A program made the translations under genes and the position numbers. From Pyropia yezoensis (taxonomy: Eukaryota; Rhodophyta; Bangiophyceae; Bangiales; Bangiaceae): 64,000 bases of DNA. Location: NCBI GenBank assembly GCA_009829735.1, contig CM020618.1:14552568-14616567 (forward strand). The letters are read 5' to 3'. The stretch's first letter is position 1; each line of letters opens with the position of its first letter. This document shows positions 1 through 64,000 of this stretch, one piece after another. Under the pieces are notes generated by a model. The model was not told the origin of the DNA and searched no databases. It saw only the letters and a program-made list of their open reading frames with translations.

Positions 1-316
1 GGGGCGGGGCGCCTGGTAAGGTCCGCTGCCTGAGCGGGGGGCGGCTGCTGCAGCCGTGGGGACGGCTGCTACCGGGGGGGGCAGGCACCTGCAGCTGCGG
101 CGGGGGCGGTCAATACTGGTGGGAAAGCTGCTGATACCGGCGGGAGGGCGGCTGCTGCAGGTGGGGGGACGGGAGCTACCTGCGGGGGGACGGGTGCTAC
201 CGGTGGGGCGGCGGCTGCTGCAGCCGAGTGGGCGACTGCTACCCATGGATGGGCGGCTGATACCGGCTGGGGGGGCGGGTGCTGCGGCCGAGGGCGCGGC
301 TGCTACCCGTAGGGGG
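1..316 (+). repeat. Left arm of a long inverted repeat
   Basis: This stretch is the reverse complement of 10022-10337 with only a few mismatches by eye (for example C/T within CTGCGGGGGGACGG and A/G within CTACCCATGG). Base 1 pairs with 10337. The match is far closer than the general similarity of the degenerate array, so it reflects an inverted duplication. It is probably truncated by the window edge. Confidence 0.85.
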
Positions 317-1298
317 GTGGCTGATACGTGCGGGGTTGGGGGCTGCTGCTGCTGCGGCTGCTACCTGTTTGGGGGCGGCTTCTACCGGCTGGAGGGCGGC
401 GGCTGCAGCCCGGGGGAGTCGCCCGCTCGTGCTGCGGGAGTGACTGCTACAGGTAGAATGGAGGCTACGACCGCTGGGGATGCGGCTGCTCGCCGCGGAG
501 TGATGGCTGCGGCAGCCTAAGTGGCACTTGCTGCAGCCAAGGGGGCGGCTGCTTCCAGTGGTGGAGCGGTTGCTACCTGTGGGGGGGCGGCTGTTCCTGC
601 CGAAGGGGCGGCTGCTACCCACCACCACCGGTGGGTGGGCTTCCTTCGGCAGGAGGGCGGCGGCTGCCGAACTCTGGGGTCGCCCGCTGCATTCGCGGGG
701 ACGGCTGCTACCGGGGCCCCCGGGGGAGGGCACCTCCAGGTGCGGCGGCTGCTGCAGGTGGGGGGGCGGCTGCTACAGGAGGGGGGGTACCTGTAGCTGC
801 GGCGGGGGCGGCCGCTAAAGATGGGGTCGTGGCTGACACCTGCTCGGGGGGCGCGTGCTGCGGCCGGAGGGGCGGCTAATAGCGTGGGGGGGGGGCCCGT
901 ACCAGCGGGGGGTGCGGTTGCCACTTGCGGCGTTGGAGCGGCTCCTACTCGCTGGGAGGCGGCGGCTGCAGCTCGTGGGGGTCGCCCTCTGATGCCGGAG
1001 GGGCGGCTGCTGCCCACGGGAGGACAGCTGCTGCTGCCGGGGTGGCACGTGCTGCAGCCGATGGGGTGGCTGCTAGCGGTGAGGGAGCGGGCGCTTCCGG
1101 TGAGGGAGCGGCTGCCGCAGCCGAGACGGCGACTGCTGCAGCCGAGGGGGCGGCTGCTACCCGTGGGGGGGCGGCTGATACCGGCGGGAGGGGCGGCTGC
1201 TGCGGCCCGGGGAGTCGGCTGATACCGGCAGGGGGCGTGGCTGCTGTGGCCGGGGGGGCGGCTGCTACTTTGGGTGTGTGCCTGGTACCGGCGTGGGG
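1..1298. repeat. G-rich minisatellite, left part
   Basis: Degenerate tandem array of roughly 21-bp units built on GGGGCGGCTGCTACCGGT and GGGCGGCTGCTGCAGCC variants. The G-rich strand is the given strand. Because 21 bp is seven codons and units rarely contain stops, every frame gives long artificial ORFs with a seven-residue period such as GRLLPVG or GAAATGG; I do not annotate these as genes. The array continues at 7944 after the copia insertion and probably beyond the left edge of the window. Frequent runs of four or more G make G-quadruplexes plausible (inference). Confidence 0.85.
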
Positions 1299-1442
1299 TG
1301 TGGGAATTAATGTACTATCTTCCTACCGTCCTTCTTCAGGCTCCCCGTGCCAGATCGGCCACACACCTATTCCCCTCCGCGGCGCCGCCGTCGCCGCCGT
1401 GCAGACTCGAGACCGCTAGGATCCTTACAGTCCCGGTTCACA
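1299..1442 (-). repeat. Copia 3' LTR
   Basis: 144 bp, TG...CA boundaries (starts TGTGGGAATT, ends GGTTCACA on the given strand). Differs from the partner at 7795-7938 at four positions. It is the 3' LTR because the element reads leftward. The adjacent inner sequence, rc of 1443-1453, is GTGAGGGGGAG, a purine-rich plus-strand primer site. Confidence 0.92.
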
Positions 1443-1582
1443 CTCCCCCTCACTTCCCATCCCCCTTTCCTTGACTTGAGCGATGAGCGTGGCCGGGGGC
1501 ACACGATGGCGGGGAGCCCATACTCCAGCCGAGGTGCCACGGCAGCTCGCGCACAAGTGGAAGAGGCAGAGAAGCAGGAGGC

Positions 1583-4500
1583 TCAGTCAGTCGCGGCAAA
1601 CGTGCCCGACGCCGACTTGGTGACACAGACTAACCGAGGGAGAGGCACTCGCCCAGTGGCAACCGCGTGCCGCAGCGTCCCCGCTCCCGTCGGCTTAGTC
1701 AGGCCGTCAGCCACCTGGAAGGAGCCTGGAAGCCACGTGACAGAAGCGAGAGTTCCCAGCTGGTAGTGCTCGCGCAGCTCAGCAACAGCCGCGCGGACCT
1801 CCTTGGAACCTGTTGCCGTGGTCGAGGAGAGGGAGTCGTACAGCGCACGCGAGTCGATAAACGCGTGCACAGGAACTGTGGCACCCTCCTTCCCCTCAAA
1901 AAGTATACCGGCGACCGACGCAGCGTTGAGGGCAGCCAGCAGCCCTTGAAGCAGACTGAACGCCTCAGCCGCGTACGAGCTGTGCGTAACGCGGTGCTGC
2001 CGGTGAGAGCCCCGCGCCACCAGATCGGCGTCAACGCCGTCAGCACGTGTGGCCGCCGAGGCTCGTGGCCCCACCGGACCGCCAGCCCCACCGAGAAACA
2101 AGGCGTAGCCCGACTGCGCCGCTGTCGATTTGAGCGTCACTGCGGAGGAGTCGGTGAACAGATAGAGGCACCGTCCCGGAGGCACAACCCGCAAGCAAAG
2201 GCCGAGGTCGCGCCCCCTGCGGGCCAGTGCCAGCATCTTGTTGGCGCGCACGAGGTCAGCGACGAGTGCGTGCTGGAAGTGACGCGCGAGCACCGCCGCC
2301 CCACACGCCAAGTGGGGTAACGTTTGACCAGCCGCCCAGAGCAGAGCGCCCGTCGCCCGCCGGTACAGCGTCAATTCGTCCGCCGATACAGCCGCGGCCA
2401 CATTAGCCAAGCGGTCCGCTGGGGTGGGGATGTCGTCCATGCAGTCCACGTAGGCCTGCTGGTGTACCCATACGCTCGGCGGCCGGGCTCCAGAAGCGGC
2501 GGCAAAAGAGATGGCGAGGCCCGTAAAAACTAGCGCCCCCGACGTAATGGGGCCCACGGAGAAAGCCTTCTGCAGCTCGCGCTCAAACGTAGCGACGCCC
2601 TCGTCTGTGCCGCCGTAAAGAAAGTCGTCAACGTGCACGGCGACCGCAAGGATGACGGTGCCATGTTGCACCGTCACGAAGAGGGCCGCGTCGGAAGACG
2701 ACGACACCGCCCCAATGGAAAACAGGAGCTCACAGACGCGCTTGTACCACAGCAGCGGCGCGTCCACGAGGCCGTAAGCGCACTTGGCTAGCCTCCACAC
2801 CATGCCGGGAGCTACGCCCGCCTCCCGTGGCGGGCGGACCCCGACAGGACAGGGACGGTCGATGGGCATTCCTTGCAGGAACGCGGTGGAGACGTCAACT
2901 GTCCGCGGCTCCCACCCCATGGTCACCAGTAAGGACAGAAGCAGGCGCACAGTAGAGCGGGCCACCGTCGGAGAAAAGCTCTCAATATGGTCTTTGTCGC
3001 GGTCCTCGTTACCGCGTGCACAAAGGCGCGCCTTCAAACGTGGCAGCAAGCCAGAAAGTGAGGGAGGCTTGATAGTCAGTACCCAGCGCATGCTAAGTAC
3101 CCGCTGGCCAGCAAAAGGCACCTCCTCATAGGCGCCGTGCGTCTTCCACGCAAGCAGCTCCGCCTCCTTGGCGGCGTCAAACTCGGCGCCCGCCGACGAC
3201 GCCGGCACCTCATTACGGGCCCGCATCTCTCGCCGAGTACTAAGGACGGAGTGCGCGACAAGGGCAGGGAGGCCCTCATTACGGTGGGCAGCGGCGACGC
3301 CCGTGGACGCTACCGCCACAGTGGCCGCGTCAGAGTCGAAAGAGGCAGTGGCCGCGAGCGCCGCTCCAGCAGTAAGGGCGACCTCCAGAGTTACGATGTC
3401 GCGGCCAAGAACGGCGGCCTCGCCGACAACGAGCGCGACGGCCTCCACCGTCTCATGGCGTGGCATGACGACGCTCGGGCGCCGCTGCTGCTCTTGCGTG
3501 GGGGGGGGGGGGTCACATTGAGGTAGAGTAGCCGCCAGCGTCACGGCCGCCCCAGCGTCACCGGTAGGGCCGGTGGCGTGCCGCAGTGCAGAGAGTGCTG
3601 CGCCCACGACGCCCGGGTCAGTCGCCTGTGACGCGACCGGATCGGGGGAAGAAAACGGCTCGACGTCTGACGCGTAGCGCGTCTTGTAAGACCCCCCATG
3701 CCGTAGCCGAACGACACGACCAGCTTGGGAGACAACTGTAGCCGGGCCATGCATTCCTCGCCTTGAGGAAGATTCCGACTGCTCCCAGTACCGGACGACG
3801 TCGCCGGGCTGGTACACCCGACCAGGATCCCCTTGCATGCGCCGGTTGAGCGCCCTCCGCACGGACTGGCTGGCCTCGGCACGCGAGAACGCCGCGCGCG
3901 ACGCCGCCAACATGGCCACGGTGCGCGCGAGATCCTCTTCCGTGGGGAGATAACCCTCCTGCATAGCCGGCATTTCGTCCGACAGCACCGACGGGACACG
4001 CGGCTGCGAGCCAGTGGTCAGCTGGAATGGAGACGCACACCCGTGGACGGCCAGAGAGTTTTTGGCAAAACACGCGTGATCCAAAAGCTCTTGCAGCGAC
4101 GCAGCGGGGTAGTCCGACGCCAGAGCCGCGACCATGTGCTTGATTACGCCGTTGTGGCGCTCGCAGACGCCGTTGCTCCAGGCAGACTGGCCGGCGGTCA
4201 CGTCCACCCGAATGTTGAAGCGCTCGGCCAGCAGGCGCATTAGGGCATTGTGAAACTCCCGCCCAGGGTCTGACAAGATGATACGGCACGCGCCGTAGAC
4301 ACAGATCCAGTGGGACAGCAGCGCGCGCACGATAGTTGGCGCCTCCTTGTCAGCCACCACCGCACAGCGGGACAGCCGCGTACCGAGGTCGATGACGTGA
4401 AGAAAACGACCACGTCCGTTCATCTCCGCCAGATCGATCGCCACAGAATCGTTGAAGAGCGCTGGACGCGGGATGGTGACCACCGCTCGGGGAGGACGAG

Positions 4501-7500
4501 GCTGGGCAGCACGGCACGCCGCGAACGCCGCCGTAACCTGCCGTACAGTAGGAGCAACAGACTTGTCCTCACAGCCCGCTTCCTCCAGCAGGCGTATCAG
4601 ACGGTCAGCGCCGGGGTGTGCATATGAGCGGTGTAGCCGCGTAAGAACCGTGCGCAGACGGGGACCCGCCGCCAGTACGGCTCTTGAGTCTCGACGGTGC
4701 ACTCTACCACGCGCCTCCCGCGCGGCGCCCGGTACGACGGCACACTCCGCGACCGGAGGCGGGAAGGGAGCGGTTGGCAGCGCAGGCGGATCCGCTGGGG
4801 CGGACGCCGGACGCCCGCCGGCACCATCAGTGGGCGGAGTCACGACCGAGTCCGCCGGGTGGATGTGCGTGGAGTCATCAAATGTCACGTGCCGTTGCCG
4901 CGGACGAGTAGCGGCCGTCAGAGCGGATTCACGCGGTTGGGGCAGCAGGCTAATAGTGAGGTGACCGGTGTTGTCGACAGTCAGCGGGACGAGTGTACGC
5001 AAATCCTTGAGCCACATCGTGTCGTCCTCTATGTCGAGCACAGCGCGGGCAGCGCGCAGCGCCGGACGACTCAGCAGTAGAGAAAACCCACCCGGGATAA
5101 CGCAGGTTCCAATTTTCCGGACGACGCCACCCAGGGAGATAGGAACGGTTCAGTGCTCGCGCGCCAGCGTTGTCTGCTCATCACCGAAGCGGAACAACAC
5201 CGAAGCGTCGCTAGTGACCACCGTGGCGCGGAGGTCGTCGGGCAACGCCGACAGGTACCGCGACAGCCAGTCCACGCCGGCAACCGCTGCCGTCGCGCCA
5301 GGATCGATGATGGCGTCCCCGACAACAGAAGAGGTAGCCGTCAGCACCTCTTTGCTTGCGTTTTGCAGCGGGGTGCCGTCGTGTTCGGTCGCGAAATGCG
5401 CAGAGGGTCCAGGAACGACCGTCGCAATAAGAACGGGCCTTGCCGCGGGCGCAGCCGCGGCCGCCGGACGAGGAAGAGGCGGGGTCGGTGGCCGCGGGAC
5501 ACCATCCCGCGGTTGCCGCTCCGGGCAATGAAAACGAACGTGGCCCTCCTTGTGGCAATGCCAGCACACGATGGGGCCACGGTCAGCAGCGGCAGCGAGA
5601 AGGGCCGCATGCTGAGCCGCCGTTAAATTGATAGCAGCGACGATGGGGGCGACCGGGGGCGGGAGGGAGTGGCCGTGGAGGCGATCCAGAGCCGCCGCGA
5701 GCTCCCCGACAGACGGTGTGGCCCGGTTGTGCGCAGACGCCGACGCGGTAACTTGAACGACCACCTGCTGCTCATGAGATAAGCCCGCGTTGCGGAGCAG
5801 CAGCCCCCCCAGATACACGTCGGGAAGAGGTGCGCGAGCCGACGCACACCGAGCGGCCGCCGTACGAAATTTAACCACGTAGGCCGCCACCGTACCGTTG
5901 CCCCGTGTGCACGCGTGCAGGTCTGACGTAGCCCGCGAAAGCTTGACCGCGGGCGGCGCGTCGAACGTGACCGCTAAATGTTCCAGCAACGCGTGAGCGC
6001 CGCCGACAGAAAACAGGAGCGCCTCGTCCAACTGGTGAGCGCACTTGGCAGCCAGGCCAGTCAGGGCCAGCATCAGAGCCCCGCCTTGCTGGACTGGTGC
6101 CAGGTTGCATGTGTGTAGCCAAACGCGGGCGAGCCGCCGATAGGAAGTGAGCCCGGCAGGGCCTCCCTAGGCGGGGAGACTTGCAGACGAGGGAACATAG
6201 ATAGCTCCCCCGTAGTTGGGTGCTGGAGCACCCGCACCGTTCCAAGGTGCACCTCCAAACACCCCACCCCCACCACCGCCACCGCCGCCACCGCCGCCCC
6301 CGCCACCGCCGCCGCCGCCACCACCGCCACCAGCGCCACCAGCGCCACCAGCGCCACCAGCGCCACCACCGCCCCCACCGCCCCCACCGCCTTCACCGCC
6401 ACCGCGGCCGCCACCACCATCGCCCCATCCGCCTCCACCGCCACCGCCGTGGGCGCCGTCCCCGTCGCCAGCGTGAGAGTAATTGCCGTCATCCGACTCG
6501 TCCGGCGTAGCATGATGAAAAGCCGCGTCCAGATCCCGTGGACAATCATTGCCCTGGTCGCCAGCCATGGCCGGCGAGCCACCGACGTGTGCTGGCTCCT
6601 GGTGCTGCTGGCCGTCGCCATGATGATTGCCGAGAGGGCGACCAGCAGGAGGCGGCCGCTCACAAGCAGCAGGAGGCGGCCGCTCACGAACAGCAACGGG
6701 GCGGCGGACATCGGGGGGACCGCCCACCGGCACGTCACGAGCAGGAGGCACGGAAGATACGTTTGAATGGCGGGACGCAGAGGGCGGAACGGACCGCGGC
6801 GACCGCGGGGGAAAGAGGTCGTGAAAACCGGGGTCTTGAACATCAGAAACACCGGCGACAATTTTAGGGCCGCCGTCCTTGACCGCCGACACATCGTCGC
6901 CGCGAAGATCAGCCACCCTAGGGACAGACGGGGATGCTCGCCCGAGAGGAGGGACAAAAGCAGGGAGATCGACGCGGCGAGGCGGCCCACCCTGGCCGCG
7001 GTCGCGCGCGCGCGAATAGATGGGCTGCGGGGCGACGAGAGGAGCCGCCTCGGAGTTGGAGGTGACGGCAACACCTGACGAGGCCCGCCCCCCCCCCGAC
7101 GATCCCGCCGTCGACGGCACCGGACGAGGAGCAACCTGCCGGCCTGCCAGCCCCGACTCTGGGCTCCAGCCCAGGGAGAACAGTTGCTCAAAGCGGCGCT
7201 CGTCCGCCTCACTTGTCTGAGCCGGCCAGTAAGTGCCCCCCGGCAGGGCCCAAGACGGCACCGGAACGCGACGCGTCTTTAGCGCCGCTCGCACCAGCCG
7301 CCGCCGCTCGCGTTCGTCAGGAGCCGTCACGGCAGCATACACCTCTTCCAGCTGGTCGATACTGGCCCGGAGAGCGGACGCGCGCCGGCTCTCGGCCGCG
7401 GCAGCTTGGCGGACACCCAAGCCATGGTCAGCCGTGACGTCGACGATCGCCTCGGACTCCAGGGGATCGACGGTCACAAACTGCAGCTGCCGAGAGACAG

Positions 7501-7591
7501 GCGGAGCAGGTGCCGCAACCGCGGGCACCGCAGCGTCATCCGCGACGCCCACCCCGCCGGGGAACGCCGGGGGAGGAAGCAGGGGAGGCAT
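1583..7591 (-). pseudogene. Copia gag-pol polyprotein with two in-frame stops
   Basis: One frame stays open from the ATG at 7591 to the stop at 1583 (about 2,000 codons) except for TAG at 6167-6169 and TGA at 5150-5152; the sequence on either side of each stop continues the same domain. In order: proline-rich N-terminus, a glycine-rich tract of about 100 residues (encoded near 6240-6470), a gag core, a CCHC knuckle CWHCHKEGHVRFHC near residue 675, a protease site DPGAT near 760 in place of D-S/T-G, integrase with D (AIDLAEM), D (LSDPGREF) and E (CERHNG) near 1052, 1107 and 1141, RT with HVDDFLYGG near 1654, then RNase H. The integrase HHCC region keeps both histidines but shows only one convincing Cys of the CxxC pair. 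A GTG at 7726 extends the frame, but ATG at 7591 is the natural start. Gag and pol in one frame is typical of copia. Confidence 0.88.
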
Positions 7592-7783
7592 GGCAATGAG
7601 CAGAGTGGGGGGGGGGGAAGGCAAGAGGGCGGGGAACCCGCCGTTCACCAGCACGGCCAGCGTCACAAAAGGGGGGGGAGGGGGCGCAGACGGACACTCA
7701 GCCGTGCGCCTGCACGGCCTGGACACGAGGTCCTATACGGCGTACTCCAAGCGCGCCGCCCGAGGAAGAAGTGACAACGAGAG

Positions 7784-7794
7784 GAAAGCTACCA
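7784..7794 (-). other. Copia primer-binding site
   Basis: Immediately inside the 5' LTR the minus strand reads TGGTAGCTTTC. TGG at the LTR junction is the expected complement of a tRNA CCA end; the priming tRNA is not identified. Confidence 0.55.
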
Positions 7795-7938
7795 TGTGGG
7801 AATTAGTGTACTATCTTCCTACCGACCTTCTTCAGGCTCCCCGTGCCAGATCGGCCACACATCTATTCCCCTCCGCGGCGCCGCCGTCGCCGCCGTGCAG
7901 ACTCGAGACCGCTAGGATCCTTACAGCCCCGGTTCACA
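7795..7938 (-). repeat. Copia 5' LTR
   Basis: 144-bp partner of 1299-1442, followed at 7939-7943 by the TGGGG target duplication. Very short for an LTR; I see no clear TATA box in it. Confidence 0.92.
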
Positions 7939-7943
7939 TGGGG

Positions 7944-10520
7944 GCCCGCTGCTACAGGTGGGGTGGTGTCTGCTACCTGTAGGAATGCAGCTGCTGCAGC
8001 TGGGGCGGAGCTTACTACCGGTGTGTGGGGGGCCGCTGCCGGTGTTTGGCCGGCTACTGGAGCCCGGGGGGCGGCTGCTTACGTAGAGGGACGGCTTCTA
8101 CCGGTGGAGGGGGCGACTGTTGCAGGTGGGGCGGCGGCTGATACAGGCCGGTGGGCGGCTGCAACTGAGAGGGGGGCGCACGCGGGTGCCTCGGGGGCGA
8201 CAGTCACCGGGGGGGGGGTGCCTGCTACAGTCGGCTGTCGGGGTGTGGGGCGGCTGCTGCAGGGGGGGGGGCGGCTGCTACCGGGGGGGAGGAACCTCTG
8301 GCTTTGGCGGGCGCGGCCGCCGCCGGTCAGGTGGCGGCTGCTACAGGAAGGGCGGCGGCTGCTACCGGTGGCGGGGTGTCTGGCACCGGCGAGGGGGTGG
8401 CTGCTGCAGTCGGAGGGGCGGTTGCTTCCGGCGGTGCGGCGGCTTCTACAGGAGGGGGGACGGCTGCTGCCGACTGGGGGGCGGCTGTTGCAGCGCGGAG
8501 GGGCCGCCCGCTGCTGTCGGGGGGGCGGCTGCTGCGGCGGGGGAGTGGCTGCTGCAGCCGGAAGGGCGGCTGCTGCAGCCGGAAGGGCGACTTTTTTAGG
8601 CGGGAGGGCCCTGGAGCTGCCGCGGGGGCGGCCGATTCCGTTGGTGGGGCGGCTGGTACCGGTGAAGGGGCGGCTGCCAACAGTAGATGTCGGCTGCCTG
8701 CGGCGCGGGGGCGGCTCCTTCCGGCCGGGGGGCGGCTGCTGGGGCCAGGGGAAGGTGCGCGTTGCTGTCTACGCGGCTTCTGGTACCGGCGAGGGGGTTG
8801 CTGCTGCAGCCGGGGGGGCGGCTGCAACGAGCGGTGCGCCGCCCACTGCGGTCGGGGGGGCGGCTGCAACCGGCTGGGGGGCGGTTCCTGCAGCTGGAAT
8901 GGGGCACACGCCGCTTCTGGTAGGGTGGGTGCTACCGTTGGGGTTGCAGTTGCTGCAGCCGGGGGGGCGGTTTTTACCGGCGAAGGGGTGACTGCGGCAG
9001 ATGGGGGGGCGGCTATCACAGGCGGGGGAGCGGCTTCTACCGGGGATGGGGCACCTGGACCAGCGGCGGGGACGGGAGCTACCGGCGGGGGGGCGGTTCC
9101 CACCGGTGGGACGGCGGGTGCTACCGGGACGACTGCTGTTGGGCGGGGAACGGCCCCCCGGCAGTGGCCGCCCCGCACCAGTTGCGGCCGCCGCCGTCGC
9201 GGCACAAGCAGCACGCCCGTCGGTAGCAGATGGCAGAACCGCAGCCAGCGCCTCCCCCGCGCCAACCATGGGCCAACCACACCCAGGTAGCAGCCTCTCT
9301 CCAGCCCGGCAGCAGCCGCCCTAGCCACGGTAGCAGCCCCTCCCCCCCACTGTAGCCGCCGCTCACCCCCACGGTAGGGACGCCCTCTCGTAGAGGCAGC
9401 CCGCCGATACCGGAGGCCGCCGCCCACCAACCGGTGGGGCCGCCCGCACGCTGCAGCCAACCCCCACCCGCCACACTACTAGCCGCCCACCATGCAGCAC
9501 CAGGACGCCCACCGGCACAGCTTGGCCGGACCTCCCGCCCCGATAGCCGCCGCCCCGCCGCAGCAACAACCTGCACCCCCCGCCCAGGTATTGAAAGCCC
9601 TCACCTCTACGGCAGCTCCGCCTCCCGCACCAGTAGTAAGCAGCAGCCCCCTCCAAGGCAGCAGCACCTGCCCCACCGACGGTGGCGGCCCCCCCCCTGG
9701 CATCATCAGCCGCCCCGCCACCGGAATCAGCCCCCCCCCTAGACGCCCCCCCCGCCGCTAGCAGCTGCCTACCCGGCTGCAGCAGCCGGCCCCTAACCGG
9801 TACCGGCCGCCCGCCCACCGGTAAGAGCGGCCGCTCCAGCTGCAGCAGCCGCGCCCCAACCAGTCGCAGCCGCGACCCCACCTGTAGCAGCCAGCCCCCA
9901 CGCTGGAACCAGACACACACCCACGGTAGCAGCCGCATCCCGCCTGCACCAGCGCACCCCCCCGCCGATGCGAGCCGACCCCCCGGCCGCAGCCGCCGCG
10001 CCCCCCGCCTGTACCAGACACTCCCCCACGGGTAGCAGCCGCGCCCTCGGCCGCAGCACCCGCCCCCCCAGCCGGTATCAGCCGCCCATCCACGGGTAGC
10101 AGTCGCCCACTCGGCTGCAGCAGCCGCCGCCCCACCGGTAGCACCCGTCCCCCCACAGGTAGCTCCCGTCCCCCCACCTGCAGCAGCCGCCCTCCCGCCG
10201 GTATCAGCAGCTTTCCCACCAGTATTGACCGCCCCCGCCGCAGCTGCAGGTGCCTGCCCCCCCCGGTAGCAGCCGTCCCCACGGCTGCAGCAGCCGCCCC
10301 CCGCTCAGGCAGCGGACCTTACCAGGCGCCCCGCCCCCTGTGGAAGTCGCCCCCCAGGCACCAGCGTGCGCCTCACCCCAAGTAGTAGCCGCCCACCCAC
10401 CGGTAGCAGCCGCCGCCCCGGCTGCAGCAGCCGCCCCCCCCGCCGATACCAGCCGCGCCCACCGGTAGCAGGTGCCCGTCCCGCAGGTACCAGCTCCCCC
10501 TCCGGCAGCAGGCCTCCCCA
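7944..10520. repeat. Minisatellite, right part, with strand switch
   Basis: Continuation of the array of about 21-bp units. Up to about 9160 the given strand is G-rich; from about 9160 to 10520 it is C-rich, so the array is arranged head-to-head with itself. ORFs of more than 300 codons occur on both strands (for example 8304-9290 plus and 8327-9460 minus) but consist only of the seven-residue repeat. No independent gene is seen. Confidence 0.82.
10022..10337 (-). repeat. Right arm of the long inverted repeat
   Basis: Reverse complement of 1-316 with a few mismatches. The arms are separated by the copia insertion and both halves of the minisatellite. Confidence 0.85.
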
Positions 10521-12390
10521 TTCTGAGGGCATCTACTGCGGTTTGCAGGCTACACCATGCACCAGCATAATGCAGCTGCCGTCTCATCGCGCCACCACCA
10601 TCCCGTCGCGGCCGGCCGCGGGCCCCAGCCTGGCACGTTTCGTCCAGGGTACACCCGCCCGCGTACCATCTTTTGTCCCCTGCCTCAGCCCCTTTTGGCT
10701 TGCCCGCTACCTCCGTGCTGCGGAAAACACCATCTTCGTGCATGCCTGAGTCATCCCGCGCGGGCTCTCGCCACTTCCGGTATCGCCCATGGCCGTAGCA
10801 GTCTATCGTCGACCGTAGCTGCCACCCTTAGACGCATCAATTTCCCAGTGTGACGAACTTGAGGCTGATGGAGGCGAATTCGCAAGCTGCGGGCCTTGCG
10901 CGAGCGAACTTGCAGTCTGCAAGTTCAAACCAGTATTAACTTCGTGGCTGGCCGGCCGGCGCCGTCGGTCGCAGCACTTTCGTGCTTTGCGCCGCCATCT
11001 TCTCCCCCTCCCCCCCCCCCCCCCCGCCCGCTCTCGATGGCGGCTGCGGCAGGGCGGAGGCATGCCGCGGCTCTTGGTGTGCACCACCCTCCCCCCCAAA
11101 TGAGTTCGTCAGCTGTCACTCTTTTTCGTAGCAGCCGCTCGGTGACTGCCACGTAAAGGCAGCCTCTAGCGCCTCCGCCGCCGCTGCCCTCTCCTGTCGC
11201 AAGGCCGTCGACCACGCCGGCGACGGGGCTGCCTAACCAACGGCTGGAGCTGGTCGACGTAGCGGCGAGCACGGTGGCCTTGAGCAGCGGGTGAAGCAGG
11301 AAGTACCCCTACGGTCCTTTTTCGGGGGGAAGTCGCACGCCAGCGCCCCCTCCCGGCCTGCATCGCAGCGCCGTCGCGGTTGTAAGAGGGAGAGGACAGC
11401 AGGCCTTCAAGAGCGTTAAGTGCAATAGTGTGGCCTTGGCGGCCTACAGAGAAGACGTCGCTGTATTAAGCATCGGGCGACATGTGAGCCTTCCTCATCT
11501 AGTCAAATCCGAGATTTTCGTAGTCCAGTGCACGTGCATGAACAATGAGCAATGCAGGCCATATTTTTCAGTCACACAGCAATTTGAGTCAGCACGTGCC
11601 ATTGTTCGGCGACACTTATTGATCGCTTCTTGCGCCTCTCATTCTGCCACCACGTTGGCTTCGATCGCACAGGCTGCGTCGTGAAACGTCTCGGAACTGA
11701 CTCTGCCAGTACTTCGTGGTGCCAGCCGCGTTCGTTGCGGCTAGAAACAAGAGAAATGGCTTCCCCTCTTCTACCTGCACGGTCAGTAATTGTTGGTTGC
11801 GCTCTTCGGCGGCGGTCGACGCCGCTGTGGCCGTCAATGTGGCTGGGAGGGGGCTACCTCTGCCCTCCTTGTTCTTCCCATGGCTGGCAAGTCCTCCATC
11901 GCCCGCGGACGCGTCATCCGCCCGTCTCGGTTGATCTCTTCGCTGCCCCCCCCCCTCGGCCGAGGCGGGCGGCAGGTCTTCCAGGTGCCCGCTTCCGGTG
12001 GTGTCATCTTTTTCTTCCCAAGGCTGGCGGCAGTTGTGTTTGCGGTGCCTGGAGGTTTGGCGGGGAGGAAAGCTGAGCTGAGGGTGCTATCGGTGGCGCA
12101 GCCGGTGCAGCTGCTTCTGGGGGGGGGGGAGGGGAGGCGCACGTAGTGCCGGAGCAGACGAAGCTGATGACGCTGATCAAGACGCATCTGAAAAAGGGGA
12201 GGGATTGCGTCAGGGTGAGGAGGCGGGCGACGGTGCTCGCTTGAGCGGCGCCGATCCGCGACGTGGTCGCTACCTCCACCAGTCTGCAGTTGCCCCTGGC
12301 CGTTGTGGCACGGTCTGGCACGTGGTAAGGTCGGGCACTCGGGCGGGGTCCGTGCTGTAAGGCAAGTACTGGCGCAGGAGAAGTGGATGG
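10521..12390. other. No recognisable gene
   Basis: Mixed-composition sequence. Short ORFs (for example 11430-11684 plus) match nothing I recognise. 11400-11780 is less GC-rich than its surroundings. It joins 28248 across the gypsy 1 insertion site. Confidence 0.5.
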
Positions 12391-12395
12391 TCCTC

Positions 12396-12757
12396 TGTAG
12401 CACAATAGGGATCCGTCGCGCGTCCACTCTCAGGGAACACTCACCAAGGGGGATCGGCACCAACGTCACCGGGAGGCCAAGGTTGCTGTCCTTGGAGCGC
12501 AAGCCACGGGACCAAGATGGGAGCCCAAATGGGAGGGGTTTGTTGTTCTACCTTGGCCGGCGGTGGATTCGCCACCGGCCCCCTCGTTATAAACCCTCGG
12601 AGACACTACTAACTACCCTCCACCCCAAGATGCAAGTCCCTCTGGTCATACGTAACTTATAGATACCGTGACCAGCTCGGACTCTCAAATTGGAAGTTAA
12701 GGATTAGAAGTAGCCCCCTAATATTGGGGTCACAATACGGACAACCATATTGCTACA
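12396..12757 (-). repeat. Gypsy 1 3' LTR
   Basis: 362 bp with perfect 7-bp terminal inverted repeats TGTAGCA...TGCTACA. No difference seen against 27881-28242. It contains TTATAAA at about 12588-12594, which on the minus (sense) strand reads TTTATAA, so a TATA-like box is readable both ways. A GC hairpin with stem GGTGG/CCACC sits just before it. Confidence 0.95.
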
Positions 12758-12769
12758 TATCCCCCCCTT
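12758..12769 (-). other. Gypsy 1 polypurine tract
   Basis: The minus strand reads AAGGGGGGGATA directly against the 3' LTR, the expected plus-strand primer. Confidence 0.75.
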
Positions 12770-13344
12770 AGATTCGGCCCGTCCTCGGGTCGAGTTGCAT
12801 TCGGGGTACCGAATGTAAGTGGGTCGCGTGACCGTTTACCCGTCGGGTGGGGCTTTGCGCCCCGTCGCGACAGACACCCCTTTTCGAGGTTGTCTCAGGG
12901 GGGTGCCCCCCTTTGCGTGGTACACACACACGATCCGTTTTCCGGACCGTTAAATTCCCGATGCGGGTTGCTGTTCACGCCCCCCCTTTCCGAGGGGTGG
13001 TGCAAGCGGATCCGCCACCAGGTGCCTGGTGGTAGGGGGGCCCCTCTCGTGTGGACGATTGAGTGGGGGGCGGGGGCTGCCCGCGTTGCGTGGGGGCGGT
13101 TGGGGGTGACCCCCCTTGCTTACCCCGTGTGTGGGTGTGGCCCCGTCCCGCCCAGGTGCCTGGGTGGAGCGCGGTCGTAGCCCCGTGGGGCGCGGGTCGA
13201 CCCGCGTGCCTGCGGCGCTTCTCGTGGCCGTTTGTGGTCATAAGCGCGGGTGTCCGCGCTTCCCTGGCTCGTCCCGGTTATCCCGCCGTACCGGGTTGTA
13301 GCCGTCGACGGCTTGTGGGCGCGGGGGACTCCGCACCCGTTATC

Positions 13345-15792
13345 ATGTCCTATCCCCAGGTGCTTGAAGAGGAGGAAGACCTCCTGATCGCGGAGGAGAT
13401 GGAGGACGACGCGCCTGTCGGTCCCGACGCCGCGCGTTACGGGGTGAGCTCGTCTGACGACGACGGGCCTGCGGTGTCCGTCCGTCTGTCGGCCGGAGGA
13501 CTGTCGTCCGTGTGCAGCGGCACGACGGTGCCGTCGGCCGGAGGTCAACCCGGCGGTCAACCGCGCGTGGCGGCTTCTACCCCCTCTCTGCCGGCTGCCC
13601 GGATGGGGCCTGGTGCCGGTGCCGGCTCACCGCAGCTACCTCAAGATGGTCCGCCCTGCGGCGGAGGTGGCGACCCGCAGCCGACTCCGGCTGGTCAAGG
13701 TGGTCCGGGTGTCCGGGCGGTGACTCCTCGAGGTGGTCCCGACGTTGACGCGGGTGGTGGTGGCGGTGCGACACCCGGTGCGGTGGGTCAAGACGGTGCG
13801 GGTGTCCGCACGGCCGGGGCTCCGGCTCCGGAGGCTGTCCCAGTGCCTTCCACTTCCGAGGCGGGGGCTACGCCGACGGGTGGTGCCGGCGCCGGTGCCG
13901 TACCTGCGGTGCCGCGGGCGTCGAGCGGTCAAGACGCTCCTTCTCCCATGGCGGTTGACACCGGGAGTTACTCCGGGCGGGCGCCCGCCCTTCTTCTTCC
14001 TCCTCGGCCTCGTCCATCTCCGACGTCGGCCCCTCTGCCGGTGGTGCGTCCCCCGGCGCCCCCGATTCTTCCTGGTCCTGCCCGGGTTGCCCCGTTGGGT
14101 GGCGGCGTCGCCGTGGCGGCGGGTCAACCCGCCATGTCGGTGTCCGACTTGGTGGCTCGGGTTCGAGGCCTCACGGTGCAAGAGTCGATGGAGTCCGATG
14201 GGCGTATGCGGGTGGACTTCCACCTGGTGCATCCCCGTGGAGAATCCTCCCGGCGCGTCAAGGTGGACCCGTGCTGGGAGCGGGAGTTGGTGCGGCTGGT
14301 CAACCAGCCGAACGCGGTCCGGGTGGAACACCATTGGATCCTGAGTCAGCCGGACGACCGGCATGCGCAGCTCTGGCGCACCCGGGTGGGACGGGGTGAG
14401 GTCTACCTCGACCCCAACTTCGGGGTCTGCGACTTGATTGCCCCCGCGTTGCCGCGGGAGATTGACTACCCGGCTAGTGCTCGGGGGATTGCGGCGGCGG
14501 CGGAGCCGGTTGCGTTTGGGGAGACGGTGAGCCGTACCGGTCGGTATCCCGACTTTGACTACTACCCGGGGGTACCCCCGTATCTGTCGTTGACGGCTCC
14601 CTACCCGCCCATGGCGGGGTTGAAGTCGGCGTCGAGTTGGCGACGTAACCATGGTGTCATGGCAGATGCGTTCCGCACGGATATAACGTGTGCGTTGCAG
14701 ACCGGCAACGGTCGTGCTCCGGTATACACTCCCGTGCGCCCGCCGCTATGGCAGGAGGGGTGGGAACCCGCCCCTGCTTTCCGGTTTGACACCGGCTCCT
14801 GCCTTCGCTACTTCGGGAGTGTGTTGGCCTCGCGACCGGTCCACCCGTTGCAGGGTACCTTCACCCTTGAGGTTACCCTCGGGCAGGCTTCATCCTTCTT
14901 GCTGTCCGTCCGCCGGCAGGGTCGTCTGTTTCATCTTCCGACGGGTGTCCGTCGGCACATCGCGCAGTTGGGCGTGGATCTGATAGCTGCCAAGACCGGG
15001 TTGGCCCGGGAGTTCGAAGCCCTGCTGGCTGTTCACGATGCCGTGAACTGGGCTGGGGTGTTGGCCCTTCCCCCGTACCGGGACCCGCAGGCTGGGGCTT
15101 CCCCCTTGCCTCGTCACTCGTTGCGTGTCCGGCGTACTCAGCCGGGTGAGCCTAGTTGCCATGGGTGGGCGTCCACCGAGGCCGTTCCTGACCTGGGTAT
15201 TCCCATGGTTATCCATGACCCTCTTCAGGTCCTTGCTCCGTGGTTCGGTAACCCGATGCCGGCGGCGGTTGGCCGTCGTCCCCGAGAGTGGGGCTCTGTG
15301 GGTGGGGAGCGTGAGGTGTCCCGTCGTCGGGCGGAGTACCGCCGTGGTTACGGTGGAGCCCCTTCGGTAGGGTCCTACCGGGCCTCGTATCAGGTGCCAC
15401 CGGCTCCGGTGGTAGCCGTGTCGGCTCCTATGGCTCCTCTGGCTGCGCCAGTGTCACCTCCCGCCCCTGTCCTACATGACGGGGGTCCCCGTCTCTGGTA
15501 TGAGGGCGTTGACGCCCTTGTTACCCGCGCCATGCGTGGGGGTCTCTCTGTTAGCTGGGGGGATATCCCCCCAGGTGCTGCTCTGGTTGGGTCAGCGCGT
15601 TGCTTCGGTGGCGTGCTGGACCGCCTCCAGAAAGCTCTGGAGGACGTGGAGGCTGGTCGCAGCACCCTCGTCCAGCTATGCACCGAGGTAACTCGGGTGG
15701 TCGACCGTCGTGACATTGCCGACCGGTGGAGCACGGAGGTATACGCGCTTACGCGTGAGTGGCCTCCCTCGGGCAGTGGGTCTACCCACTGA
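13345..15792 (+). CDS. Antisense ORF protein of gypsy 1 (function unknown)
   Basis: 815 codons on the strand opposite gag-pol, lying between the pol stop and the 3' LTR and convergent with pol. I start at ATG 13345 (MSYPQVLEEEEDLLIAEE); the frame is open upstream but without a better ATG. Acidic N-terminus (residues 4-25), then about 230 residues rich in Pro, Gly, Ala and Ser, then a folded-looking half. The core resembles the antisense proteins of elements 2 and 3: a W-rich segment (LWQEGWEP), then RYFGSVLASR, then RLFHLPTGVRRHIAQLGVD (compare LWHLP in the other two). No membrane segment, signal peptide, zinc motif or known enzyme motif seen, so it does not look like an envelope protein. Transcription would need a promoter in 12758-13344 or in the 3' LTR read backwards. 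Confidence 0.75.
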   Translation: MSYPQVLEEEEDLLIAEEMEDDAPVGPDAARYGVSSSDDDGPAVSVRLSAGGLSSVCSGTTVPSAGGQPGGQPRVAASTPSLPAARMGPGAGAGSPQLPQDGPPCGGGGDPQPTPAGQGGPGVRAVTPRGGPDVDAGGGGGATPGAVGQDGAGVRTAGAPAPEAVPVPSTSEAGATPTGGAGAGAVPAVPRASSGQDAPSPMAVDTGSYSGRAPALLLPPRPRPSPTSAPLPVVRPPAPPILPGPARVAPLGGGVAVAAGQPAMSVSDLVARVRGLTVQESMESDGRMRVDFHLVHPRGESSRRVKVDPCWERELVRLVNQPNAVRVEHHWILSQPDDRHAQLWRTRVGRGEVYLDPNFGVCDLIAPALPREIDYPASARGIAAAAEPVAFGETVSRTGRYPDFDYYPGVPPYLSLTAPYPPMAGLKSASSWRRNHGVMADAFRTDITCALQTGNGRAPVYTPVRPPLWQEGWEPAPAFRFDTGSCLRYFGSVLASRPVHPLQGTFTLEVTLGQASSFLLSVRRQGRLFHLPTGVRRHIAQLGVDLIAAKTGLAREFEALLAVHDAVNWAGVLALPPYRDPQAGASPLPRHSLRVRRTQPGEPSCHGWASTEAVPDLGIPMVIHDPLQVLAPWFGNPMPAAVGRRPREWGSVGGEREVSRRRAEYRRGYGGAPSVGSYRASYQVPPAPVVAVSAPMAPLAAPVSPPAPVLHDGGPRLWYEGVDALVTRAMRGGLSVSWGDIPPGAALVGSARCFGGVLDRLQKALEDVEAGRSTLVQLCTEVTRVVDRRDIADRWSTEVYALTREWPPSGSGSTH

Positions 15793-16106
15793 GGAGTGCT
15801 ATTTGTTTGTGAGGGAGAGGGCCCCGGCAACCCTTATGGTAGCCGGGTAGTAGTGAGTATAAACTCATCCCCCGCTGGGGGCATTGCTTGCCTCTGTTTG
15901 CTGCCCTGGGGAGTACCCCTTCTGGCTCAGTGGTGCCTTGCCTCCCGCCCAACTTCTTCCGGTTGGTTCATGCTTGGGGAGGTTATCCTCCCTCACTTTG
16001 TGTCTTGGCTTGGGGAGGTCCTCCTCCCGTGTAAGCTCCCTAGTTACTTCGATATTATCGGAGTTAGCCTTTACCTTTAAGTTAACTTATTAAGGTTTAG
16101 GTTTTT

Positions 16107-16202
16107 ACTTAGTTACCTAAGCTTAGCTCTACTTAGTTACCTAAGCTTGGTTCGACTTAGAAACCTAAGTCTGATTTGACTTAGAAACCTAAGTCTGCCG
16201 TA
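16107..16202. repeat. Four tandem 24-bp hairpin units between convergent ORFs
   Basis: Units start at 16107, 16131, 16155 and 16179. Each contains CTTAG-N4-CTAAG (loops TTAC, TTAC, AAAC, AAAC). The block is AT-rich against a GC-rich background, and the preceding 16060-16106 is also AT-rich (AAGTTAACTT). It lies between the antisense ORF stop (15792) and the pol stop (16274), so it could act on transcript 3' ends from both directions (inference). Confidence 0.85.
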
Positions 16203-16273
16203 ACCATGTCACACCCTACTTAGTAGGTATAAGCCTCACCCCCCAACAGCCGAAGTCGGTGTCGGTTGGGTTG

Positions 16274-17941
16274 TTACAGTAGGCGTCGTCGCCTCATGTA
16301 AGGCATGAGTAGTTGGCGGGGTATATTCGCCGCCTGTTCCCAGGTGGGTGAGTCGTATCCGACCCACATAACCTTGACGTACCAGGGTCCTGGTATGTCC
16401 GGGTCGGTGTGTCCGACCACGCTCTCTACTTGGTATGGAATCCCATCCGGTCCCACCGGGTCATCCGACCGGTGGGTTGTAAGAGCTTCATGTAGCAACC
16501 CAGCCGGTACCGGCTGAGGCTGTTCCGGCTTCGGAGCAGGTGTGACATCATTCATACTGATGCGTTGGATCTCCGTATCGGAGTGTAAGATAACAGAGTG
16601 GTCATCTCTGTGGAGGATCTGGTACGGTCCCTTGACCGGTTGCATAAGCTTGTTCCCTCGGAACTTCTGGTGTCTGATGTAGACCCAGTCACCTGTTACC
16701 AGGGTTGCGTTGCGCACCCGTAGTCGGGCGTCGAAGTTCTTCTTATACCGAAGTTGTGTTCTGTCAAGGGCACCCTTGAGCTTAGGAATCATCCACGATA
16801 GCTTGGCCAACCAAGCTAGGTGGATGCGTTCGGCGGGTCGGCCCTTCGGTGTATCATACCGAGTGCACCTGCCGGGCGGCAGCGTCAGGTTACCGACGCC
16901 TAGTGGCATGACCCACTCCAGCGGAGCAATGTTTGTGCTCCGATGTGGCCTGGCATTGTATGCCAGGGTGAGTACGGACAGAAGCCTGTCCCAAGTGTTC
17001 GTGTGCTCGGCCACGTAGCACTGTAGCATCTTTACGATGGTGCGGTTGAACCGCTCCACCTGCCCGTTGGACTGCGGGTGGTAGTCGGATGCCCGACGTG
17101 GTTCGATACCGAACATTCCCAGGACCTTAGTGCAGAATGCCGACGTAAGGTTTGCTCCGTTATCGGAGAGGAGTTGCTTCATGACTCCGTATGCACTGAT
17201 CCAGTGGTCAACCACTGCGTTCATGATCGTGTATGCCGTATCATTCGGGATGGCTGCCGCCCTTGACAGCTTAGTGAAGCGGTCAGACATGACCAGGATG
17301 TACCTGTTCCCTTCTTCCGTTATCGGAAGTGGCCCGAGTATGTCGATAGCGACTTGCTCGTTGGGCCCATCAGGTGGGAATAGCTTCATGGCAGACGCCT
17401 GCCTATGTAGACTCATGCGGTTACGCGCACAGGGGTGGCATCCCCTTACGTGGTCGACCACGTCGACGGCCATTGCTGGCCAGTAGAAGAACCTTCGCAT
17501 TGCTGCGAACATTCGTGAACCTCCCGGGTGTCCGGCTGTAGGGTTCTCATGTTCTCGTTCCATGACGGCTTGCCGTAAGGACACGGGAACCACGACTTGA
17601 TGTCGTCCATCGGCGGGTGCCCGCCGGTATATGAGTCCGTCTTCGTTCTCGGAGAAGATGCCGGCCGTACCGGCCAGGAGGTTAGCACGATGACGTCTAC
17701 AGTCATCGTCGTTGGCCTGTGCCTCGCGGAAGTCCGCGAGGGTCAATGGGCACGCAAGGTGTGCCATGGCATGGTCAGCCATACCCTGGGTAGCATTACC
17801 CACCATGCACACCGGTACTACCGGGATGTCCTCGTCCACCGGGCGGGTATCCCCGCTCGGTGTGTCGAGTCGAGACAACGCGTCTCCGAGGTGGTGGGTT
17901 GACCCAGCCTTATACACCGTGCGGTAGTCGTGCTCGGCCAT
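16274..17941 (-). pseudogene. Gypsy 1 pol, C-terminal part (RNase H end, integrase, chromodomain)
   Basis: This is the downstream half of pol, cut from 22965-25463 by element N; frame arithmetic across N plus one TSD copy shows the halves are in register. It starts with the end of RNase H and its linker (HHLGDALSRLD). The integrase follows: zinc finger H...H...CHPC, then D (VAIDILGPLP), D (LSDNGAN) and E (VERFNRT). The C-terminus carries a chromodomain-like segment (WYVKVMWVGYDSPTWE) and ends YMRRRRLL. No internal stop or frameshift. As the locus stands this half is separated from gag and RT and should be non-functional. Confidence 0.88.
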
Positions 17942-18409
17942 TGTGGCAGTATTGACCCCCAGGTAGGGGGCAACACGTGCCATGCAAGGGGCGGCAGGCC
18001 ACTAGCCTGATCCGTTCCTCCCCCTGCATTTGGGTCCATATTCCCTAAGTTCGGGATAGTTAGCTTAGTAGTAAATCCAACTTGGATTTGAGGGTTTTCT
18101 GCATTTATCGTCTTGAATTTTCGTGTGGCCCGGTGGGCAGGTGCTGGGGTGGGAGATTCTGAGTGGCGAGATTCTGAGTGGACCCTGGGGGGATAAGGGG
18201 AGGGACAGCGGGGCTTGGCCCTGCGTCCCCGTCCCGACCAAGAAACTGTTGGACCACACACCATCTTCTTGTTTGTCCGTGGGGGGATTGCCCCACAACA
18301 GGGATAGAGTGTGTGCGACTTGCACTTCTTCCGGTTCCCCCGACACGGGAGGCAGCCCTCGCACACCGCCCCAACTTGGGTACTGTGTGTGCGAGTGGTT
18401 TTTGCCACA
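17942..18409 (+). repeat. Element N 5' LTR
   Basis: 468 bp with perfect 7-bp terminal inverted repeats TGTGGCA...TGCCACA. Contains a 15-bp tandem duplication of GAGATTCTGAGTGG(C/A) near 18150-18180. The same LTR occurs four times in the window, and no difference between copies was seen by eye. Confidence 0.95.
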
Positions 18410-18410
18410 T

Positions 18411-18428
18411 TTGGTGGAGCAGCAGGGG
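18411..18428 (+). other. Element N primer-binding site
   Basis: TTGGTGGAGCAGCAGGGG lies against the 5' LTR. It is the same sequence as in element 2 (44559-44576) and gypsy 1 (27863-27880). Confidence 0.85.
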
Positions 18429-18512
18429 ACAGAGGTAAACTTTACCTTCGGGTGCACCCGGGTGTAGGGGGCCCTCTGTCTCAGAGGAACGGTGGTCTTG
18501 GACTGTGTCGTG

Positions 18513-18966
18513 TGGATCGTTAGCCAACACGGCTGGATCGGACCTCCCGACGTTCGGGAAACTCTCCGGTGACGACTTTACCCCGGCGCCTTTGAATACT
18601 GGCCAGACACAGGGTGTACCTGGGGTCGCGGAGGTGCTAGAGGCACTCCAGCCAGCAGGGCCGTGGGTATCGGTGCGGGCGGTATGCCACCCCGACCCAG
18701 TCGGGTGTTCACCCTGAGGGTCTTTCTCGGACCGGTGGTTCGCACTTCGGCCACCGGGTGGTACACTCAAAGGGAACGTCCCAAGGTGAGAGGACTGTCC
18801 CCGCGAGATCCACTCGGGTTGGATTCAACTTCGGCATAGAGCCGTCGCCAACTAGGCGGGTGGAGGACGGCGGACCTTCACTCGTCGGTGATGGGCTCGA
18901 GCCTGTGACAGGGGTCGTAGCAAGTTGCTACCCCCGCCACACTCAAAGAAAGTATCTTTGATCGGG
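18513..18966 (+). pseudogene. Element N gag 5' remnant
   Basis: Corresponds to the first part of the element 2 gag (44677 onward), but the aligned gag ATG is ACG here, and frameshifts and a stop follow. Divergence from element 2 is clearly higher here (about one base in eight to ten by eye) than in the 3' half of the element. Similarity ends near 18903; about 65 bp of unmatched sequence follow before homology resumes in pol. Confidence 0.75.
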
Positions 18967-20095
18967 AGCCAAGTTCGGCTATATCGACCAACATGAGGGA
19001 CCGGTAGTAGCGGCCACCCTCAACGCGGGCGCGAGTAGCGACCCGAGGTCCGGAAAGGAGAAGCACCAAGCCAAGTCGGCCGCCTCTCCTCGTCCCCATG
19101 TGAACATGGAGGGTGTTCCACCCAGGTTGAGGGTTCAAGGTGAACGCCTCTTGGACCAATATCACAAGTTGTGGGATGGTCAATTGGGACTCATGAGAGC
19201 CACCCAACACCGGATCGAGTTGAAACCCGGTGTACCCCCTATACGCCAACAACCGTATAGGGGAGGGCCCCGTTCAAGGGCCCTCGTCAAGGAGCGCTTC
19301 AACAAAACTATTGTTAGGCAGCTGCGCCACTATGTGAGTGAGCATGTGAAAACGTGGGACCAATACATTTCTATTCTTACCACTGCCTACAATTCGCAGG
19401 TTCACTCATCTACCGGGGAAGTACCCCTCGCTTTTGTGACCCCCCGTCGCGTGCGGTCTATTGCTGTGCGGCGGTCGCTCCCAACTAGGGAGGATGATGG
19501 CAGCACGCCTACTCCTACTGAGAGTAAGGCGGAGTTCGCTGCTAGGCTTGAACACCTCATCCCTAAAGTCAGGGCTGAGATGGACAAAGCACAAAAGCGC
19601 TACAAGCGTACCTTTGACAAAAAGGGGCGCAATGCTAAGCATGTCCCCGAACAGGGTGACTGGGTGCTGGTTCACTCACACACCCCAACTGGGGGTAAGT
19701 TGGTATTCCAGACGAAGGGGCCGTACCAGGTCCTTCGTACTGATGGGCGGCGTTTCACCATCGAAAGTGACGATGGGGTCCGCACAGTGAACGGACAGGA
19801 CGTGGTCAAAGTTGCACCACCGCCTGCAGGCGACCCAGCTTGGGCGCGTGCTTTGAAAACGTGGCGCCTGCCCTCGCTGCCTGCAGCCAAACAGGGCCCG
19901 CAGGAGTACGTGTTCGACAAGTTCATCGACCACGGCTGGGATGAGGATACTGACCGCCTCATGTTGAGGGTGCGTTGGTTTGGCTACAAAGCCAAGGATG
20001 ATACGTGGGAGTATGTGGAGGACCTTCCTGCTGAGAAGGTCCGGGCGTACTGTGCCCGGAACGAGATAGACCCTAACAGCCCTCCCTCAACGTGA
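18967..20095 (+). pseudogene. Element N pol remnant (pre-RT spacer fused to integrase C-terminus and chromodomain)
   Basis: 18969-19295 matches the element 2 pol region 47464-47790; 19291 onward matches 49799-50603. The junction is a shared GGAGC (47786-47790 and 49799-49803), so 2013 bp were lost in frame at a 5-bp microhomology. An ORF from ATG 19100 runs through the junction to 20095 (331 codons). It contains the post-catalytic integrase segment (ERFNKTIVRQL), the SH3-like linker (GDWVLVHSHTPTGGKLVF) and a chromodomain (LMLRVRWFGYKAKDDTWEY). All integrase catalytic acids except the last E region, and all RT motifs, are missing. It could encode a chromodomain fusion, but is more simply a remnant. 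Confidence 0.85.
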
Positions 20096-20206
20096 GGGAA
20101 GGCCGAGCAACAGTGCCAAGAGAGTGCTTCAAGTCGAAGTGGTACGCAGAGTGGCTTTAAACTACAGCCCTAACCCTCACACTCTCACAACAAAGGCAGC
20201 TGCCAA

Positions 20207-22150
20207 CTAGGCACGCATGCTAGACTCTCCCACTCCACGGCCCTCGCCCTCACGTGGAGGCGAGCGGCGAGACCCACGCCGATAACGGTCTCCACTCGTT
20301 GGAAGGGGCGGCGGCTCCAAGTCGGAACCGTCGCGCCCCTCACGGTCGCGCAAGTGGCGCCGACCGTGGCTACTCTTCTGCCTGGTCTTGCGCGCAAGTT
20401 TGCGACGCAGACGCTGGACAGACTCCGTCTCCGATGGGGTAGAGGACTCCGAGACGGAGTAAGACAACTCGTCTTCCGACACGGAGGGAGAGCGCCGCGA
20501 GTGACGGCGACGACGGCGAGGAGGCGAGTATGCCCGGCTCGCACGACGCTTGCCACGCCCAAGTGGGGTTGGCTGGGGCATAATAGCCCCAATGCGAGCC
20601 AACTCGGCCGTCATAAACTCCGCCACCGACTCGCAACTCGCGGTCGCCACTGCAGTACGAACGCGCTCCTCAAGTTGAGGAGTCTCGGAACTTTGGAGGG
20701 TTGCGGTCGACGCGGCCAACCAGGAAATGGTGCGCACCAACGTGGTGATCATCATCTCTGAGGTTAGAGGCGTGGGCGGTAACACCAACTTGGGGTATAC
20801 CGTCAGGAGGGTGGCCCCCAAGTTGGGAGACACCGGTGTGGATGACTCCACGGCCACGCTGATCGGGATGTTCCCGTGAGGCTGGAAAGGAACAGGAGGA
20901 AGCGGAGGGGCACGCCGAGGTGGCGGTACCCGGGTGTAACTGCGACCCCGACTTGGGGCCCCCGCAGTAGGTTGAGTCATATGGTCATCATATGAGGGCA
21001 CAGCCATAACTATGGGCTTGTCCGGGGGTGGCGCAGTGTGACGATCCACCCCCGGGGCATACGGGTAGTTCCCGATGCCCAACCCCTCTCGTAGGACCAC
21101 ACGGCCGTCGTGAAGTTCACGAGCGACCCACACGAACTGGCGAAGTGCGCCATCGTCCTTGGGCCCCCGAGTGGGGCGGCGCAACTTGTGCTCAATGCTC
21201 TCCCACTCGATAAACTTGTGGAGGCGGAGCATCTCCTCAAGTAGAGTGAGTTGTCCTGACGAGCACCCCTCAGCAACTAGCTGAGGGGTGAGCTGTTCCA
21301 AACCCTGGATGAGCCGGAGGGGGAGGTGCCAGAGCATCCCCCGCCGCTGAACACATGACACCCAGGTCGACATGACCTCGAGGAGCCACTGGGTGGCCAA
21401 CATGGCCCACACCAGATGATCAGGGCCAGCCGTCAACATGACGGAGCCGAAGTGGTCAAGCAACCGTGGCAACAATGCCGGGAACCCGTAGGGGACCTCA
21501 ACTTGAGGCCACCACTCGGGCTTCTTCGGGTAGTATTGCTCCTTACTGGCAGCAGACTGCTGAGGAAACTCAAGTTGAGCCGAGGTCACCAAGTAGGGAC
21601 CTCGCCGGAAGTCCTTCTCCATCCGCACATCAAAGTGATGAGTGTGCGGATCGGCCTCGTGAAGGTACGGGGGGCGAGTTGCCACCGCGTCCCAAGTGAA
21701 GGTCGGCAAGTCGCCGGGACCCGGGATAGTTCCCCCGCGGTCCACCATGGCCTTGGCCCGTTGGACGTCTTCAACCTCCTCGTCGTCCAGGAAGGCAAAC
21801 TGGTCCGTCCTGAAGCCGGCCGGGAACCCGACCCTACGGGGATACTTCTCCCGTAGGCGGTCCCATACCCGGCCCATCGCTGCGCCAAGTCGGCCACAGC
21901 GAAGAACAGTCAACCCCTCCTCATAAAGAGGCCAAGCGGGGTAAAACCACCGCCCCAAGGCCTCACGCGGGACAACTTGTCCCGCCTCCGGGGGAGATCC
22001 TGCCGTCAACCCAAAGCCGGGTGACGCGGGAGTCCCACCCCCCGGAGCGATCGCGGAGCCCCCGCCGGAAGTCCCGGCAGGCGCTGCACCGTAGGAGGTG
22101 TCCTCCATACGCTCATCGAGAGAGTCCGTCTCCACTCCCGGAGTCGCCAT
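20207..22150 (-). CDS. Antisense ORF protein in element N (intact)
   Basis: 647 codons from ATG 22150 (MATPGVETDSLDERMEDT); upstream TTG extension ignored. It differs from the element 2 copy (50715-52658) by one residue: Asn here, Asp there, in GIG(N/D)YPYAPGVD. I count nine nucleotide differences, eight of them synonymous, while the neighbouring pol remnant has about 22 differences in 800 bp with about seven changing the protein. The core contains PEWWPQVEVPYGFPALLPRL, HFGSVML and GMLWHLPLRLIQGLEQL. The C-terminus is rich in Arg-Ser (RRASRAYSPPRRRRRHSRRS), like nuclear RS domains. No transmembrane segment or enzyme motif seen. Survival of an intact ORF in an element without its own enzymes argues for a role in trans or in the transposon life cycle (inference). 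Confidence 0.8.
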   Translation of the reverse strand: MATPGVETDSLDERMEDTSYGAAPAGTSGGGSAIAPGGGTPASPGFGLTAGSPPEAGQVVPREALGRWFYPAWPLYEEGLTVLRCGRLGAAMGRVWDRLREKYPRRVGFPAGFRTDQFAFLDDEEVEDVQRAKAMVDRGGTIPGPGDLPTFTWDAVATRPPYLHEADPHTHHFDVRMEKDFRRGPYLVTSAQLEFPQQSAASKEQYYPKKPEWWPQVEVPYGFPALLPRLLDHFGSVMLTAGPDHLVWAMLATQWLLEVMSTWVSCVQRRGMLWHLPLRLIQGLEQLTPQLVAEGCSSGQLTLLEEMLRLHKFIEWESIEHKLRRPTRGPKDDGALRQFVWVARELHDGRVVLREGLGIGNYPYAPGVDRHTAPPPDKPIVMAVPSYDDHMTQPTAGAPSRGRSYTRVPPPRRAPPLPPVPFQPHGNIPISVAVESSTPVSPNLGATLLTVYPKLVLPPTPLTSEMMITTLVRTISWLAASTATLQSSETPQLEERVRTAVATASCESVAEFMTAELARIGAIMPQPTPLGRGKRRASRAYSPPRRRRRHSRRSPSVSEDELSYSVSESSTPSETESVQRLRRKLARKTRQKSSHGRRHLRDREGRDGSDLEPPPLPTSGDRYRRGSRRSPPREGEGRGVGESSMRA

Positions 22151-22478
22151 GGCTCTCCCCAAGTTGGGGAGAGACGTCCTGGCTATCGCGGCACGAGACC
22201 CGCCTCGAGTTGAGGGGGACTCGGATCGTGGGTAAACGGGTGGCCTCCCCAGCGTGGGGTGGCCCCGTGTAAGGTGAAGGAGAAGTGGTGGTGGTGGTGA
22301 GGTGTGAACCGAGGAGAGCAAGCTGCCAAGTGGGCAAGCTTGAGGAGAGGGGCGGCCAACGTGACCGCCTCCACATCCGCGTTACGTACTCAAGGGGGGA
22401 CAGCAAGTCGCGTCCCCCCCAACGCCGAGACGTGCGTTTACGCACCCCCTCACAGGGCCGACCGGGTCGGTCGGAACT

Positions 22479-22491
22479 GAGGAGAGGGGAG
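22479..22491 (+). other. Element N polypurine tract
   Basis: GAGGAGAGGGGAG directly before the 3' LTR; identical to 52988-53000 in element 2. Confidence 0.8.
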
Positions 22492-22959
22492 TGTGGCAGT
22501 ATTGACCCCCAGGTAGGGGGCAACACGTGCCATGCAAGGGGCGGCAGGCCACTAGCCTGATCCGTTCCTCCCCCTGCATTTGGGTCCATATTCCCTAAGT
22601 TCGGGATAGTTAGCTTAGTAGTAAATCCAACTTGGATTTGAGGGTTTTCTGCATTTATCGTCTTGAATTTTCGTGTGGCCCGGTGGGCAGGTGCTGGGGT
22701 GGGAGATTCTGAGTGGCGAGATTCTGAGTGGACCCTGGGGGGATAAGGGGAGGGACAGCGGGGCTTGGCCCTGCGTCCCCGTCCCGACCAAGAAACTGTT
22801 GGACCACACACCATCTTCTTGTTTGTCCGTGGGGGGATTGCCCCACAACAGGGATAGAGTGTGTGCGACTTGCACTTCTTCCGGTTCCCCCGACACGGGA
22901 GGCAGCCCTCGCACACCGCCCCAACTTGGGTACTGTGTGTGCGAGTGGTTTTTGCCACA
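22492..22959 (+). repeat. Element N 3' LTR
   Basis: 468-bp partner of 17942-18409, followed by the TSD GCCAT. Confidence 0.95.
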
Positions 22960-22964
22960 GCCAT

Positions 22965-25463
22965 CTTCAGCCTCCATCGGGCTAGCCTCCCATGGCTATC
23001 GGAATCCTTGTCACCAAGGTTGAGGAGCCATCGTAGGGGTTCGTGGTCGGACCTCACGATGAACCTGGAGCCCTCCAGGTATGGACGGAGCAGTTGCACT
23101 GCCCATATGACTCCGAGGCATTCACGCTCGGTGGCACTATAGTTCCGCTCAGCCGGGTTGAGTGTCCGGCTGAAGTACCCTACCGGACGTAGGTCCGGGA
23201 TAACGTTATCGGTACCGATCAACGTCTCTCCCTGTAACAGGGTGCATCCCACTTGTGTATCACACGCATCGACATCGATGACGAAGGTACCCCGTCTATG
23301 CGGTAACGCAAGGACGGGTGGGGCTAGTAGGGCTCGCTTCAGCGACTCGAATGCCTCCTCTTCGCTAGGCGAAGGGGGTTGGAGTACCTTGGGTAAGGTA
23401 CTGCTCGTAAGAACCGTTAACGGTTTAGCTATCCGAGCGAAGTCCTTGACGAACCGTCGGTATACATTGCACATTCCCAGGAAGCTCTTGAGCTGCGTCT
23501 GGGTGTTAGGGAACCGGGCATCCCGGAGTGCCCGGGTATTGGCTTCGAGTACCCCTAGTTTACCAGGGGTTATCTGGTGGCCCAGATATTCGACCGTCTG
23601 TTGGAAGAAGGCGCACTTCTTCAGACGCAGGGTTACCCCGGCGTTCCTCAAGAGGGTGAGTACCTCGTCAACATGTTGTACATGGTCATCCATGTTACGC
23701 GAGAAGACGATGACGTCATCGAGGTACACTAGGCAGTTACGCCACTTCACCCCCGACAGTATGATGTCGATAGCCCGCTGGAATGTAGCGGGGGCGTTGG
23801 ACAATCCGAAGGGCATCCTTAGGAACTCGTACACGCCACTGTGACAGACGAATGCCGTCTTGGGGATATCCTCGTCCGCCACCGGGATCTGCCAGTATCC
23901 GGCGTTGCAGTCGATGGTGGTAAACACCGTAGCCTCCCCCAGGGAGTCGATGCATTCATCCATCCTTGGTAAAGGGTATGAGTCCTTCTTGGTAACCAAG
24001 TTGAGGCGTCGATAATCGATGCAAAACCGAGGGGTTTGATCCTTCTTCGGCACAATAACGACTGGGGCACCCCATTCCGACATCGAAGGTCGGATCACCT
24101 TAGCTTCACTCATCCTCTTCACTTCTCCATCAACGATCTCTCGTTGCATAGGTCCCGCTCGGTGCGGTTGTGAGCGGGCGGGTCGTGCGCCTGGTACCAG
24201 GTCTATACGATGTTGGGTTGCCCCAATGGTCCCCAAGGCCCCGCCTGTCCACATAACGTCATGCTTTCTTAGCATCCGTCGTACCCCTTCGGCTACCGAA
24301 GGGGGAAGGTGGTCGAGGTCAGCCTCGGCCAGTGCCTTCAAGGCCTCTTGGTCCTTTGGCGGCAGGTCCGCCGGAGCCGCCGATGGGTTAGGCTTCCCGT
24401 CATCGGGTTGCTGTCGCTCGGTGGTCTCGGCGACCGCCAGTACTTCAAGTGGTTCCACTTGACCTTCCTTATCAGGGGTAAGGATATCTCCTTCGTAGAG
24501 TTCGGCAATCCCGAGGATAGTTCCCTTCGGGAGGGTGACTGCCTTACGGCGGTAGTTCGCCATCACTAGGAGGGACGACCCTCCTGCTGGGAGGTCTATG
24601 AGACCGTTGGCCATGGTCAACCCATGGCGCTTGTACGTCCGTAGGTTGGACTGGACTCTGCAGATGCCTGCGAGGTCGCAGTTAACCGGGAGGACTGTCT
24701 CTGACAACGGCTCAAAGCGAGTTCGCTTGGCCAACCGAAGTGTCTTCGGCTCGACGCTTGCGTACACCTCAGCCACGTTAACGTGGCTTCCTTGTAGCGT
24801 CAGGTCCCTGACGATAGCCGTGTGTCCTCGCTTCGTCCCGTCGGCTTCTTGAAGCTCGACGGTCCTCCGGCCTGGCCGGATTGCATCAACGTGAACGTTG
24901 ATGAAGGTGCACCCCAGTATGCAGGGCACCGATAGCGTTTCACATACCAGGAAGTCAACTTCCGTGGTGAGATCCCCGATGGTAACCTGCAGCGACATCG
25001 CTGCGGTCGTACGAATGAGTCGACCATTCGCGTCCTTGATGGTGGGTCCCCGAGTCACTCTGACTCGTGGAAGCCACTTGTCCGGGAGGGTATCCTTCCG
25101 GATAAGGTTGGGTCCAGCCCCTGTGTCCAGTACAGGGTAGTACGATCGTGTCGACTGGGGGTCAACCCCCAGTGTGGCTGATACCTTGAAGTTCTCCAAG
25201 GTAAACAACACATGTCCTACACCGATATCCGGCGTAGCTCGGGCATCCTGAACAGGGCCCTTGTCTGGTTCAACGTGACGGGGCTTCCCGTCCTCTCCTC
25301 CCAACCTTGGAGGGTGGTCATCAATCCCCTGACGCCGTGTCGTAGGGGCCGGAAGGTGTACCCGGGGGTTGATGCGGCGTCGGCTCAACCGCGCTCTCCG
25401 TGGGGCTTTCCCCGCGGTACTCCGGGGTGGCTTGCTTGGGTGACCCCAGCGCCCCCCGGTCAT
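22965..25463 (-). pseudogene. Gypsy 1 pol, N-terminal part (protease, RT, RNase H)
   Basis: Starts at ATG 25463, eight bases after the gag stop. Protease active site VLDTGAG with the catalytic Asp at residue 113. RT follows with FCIDYRRLN, TIDCNAGYWQIP, MPFGLSNAPATFQ and the polymerase box YLDDVIVFS near residue 579. RNase H begins near 726 with VIDVDACDTQVGCTLLQ. The frame is open to the element N insertion at 22964, where RNase H is cut after RLARWRLKM, and then runs artificially into LTR sequence. The other half is 16274-17941. Intact apart from the insertion. Confidence 0.9.
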
Positions 25464-25471
25464 CCTTCCGC

Positions 25472-27655
25472 TTACTCGTTTCCCGCCCTTGGTAGGGTGC
25501 TGTCCGCCGGGACATCCGGCTGAGGAGGTGCCCCCTCGACGGCCAGTACTCCACCTGGAGCTGGCTGCCTACCCGGTGCGGGTCCGGGTGCTCGGGCGGG
25601 ATACCCCCCGGTGGATGCCTTGCGTTGCGCCGCTGCCCGCCGAGACTCCTCGGGGATGAGGGGGCAGGAAGACACCCAGTGCTGGGGATCCCCACACAAC
25701 ATACACCCGGACGTGCCGGTCCCCCCTTGAGGTCGCATCGGGGTAGCCCCGTAGCTACGGTTGCCTCCCTCGGGTGCCCGAGTGCCTGCTCCCTGGTAGG
25801 CCTTGGGTCCTTGGGTCAACCGGAACATGGACTCCCCCAACCGGTTGGGTCGGCCCGCAATCTGCGGGGGTGCCTCCGTGCGCACCGCCCATGTTGGCAA
25901 GGGTTGGTGAGGGTTACCCGTCACCGGGGAGTACCCCGTAGTCCGCACATACGGGACGCGCCGTCCCGTTCCTTCGTTGACCTGGAACTGGGTTCCAGCC
26001 GGGGCGATGTACGCTACCGTACCATGTTCATCAATCACCGGCGTCGCCGGTAGCAACAGGTGGCCCTGTTGGTCGACTAGAGGGTCATCCTCACCCATAG
26101 GGGTATGTTCGGTCGCCACCAGTACTGGTGCGGCCTTACGTTCCACCTTCTCTTGCCTCGGTACCGGGGTAAGACTGGGCTTGCCTCCCTCACCCTTGGG
26201 CTTCGGGGCCAAGGCACACTCCGGGTGTAGAACCCGGTAGGCGTCCCCTAGGGACTTGCACATATGCATCAGTCGACTGAAGTTCGTCCGTGCCGTGTTG
26301 GCGCCCCGTGCGGATATCCGCACGTAGTTGGGTACTCCTGCGAACAGGATGGCCCGTAGCTCCCCTTCTCCGAGGAGCTTCCCCAGCTCGTAGTCGAGCT
26401 CTTGGATCCGGCGTCCAAACATCTCCTCATCCTCCCAGGACTGGGCGGTGGCAGTGCGAAGGGCCCGATAGTGGTCCTCGCACTTGTCCTCACTGAGGTA
26501 GCTGCTCAGCAGCTCCTTCAATATCCCACGGTAATCCATGGGGGTGGCCGCGACCCTCATTCCCGGCATCGGGGATGCCTGGCGAAGAATGCCTCGCACC
26601 CGTTCATCAACAAAGAACGGGAGGATCTCCAGGGCCAGCCCCTCGTTAACGAGCGCCTTGTCTGCGGCTGCCTTGAAGCTAGTCAAGAAGCCGATGACTG
26701 CCAACGGGCGTCCGTTCGGCCCCCCGAACATAGGGACTCCCTTCATAAGGGTCTGCATAGAGCGGATCGCCCGATGCGACGTATTACGCATCGATTCCGA
26801 TACGGTGGTAGAGCGGTCCTCCAAACGATAACGTTCCGGAGTAAGAACCGACCGGAAGACCTCGTTGACGATCTCCGTGTCAGCGTCCTGGATATCCAGT
26901 CGCTTAGCCAGTTGATGAGCGAACTCATCGGACTCCATCCGCTTCAGTAGGCTCGCAGTTACCTGCGCGGTCATAGCTTCCACCACTGAAGATGGTACTT
27001 CAGGCGTCGGCACCTCGGGAACCCGAGTTGCCTGGCCTCCTTCGTCGTGGGGGTACTGCGAGAGGGTACCCCCTCCCCCCATAACCGACTCTCCCCCGGC
27101 GTACGTATCCGCCGGGTCGTGTCCGCGGAGTCCGCTTCGGGTGCTCCGAGCGTATCGCTCCGTGTGACTCCGTTCCAACTCTGCCGACGAGTCGGACCCA
27201 TACCCCATTGTGTCCGGGGGTTGTCCAGGAGTAGTAACACCGGGGTTGACCCTGGTGGACTCCGAAAGTAGTCCGGCCGGTTCGAACCGTACCGGTGTGG
27301 GAGGAACACGACGGGGTCCCGTCGTGTGCCGTGTTGACATCAACACTGCCATTGCGTCCTCCGTCCGATCTTGACGGGCGTCGAGCCCGGAAAACCGGGC
27401 CTCGATGCGGGCCAATGATGCCATCAGGGAATCCCCTGGTGAAGGAGGCGGCGGCGTGAGGTCGGTCGACGACAGTTGAGGCGGGCCCCCGCCTCCTGCC
27501 GTCCGAGCCGTGCCAAACGTCGATCCGGCACCGGAAAGCATTGGCGTCTCAATGTTATCGATCGGGTTCCCGATCCCGGTTCCCGTAGTCACCTCCGGGG
27601 TCGGCGTCGACGCCGATCCGTCATCTTGAACGTTCCCCGTCTCCTGGGTAGACAT
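25472..27655 (-). CDS. Gypsy 1 Gag
   Basis: 727 codons from ATG 27655 (MSTQETGNVQDDGS). The N-terminal third is low-complexity Ser/Thr/Pro/Gly; the middle carries a helical capsid-like region (about residues 250-480); a zinc knuckle CMLCGDPQHWVSSC (CX2CX4HX4C) lies near the C-terminus. It ends RAGNE-stop; element 2 gag ends SAGNE-stop and element 3 gag ends EGNA-stop. The pol ATG follows after 8 bases in another frame, so pol probably depends on reinitiation or a bypass rather than fusion. It is the structural particle and RNA-binding protein by family knowledge. No stop or frameshift seen. Confidence 0.87.
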   Translation of the reverse strand: MSTQETGNVQDDGSASTPTPEVTTGTGIGNPIDNIETPMLSGAGSTFGTARTAGGGGPPQLSSTDLTPPPPSPGDSLMASLARIEARFSGLDARQDRTEDAMAVLMSTRHTTGPRRVPPTPVRFEPAGLLSESTRVNPGVTTPGQPPDTMGYGSDSSAELERSHTERYARSTRSGLRGHDPADTYAGGESVMGGGGTLSQYPHDEGGQATRVPEVPTPEVPSSVVEAMTAQVTASLLKRMESDEFAHQLAKRLDIQDADTEIVNEVFRSVLTPERYRLEDRSTTVSESMRNTSHRAIRSMQTLMKGVPMFGGPNGRPLAVIGFLTSFKAAADKALVNEGLALEILPFFVDERVRGILRQASPMPGMRVAATPMDYRGILKELLSSYLSEDKCEDHYRALRTATAQSWEDEEMFGRRIQELDYELGKLLGEGELRAILFAGVPNYVRISARGANTARTNFSRLMHMCKSLGDAYRVLHPECALAPKPKGEGGKPSLTPVPRQEKVERKAAPVLVATEHTPMGEDDPLVDQQGHLLLPATPVIDEHGTVAYIAPAGTQFQVNEGTGRRVPYVRTTGYSPVTGNPHQPLPTWAVRTEAPPQIAGRPNRLGESMFRLTQGPKAYQGAGTRAPEGGNRSYGATPMRPQGGTGTSGCMLCGDPQHWVSSCPLIPEESRRAAAQRKASTGGYPARAPGPAPGRQPAPGGVLAVEGAPPQPDVPADSTLPRAGNE

Positions 27656-27862
27656 GGTCACAATCAGTCAACCGACGTAACGACCACCACAAATAAGAGA
27701 GCGAGGGGGTAGATTGGGGAGAGTAACAGTAGGTCACAGTCACAGGTAAAAGCTCAACACAATCGATCAGGTCGCAACACCACGAGTACAAGAAAAGGAC
27801 CGGATCCCTATCCGTGTGCCAGGGCCGAAGACGGCGTCACCACAAGGGTGACGGAAACCCTT

Positions 27863-27880
27863 CCCCTGCTGCTCCACCAA
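27863..27880 (-). other. Gypsy 1 primer-binding site
   Basis: The minus strand reads TTGGTGGAGCAGCAGGGG directly inside the 5' LTR, complementary to a tRNA ending in CTGCTCCACCA. The tRNA gene is not in this window. Confidence 0.85.
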
Positions 27881-28242
27881 TGTAGCACAATAGGGATCCG
27901 TCGCGCGTCCACTCTCAGGGAACACTCACCAAGGGGGATCGGCACCAACGTCACCGGGAGGCCAAGGTTGCTGTCCTTGGAGCGCAAGCCACGGGACCAA
28001 GATGGGAGCCCAAATGGGAGGGGTTTGTTGTTCTACCTTGGCCGGCGGTGGATTCGCCACCGGCCCCCTCGTTATAAACCCTCGGAGACACTACTAACTA
28101 CCCTCCACCCCAAGATGCAAGTCCCTCTGGTCATACGTAACTTATAGATACCGTGACCAGCTCGGACTCTCAAATTGGAAGTTAAGGATTAGAAGTAGCC
28201 CCCTAATATTGGGGTCACAATACGGACAACCATATTGCTACA
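27881..28242 (-). repeat. Gypsy 1 5' LTR
   Basis: 362 bp, no difference seen from 12396-12757, flanked by TSD TCCTC at 28243-28247. Confidence 0.95.
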
Positions 28243-28247
28243 TCCTC

Positions 28248-29409
28248 ACGCACCATGCTACTAGGACATGGGCAGTACTACGGCATATCATCTGCTCGCC
28301 GCGCCCACTGACCTTTGGCTGGCCACATCGCTCCTCACGGGGAGTAACGCCGGTGGGGGTGGTGCCAGCGCTACGGCGTCCACTGCTCGCTGTCCTTCGC
28401 GTCGGTGCTCATCTCCCACTTCCTCCCCCTCTGTCGGAACACACCCCGATGCTCGTAAGCTGGCCACGTGTCTGGCCCTGACCTCGGTGTTTCCCCAATC
28501 CTTCTGCCCGTTACGGTCGTTGCGGCATTGGCGCTGATTGTACACTATGGACGCCGACATTGTGTGTTGGACGCCGTGAGAGGGGCGGTGCTGCAGCTGA
28601 GGCCACATCATCGCCGCCGCGACGGCGGCAGTGGCGGGAGTCTGGCCTACTGCGCTCGCGACCGCGAGGTTCTTGGTCTGGGCGCGAAAACTCTCCTCCA
28701 GCGGCTTCCAAAGCAGGAATCTCCCCCTCCCTCACCGGTTGCGCTTACGTTATTTTTTTTTTTTTACCGTAGGAATGGATGCAGAGCCCACAGAAAGGAC
28801 CCGATTGACGGCCAACGCCGCACCGCGGCGTGTCACCATCGCGGCCGCGGCCGGCTTTGCCAGCAGCTGATGTTAATTTTTGACATCTTGATAGTGGGAG
28901 ATGTTGCGCTGCCGAGGTCCCCGCTGGCGATGGGTCCGGAGCTTGAGCCCCGCCTCGGCCACGCGTGTGGCTGACGGTGGCTGTCGAGGACAGGGGCGGC
29001 AGCACTCCCTGGGGCGCCATATCGCACTTTTGCTCCGCGGCCGGCGGTCGAAGGGGAGGGAGAGAGGTGGGGGAGGGCAGCCTGGCTGCCGACGAAGTCT
29101 CGTGTTTTGTCCATATCTTTTCTCGAATATGGGGTGTCGCTGCGGCGCTGCCCATCACGTATTGAAGGAGGAGCTCCTTCAGACCGTTGACGCCGCAATA
29201 CTGTTTTTGAGAGTGGCGATCAACGGCGATGGAAGGGGGCAGAGGGGGCAGTCGCGCTGTCTGCTCAGGTGCTGCCGCATGCCCAACTGAGGTGAAATTG
29301 GACACGGCGGGTGGCCCGGCTGTTGCTTCGGAGGCAAGGCAGCCTGTCCCGCATAGCTGTCGCGCGCAGCGTGCTCGCGCACCGATGCTCCCCCAGATGT
29401 TCCCCACCC
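28248..29409. other. No recognisable gene
   Basis: Flank between gypsy 1 and the DIRS-like element. Several overlapping short ORFs with no recognisable protein. A 14-base T run at about 28751-28764 followed by ACCGTAG resembles a splice acceptor, but no exon can be supported. Confidence 0.45.
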
Positions 29410-29441
29410 GGTTACCAATGCAAGGGAGCCCGCGTATGCCA
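29410..29441 (-). repeat. 32-bp outer repeat B2
   Basis: Matches 29898-29929 with one G/A mismatch. Separated from A2 by 157 bp of AT-richer unique sequence (29442-29598). Confidence 0.8.
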
Positions 29442-29598
29442 TGTGACGTTTCCGTTTAATAGTTGAGTTGCAGGAAAAAGAAAACTCCGGAATAAGTCCA
29501 GAAATCAATAAAACCAACCAAGAAGTAAAACGTTCGAGGTTGAAAAACAATGGTTCGTGCAAAGCGCGGGGTCCGCTGTCCTGGGGTGGGATGGCAGG

Positions 29599-29900
29599 AG
29601 GCGGAAAAACAGCGGACGTGAGGAGCAGGGGGCATGTTGGACGGACGCGGGCGGCGTCGTCTTATGGCCAGCGCTGGGGGTGGATCCGATCTACCCGGCC
29701 GTGTGGCTACGGCGCGGGCTGCTGTTCGGGACAGCTGGTGCCGCCGTGACATTGATCACGGCGGGATCGGGCCCCGTCTCCTAACTCCTCGCTTGGGTCG
29801 GGCTTACCCGACCCAATCCTCGTCCTATGTCTTTTCGCGCTACCCCTCCAAGTCGACGCCAAGTGGTCAATAACCGGCGGACAAACAGATACGGAGGGGT
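29599..29900 (-). repeat. 302-bp direct repeat A2
   Basis: Nearly identical, in the same orientation, to 34331-34632; a handful of substitutions (for example GGCATGTT/GGCATATT and GGATCGGG/GGATCCGG). It overlaps B1 by three bases, and the recombinase ORF runs into it. Confidence 0.9.
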
Positions 29901-31092
29901 TACCAATGCAAGAGAGCCCGCGTATGCCAAACCAGATGGAGTACGTCCGCCCTCTCTGTGAAGCAGGGAGTAGGCGGGCGAAGAAAAACCAATCAAAGCG
30001 AGAAGGGACAGTCAGCGCGGAGATGTAGCTCACTGCGAGCGTCCGCTCGGTGGTCGCGCTGAGTTCGGCGATGGCGCCGCGGGCGACGCCGGCCGCGTTG
30101 GCCGAGGTGGCACCGCCCGACTTGAGGGAGTGCGACGCGTAACAGGTGCCTACCGCCGGCGTGACCGCGACGCGTGCGAGGCCGTCTCGCAGCCACTCGG
30201 TCAGCAGGCCGGAGGCGGCGCGCGCGTCGCAGGCGGTGAAGAGTCGGGATGACGCAGCGTAGCCGGCGGCGCGGCCCTCGCGCACAAGCCTTGTGATGAG
30301 CACGTAGGGTAGGCCTGCGGCGCCGCCCACCCCGGCCGGCATGGTGCGGGTGATGAGCCCCTTGTGGGCCGCCGTCTTGTGGTGCAGGATCTTGTAGGAC
30401 ACCGAGCCGTCCGGGCGCGGGTCAACGTCGTCGAGGGTGAGCCGGGTGATGTCCTTGGCGCGCCGCATCCACCAGAACTGCATAACCAGCGCCGTCAAGC
30501 GTCGCCGGAGGGTGGGTGGTGCAGTCGCCGCAAGGCGCGCGAGCTTCCAGGCCGCATGCGAAGGCAGCGGCGCGCGGATGGTCTTGGTCACCGGTCTCAG
30601 GGCCAGGCCCGCGCGCCGGTGGCCGCTCTTGGCCTCCCGGACGGCCTCGTGGTCGCAGGGGTTAAGGAACCCAGCGGCCAGGTGGCGCTTGCGGATGGCC
30701 GCCAGCATGGACTTGAGGGAGCTCGCCACTAAGCTGCCCTGCCGCCAGCAGTGGCCGAGGAAGGCCGTCACTGTTCCGGTGGAGGCGGGCAGAGACCGCC
30801 GACCGTGGTCCGAGCAGTAGTTGTTGAACCGCTTCCACCCGCCGTCGTACTTTGCTGCGGTGGCGTTGACGATGCTCCAGTTGCGCAGCCAGCGGGCGGC
30901 AGCGGCATCAGCGCCGCCGCGGGGCTCGGCACCCGCCAATGCTTGCCGCTGGTCCCGACGCCACCGCGTCGCGGCGTCTGCCCGCCATGCCGCCGATGGC
31001 GCCACTGAGCGCGCGCCGCGGCCGCGCGGTGCTTCTCCTGCTGCGCCGCCGTCTTGCCGCCGTTTAGGAAGCGGAAAACCGCCATTCGTCAT
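29707..31092 (-). CDS. Tyrosine recombinase of the DIRS-like element
   Basis: 461 codons from ATG 31092 (MTNGGFPLPKRRQDGG); this ATG overlaps the RT ORF stop in the string ATGA. An N-terminal SAM-like region (NWSIVNATAAKYDGGWKRFN) is followed by the catalytic domain: first Arg in FWWMRRAKDITRLTLDDV, the Lys strand YKILHHKTAAHKG, the box ASHSLKSGGATSANAAGV, and the nucleophile Tyr in ERTLAVSYISAL. The usual HxxR box reads H-S-L-K, Lys replacing the second Arg, which could weaken catalysis. The reading frame after the Tyr continues into repeat A2, so the natural C-terminus is uncertain. No stop inside the domain. Confidence 0.85.
   Translation of the reverse strand: MTNGGFPLPKRRQDGGAAGEAPRGRGARSVAPSAAWRADAATRWRRDQRQALAGAEPRGGADAAAARWLRNWSIVNATAAKYDGGWKRFNNYCSDHGRRSLPASTGTVTAFLGHCWRQGSLVASSLKSMLAAIRKRHLAAGFLNPCDHEAVREAKSGHRRAGLALRPVTKTIRAPLPSHAAWKLARLAATAPPTLRRRLTALVMQFWWMRRAKDITRLTLDDVDPRPDGSVSYKILHHKTAAHKGLITRTMPAGVGGAAGLPYVLITRLVREGRAAGYAASSRLFTACDARAASGLLTEWLRDGLARVAVTPAVGTCYASHSLKSGGATSANAAGVARGAIAELSATTERTLAVSYISALTVPSRFDWFFFARLLPASQRGRTYSIWFGIRGLSCIGNPSVSVCPPVIDHLASTWRGSAKRHRTRIGSGKPDPSEELGDGARSRRDQCHGGTSCPEQQPAP
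29898..29929 (-). repeat. 32-bp repeat B1
   Basis: Partner of 29410-29441, abutting A2. Confidence 0.8.
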
Positions 31093-33152
31093 CGGGGATG
31101 CCTCGCCGGTCGCGCGCCGTGGCCGCACGCGAACAGGCCTGCTGTGCGAGGCAGCAGGCAGGCCTCTTGAGCGCCTGCCATGGCGGGGGCCCACCAGTCT
31201 TGCGCCGTCCAGACCGGCAGTAGCACCGTGGCCGTGGCTGCCTCGTTGTAGATCTTGTCCAGCACGCGCGACGCCTGGCTGAAGGGCGGGTTGATCCAGT
31301 TGTTGTCCCCCGCCCAGCCGACCGAGAACGCGTCCACCGCCTCGGACCCGGCCGCGTACGTGTGTGAGTTGTAGCGCTGGCATAGGGTGTTGAGGGGCGT
31401 TGCAAACCGGTCCACTGTGTGACAGCCGTACCTCGTCTGCAGAAGGTCGAACATTGACGGCGTCAGGCGCCAGTCGTCGGCGTCCGACTGGCGGGAGAGG
31501 CTGTCGGCCCACACGTTGGCCACCGATGGCAGCCATGCGGCGCGTAGCGCTACCCGGTACAACTTGGGGACTGCGTGTAGCTTGCGGAGCTCGCGCATCA
31601 GGGCGGGCGACCGGCTGGAGAAGCCGTTGATGACGTGCATCGCGACGCGGCTGTCCACCCGTAACAGCAGCAGGCCCTCGGCGCCGAGGAGCTGGGCGCC
31701 GAATGCCAGCAAGCAAAAGCGCACCGCGGCGACCTTCTTGACGTTGATGTGGAGGTTGCGCTCTGCTGCCGTGAAGAAGCCCGCCGCGGGCAGCAGGTGT
31801 TGCCAGTGTCCGCCCCAACCGTATGGGGAGGCGTCCGTCGTCAGCTTTCCCAACGTTGTCGGCCACAGTGCCCTGCCGATGCCGGGCTCGGTGTTGAGGT
31901 GGGCGAACCACTGAAGATCCCGTACGGCGCCGTGGGAGAGGGTCGAGTCGCGGCCCTTCGTGCAGTGCGCGTCGTACAGGCGGCGTAGGTAAAACCGCGC
32001 CGACGGGATGACAAGGTAGCACGATACGGCCCGCCCGGAGAACTGCTGCAAGCGCCTGGAGTTGACACGGCGAGAGCGCCGGGCGGCCTCCGACAGCAGC
32101 GCCTTGGCCTTGCTCAGCAGTTTGTGCAGGCGCGTCGCGGGAAGGAGCACCAGTTTCCGCGGCCTATCTACGAGGAAACCGAGGAGGGGGAGCTGGCGCG
32201 TGCCGCCCGCCTCGCCCTTGTGAGGGTGAACTTGGACGCCTAACGTCTTTAAGAACTTGAGAATGTCGGCGCGGCCGCGGGTGGCGTCGGTCTTGGTCGA
32301 CGGCACCGAGCGTCGGCCCGTTGCCGCAAAGTCGTCGACGTATGCGATCAGCCGGAAGCCTTGTAGTCGTAGAGCGGCGACGACCGGACGTATCATCTTG
32401 GTCCATACCCAGGGGCTCAGTCGCATCCCAAAGGGGAGCACCCGTGGCTCGTACACGACGCCGTTTACGATGAACCGGAAGTACTTGCGGTGGGCAGGGT
32501 AGATCCGCCCGTGGTAGAAGGCGTCTTTGACGTCCCACGACGTCAGATGGTCGCCCGGCACCAGGGTGGAGAGGAAGGCAGGAAGCCGCTGGTACTAGAA
32601 GACACGCTTCTTGATGTGCGCGTTTATGCGCCGTAGGTCGATCACCAGCCGTCGCTTGCTCCCGTACACGACGAACGACGGGGATACCCACGGGGACCCC
32701 GCGCCGGCCGCCTGGGACAGCCGTGTCACGTAGCCAGTGGTCACCCACGCGTCGACCTCGGTCGCGCACTACAGCTCCTTCACGGCGGGCAAGGGGTAGC
32801 CCGCTGATCTTGTCGGGGGTGGTGTCCGTTCCCACGGCACCTGGAAGCCGAACCGGATAGTCCGCAACACCCAGTAGGCGGCGCCCATCGCCGCCCAGGC
32901 CGCGAGCGAGTTGAAAAGCGTTGCGTAGGGGGCGGCCGCTGCCGCCGCGTCGTCCGCTTGTTGCACTCGCCGGGCGTGCCGCCGTGTCCTTGAGTCGGGC
33001 CGGCGGCGCTTGCTTGCCTTGTGGAGCACCTTGCCCCCCGGCAGGCGAGGGGGCAGGGCCGACCCCCGATTGCGGCGGAGGGTCAGCAACGCCGGCGAGC
33101 CGCCGAGATCAGGCGCCCCGGTTGGGGCGCCCCCCCCCAGGCGGCTTGCCAT
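31089..33152 (-). pseudogene. RT/RNase H of the DIRS-like element, two in-frame TAG stops
   Basis: One frame from ATG 33152 to TGA 31089, broken by TAG at 32769-32771 and 32595-32597; similarity continues on both sides of each. N-terminal linker with WVLRTIRFGFQVPWERTPP, then RT with LVIDLRRINAHI, SWDVKDAFYHGRIY, VLPFGMRLSPWVW and the polymerase box AYVDDFAATG. A DIRS-type RNase H (LTTDASPYGWGGHWQ, LLLRVDSRVAMHVINGFSS) follows. It overlaps the gag-like ORF end (33109) and ends in an ATGA overlap with the recombinase. Both stops could be single-base changes of CAG. Confidence 0.82.
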
Positions 33153-34275
33153 CCTTGGCCTGGATACTGCCGGCGTAGCGGTCACCGTGGCGCTTGGCAG
33201 CAAAGCGAACGAGGCTGGCGTTCTCCGCCGTCGAGAGGTAGTCCCACGCCGGGCAGTAGATGTCTTGGTCCTGGTTGTCAAACAACAACGTGCGTAGGGT
33301 CTCACTGGCCGTCGGGTCGTGTGTGGAGAGCTTTATGACCTTGTACCGAGCGCTAACCAGCGTAAAGAGCTGGTGCAGCGCGACCCGCGTGTGGACGTCG
33401 TAGGCCGCCAGGTGGCGGCCGGCCTGCTCCGCGGCGTCCTCGCGCCCGACCGCCCGGTTGTGGAGGGACTGGGCCCAGGTGGCGACGTTGTAGACGAACT
33501 CAAGCTCTTGTGCCGCCTTGCAGCTCACCTTCGCCTGCACCCGCGCGTAGTGCGTGTCGCCGACGACGACGAAGGGCACCGGGTAGGTGTGCCGCTGGTC
33601 GGTCTTGGGCGGCAGGACAAATCCCCGGATGATGGGGCGAGCCACCCGGACGCGCTTGATCTCGATGGGGTCGAACGCGCTCCGGTACGGCGCGGGGCGG
33701 CGGTCGGCGGGGTGATGCCCGTCGTCCTCGTCGTCCACTCCAGCGTCGGCAAACTCGTCGTCGTCCTCGTCGTCGTCGTCGTCGTCATCCACGTCGTCCG
33801 ACGGGCAGGGGGGGGGGGGGGGAGGCGGGGGTCCGCCACCACCGCCACCGCCACCACCGCCGCCGCCGCCGGCGCCACCACCGCCGTCGTCACCTCCGGC
33901 TGGGCCGCCGTTGTAGCCGCCGCCTTGACGCCGTCGCATGCCGCCGCCGCCGCCGCCACCGCCACTCCCGTCGCCGTTGTCGCCGCCACTCGCCGCGCCG
34001 CCCGCGTCACCGGCGTCGCCAGCAGTGTTGCCGGCGCGATCCGCGCTGGCGCCAGCGCCGCCGCCGCGGCGTGGCGTGCCGGCGGGCTCCTTGCCGCGGC
34101 GGGGGCGCCCGATCACGTCGACCGGCGAGGCCGCCAGCAGTAGCGCGAATAAGAGCATGTAGGGGGAAGGGTTGATGGCCCCTGTGTTTACCGTTGCCCA
34201 ACGGGCCGGCGCGGCGGGACGAGGGTCCGGGAGGCCGCTCCCCAAATGGGCGATAGGCGCCGAGATCGACGCCAT
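33109..34275 (-). CDS. Gag-like ORF1 of the DIRS-like element
   Basis: 388 codons from ATG 34275, the first ORF inside repeat A1. Contains Gly-rich stretches, a Pro run, then an acidic run (DDVDDDDDDDEDDDEF), and a C-terminal folded region with HTYPVPFVVVGDTHYARVQ. There is no CCHC knuckle. Identified as gag by position and composition only. It overlaps the RT ORF start by 44 bases in another frame. Confidence 0.6.
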   Translation of the reverse strand: MASISAPIAHLGSGLPDPRPAAPARWATVNTGAINPSPYMLLFALLLAASPVDVIGRPRRGKEPAGTPRRGGGAGASADRAGNTAGDAGDAGGAASGGDNGDGSGGGGGGGGMRRRQGGGYNGGPAGGDDGGGGAGGGGGGGGGGGGGPPPPPPPPCPSDDVDDDDDDDEDDDEFADAGVDDEDDGHHPADRRPAPYRSAFDPIEIKRVRVARPIIRGFVLPPKTDQRHTYPVPFVVVGDTHYARVQAKVSCKAAQELEFVYNVATWAQSLHNRAVGREDAAEQAGRHLAAYDVHTRVALHQLFTLVSARYKVIKLSTHDPTASETLRTLLFDNQDQDIYCPAWDYLSTAENASLVRFAAKRHGDRYAGSIQAKDGKPPGGGRPNRGA

Positions 34276-34313
34276 GAGATCTGCAACTCCGCCACGTCCA
34301 CCTGATTGGTAGA

Positions 34314-34346
34314 CGCTGTTTTTCCCTCAAAGGCGGAAAAACAGCG
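34314..34346. repeat. Perfect 12-bp hairpin at the inner edge of repeat A1
   Basis: CGCTGTTTTTCC at 34314-34325 pairs with GGAAAAACAGCG at 34335-34346 over a 9-base loop. Only the second half lies inside repeat A1. At A2 the same half-site (29605-29616) pairs instead with GTCCGCTGT upstream. Confidence 0.75.
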
Positions 34347-34632
34347 GACGTGAGGAGCAGGAGGCATATTGGACGGACGCGGGCGGCGTCGTCTTATGGC
34401 CAGCGCTGGCGGTAGATCCGATCTACCCGGCCGTGTGGCTACGGCGCGGGCTACTGTTCGGGACAGCTGGTGCCGCCGTGACATTGATCACGGCGGGATC
34501 CGGCCCCGTCTCCTAACTCCTCGCTTGGGTCGGGCTTACCCGACCCAATCCTCGTCCTATGTCTTTTCGCGCTACCCCTCCAAGTCGACGCCAAGTGGTC
34601 AATAACCGGCGGACAAACAGATACGGAGGGGT
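34331..34632 (-). repeat. 302-bp direct repeat A1
   Basis: Partner of 29599-29900; it forms the right edge of the DIRS-like element. Confidence 0.9.
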
Positions 34633-35011
34633 ACCGCAGGGTCCGAGATATCGTCTCGCGGCAGGGCAACCATGTGTATGACTTTACCGCTGTCGTATTG
34701 CGGTAACCATCGACGCTGGACGCTGCGAGGGGGCAATGGGCGCCGTCTGGTCTTCCCCCCTGATATGTATTGCACAAGTTGGCGTGGGCCTGACCTCGGA
34801 TTGTCACCGGCCTCCCACCTCTAGCTACGCGCTGGACGATGAAGGCGCTGGTGTTGGCTTTTGGTGCCAGCAACCACGCAATATTGCCAGATGGCGCCGC
34901 ACCGGATACGACTCTGTGACGGGCTTCGCCTGCATGAATGAGGTCTGCACTTCGCTTGCCTGTCGCGGTGAACAAAAAAAAGTGTGTAAAATGGTACCAT
35001 CATTATCTCGA
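34633..35011. other. No recognisable gene
   Basis: Flank to the right of the DIRS-like element. No convincing ORF or repeat seen. Confidence 0.45.
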
Positions 35012-35839
35012 CTACCGGCGGGGCGAAGCGTGAACAGCCATGTTCGCCCACTTCGAGGTGGGCTCGTCCGATCGATGGGCGAAAAAGTGCACTCGTCTGT
35101 GCTCTTCTGCGCCGTCATTGGAAGCACCGCAATGAACAAGATCGCCGCGGATGAGAAGAAAGCTCCCCTGAGGGACGCTAACAACAAAAGGAGCGACCAC
35201 AGGCCCCCACGGTGTGCAAAGGCACTCCCTCAACGAAGGGAAGACAACGAGCCGCTTGTTATACTGAACTGCTAATAAGGCACTTACCGTCGCTGGACTG
35301 TCCCTTCCAATCATTCGAGAAGGTCCGTTCGCGTGTGTCAACTGCTGCGGTGCGCCCGGCAGAGACACTAACGCCGACGGTTCTCGAACGACGAATCCAG
35401 GAGTGAAAGCCAACCCTGGCATCTGCGACGCGCGACTCATAGCGTCCGTAATGGCCTTTTCCCCAGCACCATCAGCCTGCAGAGGTCCCGCCAGCCGACT
35501 GCGATCACCGCACTCCCCTTCAGCCTCGAGCTGGTCGACTGTTGTTGTGTTGAACAGGACAGTGGGGGTAGGGGCGCTCCGAACGGCTTGGAGGGCGGCC
35601 GGCACGTCAGCAGAAGGCATGATGTTCGGCACGATCATGCAGCCTGATCCTCTTGTCCCTAGGGCCACCCCTGCAACATCCGAGCAGCCTGGCCTGGTGA
35701 GTTCAGCTGTCGCCGCCCGAGTAGGGTAATGTACATTACTGAAGAGCTGCGCGACCTCCTGCCGTACGCGCCACATACGACGAAGCCGCTTGATGCGCGC
35801 ACGGCTAGAAGTAGGGTGACCAATACGGATTCGATCCAT
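35012..35839 (-). CDS. Possible 2-oxoglutarate oxygenase-like (double-stranded beta-helix) protein
   Basis: 275 codons from ATG 35839 (MDRIRIGHPTSSRARIKR); the frame is open further upstream. The C-terminal 100 residues look like the end of a 2OG-Fe(II) dioxygenase barrel: QQLTHAN, then SALLAVQYNKRLVVFP, then PQGSFLLIRGDLVHCG and EEHRRVHFFAHR. These would give the proximal His, distal His and the Arg that binds 2-oxoglutarate. The expected HxD is HAN, so metal binding is doubtful. The N-terminal half is not recognised. Not part of a transposon as far as I can see, so a candidate host gene or a fragment of one. Confidence 0.45.
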   Translation of the reverse strand: MDRIRIGHPTSSRARIKRLRRMWRVRQEVAQLFSNVHYPTRAATAELTRPGCSDVAGVALGTRGSGCMIVPNIMPSADVPAALQAVRSAPTPTVLFNTTTVDQLEAEGECGDRSRLAGPLQADGAGEKAITDAMSRASQMPGLAFTPGFVVREPSALVSLPGAPQQLTHANGPSRMIGRDSPATVSALLAVQYNKRLVVFPSLRECLCTPWGPVVAPFVVSVPQGSFLLIRGDLVHCGASNDGAEEHRRVHFFAHRSDEPTSKWANMAVHASPRR

Positions 35840-36862
35840 AGGAACGTGGGGGTGGACAAAAAGTGAAAACGTGAAGCGTCGTGTTGCGCGTGTGTGGCAG
35901 CGAGAGGGCACAGAAGGAGCATTAAGGCGAGCGGCCCATCGGCTGACAAAGACGACGGAGCACGACACGTACACGTGCTTCCTGGTCAAACTAATGGTCG
36001 CCTTCTCCGGAGAATGTCAGCGCCTAGCCGCCCCTAAAGTACAATGAAATCTCAATAGAAGTTGAATGCGTGAGCAATTGTGCTTGCTGTCAGGCACGTT
36101 AGCAGACTCGGCGCGACCTGGCACATCATGACACACCAGCTCTGCGTGCTTGTGCAACGACGGATCTTACGCTCGACTCAGGAGGGTGCGTCACCCACCT
36201 CCACATCGACGGCAACGCCGTTGTTCACGGCTTGCGGAGGTCCACGCGTGAGCGGTCTTGTGGGACGCGCATGATGGTGGTAGTGCGTGCGCTACCCACC
36301 GCACGCATCTCTCACGACTCGTGATCGCGTGGCCGCCGTGAGCAGCGAGCAAGGTCAAGGTCTTCACTGCATATCTTCTCGATCATCTATCCTGGTCGCC
36401 CGCACTCGGCGTTTCACATGGCTTCTTTGGGCACAATGCGCGTCCACGTGGGGCGCCCTGCGGCCGACCTACGTACCTTTGAGCGGCTGTTCTGGCAAAT
36501 TCCTGAGAATAGCACTGTTGGCAGCGACGGCGGCGAGTTGGCACTCATGGTGAGCGCTCCAGCGTTCCCACCAACACACTGACAGTGTCCCCAAGGAGCG
36601 CTAGAACTGGTAGGTCTGCGAAAAGACTGTGGAGGATTCTTCCAACCATGGCGTCGCCGTTGACGTAGCTCCGTGCTTCCTCCGTGGAGTCAGCTTGTAA
36701 GCGGCGAAGCTGGAAACGGTGTCTGCAAGGCGGCTGTTGCACAGCTCTAAGACAGTCGCGACGACCATGGACTGTCACGCTGCCGCGGTGGCCCCTCCAG
36801 ACGCTACAGGCATGACCGGAAGATTCCCTCGGCGTCCCGGCCCCGCTACCGGTCACCATACG
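35840..36862. other. No recognisable gene
   Basis: Includes the upstream flank of the oxygenase-like ORF and the insertion flank of gypsy 3. Short ORFs only. Confidence 0.4.
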
Positions 36863-37401
36863 TGTAGCAGTACTCCCAACCACCAACCCCGAGTCAGGGA
36901 AGGAAGAGGAGTATTGCCGATATCCCAACTTGGGACACCGGAAGCAAGCACCTCCACACAGCCGAACACGGAACTTGCGTGTGGTGAACGGGTCAGCTCA
37001 CCAAGGCACGAACAAGATGTGTCGGAGCCAGACGGTGTTTACTTGCTTGGCCAGCCAAGGTGGGCCCTCCCCGCCTTGCTGTCCCTCCTTATCAACCCTC
37101 CTCACACGCTCACGCAACCTCTCAAAACACTCAGAAAATGAACCCTCAAACAAACCAATCATATCACTCCACATGCAAAGCACTCAAAGCGTAGAAATCC
37201 GTCGGGCTCCCGTGCAAAAATCCCAAGAAACAAATACCAGCAGCATTACCCTGCTCTAGTATGTCGGAAGTCCTAGTCGAATTTCCGTCCAGAAGTCAGA
37301 AGTTTCACCATCGTGGGTCGGGTGAATTTCGACTTCCGCTCAGGTCCACTTTACCCGAATCTCCAAAGTATTGGTACCGAATTCCGGCCCAATCTCCCAC
37401 A
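36863..37401 (-). repeat. Gypsy 3 3' LTR
   Basis: 539 bp, TG...CA ends (TGTAGCAG...TCCCACA). Six substitutions relative to 55949-56487. Contains the odd palindrome TCCCAACTTGGGA at 36922-36934. Confidence 0.95.
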
Positions 37402-37414
37402 TTTCCCCCTTCTC
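37402..37414 (-). other. Gypsy 3 polypurine tract
   Basis: The minus strand reads GAGAAGGGGGAAA directly against the 3' LTR. Confidence 0.75.
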
Positions 37415-38410
37415 AAAAGTCCAGCCGTCCCGGTGGACGTTTAATCAGCTGCGAGTCGCAGTGACCGGGAGAGGAGGATGCAATTCCCGAGTCGGGATGC
37501 AAAGTACGGTGCATCGCTGGCGTCTAGCGTGCACCAGGGTTACGCCGGGGTTGCACTCGCGTCCGGCGGGGCCCTCCGGGAGAGGCAGTCCCTCTCCGTG
37601 GGGTGAGCTCTCTGCCCTAACCTGGGTAGAGGAGCCCCCTCCACGCGAAACAGGTGTGGGGGAAAGTCGTCCCCCACCTGGTCAGGGTGCTCCACGGGTG
37701 GACTCCCGTGTGGGTGGGCCCCCTAACCTGGGTGTCGGCGTTCCTCCGCCACACCCCCTACCCCTCAACTGGAGGAGTAGGGCGTCGACGTTCTCACTCG
37801 GAACGTCGACCTGCACCTGCCCCTTCAGTTGGGGTACGGTTGCTCTCGGGGGGTCGGGTTGTGTCCCCCCCTTAGAGCTCGATCCACCCCCAGCTGGCTC
37901 TCTGCGGGGTGTTCCTCACTCCTTTCCCCCCCCCTTCTAGTCAGGGTTGGGGGGTGTGCGCACCCCGAGTTGGGGGTGTTGCACTCGGTCGCCGGCGGTG
38001 GTACTCGGCCGCCGGTGCGAGGTCTTCTCTCCCCGTCGTGTGTGCGGGCGAGTGTGTGTCTTCCCGCCGCTGCTCCCTCGCGTCGGCGGGTCTGTATCTT
38101 CCCGCCGTGCGGTTTGTGTCGCCGCTTGGGGTGGTGTCTTCCCCCTCCCTGCCCCTGTGTCGGGCGTCTTCGTTGTCGGTGGGGGCGTGGGTTGTGTCCC
38201 CCCCTTGTTGCTCTTCGTCGGCGGGGTTGTGTTTTCCCCGCGCTGCCCCTTGTGTCGGGCTTCTTTGTTGTCGTTGGGGGGTCTGGGTCGTGTCCCCCCC
38301 CTGTTGTTCAAGGCCCAGGATGAGTTAACCTGGTGGCGGTCAAGGAGGGGGAGCGGGTCGTATCCCCCCCCCCGTGCTCAACCTCACCGAGTTGGTCAAG
38401 GTTATTCAAG
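37415..38410. other. Leader region upstream of the gypsy 3 antisense ORF
   Basis: About 1 kb between PPT and the antisense ATG with no convincing ORF. Strongly T/G-rich on the plus strand from 37900 to 38330 with repeated TCTTCCCCGCCG-like phrases. Candidate promoter and 5' UTR for the antisense transcript (inference). Confidence 0.4.
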
Positions 38411-40327
38411 ATGGCGGGTGAGCCGAGTCGGCCTTTGTCCCCGTCTCCGACGTCTCTGTCGGACAAGCGACGGGCGGGAGAGGAGGCCCTTGGGACTGAG
38501 GAGTCTCTCAGCCGGGGGTCGGCCATGGAGACGACTCGTCCCGGGCGAGGGTCGGAGGCGGCCGCCTCAGCCGTCCCCGCTCCATCACCTCCTACTGCCC
38601 CCTCGGCTGTGGTCCCACCGGGGGATAGGTCTTCCAACCCGGTGGCGGAAGGGGATGTGACTCCCATCCCCCGCCTTCCTGAGTCTCGGCTGCTACTCCC
38701 GCCGCGGCCCCGTCCTCCTATGGGGCCCCGAGCCTGGGCGCCTCCCAAGTCAGTCGGGGAGCTTCCCGACTGCAAGCTCAAGGATGTCTACTTGATCATC
38801 CCCGAGCCACGGCGGACCGACGTATGGTACCGCCGGACTCGTCGGTACCCCAACCAGGTGACTCTACCTGATGGGGTGGTCTGCGACCTACCAGCGCTAC
38901 TCTGCCTGGCGGACGCGCCTGAAGTCCAGGCGTTGTCAACCTCCCTCGCCATGGGGTCGGGCGACGTGGAGATCGACGACACCCACGCGGTGGTGTCTAC
39001 CGAGAGGTGTGCCCTTCCTCGTCCCTACCTGGGCGGAGAGGACGCCCACGCCCAACACGGTGTGGTGCGAGAGGAGTTCCGACTCCGGGGCTCCTCGGGC
39101 TTCCTCATCCACGGGTCGCGGGTGGAGTTCACCCACGTACCTCTGGAGGAGCGTGAGCACCAGTACCCTCTTCTCCCAGGGTGGTGGGAGACAGTGGAGG
39201 TACCTTGTGGGTTTCCGGCTCGGGTCCCCCTCCTCGTTGCCTACTCTGGCTCCGTGCTACGCTCCAGCTCGGAGGGCAACCGGGTCTTCGCCTACCTCGC
39301 CACGCACTGGGTGGTCTTGGTGGCTCGGGGCTGGTACTCCGATGTAGTCCATCGGGGTTACCTGTGGCACCTCCCACCGGCTCTGGTGGAGGGTATGGAA
39401 ACCCTTGGCTTCCACTGGTTAGCCTTGGGCGCGGGGGACCTGGCTACGTTCCTCCTCAAGGGTATGGTCACCCTGCACAATCGACTCGATTGGGCGCAGC
39501 TGGACCCCCTCCTCCGCCGCAACAAGCGTTCAGAGCCGGGGTTGGAGAGTGAGCCACCCCGGGAGTTCGTCCATGTCACCGATACTCTGGTGCAGGGGCA
39601 GCTGCTCCTGCGTGAGGGGTTGGGGGACCCTTCCCTTCCCTACGCGGAGGGGGTTACTCCCTCTACGTCGCCCCCTGGCTCTGGGTGGGCGACGTCATCG
39701 GCGACGACTCGTCGTGGTGCTCATCGAGGAGCCCCTCGAAGCCGCGGGCGAGCTGTGCCGACGTCTTCCCCGCGGGTCGCGACTCCGACCTCGGGGGGTG
39801 TAGAGCCAACTCAGGCTCCGCCCTTCCAGTTCCTCGAACCCTTCCCCGACGTGGCGTTGGGTTCGCTACGAGTCCGAACTCCGGTCCCGATGCCGATTGC
39901 GCGTGGCGTCGGCGAGATGCTTCCCAACTTGGGAGCCATCATGTATGACGCCACGGTGGAGGCCTCACTCGTGGCCTCCCTTGACACGTTGGCTTGGGTC
40001 ACCCGGCGTGTCAGTCACTTCCTCGCGTCGGGCGACTCAGCCACCGCGCGACAGTCATTGGCAGCTGAGGTCACTTGCCTCGCGGTTGGACACGAGTTTG
40101 TCCAACGGCTGCTGTCGACTCGGCAGCAGCTTCCGCGTCACGGAGGGAGTACCTCCGGACATTTTTCTTACGACGGGGATGGGTCCGCGAGTCGGCGGGC
40201 CCCTCCCAGTGCTTCCACTCCGGGGCCCTCCCGAGTGGGTTACGCCCCTCCGCTACCGGCCTACGACCCTGGGGGTTCGTGGTGGGGCGGTCCCTGTAGT
40301 GGTGGGGGTGGGCATATGGAACGCTAG
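38411..40327 (+). CDS. Antisense ORF protein of gypsy 3
   Basis: 638 codons from ATG 38411 (MAGEPSRPLSPSPTSLSDKR). It lies between pol and the 3' LTR on the strand opposite pol, and its stop faces the pol stop at 40456. The core aligns with the element 2 protein: GWWETVEVPCGFPARVPLL against EWWPQVEVPYGFPALLPRL, then YSGSVLRSS, LATHWVVLVARGW and GYLWHLPPALVEGMETL. A later shared block has MLPNLGAIMYDATVEA against the element 2 SPNLGATLLTV. No stop or frameshift, in contrast to gag and pol of the same element, which have four stops. No membrane segment or enzyme motif. Confidence 0.8.
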   Translation: MAGEPSRPLSPSPTSLSDKRRAGEEALGTEESLSRGSAMETTRPGRGSEAAASAVPAPSPPTAPSAVVPPGDRSSNPVAEGDVTPIPRLPESRLLLPPRPRPPMGPRAWAPPKSVGELPDCKLKDVYLIIPEPRRTDVWYRRTRRYPNQVTLPDGVVCDLPALLCLADAPEVQALSTSLAMGSGDVEIDDTHAVVSTERCALPRPYLGGEDAHAQHGVVREEFRLRGSSGFLIHGSRVEFTHVPLEEREHQYPLLPGWWETVEVPCGFPARVPLLVAYSGSVLRSSSEGNRVFAYLATHWVVLVARGWYSDVVHRGYLWHLPPALVEGMETLGFHWLALGAGDLATFLLKGMVTLHNRLDWAQLDPLLRRNKRSEPGLESEPPREFVHVTDTLVQGQLLLREGLGDPSLPYAEGVTPSTSPPGSGWATSSATTRRGAHRGAPRSRGRAVPTSSPRVATPTSGGVEPTQAPPFQFLEPFPDVALGSLRVRTPVPMPIARGVGEMLPNLGAIMYDATVEASLVASLDTLAWVTRRVSHFLASGDSATARQSLAAEVTCLAVGHEFVQRLLSTRQQLPRHGGSTSGHFSYDGDGSASRRAPPSASTPGPSRVGYAPPLPAYDPGGSWWGGPCSGGGGHMER

Positions 40328-40455
40328 AGTCAGCGGTCGAACGACTTGTTCTTTTCTTGGCGAGAAGAGTGGTGTGTGTTCTTCTCGTTTTGTATTGTGC
40401 CATAGTCGGCTTTGTTAGTAGAGAATCTTTGAAGAACCATGGTATGCGTTTGTAC

Positions 40456-43400
40456 TCATGGTTGGCTTGCCGCTCTGCTCTGACTTGGAGCAGGGACTTC
40501 ATCCCCCGACGTACGAGTGCTACGTCGGCGTATAGATACGCCCGCAGCCTGGCAGTATCTACGGACCTTCTCTACTGGTAGGTCCTCAACAAACTCCCAT
40601 GTGTCGGAAGTTTGTCCATACCCGAACCACCTGACTCGGAGCATGAGTCGCCCCGACTCATCGTATTCGTGTCCGACAAACTTGTCGAACACCGCCTCCA
40701 ACGGTTTATTGGAGGAGGTCGGCAAGGATGGGACTTTCCATGCTTGCAAGGCCCTTTCCCAAGCGGGATCTCCCTCTGGGGGTTCGGGTGCGCGAGTCGC
40801 GTGATTCCCATTTATCGTCCGGATACCATCATCACTCTCGATGGTTAACCGCCGTCCATCCGTCTTAAGGATGTGATATGGTCCCAGAGTTTTGAAGACC
40901 AATTTCCCTCCCTTATTGTCGTGGGAGTTGACATAAATCAAATCTCCAACTCGGAGCGGATCGCGACGATGTCTGACTCAGACATCGAAGAACCTCTTGT
41001 AACGAGCTTGGGCCTTCTCCATAGTAGCCCGGACAAGGGGTATCATCTCCTCCAGTCTCTGGAGTAGGGAGGCTTTCGCCTGACTCGGTGTTTGAGTCGA
41101 AGTCTCACCCTCTGTCTGGGTGAGACGCTCCACAGCTACTGACGGAAGTCGTCGGGGGCAGACGAAGGCAAACGGTGCCTCTCCCGTACTACTGTGTACC
41201 TGGGAGTTGTATGCTGTCTCGAGTAGTGACGCATAACGAGCCCATGTGACTACATGGTCATGGACATAGTGACGCAACTGGCGCACTAGAGTCCTGTTGA
41301 ATCGTTCCACCTGCCCATTAGTCTGGGGGTGGTAAGGGGTTGCGAAATTCGTCTGCACCCCCAACATCTTCATGACTTCCTGATACAGGACGGACGCAAA
41401 CTGTGGTCCGTTATCCGAAAGGATAGAGTCGGGGATGCCATAACTGGCAACCCAGACGTCGAGTAACTCACTCAGAACGTCCACGGCTGTGATATCCTTG
41501 AAAGGGGATACCCGTGTGAGCTTAGTAAAGCGATCACACATCACCAGAAGGTACTCATATCCCTCTGGTGTTCGTGGTAGTGGACCGAGTAAGTCCACTG
41601 CTATCGCTGCAAACGGCTCTGTTGCAGGAAAGAGTCTCATGGAAGAAGTCTGCCGGGACTCCATGAGTCTATTCTTTGCGCAAGTCGCGCATGCGGCTAC
41701 ATACCCGTACACATCAGCCACGAGTGATGGCCAATAGTACTTCTTGCGTAGGGTCTGATACATCCTCGTAGACCCTGGGTGTCCACCCAACGGTGAGGAG
41801 TGCTCCCGTTGGAGGATACTCTTGCGTAACTCCTTGGGGACGACGACTTGCTTGTCCCCCTGGGTATATCCCTTACGGCAGAGTATGCCGTTGTCATTCA
41901 GGAAGAACCGAGTCGGTTGAGCCTGGTCGAGCTCCTTCCTGAGTCGTCGACAAAGTTTGTCGCTCTCATGTGCCTGGACAAACTCATCCAGAGACACGGG
42001 TTATAGCTTGGCCATGCCAGGCATCCTCGGGTCGAGGACAGTTCCGGAGCGAATGGTCACTGCCACATGAGGGATTTCCTCAGGGATGGGGGAAGAGTCT
42101 TTCCCATCCGTCGGTATGCGAGACAACGCGTCCGCAGCCGCATGCTTCGGGCCTGGCCGATACTCAACGTCATAATCGAACTCAGCGAGGCAGAGTCGCC
42201 ATCGATGGAGTCGGTTATTCGTACAGGCTGTAGTGGTGAGTGTCCACTTCAGAGCCTTGTGGTCACATCGAATGAGGAACTTCCTTCCTTCGATGTATGG
42301 CCGTAGCATGGAGACTGCCCATACTACGCCAAGGCCCTCTACCTCCGTCACAGAATAGTTCTTCTGGGCCGGTGAGAGTCCTTTGCTAAAATAGCCAACG
42401 GGTAAATACTCCCCCGAAGGCTGTTGTTGGAGTAAGCAACAACCGAGTTGGTCGTGACTTGCGTCCACATCAACAATGTAGTGAGCCCCCGGTCTGGGGA
42501 TCGCTAACACCGGTGGGTTGCAGAGGAGTTCTCGCAACCTATCAAACGCTTCTTGCTCCGGGGGTTTGGGAGCATCCAAGCGCTTGGGCATCTTGGAACT
42601 TACCAAGTGGTTCAACGGTGCAGACACTTCGGCATAGTTCGCCACAAAGCGTCTGTATACGTTACACATACCCAGGAAGCTCCTGAGTTGTGTCTGCGTC
42701 TGGGGGAACTTCGCCCGACGGATGGCCATGAGGTTCTTCTCTTTGACCAGAATGCGACCTGGCCGGACTATATGGCCGAGGTACTCCACCTCATTACTAA
42801 AGAGGTGACACTTCGTAGGTTTGAGTGTTACTCCTGCTTCACCCAACAGGGTAAACACTCTGTCCAAGTGGGACAGGTGTTCTTCGGCAGTCCCGGAGAA
42901 CACAATGATATCGTCCAGATACACCAGGGCGATCTGCCACTTGACTCCGGCAAGTATCAAGTCAATAGCACGCTGGAAAGTCGCAGGTGCATTGCAAAGC
43001 CCGAAAGGGAGCCGTGTACACTGATAAACTCCACAGTGACATGTGAAGGTGGTCAAGTGTCTGTCCTCCTTGCGGATGGGTATCTGCCAGTACCCCGCGT
43101 TGCAGTCCAACGTGGAAAAGTACTGTGCCTCACCGAGTGAGTCGAGGCAATCGTCCATACGGGGTAAGGGGTAACTATCCCATACAGTCCGCTCGTTTAG
43201 CTTACGATAATCGATGCAGAACCGCATCGTGCCGTCTGACTCGGGCACCAAGACTATGGGACTGGCCCACTCACTTGAGAAAGGCTCAATGACACCCATG
43301 TCTTGCATCCGTTGGACCTGCTCTCGGGTGAGTTCCCGTGAGTCTGGTCCCATACGGTAGGGACTCAGACGAACTGGCCTAGCCCCTGGCTTCAACACGA

Positions 43401-44089
43401 TTCTGTGTTCGGTGGCCTTGATGAGCCCAAGGTCACCATTCCACAACTTGTGATGCCTCTGGATTAACTCATCCAGTCGTCCATGTAAACACTCCGGGAT
43501 GTTCTCCCGATGTACCGTCGGCAACTTAGCCGTCGATGAACTCGATTGGTCGGCAGAGCCTGCCGTTCCAATATCCTTCCATTGCTGTTGAGTCACAGCA
43601 ACGACGTTCCCCTCAAAGGTAGAGATCGACGCAATCTTCATGCCTCCGGGGAGTCGTCGAGGTTCCTCCGACGTGTTGAGGACCTCCACCCACCAAGTTT
43701 GGTCATCCCCACAAGTCATGGGGCCCCATGCAACTTGCACTTGGTGAGTATAATAGACTCGGTCCACGGGGGAAACGAGTCCATTCCCTCGAAACCGTGT
43801 GCGTACTCGCACAAAGGTCCTTGATCGGGGCGGGACTACCGTACCCTTACATACTCGTACATGGGTCGTAGGGCCTCCACCCTTGGGAGAGTTTTCCCTA
43901 GGTTAATGAGTCGTAGAGGAAACAGTCCTCCCTTTACGCAGTATGGGGACAGTCTCTCCATTACGCATTCGGATTATCCCTTCCGGTCCACAGACGGCCG
44001 GGACATGGAGGTCCAGATAGTCAGTTCCCAGGAGTACGGGGACTGACATATTGGAGACTACTCCAAAGTTCACCTGCGTCTGGTAGAAC
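40456..44089 (-). pseudogene. Gypsy 3 pol, main part, with three in-frame stops
   Basis: Continues the protease from 53474-53829 after element 2. One frame throughout; stops are TAA 43903-43905, TAA 42001-42003 and TGA 40978-40980. Domains: end of protease (VLLGTDYLDLHVPAV), RT with FCIDYRKLNE, TLDCNAGYWQIP and YLDDIIVFS, RNase H with VDVDASHDQLGCCLLQQ, integrase zinc finger (REHSSPLGGH...CATCAKNR), catalytic D (AVDLLGPLP), D (SDNGPQF) and E (QVERFNRT), and a chromodomain near the C-terminus (LMLRVRWFGYGQTSDTWEF). Closely related to element 2 Pol. The stops leave it unable to make full Pol unless they are read through. Confidence 0.88.
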
Positions 44090-44557
44090 TGTGGCAGTAT
44101 TGACCCCCAGGTAGGGGGCAACACGTGCCATGCAAGGGGCGGCAGGCCACTAGCCTGATCCGTTCCTCCCCCTGCATTTGGGTCCATATTCCCTAAGTTC
44201 GGGATAGTTAGCTTAGTAGTAAATCCAACTTGGATTTGAGGGTTTTCTGCATTTATCGTCTTGAATTTTCGTGTGGCCCGGTGGGCAGGTGCTGGGGTGG
44301 GAGATTCTGAGTGGCGAGATTCTGAGTGGACCCTGGGGGGATAAGGGGAGGGACAGCGGGGCTTGGCCCTGCGTCCCCGTCCCGACCAAGAAACTGTTGG
44401 ACCACACACCATCTTCTTGTTTGTCCGTGGGGGGATTGCCCCACAACAGGGATAGAGTGTGTGCGACTTGCACTTCTTCCGGTTCCCCCGACACGGGAGG
44501 CAGCCCTCGCACACCGCCCCAACTTGGGTACTGTGTGTGCGAGTGGTTTTTGCCACA
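44090..44557 (+). repeat. Element 2 5' LTR
   Basis: 468 bp, TGTGGCA...TGCCACA inverted ends; same sequence by eye as 17942-18409, 22492-22959 and 53001-53468. Confidence 0.95.
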
Positions 44558-44558
44558 T

Positions 44559-44576
44559 TTGGTGGAGCAGCAGGGG
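44559..44576 (+). other. Element 2 primer-binding site
   Basis: TTGGTGGAGCAGCAGGGG one base inside the LTR. Confidence 0.85.
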
Positions 44577-44676
44577 AGAGAGGTAAACTTTACCTCCGGG
44601 TGCACCCGGGTGTAGGGGGCCCTCTGTCTCAGAGGAACGGTGGACTTGGACCGTGTCATACGGATCGTTAGCCAAC

Positions 44677-46623
44677 ATGGCTAGCTCGGACCCCCCGTCG
44701 TCCGGGGAGTACACGGGTGACGCACGTACTTCAGTGCCTTTGAATACTGGTGAGACACAGGTGGGTTTACCTGGGGTCGCAGAGGGACTGGAGGTCCCTC
44801 AAGCCAGCAGGACTGGAAGTGCGGGCGGGCAACAGGCCACCCCGACTCAGTCGGGAGTTCACTCGGGTGACACTTCTGACGTGGGTGGGCCGAAGTCTGG
44901 CCACCGCGTGGTATACTCAACGGGAACGTCCCAAGGGGTGAGGACTGTCCCCGCGAGTTCCACTCGGGTTGGAGCCAACTTTGGCTTGGAGTCGTCGCCA
45001 ACTAGGCTTTCGGAGGACGGTGGACCTCCGTTGGTCGGCGATGGGCTCGCGCCCATGCCCCCGGTTGAGACCCCTGAGGAACGTGGTTACCCCTCAGGTG
45101 GACTCCCGGAGGCGGACCGAGACTCAACTGGAGTCGTCAATCCACTCCTCGCGGAAACTGTCCGACGGGAGGCGACCAATGTGTTGCGGCAGACTTTGCC
45201 GGACCTGGTGGTCACGATGACGAATACTATTCTGAATCAGATTGTGGCGAGTTTGCCAGATGGCCTTAATGTCCAGACCGGATTGGGGCCTTCGAGCCCG
45301 CAGGCGCAGGGGGTGCCCCCCCTGACACCTATCTCGGGTCGCCCTGAACAGGGGGCGACCCCTGTGACTCCCAACGAGGGAGCCACACCATACTCGGTGG
45401 GGCGTACGCCCTTCATGGGGGAGTTCCCCCCGACAACACCGGCGGCTACACCAAGCGCGCCGCGCCGGACTACAGGCACTGTGGGTGAACTTACCCCAGT
45501 GCCACAGCGGCTGTTCCCTCAACGTGAGGTGCCGCCCAAGATCCAGGTAGCCAACCCGGTCTACCAGAGGATCTTTGACTGTGAGACCTACGCCCTCCAC
45601 AACAAGTCGGTGGCGTATGGTCCTGACCAGGCCCGAGCCATGGGCCGTGCCAAGAAGAATGCACTTCACTCTTTTGGGCACAAAGCGGAGTGGGATGGAA
45701 CTCCCCCCCTCCGTGTCTTTGAGTTCCTACGTCGTTTCACAAAAGCCTGTGACGACAATGCCATAAGTGAAGGCATGGCTTTTTACATGCTACAGGAGTT
45801 TACGAAGGGAGACCTGCGGACAGAACTTATGTCCGTCATGCCCAGCTCCTCAAGTGGAGGCGCTGGGGAGGTGACGTCCTATTTGGAGCTCGTCAACTGG
45901 TTGTTGAGGGCCATGGTTGATGAAGCGGCGTTGGCTTCTCAAGTCGAGGAGTTTACGCAAGCCCATCAGGAAGAGGCGGAGGACGAGTTCTCCTTTGCGG
46001 AGCGAGTCCGTAAGCTCAACAATCTTTGTGGGTTTCTCCATCCACAAGCTGTGGTGAAGAGTCGGTTTGTGGAAGGACTCCACTGGTCAGTCCGGATGGA
46101 GACCCGGGAGCATAACACTGCCCGGGCGACCCTGGCCGAGTTGGCTAGGTTCGCCTACCGCAGAGGCGAGGCCTACCGCAAGTTGCGGGAAGAACAACGC
46201 CAGGAGCGTCAGGCCGAGTTGGCCAAGGAACGGGAAGAGGCGCGCCAGGCCAGAGAGTTGCGAGAGGCACGCCGAATCCGCAAGGAGAGGGTGGTAGCTG
46301 CCGTGGGAACTTCCCAGGGTACCTCTTCGTCTTCCCCAGTTGGGAAGACCCCTCCGGGAACTGACCATCGGTGTTGGAACTGCAACTCCGATGGACACTG
46401 GGCATATGACTGCCCCAAGTTGAGTAAACGCATCCAACAACTTGTTAGGAATGCGAGTAAGAAGTCGGCTACGAGCGAAGTACGTTCACGCCGCGAGGGT
46501 GGGTCTCGACCGGTCGTCGCGGTCGCCACACCCTCGGCGGAGGAGGCGGACACGTCGTCCTCGGACTCGTCGTCTTCCTCCCCGCCCTCAGATTCGGACG
46601 CCAAGTCGGCGGGAAACGAATGA
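44677..46623 (+). CDS. Element 2 Gag
   Basis: 648 codons from ATG 44677 (MASSDPPSSGEYTGD); an upstream non-ATG extension to 44653 is unlikely. Low-complexity N-terminal 270 residues, then the capsid-like region beginning NPVYQRIFDCETYALHNKS, with EWDGTPPLRVFEFLRRF and an Arg/Glu-rich coiled stretch (RQERQAELAKEREEARQAR), and a zinc knuckle CWNCNSDGHWAYDC. The C-terminus is Ser-rich and acidic and ends SAGNE. The stop TGA overlaps the pol ATG as ATGA. Homologous along the capsid region to gypsy 3 gag. Confidence 0.9.
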   Translation: MASSDPPSSGEYTGDARTSVPLNTGETQVGLPGVAEGLEVPQASRTGSAGGQQATPTQSGVHSGDTSDVGGPKSGHRVVYSTGTSQGVRTVPASSTRVGANFGLESSPTRLSEDGGPPLVGDGLAPMPPVETPEERGYPSGGLPEADRDSTGVVNPLLAETVRREATNVLRQTLPDLVVTMTNTILNQIVASLPDGLNVQTGLGPSSPQAQGVPPLTPISGRPEQGATPVTPNEGATPYSVGRTPFMGEFPPTTPAATPSAPRRTTGTVGELTPVPQRLFPQREVPPKIQVANPVYQRIFDCETYALHNKSVAYGPDQARAMGRAKKNALHSFGHKAEWDGTPPLRVFEFLRRFTKACDDNAISEGMAFYMLQEFTKGDLRTELMSVMPSSSSGGAGEVTSYLELVNWLLRAMVDEAALASQVEEFTQAHQEEAEDEFSFAERVRKLNNLCGFLHPQAVVKSRFVEGLHWSVRMETREHNTARATLAELARFAYRRGEAYRKLREEQRQERQAELAKEREEARQARELREARRIRKERVVAAVGTSQGTSSSSPVGKTPPGTDHRCWNCNSDGHWAYDCPKLSKRIQQLVRNASKKSATSEVRSRREGGSRPVVAVATPSAEEADTSSSDSSSSSPPSDSDAKSAGNE

Positions 46624-49600
46624 CCGTTGGGGCTGGTCGTCCGAAGCTCACAACGGCAGCCTCGGCCAAGTGGGCCAGGAGGACGAACCAACCGTGCCGG
46701 ATACTGCGGCGACCTAAGGGAGTCCGCCCACCTCGGGTAGGACTCCCCAAGAACGTAAACCCACGTCGGGTCATCGCGGTGCTGACGGGTGAGAACTTCC
46801 AGGTGGCTGGACGGGTGCAACTTGCCCCCGGCCGTGCATGCTGTACCCGTATCGTACTTGATACCGGGTCAGGAGCCTCCTTGATACGCAAGTCGCTATT
46901 ACCAAAGGAGGTGAAGCTCCAACGCTGGAGGTCCAAAGCTGACCATATGATTGACATCAATGGTGGGGTACTTCCCATCGTTGGTGCCGTGACCCTACCA
47001 ACTCGGTTGGGGACCCATGAGGTCGACGTGACCTATGGTGTAGTTGAGAATATATCGGTACCCCTGCTTCTGGGTACCCCTTATGTCGTAACACAAGTGC
47101 CTTTGATTTGTGGCCCTGAGTACTGGGTCAAGTTGATGAATGGGGAGACTATCCCCATCCTTGGTAAGGGAAAGTCTGTGGCTCCTGTGACAGTTTCACA
47201 GTCGAAGCCTGTTTGTTCTGTGAGGGAAGGGTTTACTGCTACTCTGCGTTTAGCCCGTAAAGTCATGTTGCCCCCCAACTCGGTGGCGCACGTGGATGTT
47301 GTAACTGATTATGCGGGGAACGGGTTGGTGCACCCTAACCCCCGTCTTGCTCGCAAGCACCAAGTGCATGTTGCCCTTGGCACGATGGACTCCAAAGCCG
47401 GAGTCCCGTGGAGGATCCAGGTGATGAACCTGAGCTCGTCGCCCAAGTTCTTCAAGTCGGGGGCCAAGTTCGGCTATATCGACCAACACGAGGGACCGGT
47501 AGTAGCGGTCACCCTCAGCGCGGGCGCAAGTGGCGACCCGAAGTCCGGAAAGGAGAAGCATCAAGCCAAGTCGGCCGCCTCTCCTCGGCCCCAGGTAAAC
47601 ATGGAGGGTGTTCCACCCAGGTTGAGGGTTCAAGTTGAACGCCTCTTGGACCAATATCACAAGTTGTGGGATGGTCAATTGGGACTCATGAGAGCTACCC
47701 AACACCGGATCGAGTTGAAACCCGGTGCGCCCCCTATACGCCAACAACCGTATAGGGGGGGACCCCGTTCAAGGGCCCTCGTTAAGGAGCAAGTTGCTCG
47801 CATGGAGGCCCTCGATGTGATCGAGGCCAGCAACGCCGAGTGGGCGAGTCCGGTGGTGATCGTCCCCAAAGTTGATGGGACCCCCCGGTTCTGTATCGAC
47901 TACCGTAAGCTCAACGAGAGCACGGTGAAGGATAGTTATCCCCTACCTCGGATGGATGACTGTCTGGACTCTCTGGGGGAGGCAAACGTGTTCTCTACCC
48001 TGGACTGTAACGCGGGGTACTGGCAAATTCCCATTGCCCCGGAGGACAGGCATAAAACTACCTTTACCTGTCACTGTGGTACCTACCAGTGTAAGCGTCT
48101 ACCGTTTGGCCTGTGTAACGCGCCGGCAACTTTCCAGCGCGCTATGGACATGATTCTGGCCGGAGTACGGTGGCAGATCTGTCTCGTGTACCTAGACGAT
48201 ATCATTGTGTTCTCCCGAAGTCCGGAGGAACACATTGGCCATCTTGGCCAGGTGTTCAAGCTACTTGCTGACGCCGGAGTGTCACTGAAGGCGAGTAAGT
48301 GCCACCTCTTCACTCAAGAGGTGGAGTACTTGGGACATGTTGTCCGTCCGGGGCGTCTCAGTGTCAACGAGAAAAACTTGAGGGCCATCCGCAAGGCTCA
48401 GTACCCCCGGACCCAGACCCAGATGAGGAGCTTCCTCGGGATGTGTAACGTGTACCGACGTTTCACTAAGGGCTTCGCCAAAGTGGCGAAGCCGTTGAAT
48501 GAGTTAGTGAGCTCGACGCTACCGAAGAACCTGCCTCCCCCAAGTCGGGTGGAGCAGGAATCCTTTGAGACTCTTCGGGACCTTCTGCTGAAGCCCCCTA
48601 TCCTGGCTATTCCCAGGTTGGGAGGCCACTACATCCTGGATGTGGACGCTAGCTACGACCAACTTGGTTGTGTGTTGCTTCAGCAACAGCCGGACAAGGA
48701 GTACTTGCCGGTGGGATACTTCAGCAAGGGGCTAAACTCGGCCGAGAAGAACTACGGAGTCACCGAGTTGGAAGGACTCGCAGTGGTATGGGCGGTGACG
48801 TCACTTCGTCACTACCTAGAGGGTGAGAAGTTCCTCATCCGCTGTGACCACCGCGCGTTGCAGTTCATCTTCAAGACGGACTGTACGAACACTCGTCTCA
48901 ACCGGTGGAGGGTGCGACTTGCACCCTTCAACTTTGATATTGAGTACCGACCTGGCAGGCAACATGCCCTTGCCGACGGCCTCTCTCGGGTACCTACCGA
49001 GGGACTGGACACCACCCCAGTCGATGAGGACATCCCCATCGTGGGGGTAGTCACGCGCTCGGGTCAGGCGTTGAATCCCGAGGCGCCAGGGAACAAGAAG
49101 TACTTGCCCCTGTCCCTGGACGAAGTAGTGAAGGCCCAGGCCGAGGATCCCTTCTGCAAGTCGCAGAGGGATACCCTGGATACAGTGGCGGAGACGCGGT
49201 TCTTCCTGGGAGACGATGGCCTCCTCATGAGGAGGGGGGTATTCCAGGGGACCGAACAACTTGTCGTCCCCGCATCCCTCAAGGACAGTATCCTTGAGAG
49301 GGAGCATAACGCTCCCACGGGTGGACACCTGGGGTCTAGTAAACTATACCAGACCCTGAGGACCAGGTACTACTGGCCGTCCATGGTGGTGGACATCTAC
49401 AGTTGGGTGGCTGCCTGCACAAGTTGTGCACAGAACCGTCTGATGGAACGGCGGCCTACTACGGCTATGCTATTGTTCCCGGCCAAGGAGCCCTTCGCCG
49501 CGTTGGCGATGGACATCCTTGGGCCACTGCCAGTGACCGAGGAGGGCAACCAGTACCTCCTGGTCATCTGTGACCGCTTCACGAAACTTACGCGAGCGAT

Positions 49601-50603
49601 CCCACTGGCAGAGATCACGGCCATGTCGGTCGTGTCAGCCTTCCTAGATCATTGGGTTGCCGCGTATGGCATTCCGGATAGTACACTATCGGACAATGGA
49701 CCGCAATTTGCGTCTGTACTGTTTCAAGGAGTGCTGGATATGTTGGGGGTTAAGGCAAACTATGCCACCCCCTACCACCCACAAACTAATGGGCAGGTGG
49801 AGCGCTTCAACAAAACTATTGTTAGGCAGCTGCGCCATTATGTGAGTGAGCACGTGAAGACGTGGGACCAACACATTTCTATTCTGACCACTGCCTACAA
49901 TTCGCAGGTTCACTCATCTACCGGGGAAGTACCCCTCGCTTTTGTGACCCCCCGTCGCGTGCGGTCTATTGCCGTGCGGCAGCCGCTCCCAACTAGGGAG
50001 GATGGTGGCAGTACGCCCACTCCTACTGAGAGTAAGGCGGAGTTCGCTGCTAGGCTTGAAAACCTCATCCCTAAAGTCAGGGCTGAGATGGACAAAGCAC
50101 AAAAGCGCTACAAGCGTACCTTTGACAAAAAGGTGCGCAACGCCAAGCATGTCCCCGAGCAGGGTGACTGGGTATTGGTCCACTCACACACCCCAACTGG
50201 GGGTAAGTTGGTGTTCCAGACGAAGGGGCCGTACCAGGTCCTTCGTACTGATGGGCGGCGCTTCACCATCGAAAGTGACGATGGGGTCCGCACAGTGAAC
50301 GGACAGGACGTGGTCAAAGTTGCACCACCGCCTGCAGGCGACCCAGCTTGGGCGCGTGCTTTGAAAACGTGGCGCCTGCCCTCGCTGCCTGCGGCCAAAC
50401 AGGGCCCGCAGGAGTACGTGTTCGACAAGTTCATCGACCACGGATGGGATGAGGATACTAACCGCCTCATGTTGAGGGTGCGTTGGTTTGGCTACAAAGC
50501 CAAGGATGATACGTGGGAGTATGTGGAGGACCTTCCTGCTGAGAAGGTCCGGGCGTACTGTGCCCGGAACGAGATAGACCCTAACAGCCCTCCCTCAACG
50601 TGA
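46620..50603 (+). CDS. Element 2 Pol (protease, RT, RNase H, integrase, chromodomain)
   Basis: 1327 codons from ATG 46620, overlapping the gag stop by four bases (ATGA), which suggests termination-reinitiation. Protease VLDTGSGAS with Asp 81. RT from about 430: FCIDYRKLNE, TLDCNAGYWQIP, LPFGLCNAPATFQ, and YLDDIIVFS near 524. RNase H with LDVDASYDQLGCVLLQQ. Integrase: zinc finger REHNAPTGGH...CTSCAQNR near 893-935, catalytic D (AMDILGPLP, about 963), D (SDNGPQF, about 1024), E (QVERFNKT, about 1061), then the GDWVLVHS linker. Chromodomain at about 1265-1310 (LMLRVRWFGYKAKDDTWEY). All motifs complete; no stop or frameshift. Chromodomains of this class bind histone marks and steer integration (family knowledge). 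Confidence 0.95.
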   Translation: MTVGAGRPKLTTAASAKWARRTNQPCRILRRPKGVRPPRVGLPKNVNPRRVIAVLTGENFQVAGRVQLAPGRACCTRIVLDTGSGASLIRKSLLPKEVKLQRWRSKADHMIDINGGVLPIVGAVTLPTRLGTHEVDVTYGVVENISVPLLLGTPYVVTQVPLICGPEYWVKLMNGETIPILGKGKSVAPVTVSQSKPVCSVREGFTATLRLARKVMLPPNSVAHVDVVTDYAGNGLVHPNPRLARKHQVHVALGTMDSKAGVPWRIQVMNLSSSPKFFKSGAKFGYIDQHEGPVVAVTLSAGASGDPKSGKEKHQAKSAASPRPQVNMEGVPPRLRVQVERLLDQYHKLWDGQLGLMRATQHRIELKPGAPPIRQQPYRGGPRSRALVKEQVARMEALDVIEASNAEWASPVVIVPKVDGTPRFCIDYRKLNESTVKDSYPLPRMDDCLDSLGEANVFSTLDCNAGYWQIPIAPEDRHKTTFTCHCGTYQCKRLPFGLCNAPATFQRAMDMILAGVRWQICLVYLDDIIVFSRSPEEHIGHLGQVFKLLADAGVSLKASKCHLFTQEVEYLGHVVRPGRLSVNEKNLRAIRKAQYPRTQTQMRSFLGMCNVYRRFTKGFAKVAKPLNELVSSTLPKNLPPPSRVEQESFETLRDLLLKPPILAIPRLGGHYILDVDASYDQLGCVLLQQQPDKEYLPVGYFSKGLNSAEKNYGVTELEGLAVVWAVTSLRHYLEGEKFLIRCDHRALQFIFKTDCTNTRLNRWRVRLAPFNFDIEYRPGRQHALADGLSRVPTEGLDTTPVDEDIPIVGVVTRSGQALNPEAPGNKKYLPLSLDEVVKAQAEDPFCKSQRDTLDTVAETRFFLGDDGLLMRRGVFQGTEQLVVPASLKDSILEREHNAPTGGHLGSSKLYQTLRTRYYWPSMVVDIYSWVAACTSCAQNRLMERRPTTAMLLFPAKEPFAALAMDILGPLPVTEEGNQYLLVICDRFTKLTRAIPLAEITAMSVVSAFLDHWVAAYGIPDSTLSDNGPQFASVLFQGVLDMLGVKANYATPYHPQTNGQVERFNKTIVRQLRHYVSEHVKTWDQHISILTTAYNSQVHSSTGEVPLAFVTPRRVRSIAVRQPLPTREDGGSTPTPTESKAEFAARLENLIPKVRAEMDKAQKRYKRTFDKKVRNAKHVPEQGDWVLVHSHTPTGGKLVFQTKGPYQVLRTDGRRFTIESDDGVRTVNGQDVVKVAPPPAGDPAWARALKTWRLPSLPAAKQGPQEYVFDKFIDHGWDEDTNRLMLRVRWFGYKAKDDTWEYVEDLPAEKVRAYCARNEIDPNSPPST

Positions 50604-50714
50604 GGGAAGGCCGAGCAACAGTGCCAAGAGAGTGCTTCAAGTCGAAGTGGTACGCAGAGTGGCTTTAAACTACAGCCCTAACCCTCACACTCTCACAACA
50701 AAGGCAGCTGCCAA
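50604..50714. other. Convergent intergenic gap in element 2
   Basis: 110 bp separate the pol stop from the antisense ORF stop; includes CCCTAACCCTCACACTCTCAC. It must hold the 3' ends of the antisense transcript and lies under the genomic RNA. No hairpin array like that of element 1. Confidence 0.5.
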
Positions 50715-52658
50715 CTAGGCACGCATGCTAGACTCTCCCACTCCACGGCCCTCGCCCTCACGTGGAGGCGAGCGGCGAGACCCACGCCGATAACGGTCTC
50801 CACTCGTTGGAAGGGGCGGCGGCTCCAAGTCGGAACCGTCGCGCCCCTCACGGTCGCGCAAGTGGCGCCGACCGTGGCTACTCTTCTGCCTGGTCTTGCG
50901 CGCAAGTTTGCGACGCAGACGCTGGACAGACTCCGTCTCCGATGGGGTAGAGGACTCCGAGACGGAGTAAGACAACTCGTCTTCCGACACGGAGGGAGAG
51001 CGCCGCGAGTGACGGCGACGACGGCGAGGAGGCGAGTATGCCCGGCTCGCACGACGCTTGCCACGCCCAAGTGGGGTTGGCTGGGGCATAATAGCCCCAA
51101 TGCGAGCCAACTCGGCCGTCATAAACTCCGCCACCGACTCGCAACTCGCGGTCGCCACTGCAGTACGAACGCGCTCCTCAAGTTGAGGAGTCTCGGAACT
51201 TTGGAGGGTTGCGGTCGACGCGGCCAACCAGGAAATGGTGCGCACCAACGTGGTGATCATCATCTCTGAGGTTAGAGGCGTGGGCGGTAACACCAACTTG
51301 GGGTATACCGTCAGGAGGGTGGCCCCCAAGTTGGGAGACACCGGTGTGGATGACTCCACGGCCACGCTGATCGGGATGTTCCCGTGAGGCTGGAAAGGAA
51401 CAGGAGGAAGCGGAGGGGCACGCCGAGGTGGCGGTACCCGGGTGTAACTGCGACCCCGACTTGGGGCCCCCGCAGTAGGTTGAGTCATATGGTCATCATA
51501 TGAGGGCACAGCCATAACTATGGGCTTGTCCGGGGGTGGCGCAGTGTGACGATCCACCCCCGGGGCATACGGGTAGTCCCCGATGCCCAACCCCTCTCGT
51601 AGGACCACACGGCCGTCGTGAAGTTCACGAGCGACCCACACGAACTGGCGAAGTGCGCCATCGTCCTTGGGCCCCCGAGTGGGGCGGCGCAACTTGTGCT
51701 CAATGCTCTCCCACTCGATAAACTTGTGGAGGCGGAGCATCTCCTCAAGTAGAGTGAGTTGTCCTGACGAGCACCCCTCAGCAACTAGCTGAGGGGTGAG
51801 CTGTTCCAAACCCTGGATGAGCCGGAGGGGGAGGTGCCAGAGCATCCCCCGCCGCTGAACACATGACACCCAGGTCGACATGACCTCGAGGAGCCACTGG
51901 GTGGCCAACATGGCCCACACCAGATGATCAGGGCCAGCCGTCAACATGACGGAGCCGAAGTGGTCAAGCAACCGTGGCAACAATGCCGGGAACCCGTAGG
52001 GGACCTCAACTTGAGGCCACCACTCGGGCTTCTTCGGGTAGTATTGCTCCTTACTGGCAGCAGACTGCTGAGGAAACTCAAGTTGAGCCGAGGTCACCAA
52101 GTAGGGACCTCGCCGGAAGTCCTTCTCCATCCGCACATCAAAGTGATGAGTGTGCGGATCGGCCTCGTGAAGGTACGGGGGGCGAGTTGCCACCGCGTCC
52201 CAAGTGAAGGTCGGCAAGTCGCCGGGACCCGGGATAGTTCCCCCGCGGTCCACCATGGCCTTGGCCCGCTGCACGTCCTCGACCTCCTCGTCGTCCAGGA
52301 AGGCAAACTGGTCCGTCCTGAAGCCGGCAGGGAACCCGACCCTACGGGGATACTTCTCCCGTAGGCGGTCCCATACCCGACCCATCGCTGCGCCGAGTCG
52401 GCCACAGCGAAGAACAGTCAACCCCTCCTCATACAGAGGCCAAGCGGGGTAAAACCACCGCCCCAAGGCCTCACGCGGGACAACTTGTCCCGCCTCCGGG
52501 GGAGATCCTGCCGTCAACCCAAAGCCGGGTGACGCGGGAGTCCCACCCCCCGGAGCGATCGCGGAGCCCCCGCCGGAAGTCCCGGCAGGCGCTGCACCGT
52601 AGGAGGTGTCCTCCATACGCTCATCGAGAGAGTCCGTCTCCACTCCCGGAGTCGCCAT
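50715..52658 (-). CDS. Antisense ORF protein of element 2
   Basis: 647 codons from ATG 52658 (MATPGVETDSLDERMEDT). Position, orientation and core match the antisense ORFs of gypsy 1 and 3. Layout: acidic, Gly/Pro-rich N-terminus; a first domain with ALGRWFYPAWPLYEEGLTVL; a core of about 200 residues with PEWWPQVEVPYGFPALLPRL, HFGSVML, LATQWLLEVMSTW and GMLWHLPLRLIQGLEQL; a Pro-rich linker; a helical block (MMITTLVRTISWLAASTATL); and an Arg-Ser-rich tail with a Ser/Glu stretch. The tail suggests a nuclear, RNA- or chromatin-associated protein (inference). Not an envelope protein: no signal peptide or membrane anchor. Function unknown. Confidence 0.82.
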   Translation of the reverse strand: MATPGVETDSLDERMEDTSYGAAPAGTSGGGSAIAPGGGTPASPGFGLTAGSPPEAGQVVPREALGRWFYPAWPLYEEGLTVLRCGRLGAAMGRVWDRLREKYPRRVGFPAGFRTDQFAFLDDEEVEDVQRAKAMVDRGGTIPGPGDLPTFTWDAVATRPPYLHEADPHTHHFDVRMEKDFRRGPYLVTSAQLEFPQQSAASKEQYYPKKPEWWPQVEVPYGFPALLPRLLDHFGSVMLTAGPDHLVWAMLATQWLLEVMSTWVSCVQRRGMLWHLPLRLIQGLEQLTPQLVAEGCSSGQLTLLEEMLRLHKFIEWESIEHKLRRPTRGPKDDGALRQFVWVARELHDGRVVLREGLGIGDYPYAPGVDRHTAPPPDKPIVMAVPSYDDHMTQPTAGAPSRGRSYTRVPPPRRAPPLPPVPFQPHGNIPISVAVESSTPVSPNLGATLLTVYPKLVLPPTPLTSEMMITTLVRTISWLAASTATLQSSETPQLEERVRTAVATASCESVAEFMTAELARIGAIMPQPTPLGRGKRRASRAYSPPRRRRRHSRRSPSVSEDELSYSVSESSTPSETESVQRLRRKLARKTRQKSSHGRRHLRDREGRDGSDLEPPPLPTSGDRYRRGSRRSPPREGEGRGVGESSMRA

Positions 52659-52987
52659 GGCTCTCCCCAAGTTGGGGAGAGACGTCCTGGCTATCGCGGC
52701 ACGAGACCCGCCTCGAGTTGAGGGGGACTCGGATCGTGGGTAAACGGGTGGCCTCCCCAGCGTGGGGTGGCCCCGTGTAAGGTGAAGGAGAAGTGGTGGT
52801 GGTGGTGAGGTGTGAACCGAGGAGAGCAAGCTGCCAAGTGGGCAAGCTTGAGGAGAGGGGCGGCCAACGTGACCGCCTCCACATCCGCGTTACGTACTCA
52901 AGGGGGGACAGCAAGTCGCGTCCCCCCCCAACGCCGAGACGTGCGTTTACGCACCCCCTCACAGGGCCGACCGGGTCGGTCGGAACT

Positions 52988-53000
52988 GAGGAGAGGGGAG
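52988..53000 (+). other. Element 2 polypurine tract
   Basis: GAGGAGAGGGGAG directly before the 3' LTR. Confidence 0.8.
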
Positions 53001-53468
53001 TGTGGCAGTATTGACCCCCAGGTAGGGGGCAACACGTGCCATGCAAGGGGCGGCAGGCCACTAGCCTGATCCGTTCCTCCCCCTGCATTTGGGTCCATAT
53101 TCCCTAAGTTCGGGATAGTTAGCTTAGTAGTAAATCCAACTTGGATTTGAGGGTTTTCTGCATTTATCGTCTTGAATTTTCGTGTGGCCCGGTGGGCAGG
53201 TGCTGGGGTGGGAGATTCTGAGTGGCGAGATTCTGAGTGGACCCTGGGGGGATAAGGGGAGGGACAGCGGGGCTTGGCCCTGCGTCCCCGTCCCGACCAA
53301 GAAACTGTTGGACCACACACCATCTTCTTGTTTGTCCGTGGGGGGATTGCCCCACAACAGGGATAGAGTGTGTGCGACTTGCACTTCTTCCGGTTCCCCC
53401 GACACGGGAGGCAGCCCTCGCACACCGCCCCAACTTGGGTACTGTGTGTGCGAGTGGTTTTTGCCACA
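53001..53468 (+). repeat. Element 2 3' LTR
   Basis: 468 bp, same sequence by eye as the 5' LTR, followed by TSD AGAAC. Confidence 0.95.
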
Positions 53469-53473
53469 AGAAC

Positions 53474-53829
53474 CCAATGCAAACAGTCAATGCAATAGAC
53501 CCAAAAATGGGGAGGAGTCCCCCATTGACATCAAACATACGCCACTCGGGTGAGCCGGCGGGACTCACATCCGTCCCCTCTGGCAATAAGTCTTGCCTAA
53601 TGAGAGAGGCAGCAGAGCCTGTGTCGACTATGACACGAGAGGTAAACTCATATCCATCCTGCAGCCAGAGTCGAGCTGCGACCTGGTAGTTACTCCCTAC
53701 CAGCACTGACACAATCCGACTCGGGTCGTGCTTCTGAGGAGGGACCTTGTCCCTAGGCCTCACCCCTTGAGGTCGAGTCAGGACCTTCACTCTCCCATGG
53801 GTCGGTGAGTGTGAAGCAACCCGCTTCAT
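53474..53829 (-). pseudogene. Gypsy 3 pol, N-terminal part (protease start)
   Basis: Starts at ATG 53829 (MKRVASHSPTHGRVKVLT), 36 bases after the gag stop. Contains the protease active site VIVDTGSAASLIRQDLLP and is cut by element 2 after IALTVCIGF. The nested element plus one TSD copy is 9384 bp, a multiple of three, so the two halves share one frame number. Confidence 0.88.
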
Positions 53830-53867
53830 TACCGCTGGAGCCTTTGGGTCAGTCTTAGTCCCAGCGG

Positions 53868-55631
53868 CTAGGCGTTTCCCTCATCCGACTCGGATGATGG
53901 AGTATCCTTGCCACTTGAGCTGGGGGAAGAGGTTTCCCCCTTCTCAAGCGTGGACTCATTCTCTGACTGAGGTTGAGTCATGGCCGTCACACGTGTGGTG
54001 TGCGGCCGGGTATCCGAATCAGTCCTCGGAATACCGAGTTTCCCGATACGAGCCAACAGGGCTCTCAGTCGAACGTCCAGAGTGGGGCATTGGGCTGCCC
54101 AGTGTCCCGACTTGGAACACTGCCAACACGGCCGATCACTCATTGACGCCGATGGCCACGCTTTTCCCTGTGACTTATCAGGGATAGCGGCCACCATACC
54201 TTCCGTCTCTCGAGTTGAGGACGAAGGTACTGCAGGGTACGTCCGCGTGTAGGAAGGCACCCTTGCAGTTCTGCGGAAGCGACTAGCTTCCACTCCCTCA
54301 GCTTCTTTCTCTCGTTCCTTCCGCTGCTCAGACACGAGCCAGCGGTACTCATCACCCTTAGTCTGGGCGATGCGTGCCAACTCCGCCAGAGTCATGGTCG
54401 GAGTATTACGCTCTCGCACAGTCGCTCGAGCTGCTCGGTGGACACCCTCCACAAAGCGTCCCTTAATGACTCCTTGGGGATATAGGAATCCACAGAGGAC
54501 GTTCAGCTGACGGAGTCGTTCAGCGAACTCCCATTCCTCTTCACCCTTACTCTGGGTGGCGCGGTTGAACTCTTCAACCTGCACAGCCAAGGAAGCCTCG
54601 TCTAAGTGAAGACGAAGGATCCAATTAACCAACTCCAGGTAGGAGGTCACCTCACCCGGGTTCCCACCATGCCGACTTGGCAGGACGTTCATCACCTCGG
54701 AGCGGAGTGGCTCCTTGGTGAAGTCCTGAAGCATGAAAAACGCTTCAGCTTCAGAGACATCATTGTCATCGCAGGCTTTTGCGAACTTCCGCAAAAACTG
54801 GAAGACCTTCAGGGGTGGTGTCCCGTCCCATTCTGAACGGACCCCGAAGGATTGCGCAACGTGTTTCTTGCGCCGGCCCAGGGTACGGGCCTGACTATTC
54901 GAGTAGGTCAACGACTTGTTGACCAACCCATATGTCTCACAGTCGAAGACATCCTTGAACAATGGATTATTCACCACTATCTTTCCTGGGACGACTCTAG
55001 TCCCAAGACGGTCCGTGTGAGTCACACGACCACGTCGGGTAAGATCCTCTTCACCCGACTTGCCACTTGCAGAGGACTCAGACTCTGAGTCCACCTCACG
55101 ACGGAGAGTACGTCGAATCTCCCGTCGCTTCTGACGCCTCGAGGCCTGCTCAGGCGGAGAGGTGTTCCCCTTCAACGCCTTCCCCACCTCCTCTCGCACG
55201 ACTTGTGCGATGGCAGTCATCACCGAGTCATCCACGATACCGGATGACCCAGGTGGAGCTTGACTCGAGCTCCCACCCGGTCCTTCCGGCACCAGTCGTG
55301 GCGCGAACCCACCAACCCGGGGTACGGAACTCCCCGTCCCGTCACCTCTGCCGGTCGGCGGTCCCATGCCGAAGTGAGTGTCGTCACTCCCCGAAGAGGT
55401 TGCCGGAGCCTGACGCTGGCTCGGCGCTCCCACCGGAGAAGGGCGAACTCCGCCCGTCTATTCCGGGGACGGCCTGGGAAGGAACCTGGCCGACCGCCGT
55501 CGGGGTCCAACCTCTGGACCCACCACATCCGCACTGCCCGGCCTGGGTGGTACTTCGCCCGTCGGGGGAGGACTACGCTCCCCCTCACCAGGTACACTCG
55601 GCGCAATGGGGGGGTCTCTTTCACCAGCCAT
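53868..55631 (-). pseudogene. Gypsy 3 Gag with one in-frame stop
   Basis: ATG 55631 (MAGERDPPIAPSVPGEG) runs 57 codons to TAG 55458-55460 and continues in the same frame for more than 520 codons to the stop at 53868. The capsid-like region NPLFKDVFDCETYGLVNKS and EWDGTPPLKVFQFLRKF match element 2 Gag. Zinc knuckle CWQCSKSGHWAAQC near the C-terminus; ends EGNA. The TAG is one transition away from CAG. Otherwise intact. Confidence 0.85.
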
Positions 55632-55930
55632 CTCCACAAGAGTCACGTGGAATCAACCAAAACAAACAAACGGTGTCCAGAGTCGGGGATCGTCAGCTAG
55701 GGAGTTCCTAGAGCACGTTCCCCCCCTCCACCTGCCTCAAGGAAGGCGGTGAGGTTTTCCGAAACTCCGGGTCTCCCACCAAGACTCACGGTGGCCAACC
55801 TCGTCACCCAGCGAACGCTCGGAACGTAGGCGAGTCGATCGTGTCACCGGAAGTCTCGGTGCCGAAGGGGGAGAGGGGCCAACTTGGTCCCGTCTCCGGT
55901 CAAGGGAGGTACCAAAGTCGATATCCTCTC

Positions 55931-55948
55931 CCCCGCTGATCCACCAAC
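55931..55948 (-). other. Gypsy 3 primer-binding site
   Basis: The minus strand reads TTGGTGGATCAGCGGGG one base inside the 5' LTR: the same first eight bases as elements 1 and 2, then two differences (T for G at the ninth base, G for A at the fourteenth). Probably a related or variant tRNA primer. Confidence 0.7.
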
Positions 55949-56487
55949 TGTAGCAGTTCTCCCAACCACCAACCCCGAGTCAGGGAAGGAAGAGGAGTAT
56001 TGCCGATATCCCAACTTGGGACACCGGAAGCAAGCACCTCCACACAGCCGAACACGGAACTTGCGTGTGGTGAACGGGTCAGCTCACCAAGGCACGAACA
56101 AGATGTGTCGGAGCCAGACGGTGTTTACTTGCTTGGCCAGCCAAGGTGGGCCCTCCCCGCCTTGCTGTCCCTTCTTATCAACCCTCCTCACACGCTCACG
56201 CAACCTCTCAAAACACTCAGAAAATGAACCCTCAAACAAACCAATCATATCACTCCACATGCAAAGCACTCAAAGCGTAGAAATCCGTCGGGCTCCCGTG
56301 CAAAAATCCCAAGAAACAAATACCAGCAGCATTACCCTGCTCTAGTGTGTCGGAAGTCCTAGTCGAATTTCCGTCCAGAAGTCAGAAGTTTCACCATCGT
56401 GGGTCGGGTGAATTTCGACTTCCGGTCAGGTCCACTTGACCCCAATCTCCAAAGTATTGGTACCGAATTCCGGCCCAATCTCCCACA
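55949..56487 (-). repeat. Gypsy 3 5' LTR
   Basis: 539-bp partner of 36863-37401, flanked by TSD ATACG. Confidence 0.95.
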
Positions 56488-56492
56488 ATACG

Positions 56493-56875
56493 GTCACAGC
56501 TACTTCACTGAGGCGGCGCCAGCATGGATCTCGTCAACCCCATCTTCCTTGCCTGTGACATCGGCCGTCATCTTTCTGCAGCGACAGCACTCTCGTCAAC
56601 TACTCGACAGCATTTTGTGTCTCGACGTCGCCGTGGCTACGGAGTCACGTTTCCCCCCTTATAGTCCCTCGTTTGGAAGCTAGTCTTTGCCCGAATATTC
56701 AGGCTGCGATGGTCATGACTACATGTGGAGTGCGGGCCGGCCCGAAAGCCCCCCAGCTGTAGCTGTGTCATTGATCTCTGATCCGCAGCCCAACCTCAAC
56801 CGAAGGGTTCATGTGCGCAGAATGGAAGAGGAGTGAAGATGGCCTTCACGCACCAACTAAGTATTGCGAGGTCAT
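56493..56875. other. No recognisable gene
   Basis: Flank between gypsy 3 and the recombinase-like gene. Nothing identified. Confidence 0.4.
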
Positions 56876-58549
56876 CTATGCTGCCTCCCCGTCCAGCATG
56901 CCTCCGTGGGGACGCAAGAGAACATCGACCTTGCCCAGCACCTTTCCGGCAACTTCGACACCAAAGCCGGCGCCGAAGAAGTTGCCGTAGTTCTCCTCAT
57001 GGAGCTCGATGACACGGTCTTCGAACCAATACATGAACTCTCCAACCAGACCGTCAAGGCGCTCCATCAGGTCTTGACGGTCGACCCTAAAGCAGTCCTG
57101 CGCACGAGCGCGCATGGTAGCCCTACAACGGAAGTTCAAAACATAAAAGAGAAGGCGAGCTGAGTCGGGTCTCCAAACGCCTATTCTCATGACCAGCTCG
57201 ACGTTTCCAGTATGATTCAACCAGAACTGGGTCGCTCCACGTCGGAACCCATACAAGGCACCGACTCCGCGAGTACTTAAGGAAGGATCGAAGTGTATGG
57301 CAAAAGTGTCGAGCCGCTGCTGCCACCAGGTTTGGGAAATAGGCAGCATGCCAACGGCACCTGCGCCATCAGCGTCACCAACAACCGGCGTTGTAAAAAA
57401 AGGCAGCCTGGAGCCCAAGTCTAACGCGGGGTCCTCGACACTCAACCGAGTGTACATCCAAGCCCAGAAAGGCATATCGCACCACAGCCATGGGCAGCGG
57501 ACACACAGGCTCGAGTCCTTGAACTGAGGCGATGCCTGCATCTCCTCCGTCGACGCCAGGGAGGACCAGAAGTAGTACGCTGGCACTGGTGCAGTGCCTG
57601 CCACGTTCGTACTGAGCCGAGTATACGACACCTTGACCCACCGAGGACGTCCGTGCTCCTGAAAAAAGGCCAAGTTGGCTCCGTGAAGAGGAGCAAAGAC
57701 AACTTCACGAACTGCAAGGCCAAGAAGGTTGTCCGGGCACAGCATCGTGCACCATGAGAATACCATGACAGTGAACAACGTGAGACGCTCCACCTGCTGG
57801 ACTGTCAGGTCGACATGGTCGACGTCCGCGCCGTCGAAGAAGCTAGTCGCCGCATCACAGGCAGCAACCATGTTCTCACTCGTGACGGGCGGCGTCTGTG
57901 CGGCGCATTGTCCCAAGCGCGTGGCCTACTTAGCCGCCCCCGACAGCCAGTCCGCCTCCGTCGAGTCCAACACAGGGTTCCCAGTGTGAGTCTCCCCTGA
58001 GGCAATTTCGCGCGCACCGCGAACAGCTGTGTGGATAAGATGATGCGCCTTGGCTCGGCTCGCACAGCCGAGTACGTGGGGAAGTTGACCAGCAAAGTCG
58101 CGGGTGCCCTTAGCGTAGAAGTGCCCAAGAGCAGATGCCATGTTGTCGATCGTACCCATCTTCAGCGGGGCATTGTTTCCTCCAACCAGATGCTTCCGCC
58201 CACCCTCACGAAGCAAAGCAAGAAACCGCCGGATCCTGTGCGGCAATGTCGCGTCCAGAGTAGTTGCCAAATGCTCCCCTTGCTGCTCAATCGTGGGGCC
58301 GGCTGGCGAAGCCACAACCCCGTACGCCGCCGCCAAGAATCGAATGAACCGTGAAGCCACTTTCTCGTTTCCGGACCAAGAAGACTCGGACATGGCAAAG
58401 GATGCGACGTTTCCAGAGGATGTCCGGCAGGCCACCTTGGTAAAACATTCCAAATCGCACTGCAGCTCGCCCACCGCTACAGCACCGGCGGGGCGCAATC
58501 TGGCAATTGGGATTGCACCAGGTCCGTAGTTCTGCAGCTCATCGCCTCA
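56876..58549 (-). pseudogene. Tyrosine-recombinase-like gene (Crypton-like or domesticated), broken
   Basis: One frame is open from about 58546 to 56876 except for TAG 57926-57928. The upstream half has a SAM-like core-binding look (MGTIDNMASALGHFYAKGT); the downstream half has LTLFTVMVFSWCTMLCPDNL, the strand WVKVSYTRLS, then GALYGFRRGATQFWLNHTGN and VMRIGVWRPDSARLLFYV. These resemble the C-terminal HxxR...Tyr region of tyrosine recombinases with Tyr in place of the box His (YGFR). A possible further N-terminus (MDGVEDAADAAAEGLAAEG, ATG 58623) lies in another frame upstream, so a frameshift or intron may be present. No RT is nearby, so it is not obviously a DIRS remnant. Confidence 0.5.
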
Positions 58550-59469
58550 TCGTCGCTGTCGATGACACCCTCAGCGGCGAGTCCTTCAGCCGCCGCATCT
58601 GCCGCATCTTCGACGCCGTCCATCGCGGACGAGTGCAAGTAGATTGGGTCCCGTTCGTAAGCGTCCAGAAAGCCGATCAGCGCAGCGGATCTCCCCACCT
58701 ACATACGCAGCGAAACAGAGCTGTGAAAACATCGCAGCGCCAATGCGCGCCTGTCATGCGTTTGCCGTACGCGCTGAATATTGAGTAAAAAAAGAAGACT
58801 TTTTTTTTTGCACCCCCAAGACATGCCCTTGTGAATGTGCATTCTCTCGTGCGTTCGCCAATCACCGTACGATGTCAAATGTTCCGTTTGAAAGAAGGAA
58901 CAAACACAAACGAGCAGCACAACGTCGCCTAGCAGGGGCCCTCGGGCTGTTGTCATCACGGCACGCGTGGCGCATGTGACTCTGGGCGGGACGTCCAAAA
59001 GCGACCCATGCTGGCAGACCATCACGTCCTCCCACACCACCACAGCTGCCAGTGGCGGCGGCGGCGCTCCATCACTGGAGCAGATGCCTGTCCCCAGGGC
59101 GGGGGCGACAACGACGTCGGCTGCGGCACGGGCGACACGCGCGACCGCTGTACGGCAGCGCATTCTGGCACTCCCCAGCTGGGGTGGTGGGCATGGGGGC
59201 AGCGGCCGCGGCGATGTTCGTCTTTCGGGGGTGCGGTGACGTCTAAGGGAGATGCTCGTTTTCGGGGAGTGTGATGGAATACAAAGTTCCGCGTTTGGGG
59301 GCGTGAGGGCTCTTGTCGCCAGGGGTGCGATGCCTCGTATCATTTGTGTGGGTGGGAGAACTTTTGCGGCAGAGGGCTCGCCTGGCTGGCGCTGTCCCTC
59401 CCACGAGGGGCACAAGTGGGAGGTGTACGCGACTATATAGGCGAGTGAGTACCCTCCCTCACCCCACTT
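58550..59469. other. No clearly recognisable gene
   Basis: May contain the 5' end of the recombinase-like gene near 58550-58700. Rest: an A run and a T run around 58787-58810 and short ORFs without recognisable features. Confidence 0.4.
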
Positions 59470-61083
59470 CTATTTTTCAATGCGGCCGTATGCAGGGGAC
59501 CAATGAAGGCGCGACTTCGCGACTTTCTCCTTCAGCTTCGGGCGTTGCATTGGATCCATCGCCACATCGCGCCGACGAGCCACGTTCTTACTCTGAAGCG
59601 CGTCCCGCAGAGTTGAATAGGTAGCCCCAGCAAATGGTGCTGTGACAGCATCTTCCTCGTGCCCCGTCCCGCACATAGGTGCAGCTCTGCGGGCCCTCGG
59701 GTCAATACGTGCGAAGGCGCGTTCCAGGCACCGCGCCTGCTTCTGAGAGAAGACGTTCGGTGTCCCGGGAGAGGCCGAGTTGGGCAGCTGCAGGATCGTG
59801 ACTGGAATTTCGTCGAGGACGCCCATGGCCCAGTCCAGTATTCTCAGGTACACGAGGTGGTTGCGCTTGAGGTTGAAGAGCTTGCGACAAAAGGGCGAGC
59901 TGCGCAGCGTCACCTCAAGGTTCTTGTCCAACGCTGCCAGACCAGAGAATAGGCCGCGGGTAGAGTGCTCACTGTGAGCAAGCGCAACAATCTGCGGCAG
60001 CCCGGAGAGCAGGGGACCACCAACAGGAGCTTCAATGGCAGCCATGGGGATCGCCCAAGGAGCAGCGGAAGACAGAGGATGGGGGGGGGGGGTGGCAGCA
60101 GGGCCAGGGGGGAGACTTGAAACTGGAGCATCTGCCGTCTCAGGGACCCCGCGACGCAGGCGGGTTTTGATCTCCATCTCCGCGAAGTCGAGACGGCGGT
60201 GCTCCAGCGCCACGATCTCGACGTGGCGACGAAGGTCGGGGTCAAGCCGTGCCCGCTTCAAGCCCTCTGACTCAAAGTCAGTCGCAAGTGGCTGTGCACT
60301 CTGGAGAACGCCTGATGGCGGCGCAGCCGTCTTCAGTGGCGGGTAGACGTCATCCGCACGCACAACACGGCTTCCTCGCGCTCCATCTCCGCCCCCCGTC
60401 GTGGCCGCCCACCCGTTCATCTCGAGCAAGAACGACGTCCGGAAGGAGCACAGGGAAGGCCTCAGGCTACGACGGCGCGCCCTGCTGCCGTGGCCGTTGG
60501 TACATTCTGCCGTCAGCATATGTTTGACGGCATAGTTTCCGCTCGTCACTATGCTGGAGTTGTAGGCCTTGATCAGATGCGTGAGTCCTGCGAGAGTCGG
60601 GTGACGGGGAAGTGCCAGCTGTCGACCTTCGCACCGCGCCGTCAGGGCGGCGTAAGTAGTCGCAGCGGGCACGTCGATAGGGTCAGGCGTAGCGAGCACA
60701 CCGCAAACTTGACCCACCATAATATATGAAGGAAGGACAGAAGGAGTAACATGGAACGAAGGGGGAGGGAGAGACACGCTGGATAACTGGCGCCAAAGGC
60801 GTTGGGCGTTTGGGCGTGTCTTTGGCACTGGGAATGACTGTTGTTCTCGGTTTTTGGCGGGTTTACTCTCGATGGGCTCCTTCGCGAGAGGCACTGAGAG
60901 AGATCCTTGTCGGGTTAGTTTTGCGGCTGCAGCAGAGGCATCAGCAATTATGACGTACGACTTGCCACTCATTCTCGATTGTGTATTGGAGTTATATTCT
61001 TGCTGTTCCGAGGGTACAGCAGGCTGTGGGCTACTTTCACTTCCCAGGCATCCATGGGGCTTCAGAAGGCGACGTCGGCTCAT
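59470..61083 (-). CDS. Hypothetical protein
   Basis: 537 codons from ATG 61083 (MSRRRLLKPHGCLGSE). Not recognised. The N-terminal half is Ser/Pro/Ala-rich; the middle has SGLPQIVALAHSEHSTRG; the C-terminal part has folded-looking segments (KLFNLKRNHLVYLRILDWAM, VFSQKQARCLERAFARI) followed by a basic tail (RPKLKEKVAKSRLHW). Length and composition make chance unlikely in the C-terminal 250 residues, but exon structure is unknown. Not transposon-like. Confidence 0.45.
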   Translation of the reverse strand: MSRRRLLKPHGCLGSESSPQPAVPSEQQEYNSNTQSRMSGKSYVIIADASAAAAKLTRQGSLSVPLAKEPIESKPAKNREQQSFPVPKTRPNAQRLWRQLSSVSLPPPSFHVTPSVLPSYIMVGQVCGVLATPDPIDVPAATTYAALTARCEGRQLALPRHPTLAGLTHLIKAYNSSIVTSGNYAVKHMLTAECTNGHGSRARRRSLRPSLCSFRTSFLLEMNGWAATTGGGDGARGSRVVRADDVYPPLKTAAPPSGVLQSAQPLATDFESEGLKRARLDPDLRRHVEIVALEHRRLDFAEMEIKTRLRRGVPETADAPVSSLPPGPAATPPPHPLSSAAPWAIPMAAIEAPVGGPLLSGLPQIVALAHSEHSTRGLFSGLAALDKNLEVTLRSSPFCRKLFNLKRNHLVYLRILDWAMGVLDEIPVTILQLPNSASPGTPNVFSQKQARCLERAFARIDPRARRAAPMCGTGHEEDAVTAPFAGATYSTLRDALQSKNVARRRDVAMDPMQRPKLKEKVAKSRLHWSPAYGRIEK

Positions 61084-61465
61084 ATTTACCACTCACGGAC
61101 TTGATAGATCTTCCAGGCTTGATTGACGGGTCGGTCTCCTCGTCCGTCGCGACGAAGTGGGGCGGATCGATTGTCATCCGCGGCGCCCGCTGACCGCGCG
61201 GGGCATCCGCGTAGGAGTAGCGCGGCAAGCGCTCGCTCGGCTCCGTGGCCCATACGTTCCACGCGTAGAAGGACCGTACCAGCCCGTGGGGGACGCGCAC
61301 CAAGATACGGTGCAGTGGCATTTCACGCCGATAGACTCTCATCGCGGCCGACTCGTGGCGGGGGATGTAGCCAACAACCCACAGGCGACGAGGAAGACGC
61401 ACGCGGACATACACACGCGTGCCAACGCGGAAGTGGGCGGACCACCAGGTGCGCTCACGCGGCAT
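61037..61465 (-). CDS. Hypothetical small protein or first exon
   Basis: 142 codons from ATG 61465 (MPRERTWWSAHFRVGT). A beta-rich start (RVGTRVYVRVRLPRRLWVVG) could be a small SH3-like barrel. It overlaps the start of the next gene downstream (61083) in another frame, so it may be an alternative 5' exon of that gene. Function unknown. Confidence 0.35.
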   Translation of the reverse strand: MPRERTWWSAHFRVGTRVYVRVRLPRRLWVVGYIPRHESAAMRVYRREMPLHRILVRVPHGLVRSFYAWNVWATEPSERLPRYSYADAPRGQRAPRMTIDPPHFVATDEETDPSIKPGRSIKSVSGKYEPTSPSEAPWMPGK

Positions 61466-62388
61466 CTTCGGTCACAGGTAATCAGCGCTCCGCGAGGTCA
61501 GCTTTGGTGCGGGCACCACCAGGCCACCACCAGGCCATGGAGGAGCATCCACCGGAGAGAGTCACGGGCGATCGGGGTTGTACGGTGTGTGGGGGGAGGG
61601 CGGGGGGGGGGGCGGGGGATGTGTTGGTCCAAGTGCGAGAACGTCGAAGGACGCAGGGGGGCAGGTGAACACTGCGAAAGAGGCCAGACGACGTGTAGGG
61701 CCCGTCACGCTCGGCCCCTGCAACTCCACGTCACACCATGAGCCGGGGCGAGGAAAATACAAAGAATCTGGCACAGCGGCGGGGCTCATTCGGAAAGTTA
61801 AAGAGAAGCGTCTTCTGCGGCCCGCCCGAGTGCGGAGGACCACTCTCCATCACAACAGACACCCGATGGCGCCCTCATCAACCAAAGCAGCAATGTTGGG
61901 GGAGTCCATGCCGTCTGTCGACGAGCGCCCGTCCAGAGCCGAAGTGAGCACCAGTTCGGCGATCCTCGACGCAATTGACAACGTACGGGAAGCGGCCGCC
62001 CCTTATGGCTCTGCCTCGCAACAGGGTGGCGGCCGCGCCTCTTCGTCTTTGGCGCGTCGGCCGCCACCGCCGCAACCACCACCGCGACCTCCAGCACCAC
62101 GGCAGCCACCGACGGCCACAGAAGGTGGCATCGGCGGAGGCTCGGGTGGTCAGTGGCAGCGGTGGCGGTGGCGGCGACGGCTGCTGCACATATTCTGCAC
62201 CCCTGGGATGCAGGCGGGAAGGGGGCGGCCGCCAGGGGGCAGCCGCGCCCCGCGGCCACTAATAAGTGGCACGCCCGCAGTGGTAGCGGCGGAGGCACAA
62301 GCCTGTGGCGACGGCAGTGCAAGAGCGGCGGCGACGGCGGCGGTGGCGGCGGCAGCGGCGGCGGCGGCGGCGCAACCTCGTCACCATT
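61466..62388. other. Simple-sequence-rich spacer
   Basis: GGC/GCC trinucleotide-rich sequence (61590-62390) giving long Ala/Gly/Arg ORFs in several frames; none supported as a gene. Confidence 0.5.
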
Positions 62389-63402
62389 CTAGCGGGCAGT
62401 GCGGGTGGCTTCGGCGGCGAGCGTTGGCGCGCGGACGCCCAAGCCGGCCACCTCGCGGCCGTCGCATCCGCCGTCGCTGCTTCTCTCGCTGCCCCGTCGT
62501 TGGGCAGCCCCGCGGATGACTGTGCCACCACCTTCGCCGGCGCCGTCGGCGTGGCCATCGTCTGCTGCGGCGGAACCGCAGCTGCAGCAGCAGCAACGGG
62601 GGTGTGCGTTTTGGGTGACGCCCCCGCTCGCCCCCCCTCCCTCCACGCCGGCGCCGTAATCAACAAAAAGCTCCTCCCCCACAAGGATGTCACGGAGGAC
62701 AACCATGCGGACCACCCCAGGCGCCAGCAACTGTGCGGCACTGTACACGGGGTCGAATACCTGCTCAAACTTGACGTTGGCAGTACGGTGGGGACGGGGG
62801 TCATTCACGGACCCGGCTGCACAGAAGGAGGCTGGGACGATCCACACCGACCGTGCACTCGGGCGCGTACGGGAAACACTCACCTTGGTCCCGATTTCCG
62901 GCACCCAGGACAGCCGAGAGCACTCCACGGCGCCTTCCCAAAAGCGCTTGTGCATGCGCACCTCCATCGACGTTGACAGCCACGTCCATGCCGAACAGCG
63001 CAGATGAAGGGGAACCAGATCACCTCCGTATGTTTGCACCGGCCCCTGTGCAAGAGGAGACAGCGCGGCCTCCTCCAGGTCTTCATGGACGAGCTGTCCA
63101 AAGAAAGGAAGAATGCGCTGCCCTACGCGCAGGGGACGCGCCGCAAACACGCCACGACCATGCACAGGCGACGGGGCAACGACTGTGCCATAGGACGCGG
63201 CATCGGCCCGTAGCAGGGCCCCAGACTGCTCCCCTGTGCACAGCGCCTGCAGCTCGATCTGACTCCAAGAGTATACGGGGATGTGGGCAACGTCTCGACC
63301 ACGGAGTTTGCCAACAAGCAGAGGCATGGCCTGTAAAGCTCGGGCGACGGCAGGAGACACGCAGGTGTACAAGGGCTTCTTGCCTGGCGCCTCCCACTGC
63401 AT
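62389..63402 (-). CDS. SET-domain protein (putative lysine methyltransferase)
   Basis: 337 codons from ATG 63402 (MQWEAPGKKPLYTCV). SET landmarks in order: SPVHGRGVFAARPL (residues 78-91, the SAM-binding GxG strand), a long insert, ASFCAAGSVNDPRPHRTANV (191-210, equivalent of the R-F-I-N-H-S core), and RDILVGEELFVDYG (237-250, the GEEL-DYG C-terminal signature). The C-terminal 80 residues after a Cys cluster (CCCCSCG) are Gly/Ala/Arg-rich and may be disordered. The insert between the halves recalls SMYD/RLSMT-type split SET domains. Probably a host gene; substrate unknown. Whether the 5' end is complete is not certain. Confidence 0.7.
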   Translation of the reverse strand: MQWEAPGKKPLYTCVSPAVARALQAMPLLVGKLRGRDVAHIPVYSWSQIELQALCTGEQSGALLRADAASYGTVVAPSPVHGRGVFAARPLRVGQRILPFFGQLVHEDLEEAALSPLAQGPVQTYGGDLVPLHLRCSAWTWLSTSMEVRMHKRFWEGAVECSRLSWVPEIGTKVSVSRTRPSARSVWIVPASFCAAGSVNDPRPHRTANVKFEQVFDPVYSAAQLLAPGVVRMVVLRDILVGEELFVDYGAGVEGGGASGGVTQNAHPRCCCCSCGSAAADDGHADGAGEGGGTVIRGAAQRRGSERSSDGGCDGREVAGLGVRAPTLAAEATRTAR

Positions 63403-64000
63403 CGTGGCAGCCGGAACGTACCAGGCAGGAATGTCGAAGGACGGGGAATGGGGGGGAGGGAGAGGCGATGAGGGGGCGAGAGGGGGAAGGGGTGGAAGAG
63501 GGGGGCGGGGGGGGGGGGAGGGAGCAAGAGAGAGGTGTCGAAGAGCGGTGAAGGTAGCACGTAAGACAAGAGTGCGTGTGAGAGAGGGAAGGTGAGCGGT
63601 GCACGTGTCCGTCAGAGAAGGATCTCCAGTGGTGCGGTCGGTATAGAACAGCTGACTCTGGCGGCACGCCCCGATAGATGCGAGTTAGACGGAATGGCTA
63701 CATTCATGAGCATCGCAATACTGCTGGCATGCCCATTCAGAAAGTCGCGAGCATACCAAATGCACACTCGTCGCCGCAGCCACGAGCACTGCCATACGGG
63801 GGACGATGCCGCGGGAGACAGTCGTCGCCCATTACCCCGCTTTTGTCCGGCTCACCCGCCGACAGCGCCCTGCTCGCCCTATGGGCTGTGTGTGCGGGTG
63901 CGGCAGCAACGTCCCGGTTGACACCGGACGCCGCTGTCGTGGCAGTGTGTGTGTGCCAGCAGCGGCCCGGCGCCGCCCGCAATGCGGGCCCAGACTGCGG
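63403..64000. other. No recognisable gene
   Basis: G/A-rich low-complexity sequence (63430-63600) upstream of the SET gene, then unremarkable sequence to the window edge. Confidence 0.4.

Follow-up and report, generated by a model that had tools for sequence, protein, structure and literature searches.

Organization of the locus

The window, by which we mean the whole 64-kb stretch of Pyropia yezoensis DNA that was analyzed, is filled by nested LTR retrotransposons, as identified by self-comparison, ORFs and a domain scan. Three of these, El1, El2 and El3, have LTRs, gag and a pol in the order protease, RT, RNase H and integrase, and belong to Ty3/gypsy (Metaviridae). El1 (12396-28243, minus strand) is bounded by 363-bp LTRs (12396-12758 and 27881-28243) that are 100% identical, and is split by El4. 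Its gag lies at 25472-27655 (-). The 5' part of its pol, with protease, RT and RNase H, occupies 22960-25463 (-), in an ORF (22113-25463) that extends into an El4 LTR, while the 3' part, with integrase and a very weak chromodomain match, occupies 16274-17983 (-), its first bases lying inside an El4 LTR. El3 (36854-56487, minus strand; LTRs 36854-37401 and 55942-56487, 98.5% identical) carries gag at 53868-55367 (-) and pol pieces within 40456-43719 (-), namely RT-RNase H (42001-43719), integrase (40978-42000) and a chromodomain-like end (40456-40977).

El3 hosts El2 (44090-53468, plus strand), which has 468-bp LTRs (44090-44557 and 53001-53468, 100% identical) and a gag with a zinc knuckle (44677-46623, +). 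The El2 pol (46620-50603, +) has RT, RNase H, integrase and a chromodomain-like end and is complete in a single frame, with a weak protease match (E 0.056), whereas the pol of El1 and El3 is in pieces. El4 (17942-22959, plus strand), inside El1, is a non-autonomous relative of El2. Its 468-bp LTRs (17942-18409 and 22492-22959) are 100% identical to each other and identical to those of El2. It encodes a 329-aa mini-pol ORF (19106-20095, +) in which positions 328-394 of El2 pol are fused to positions 1061-1327, the integrase C-terminus plus the chromodomain-like end. Against a curated Pfam cut-off of 25.1 bits, the chromodomain at the integrase C-terminus scored 21.1 in El2, 18.3 and 21.8 in El3 and 12.5 in El1; El1, El2 and El3 are likely chromodomain elements.

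An initial annotation of the window had reported three long ORFs between pol and the 3' LTR, convergent with pol. All three lie where it placed them and in that orientation: in El1 at 13345-15792 (+, P0002, 815 aa), in El3 at 38411-40327 (+, P0003, 638 aa) and in El2 at 50715-52658 (-, P0001, 647 aa). It had missed a fourth, in El4 at 20207-22150 (-, P0004, 647 aa), which differs by one residue from the El2 protein. The GC content is 62% and long reading frames are numerous. As a chance control, each pol-to-LTR region was shuffled 300 times with dinucleotide composition preserved, and none of the 300 shuffles reached the observed length in any of the three regions, the longest ORFs being 360 (El1), 379 (El3) and 327 aa (El2). 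The stretch from the El3 3' LTR to the antisense start codon (37402-38410, +) contains a 95-bp tandem repeat at 38128-38306 and is a candidate promoter region for the El3 antisense ORF. TATAWA sites occur in the window at chance level (5 against 4.76 expected).

The antisense proteins form one family

The three proteins had been proposed to be related. By BLASTP, El2 and El3 share 36% identity over 293 aa (E 8e-45), El1 and El2 25% over 189 aa (E 1e-9), and El1 and El3 24% (E 5e-5). With low-complexity filtering the El1-El2 match remained at E 5e-9, and that between El1 and El3 was absent at E 1e-3. Smith-Waterman scores were compared with the maxima of 200 shuffles, global and window-preserving, respectively: El2-El3 scored 429 (maxima 76 and 98), El1-El2 129 (84 and 99) and El1-El3 103 (98 and 107). 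The direct El1-El3 score is unconvincing, since it falls below the window-preserving maximum. A profile-profile comparison of the El2/El3 type with the El1 type gave a match over 217 columns (E 9e-6, probability 83%) that was colinear across the CDL, GSV, G-L-(W/F)HLP and H...W blocks. The El2/El3-type profile also matched the single El1 protein over 134 columns (E 3.6e-6, 87.5%); including the El1 relatives thus made the match longer, not stronger. The comparisons establish, at the level of sequence, that the three proteins are related, strongly for El2 and El3 and more weakly for El1.

Conservation is concentrated in a core of about 230 residues, and the tails are poorly conserved. Fourteen columns are invariant in an alignment of nine sequences covering both types; among them are four in the LWHLP/LFHLP region (G316, L318, H320 and L321) and, further along, a histidine. 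GSV, from the (F/Y)GSV(L/M) motif described initially, is colinear in the profiles. The El3 copy in the window reads YSGSVL. P0005, which is 97% identical to the window El3 protein, carries YFGSVL. By eye, the C-terminal stretch of the antisense protein looks helical.

As the initial annotation stated, El1 is distant from El2 and El3 in both gag and pol. Identity in pol is 42-44% between El1 and El2, and 55% (RT part) and 40% (integrase part) between El1 and El3; in gag, El1 is 25-26% identical to the other two. Between El2 and El3 the values are 63.5% for pol, 50% for gag and 36% for the antisense protein. El2 and El3 are therefore closest in all three proteins and El1 is more distant in each, and this shared order of divergence fits joint descent. 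The antisense gene was probably inherited along with gag and pol from an ancestor common to these lineages in Pyropia-like red algae. An origin from gag was considered and rejected: the antisense-gag pairs of El1 and El3 score within the shuffle range, and the El2 pair, which scored 80 where the shuffles reached at most 76 and 79 and the reversed sequence 77, was taken as low-complexity noise.

Relatives and database searches

Protein searches, in which the 8000 candidates sharing most words were scored, returned seven relatives for the El3 protein, four of them from Pyropia vietnamensis (51-57% identity), and five for the El1 core, three of them from Pyropia vietnamensis (45-53%). A profile search with alignment A1, again among the best 8000 candidates, yielded one further relative, 97% identical; the yield was low perhaps because low-complexity words filled the candidate list.

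Scanning the P. yezoensis genome itself (107.5 Mb, its large contigs measuring 43.6, 34.3 and 29.4 Mb) gave at least 68 El2-type, 70 El3-type and 55 El1-type matches. Stop-free matches numbered 68/68, 59/70 and 52/55 for the three types; the lists hold only the best-scoring candidates in the genome, and the counts favor intact copies. Further families or subfamilies are represented by one place 64% identical to P0010, with two stops, and by 67 El1-type matches 50-53% identical to P0015. With P0015 as the query, several El1-type matches list three TGA stops; nearly all of those matches extend to residues 658-660, whereas stop-free ones end near residue 646, and we read the stops as lying past the natural end.

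A Pfam scan covering 13 antisense proteins (P0001-P0003 and ten more, with P0005, P0008, P0009 and P0017 outside it) found no family above cut-off, and neither did NCBIfam, a collection of bacterial and archaeal families, for five proteins. DUF6214 matched P0002 and P0013 only (E 0.086 and 0.014), below the family cut-off, and was rejected. One PDB search gave no match and another gave three, all with E 0.92 or worse. Among phages and viral contigs no relative was found; 30 stretches fitted one pattern and none was related. The judgement that the protein is not envelope-like is borne out by its antisense orientation and by hydropathy, as no segment looks membrane-spanning in nine antisense proteins, where the highest 19-residue Kyte-Doolittle mean was 1.43.

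Coding constraint and selection

Substitutions in the El3-type ORF were examined in 32 loci, which represent 30 distinct copies since two were fetched twice, and changes were scored as shared when present in at least two copies. Private changes were neutral (241 nonsynonymous to 112 synonymous and 14 stops, ratio 0.97), whereas shared changes were not (67 to 89 and one stop, ratio 0.34; Fisher p 9.5e-8). The corresponding private and shared ratios were 0.82 and 0.25 for RT (18 copies) and 0.67 and 0.09 for integrase (31 loci, 28 distinct). Constraint on the antisense ORF is thus weaker than that on integrase and comparable to that on RT. Shared changes in the five other frames gave ratios of 0.43-2.4; the lowest, 0.43, belongs to the frame on the opposite strand that has its third positions in register with those of the ORF. 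The ORF was free of gaps in 31 of the 32 aligned loci, with one gap in L040, unlike the adjoining stretch between LTR and start codon, where up to 25 gap openings were counted.

Pairwise NG86 dN/dS was 0.177-0.648 for the El3 type (28 pairs among eight copies chosen for divergence) and 0.034-0.279 for the El2 type (21 pairs). The seven El2-type ORFs compared were those of El2, El4 and five copies fetched through the El4 5' region; L048, the first 287 nt of which are unmatched, was omitted. These substitution patterns establish the El2- and El3-type ORFs as protein-coding and under purifying selection. A further set of eight El2 copies showed 0 nonsynonymous and 15 synonymous changes, and was set aside because the copies had been chosen as best protein matches. 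For the El1 type, five of the 55 matches were used, all from near the bottom of the list and two of them with a stop. Assuming a neutral share of 0.69, shared changes were 13 nonsynonymous to 15 synonymous (p 0.011) and private changes 14 to 13 with two stops (p 0.06), which is only suggestive of purifying selection. Statistical support for homology and selection in El1 is moderate.

Natural deletions in both directions

When El4 is compared with El2, the gag remnant shows 24 synonymous and 47 nonsynonymous changes and each of its three frames is interrupted by stops. At the pol end, within the open 329-aa ORF, the counts are 17 and 7, and in the antisense ORF they are 8 and 1. As a pattern in the sequence, El4 has lost most of gag-pol yet keeps the antisense ORF. 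Forty places, the 40 scored among 1366 candidates, match the El4 5' region at 99-100%, and in seven of them an antisense ORF among the 68 best ORF matches stands at the expected distance. Six more of the 40 were fetched; in five the 647-aa ORF is intact, and the sixth is L048. The mini-pol ORF was intact in all five El4-type copies fetched for it and is constrained (dN/dS 0.14-0.46, 15 pairs). The El4-type antisense ORFs differ from that of El2 by up to 79 bases, in contrast to the near-identity of the 5' regions. Since the histories of the two halves differ in this way, template-switch recombination with El2, not selection in El4, may account for the El4 pattern.

The opposite loss was read in one El3 copy. 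In this copy, L057, a deletion of 1118 bp, with eight bases common to both edges, lies within the antisense ORF; past it, 1065 bp match El3 into the 3' end of pol. Nine of 108 El3-type matches, on three chromosomes, break off at a common point (residue 264 or 265 of P0011). In eight of the nine, among them L057, the start codon and a downstream probe are separated by exactly 819 bp, the distance that the deletion predicts. The junction was read in L057 alone, and we infer the same deletion at eight more places. Identical geometry at scattered places suggests that one deleted copy multiplied. These copies could mean that the antisense ORF is simply dispensable; across the two kinds of deletion, it may be that gag-pol and the antisense protein can each be complemented in trans.

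Relation to known antisense genes

Antisense extra ORFs in plant gypsy elements, to which the initial annotation had pointed, are known. According to PMC7264820 and PMC11963269, those of the Tat/Retand type (Grande gene23, RIRE2, Retand ORF4) lie between pol and the 3' LTR, occur in most copies, and are thought to be ancient, with function unknown. The Grande antisense protein is described there as nuclear and as having its own promoter (PMC7264820), while Retand is described as a non-chromovirus with the TRP28 domain (PF04195) in 97% of its clusters (PMC11963269). The Pyropia ORF shares with these its site between pol and the 3' LTR and its antisense orientation relative to gag-pol. It differs from Retand in that no PF04195 match was found in 13 Pyropia antisense proteins at E up to 1, in the chromodomain-like C-termini of its elements, and in its host, a red alga. 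ORF2 of PvRetro13 from Phaseolus is also antisense and downstream of pol, with an SMC domain reported (PMC7264820); no SMC domain was found by Pfam in the 13 Pyropia proteins scanned.

Outside plants, brtn is an additional antisense gene in Boty-like elements of the fungus Botrytis cinerea, according to PMC7264820; it was reportedly the subject of Zhao et al. 2011, cited in PMC8365987. The Pyropia gene resembles it by description, each being an additional antisense gene of a gypsy element in a non-plant host, and we claim no relation. HBZ-type proteins of human T-cell leukaemia viruses are regulatory and are encoded on the opposite strand near the 3' LTR. They serve here as a working analogy only; hosts and element classes differ from those of the Pyropia elements. 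PMC11963269 and PMC7264820 mention that HTLV has antisense genes and that its 3' LTR contains an antisense promoter.

Antisense accessory ORFs are therefore known in plant and fungal gypsy elements, and the Pyropia protein family appears to be undescribed, as far as can be judged from literature on red-algal and chromovirus antisense ORFs that leaves subscription papers mostly outside. The claim that this core has no description in chromodomain elements agrees with the lack of any above-threshold match in Pfam, NCBIfam or the PDB and with that literature; its other half, that these are chromodomain elements, is likely, with scores below 25.1. The placement, then, is a known one, the host group is new and the protein family apparently new. 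An antisense accessory gene is here shown to be under purifying selection in eukaryotes that are only distantly related to land plants.

Proposed function

Each element carries an accessory protein gene opposite to the gag-pol strand. We propose that the encoded protein has an antisense transcript of its own, apart from that of gag-pol, an arrangement that would let it be produced without gag-pol, and that it would act in trans. The distribution of intact and deleted copies suggests that the protein either can serve in trans or can be spared by individual copies, with selection retaining it in the longer term, a pattern that fits a helper or regulatory protein. Our best guess, offered tentatively as part of this explanation, is a nuclear, chromatin- or nucleic-acid-directed regulator that would keep the elements transcribed or help them escape silencing. 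The nuclear role is suggested by the arginine-rich C-terminus of P0001 (the El2 protein) and by analogy with the nuclear Grande antisense protein. On the other side, P0001 alone of the five proteins scanned has basic clusters; P0002, P0003, P0007 and P0015 have none.

The natural deletions in both directions make the question of trans action directly testable. A wider version of the proposal, which we consider unlikely as it stands, is a new red-algal family of trans-acting regulators that serve as a common good across diverged chromodomain-type lineages. El4-like elements would then contribute just the antisense protein along with a chromodomain fragment, El3 deletion copies without the antisense protein would keep at least the integrase end, and both kinds would spread by complementation. 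If this were true, the genome would host an interdependent, multipartite-like population of elements. Repeats account for 48% of the P. yezoensis genome, with LTR retrotransposons dominant among them (PMC7423979), and a protein that may control these elements would thus matter for genome size and stability.

The closest competitor to a nuclear regulator or anti-silencing factor, and in our view a somewhat less probable one, is an accessory that joins the virus-like particle or pre-integration complex and could be packaged from another copy; nuclear import and RNA chaperoning are examples of such roles. In El4 the antisense ORF stays beside the integrase/chromodomain end, the mini-pol ORF there is both intact and constrained, and possible trans-complementation fits a particle protein equally well. 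However, one would expect a late structural protein to be encoded in sense with gag-pol, antisense placement would uncouple it from the genomic RNA, and no convincing similarity to gag was found. We still prefer, with due reserve, the nuclear regulator.

A role outside transcription, in countering rivals or the host, for instance by interfering with other elements or a defence nuclease, is quite improbable. Tails that vary more than the core they flank would fit changing partners, but whole-gene tests showed no sign of positive selection and no Pfam family matched above cut-off in the 13 proteins scanned. Very improbable is that the antisense RNA is what matters, through dsRNA or copy-number control, with the protein incidental. 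Antisense RNAs that restrain Ty1 have been described (PMC12786077), and PMC7264820 allows such a role beside that of a protein; the constraint nevertheless tracks the reading frame (0.34 against 0.43-2.4 in the other five), which argues against RNA as the main role. The first 778 nt of the antisense ORF survive in the deletion copy L057. The idea that the three are unrelated chance ORFs, prompted by the abundance of long frames in GC-rich DNA, has a negligible probability, given the shuffle controls and the homology of the El1, El2 and El3 proteins by BLASTP and profile-profile comparison, and for the El2 and El3 types it is refuted by these together with purifying selection and the relatives of the antisense protein present in another Pyropia.

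Reduced elements and a tandem array of antisense ORFs

El4, a non-autonomous element at 17942-22959 that is related to El2 and has the same LTRs, retains no more than two ORFs, the antisense ORF and a mini-pol ORF with a chromodomain-like end, its gag being a decayed remnant. The 5' region of El4 was found again at 40 scored places. In El2, a perfect 8-bp inverted repeat (52661-52681) lies immediately before the start codon of the antisense ORF.

The antisense ORF is internally deleted by 1118 bp in L057, a genomic copy of El3 located outside the window (G000:C1:10971816-10973650), and eight further places, distributed over three chromosomes, appear to have a geometry matching this deletion. 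Four antisense ORFs of the El1 type were found consecutively at G000:C2:9880067-9892399, all on one strand and with a spacing of 3489 bp; this row is a piece of retrotransposon arrayed in tandem.

Other repeats and ORFs in the window

The element at 29599-34635 is bounded by direct terminal repeats of 306 bp (98%). Three of its ORFs were scanned and gave no match to RT, and one of them showed a weak match, below the cut-off (E 0.0025), to Phage_int_SAM_1, a tyrosine-recombinase N-terminal domain. At 1-10337, inverted repeats of 335 bp (1-335 and 10003-10337, 97.6%) frame arrays of GC-rich 21-bp repeats, and a copia-type element (RVT_2) lies between them at 1299-7938. The minus-strand ORF at 62389-63684 encodes a SET domain (E 4.4e-5, above the cut-off) and is perhaps a host gene.
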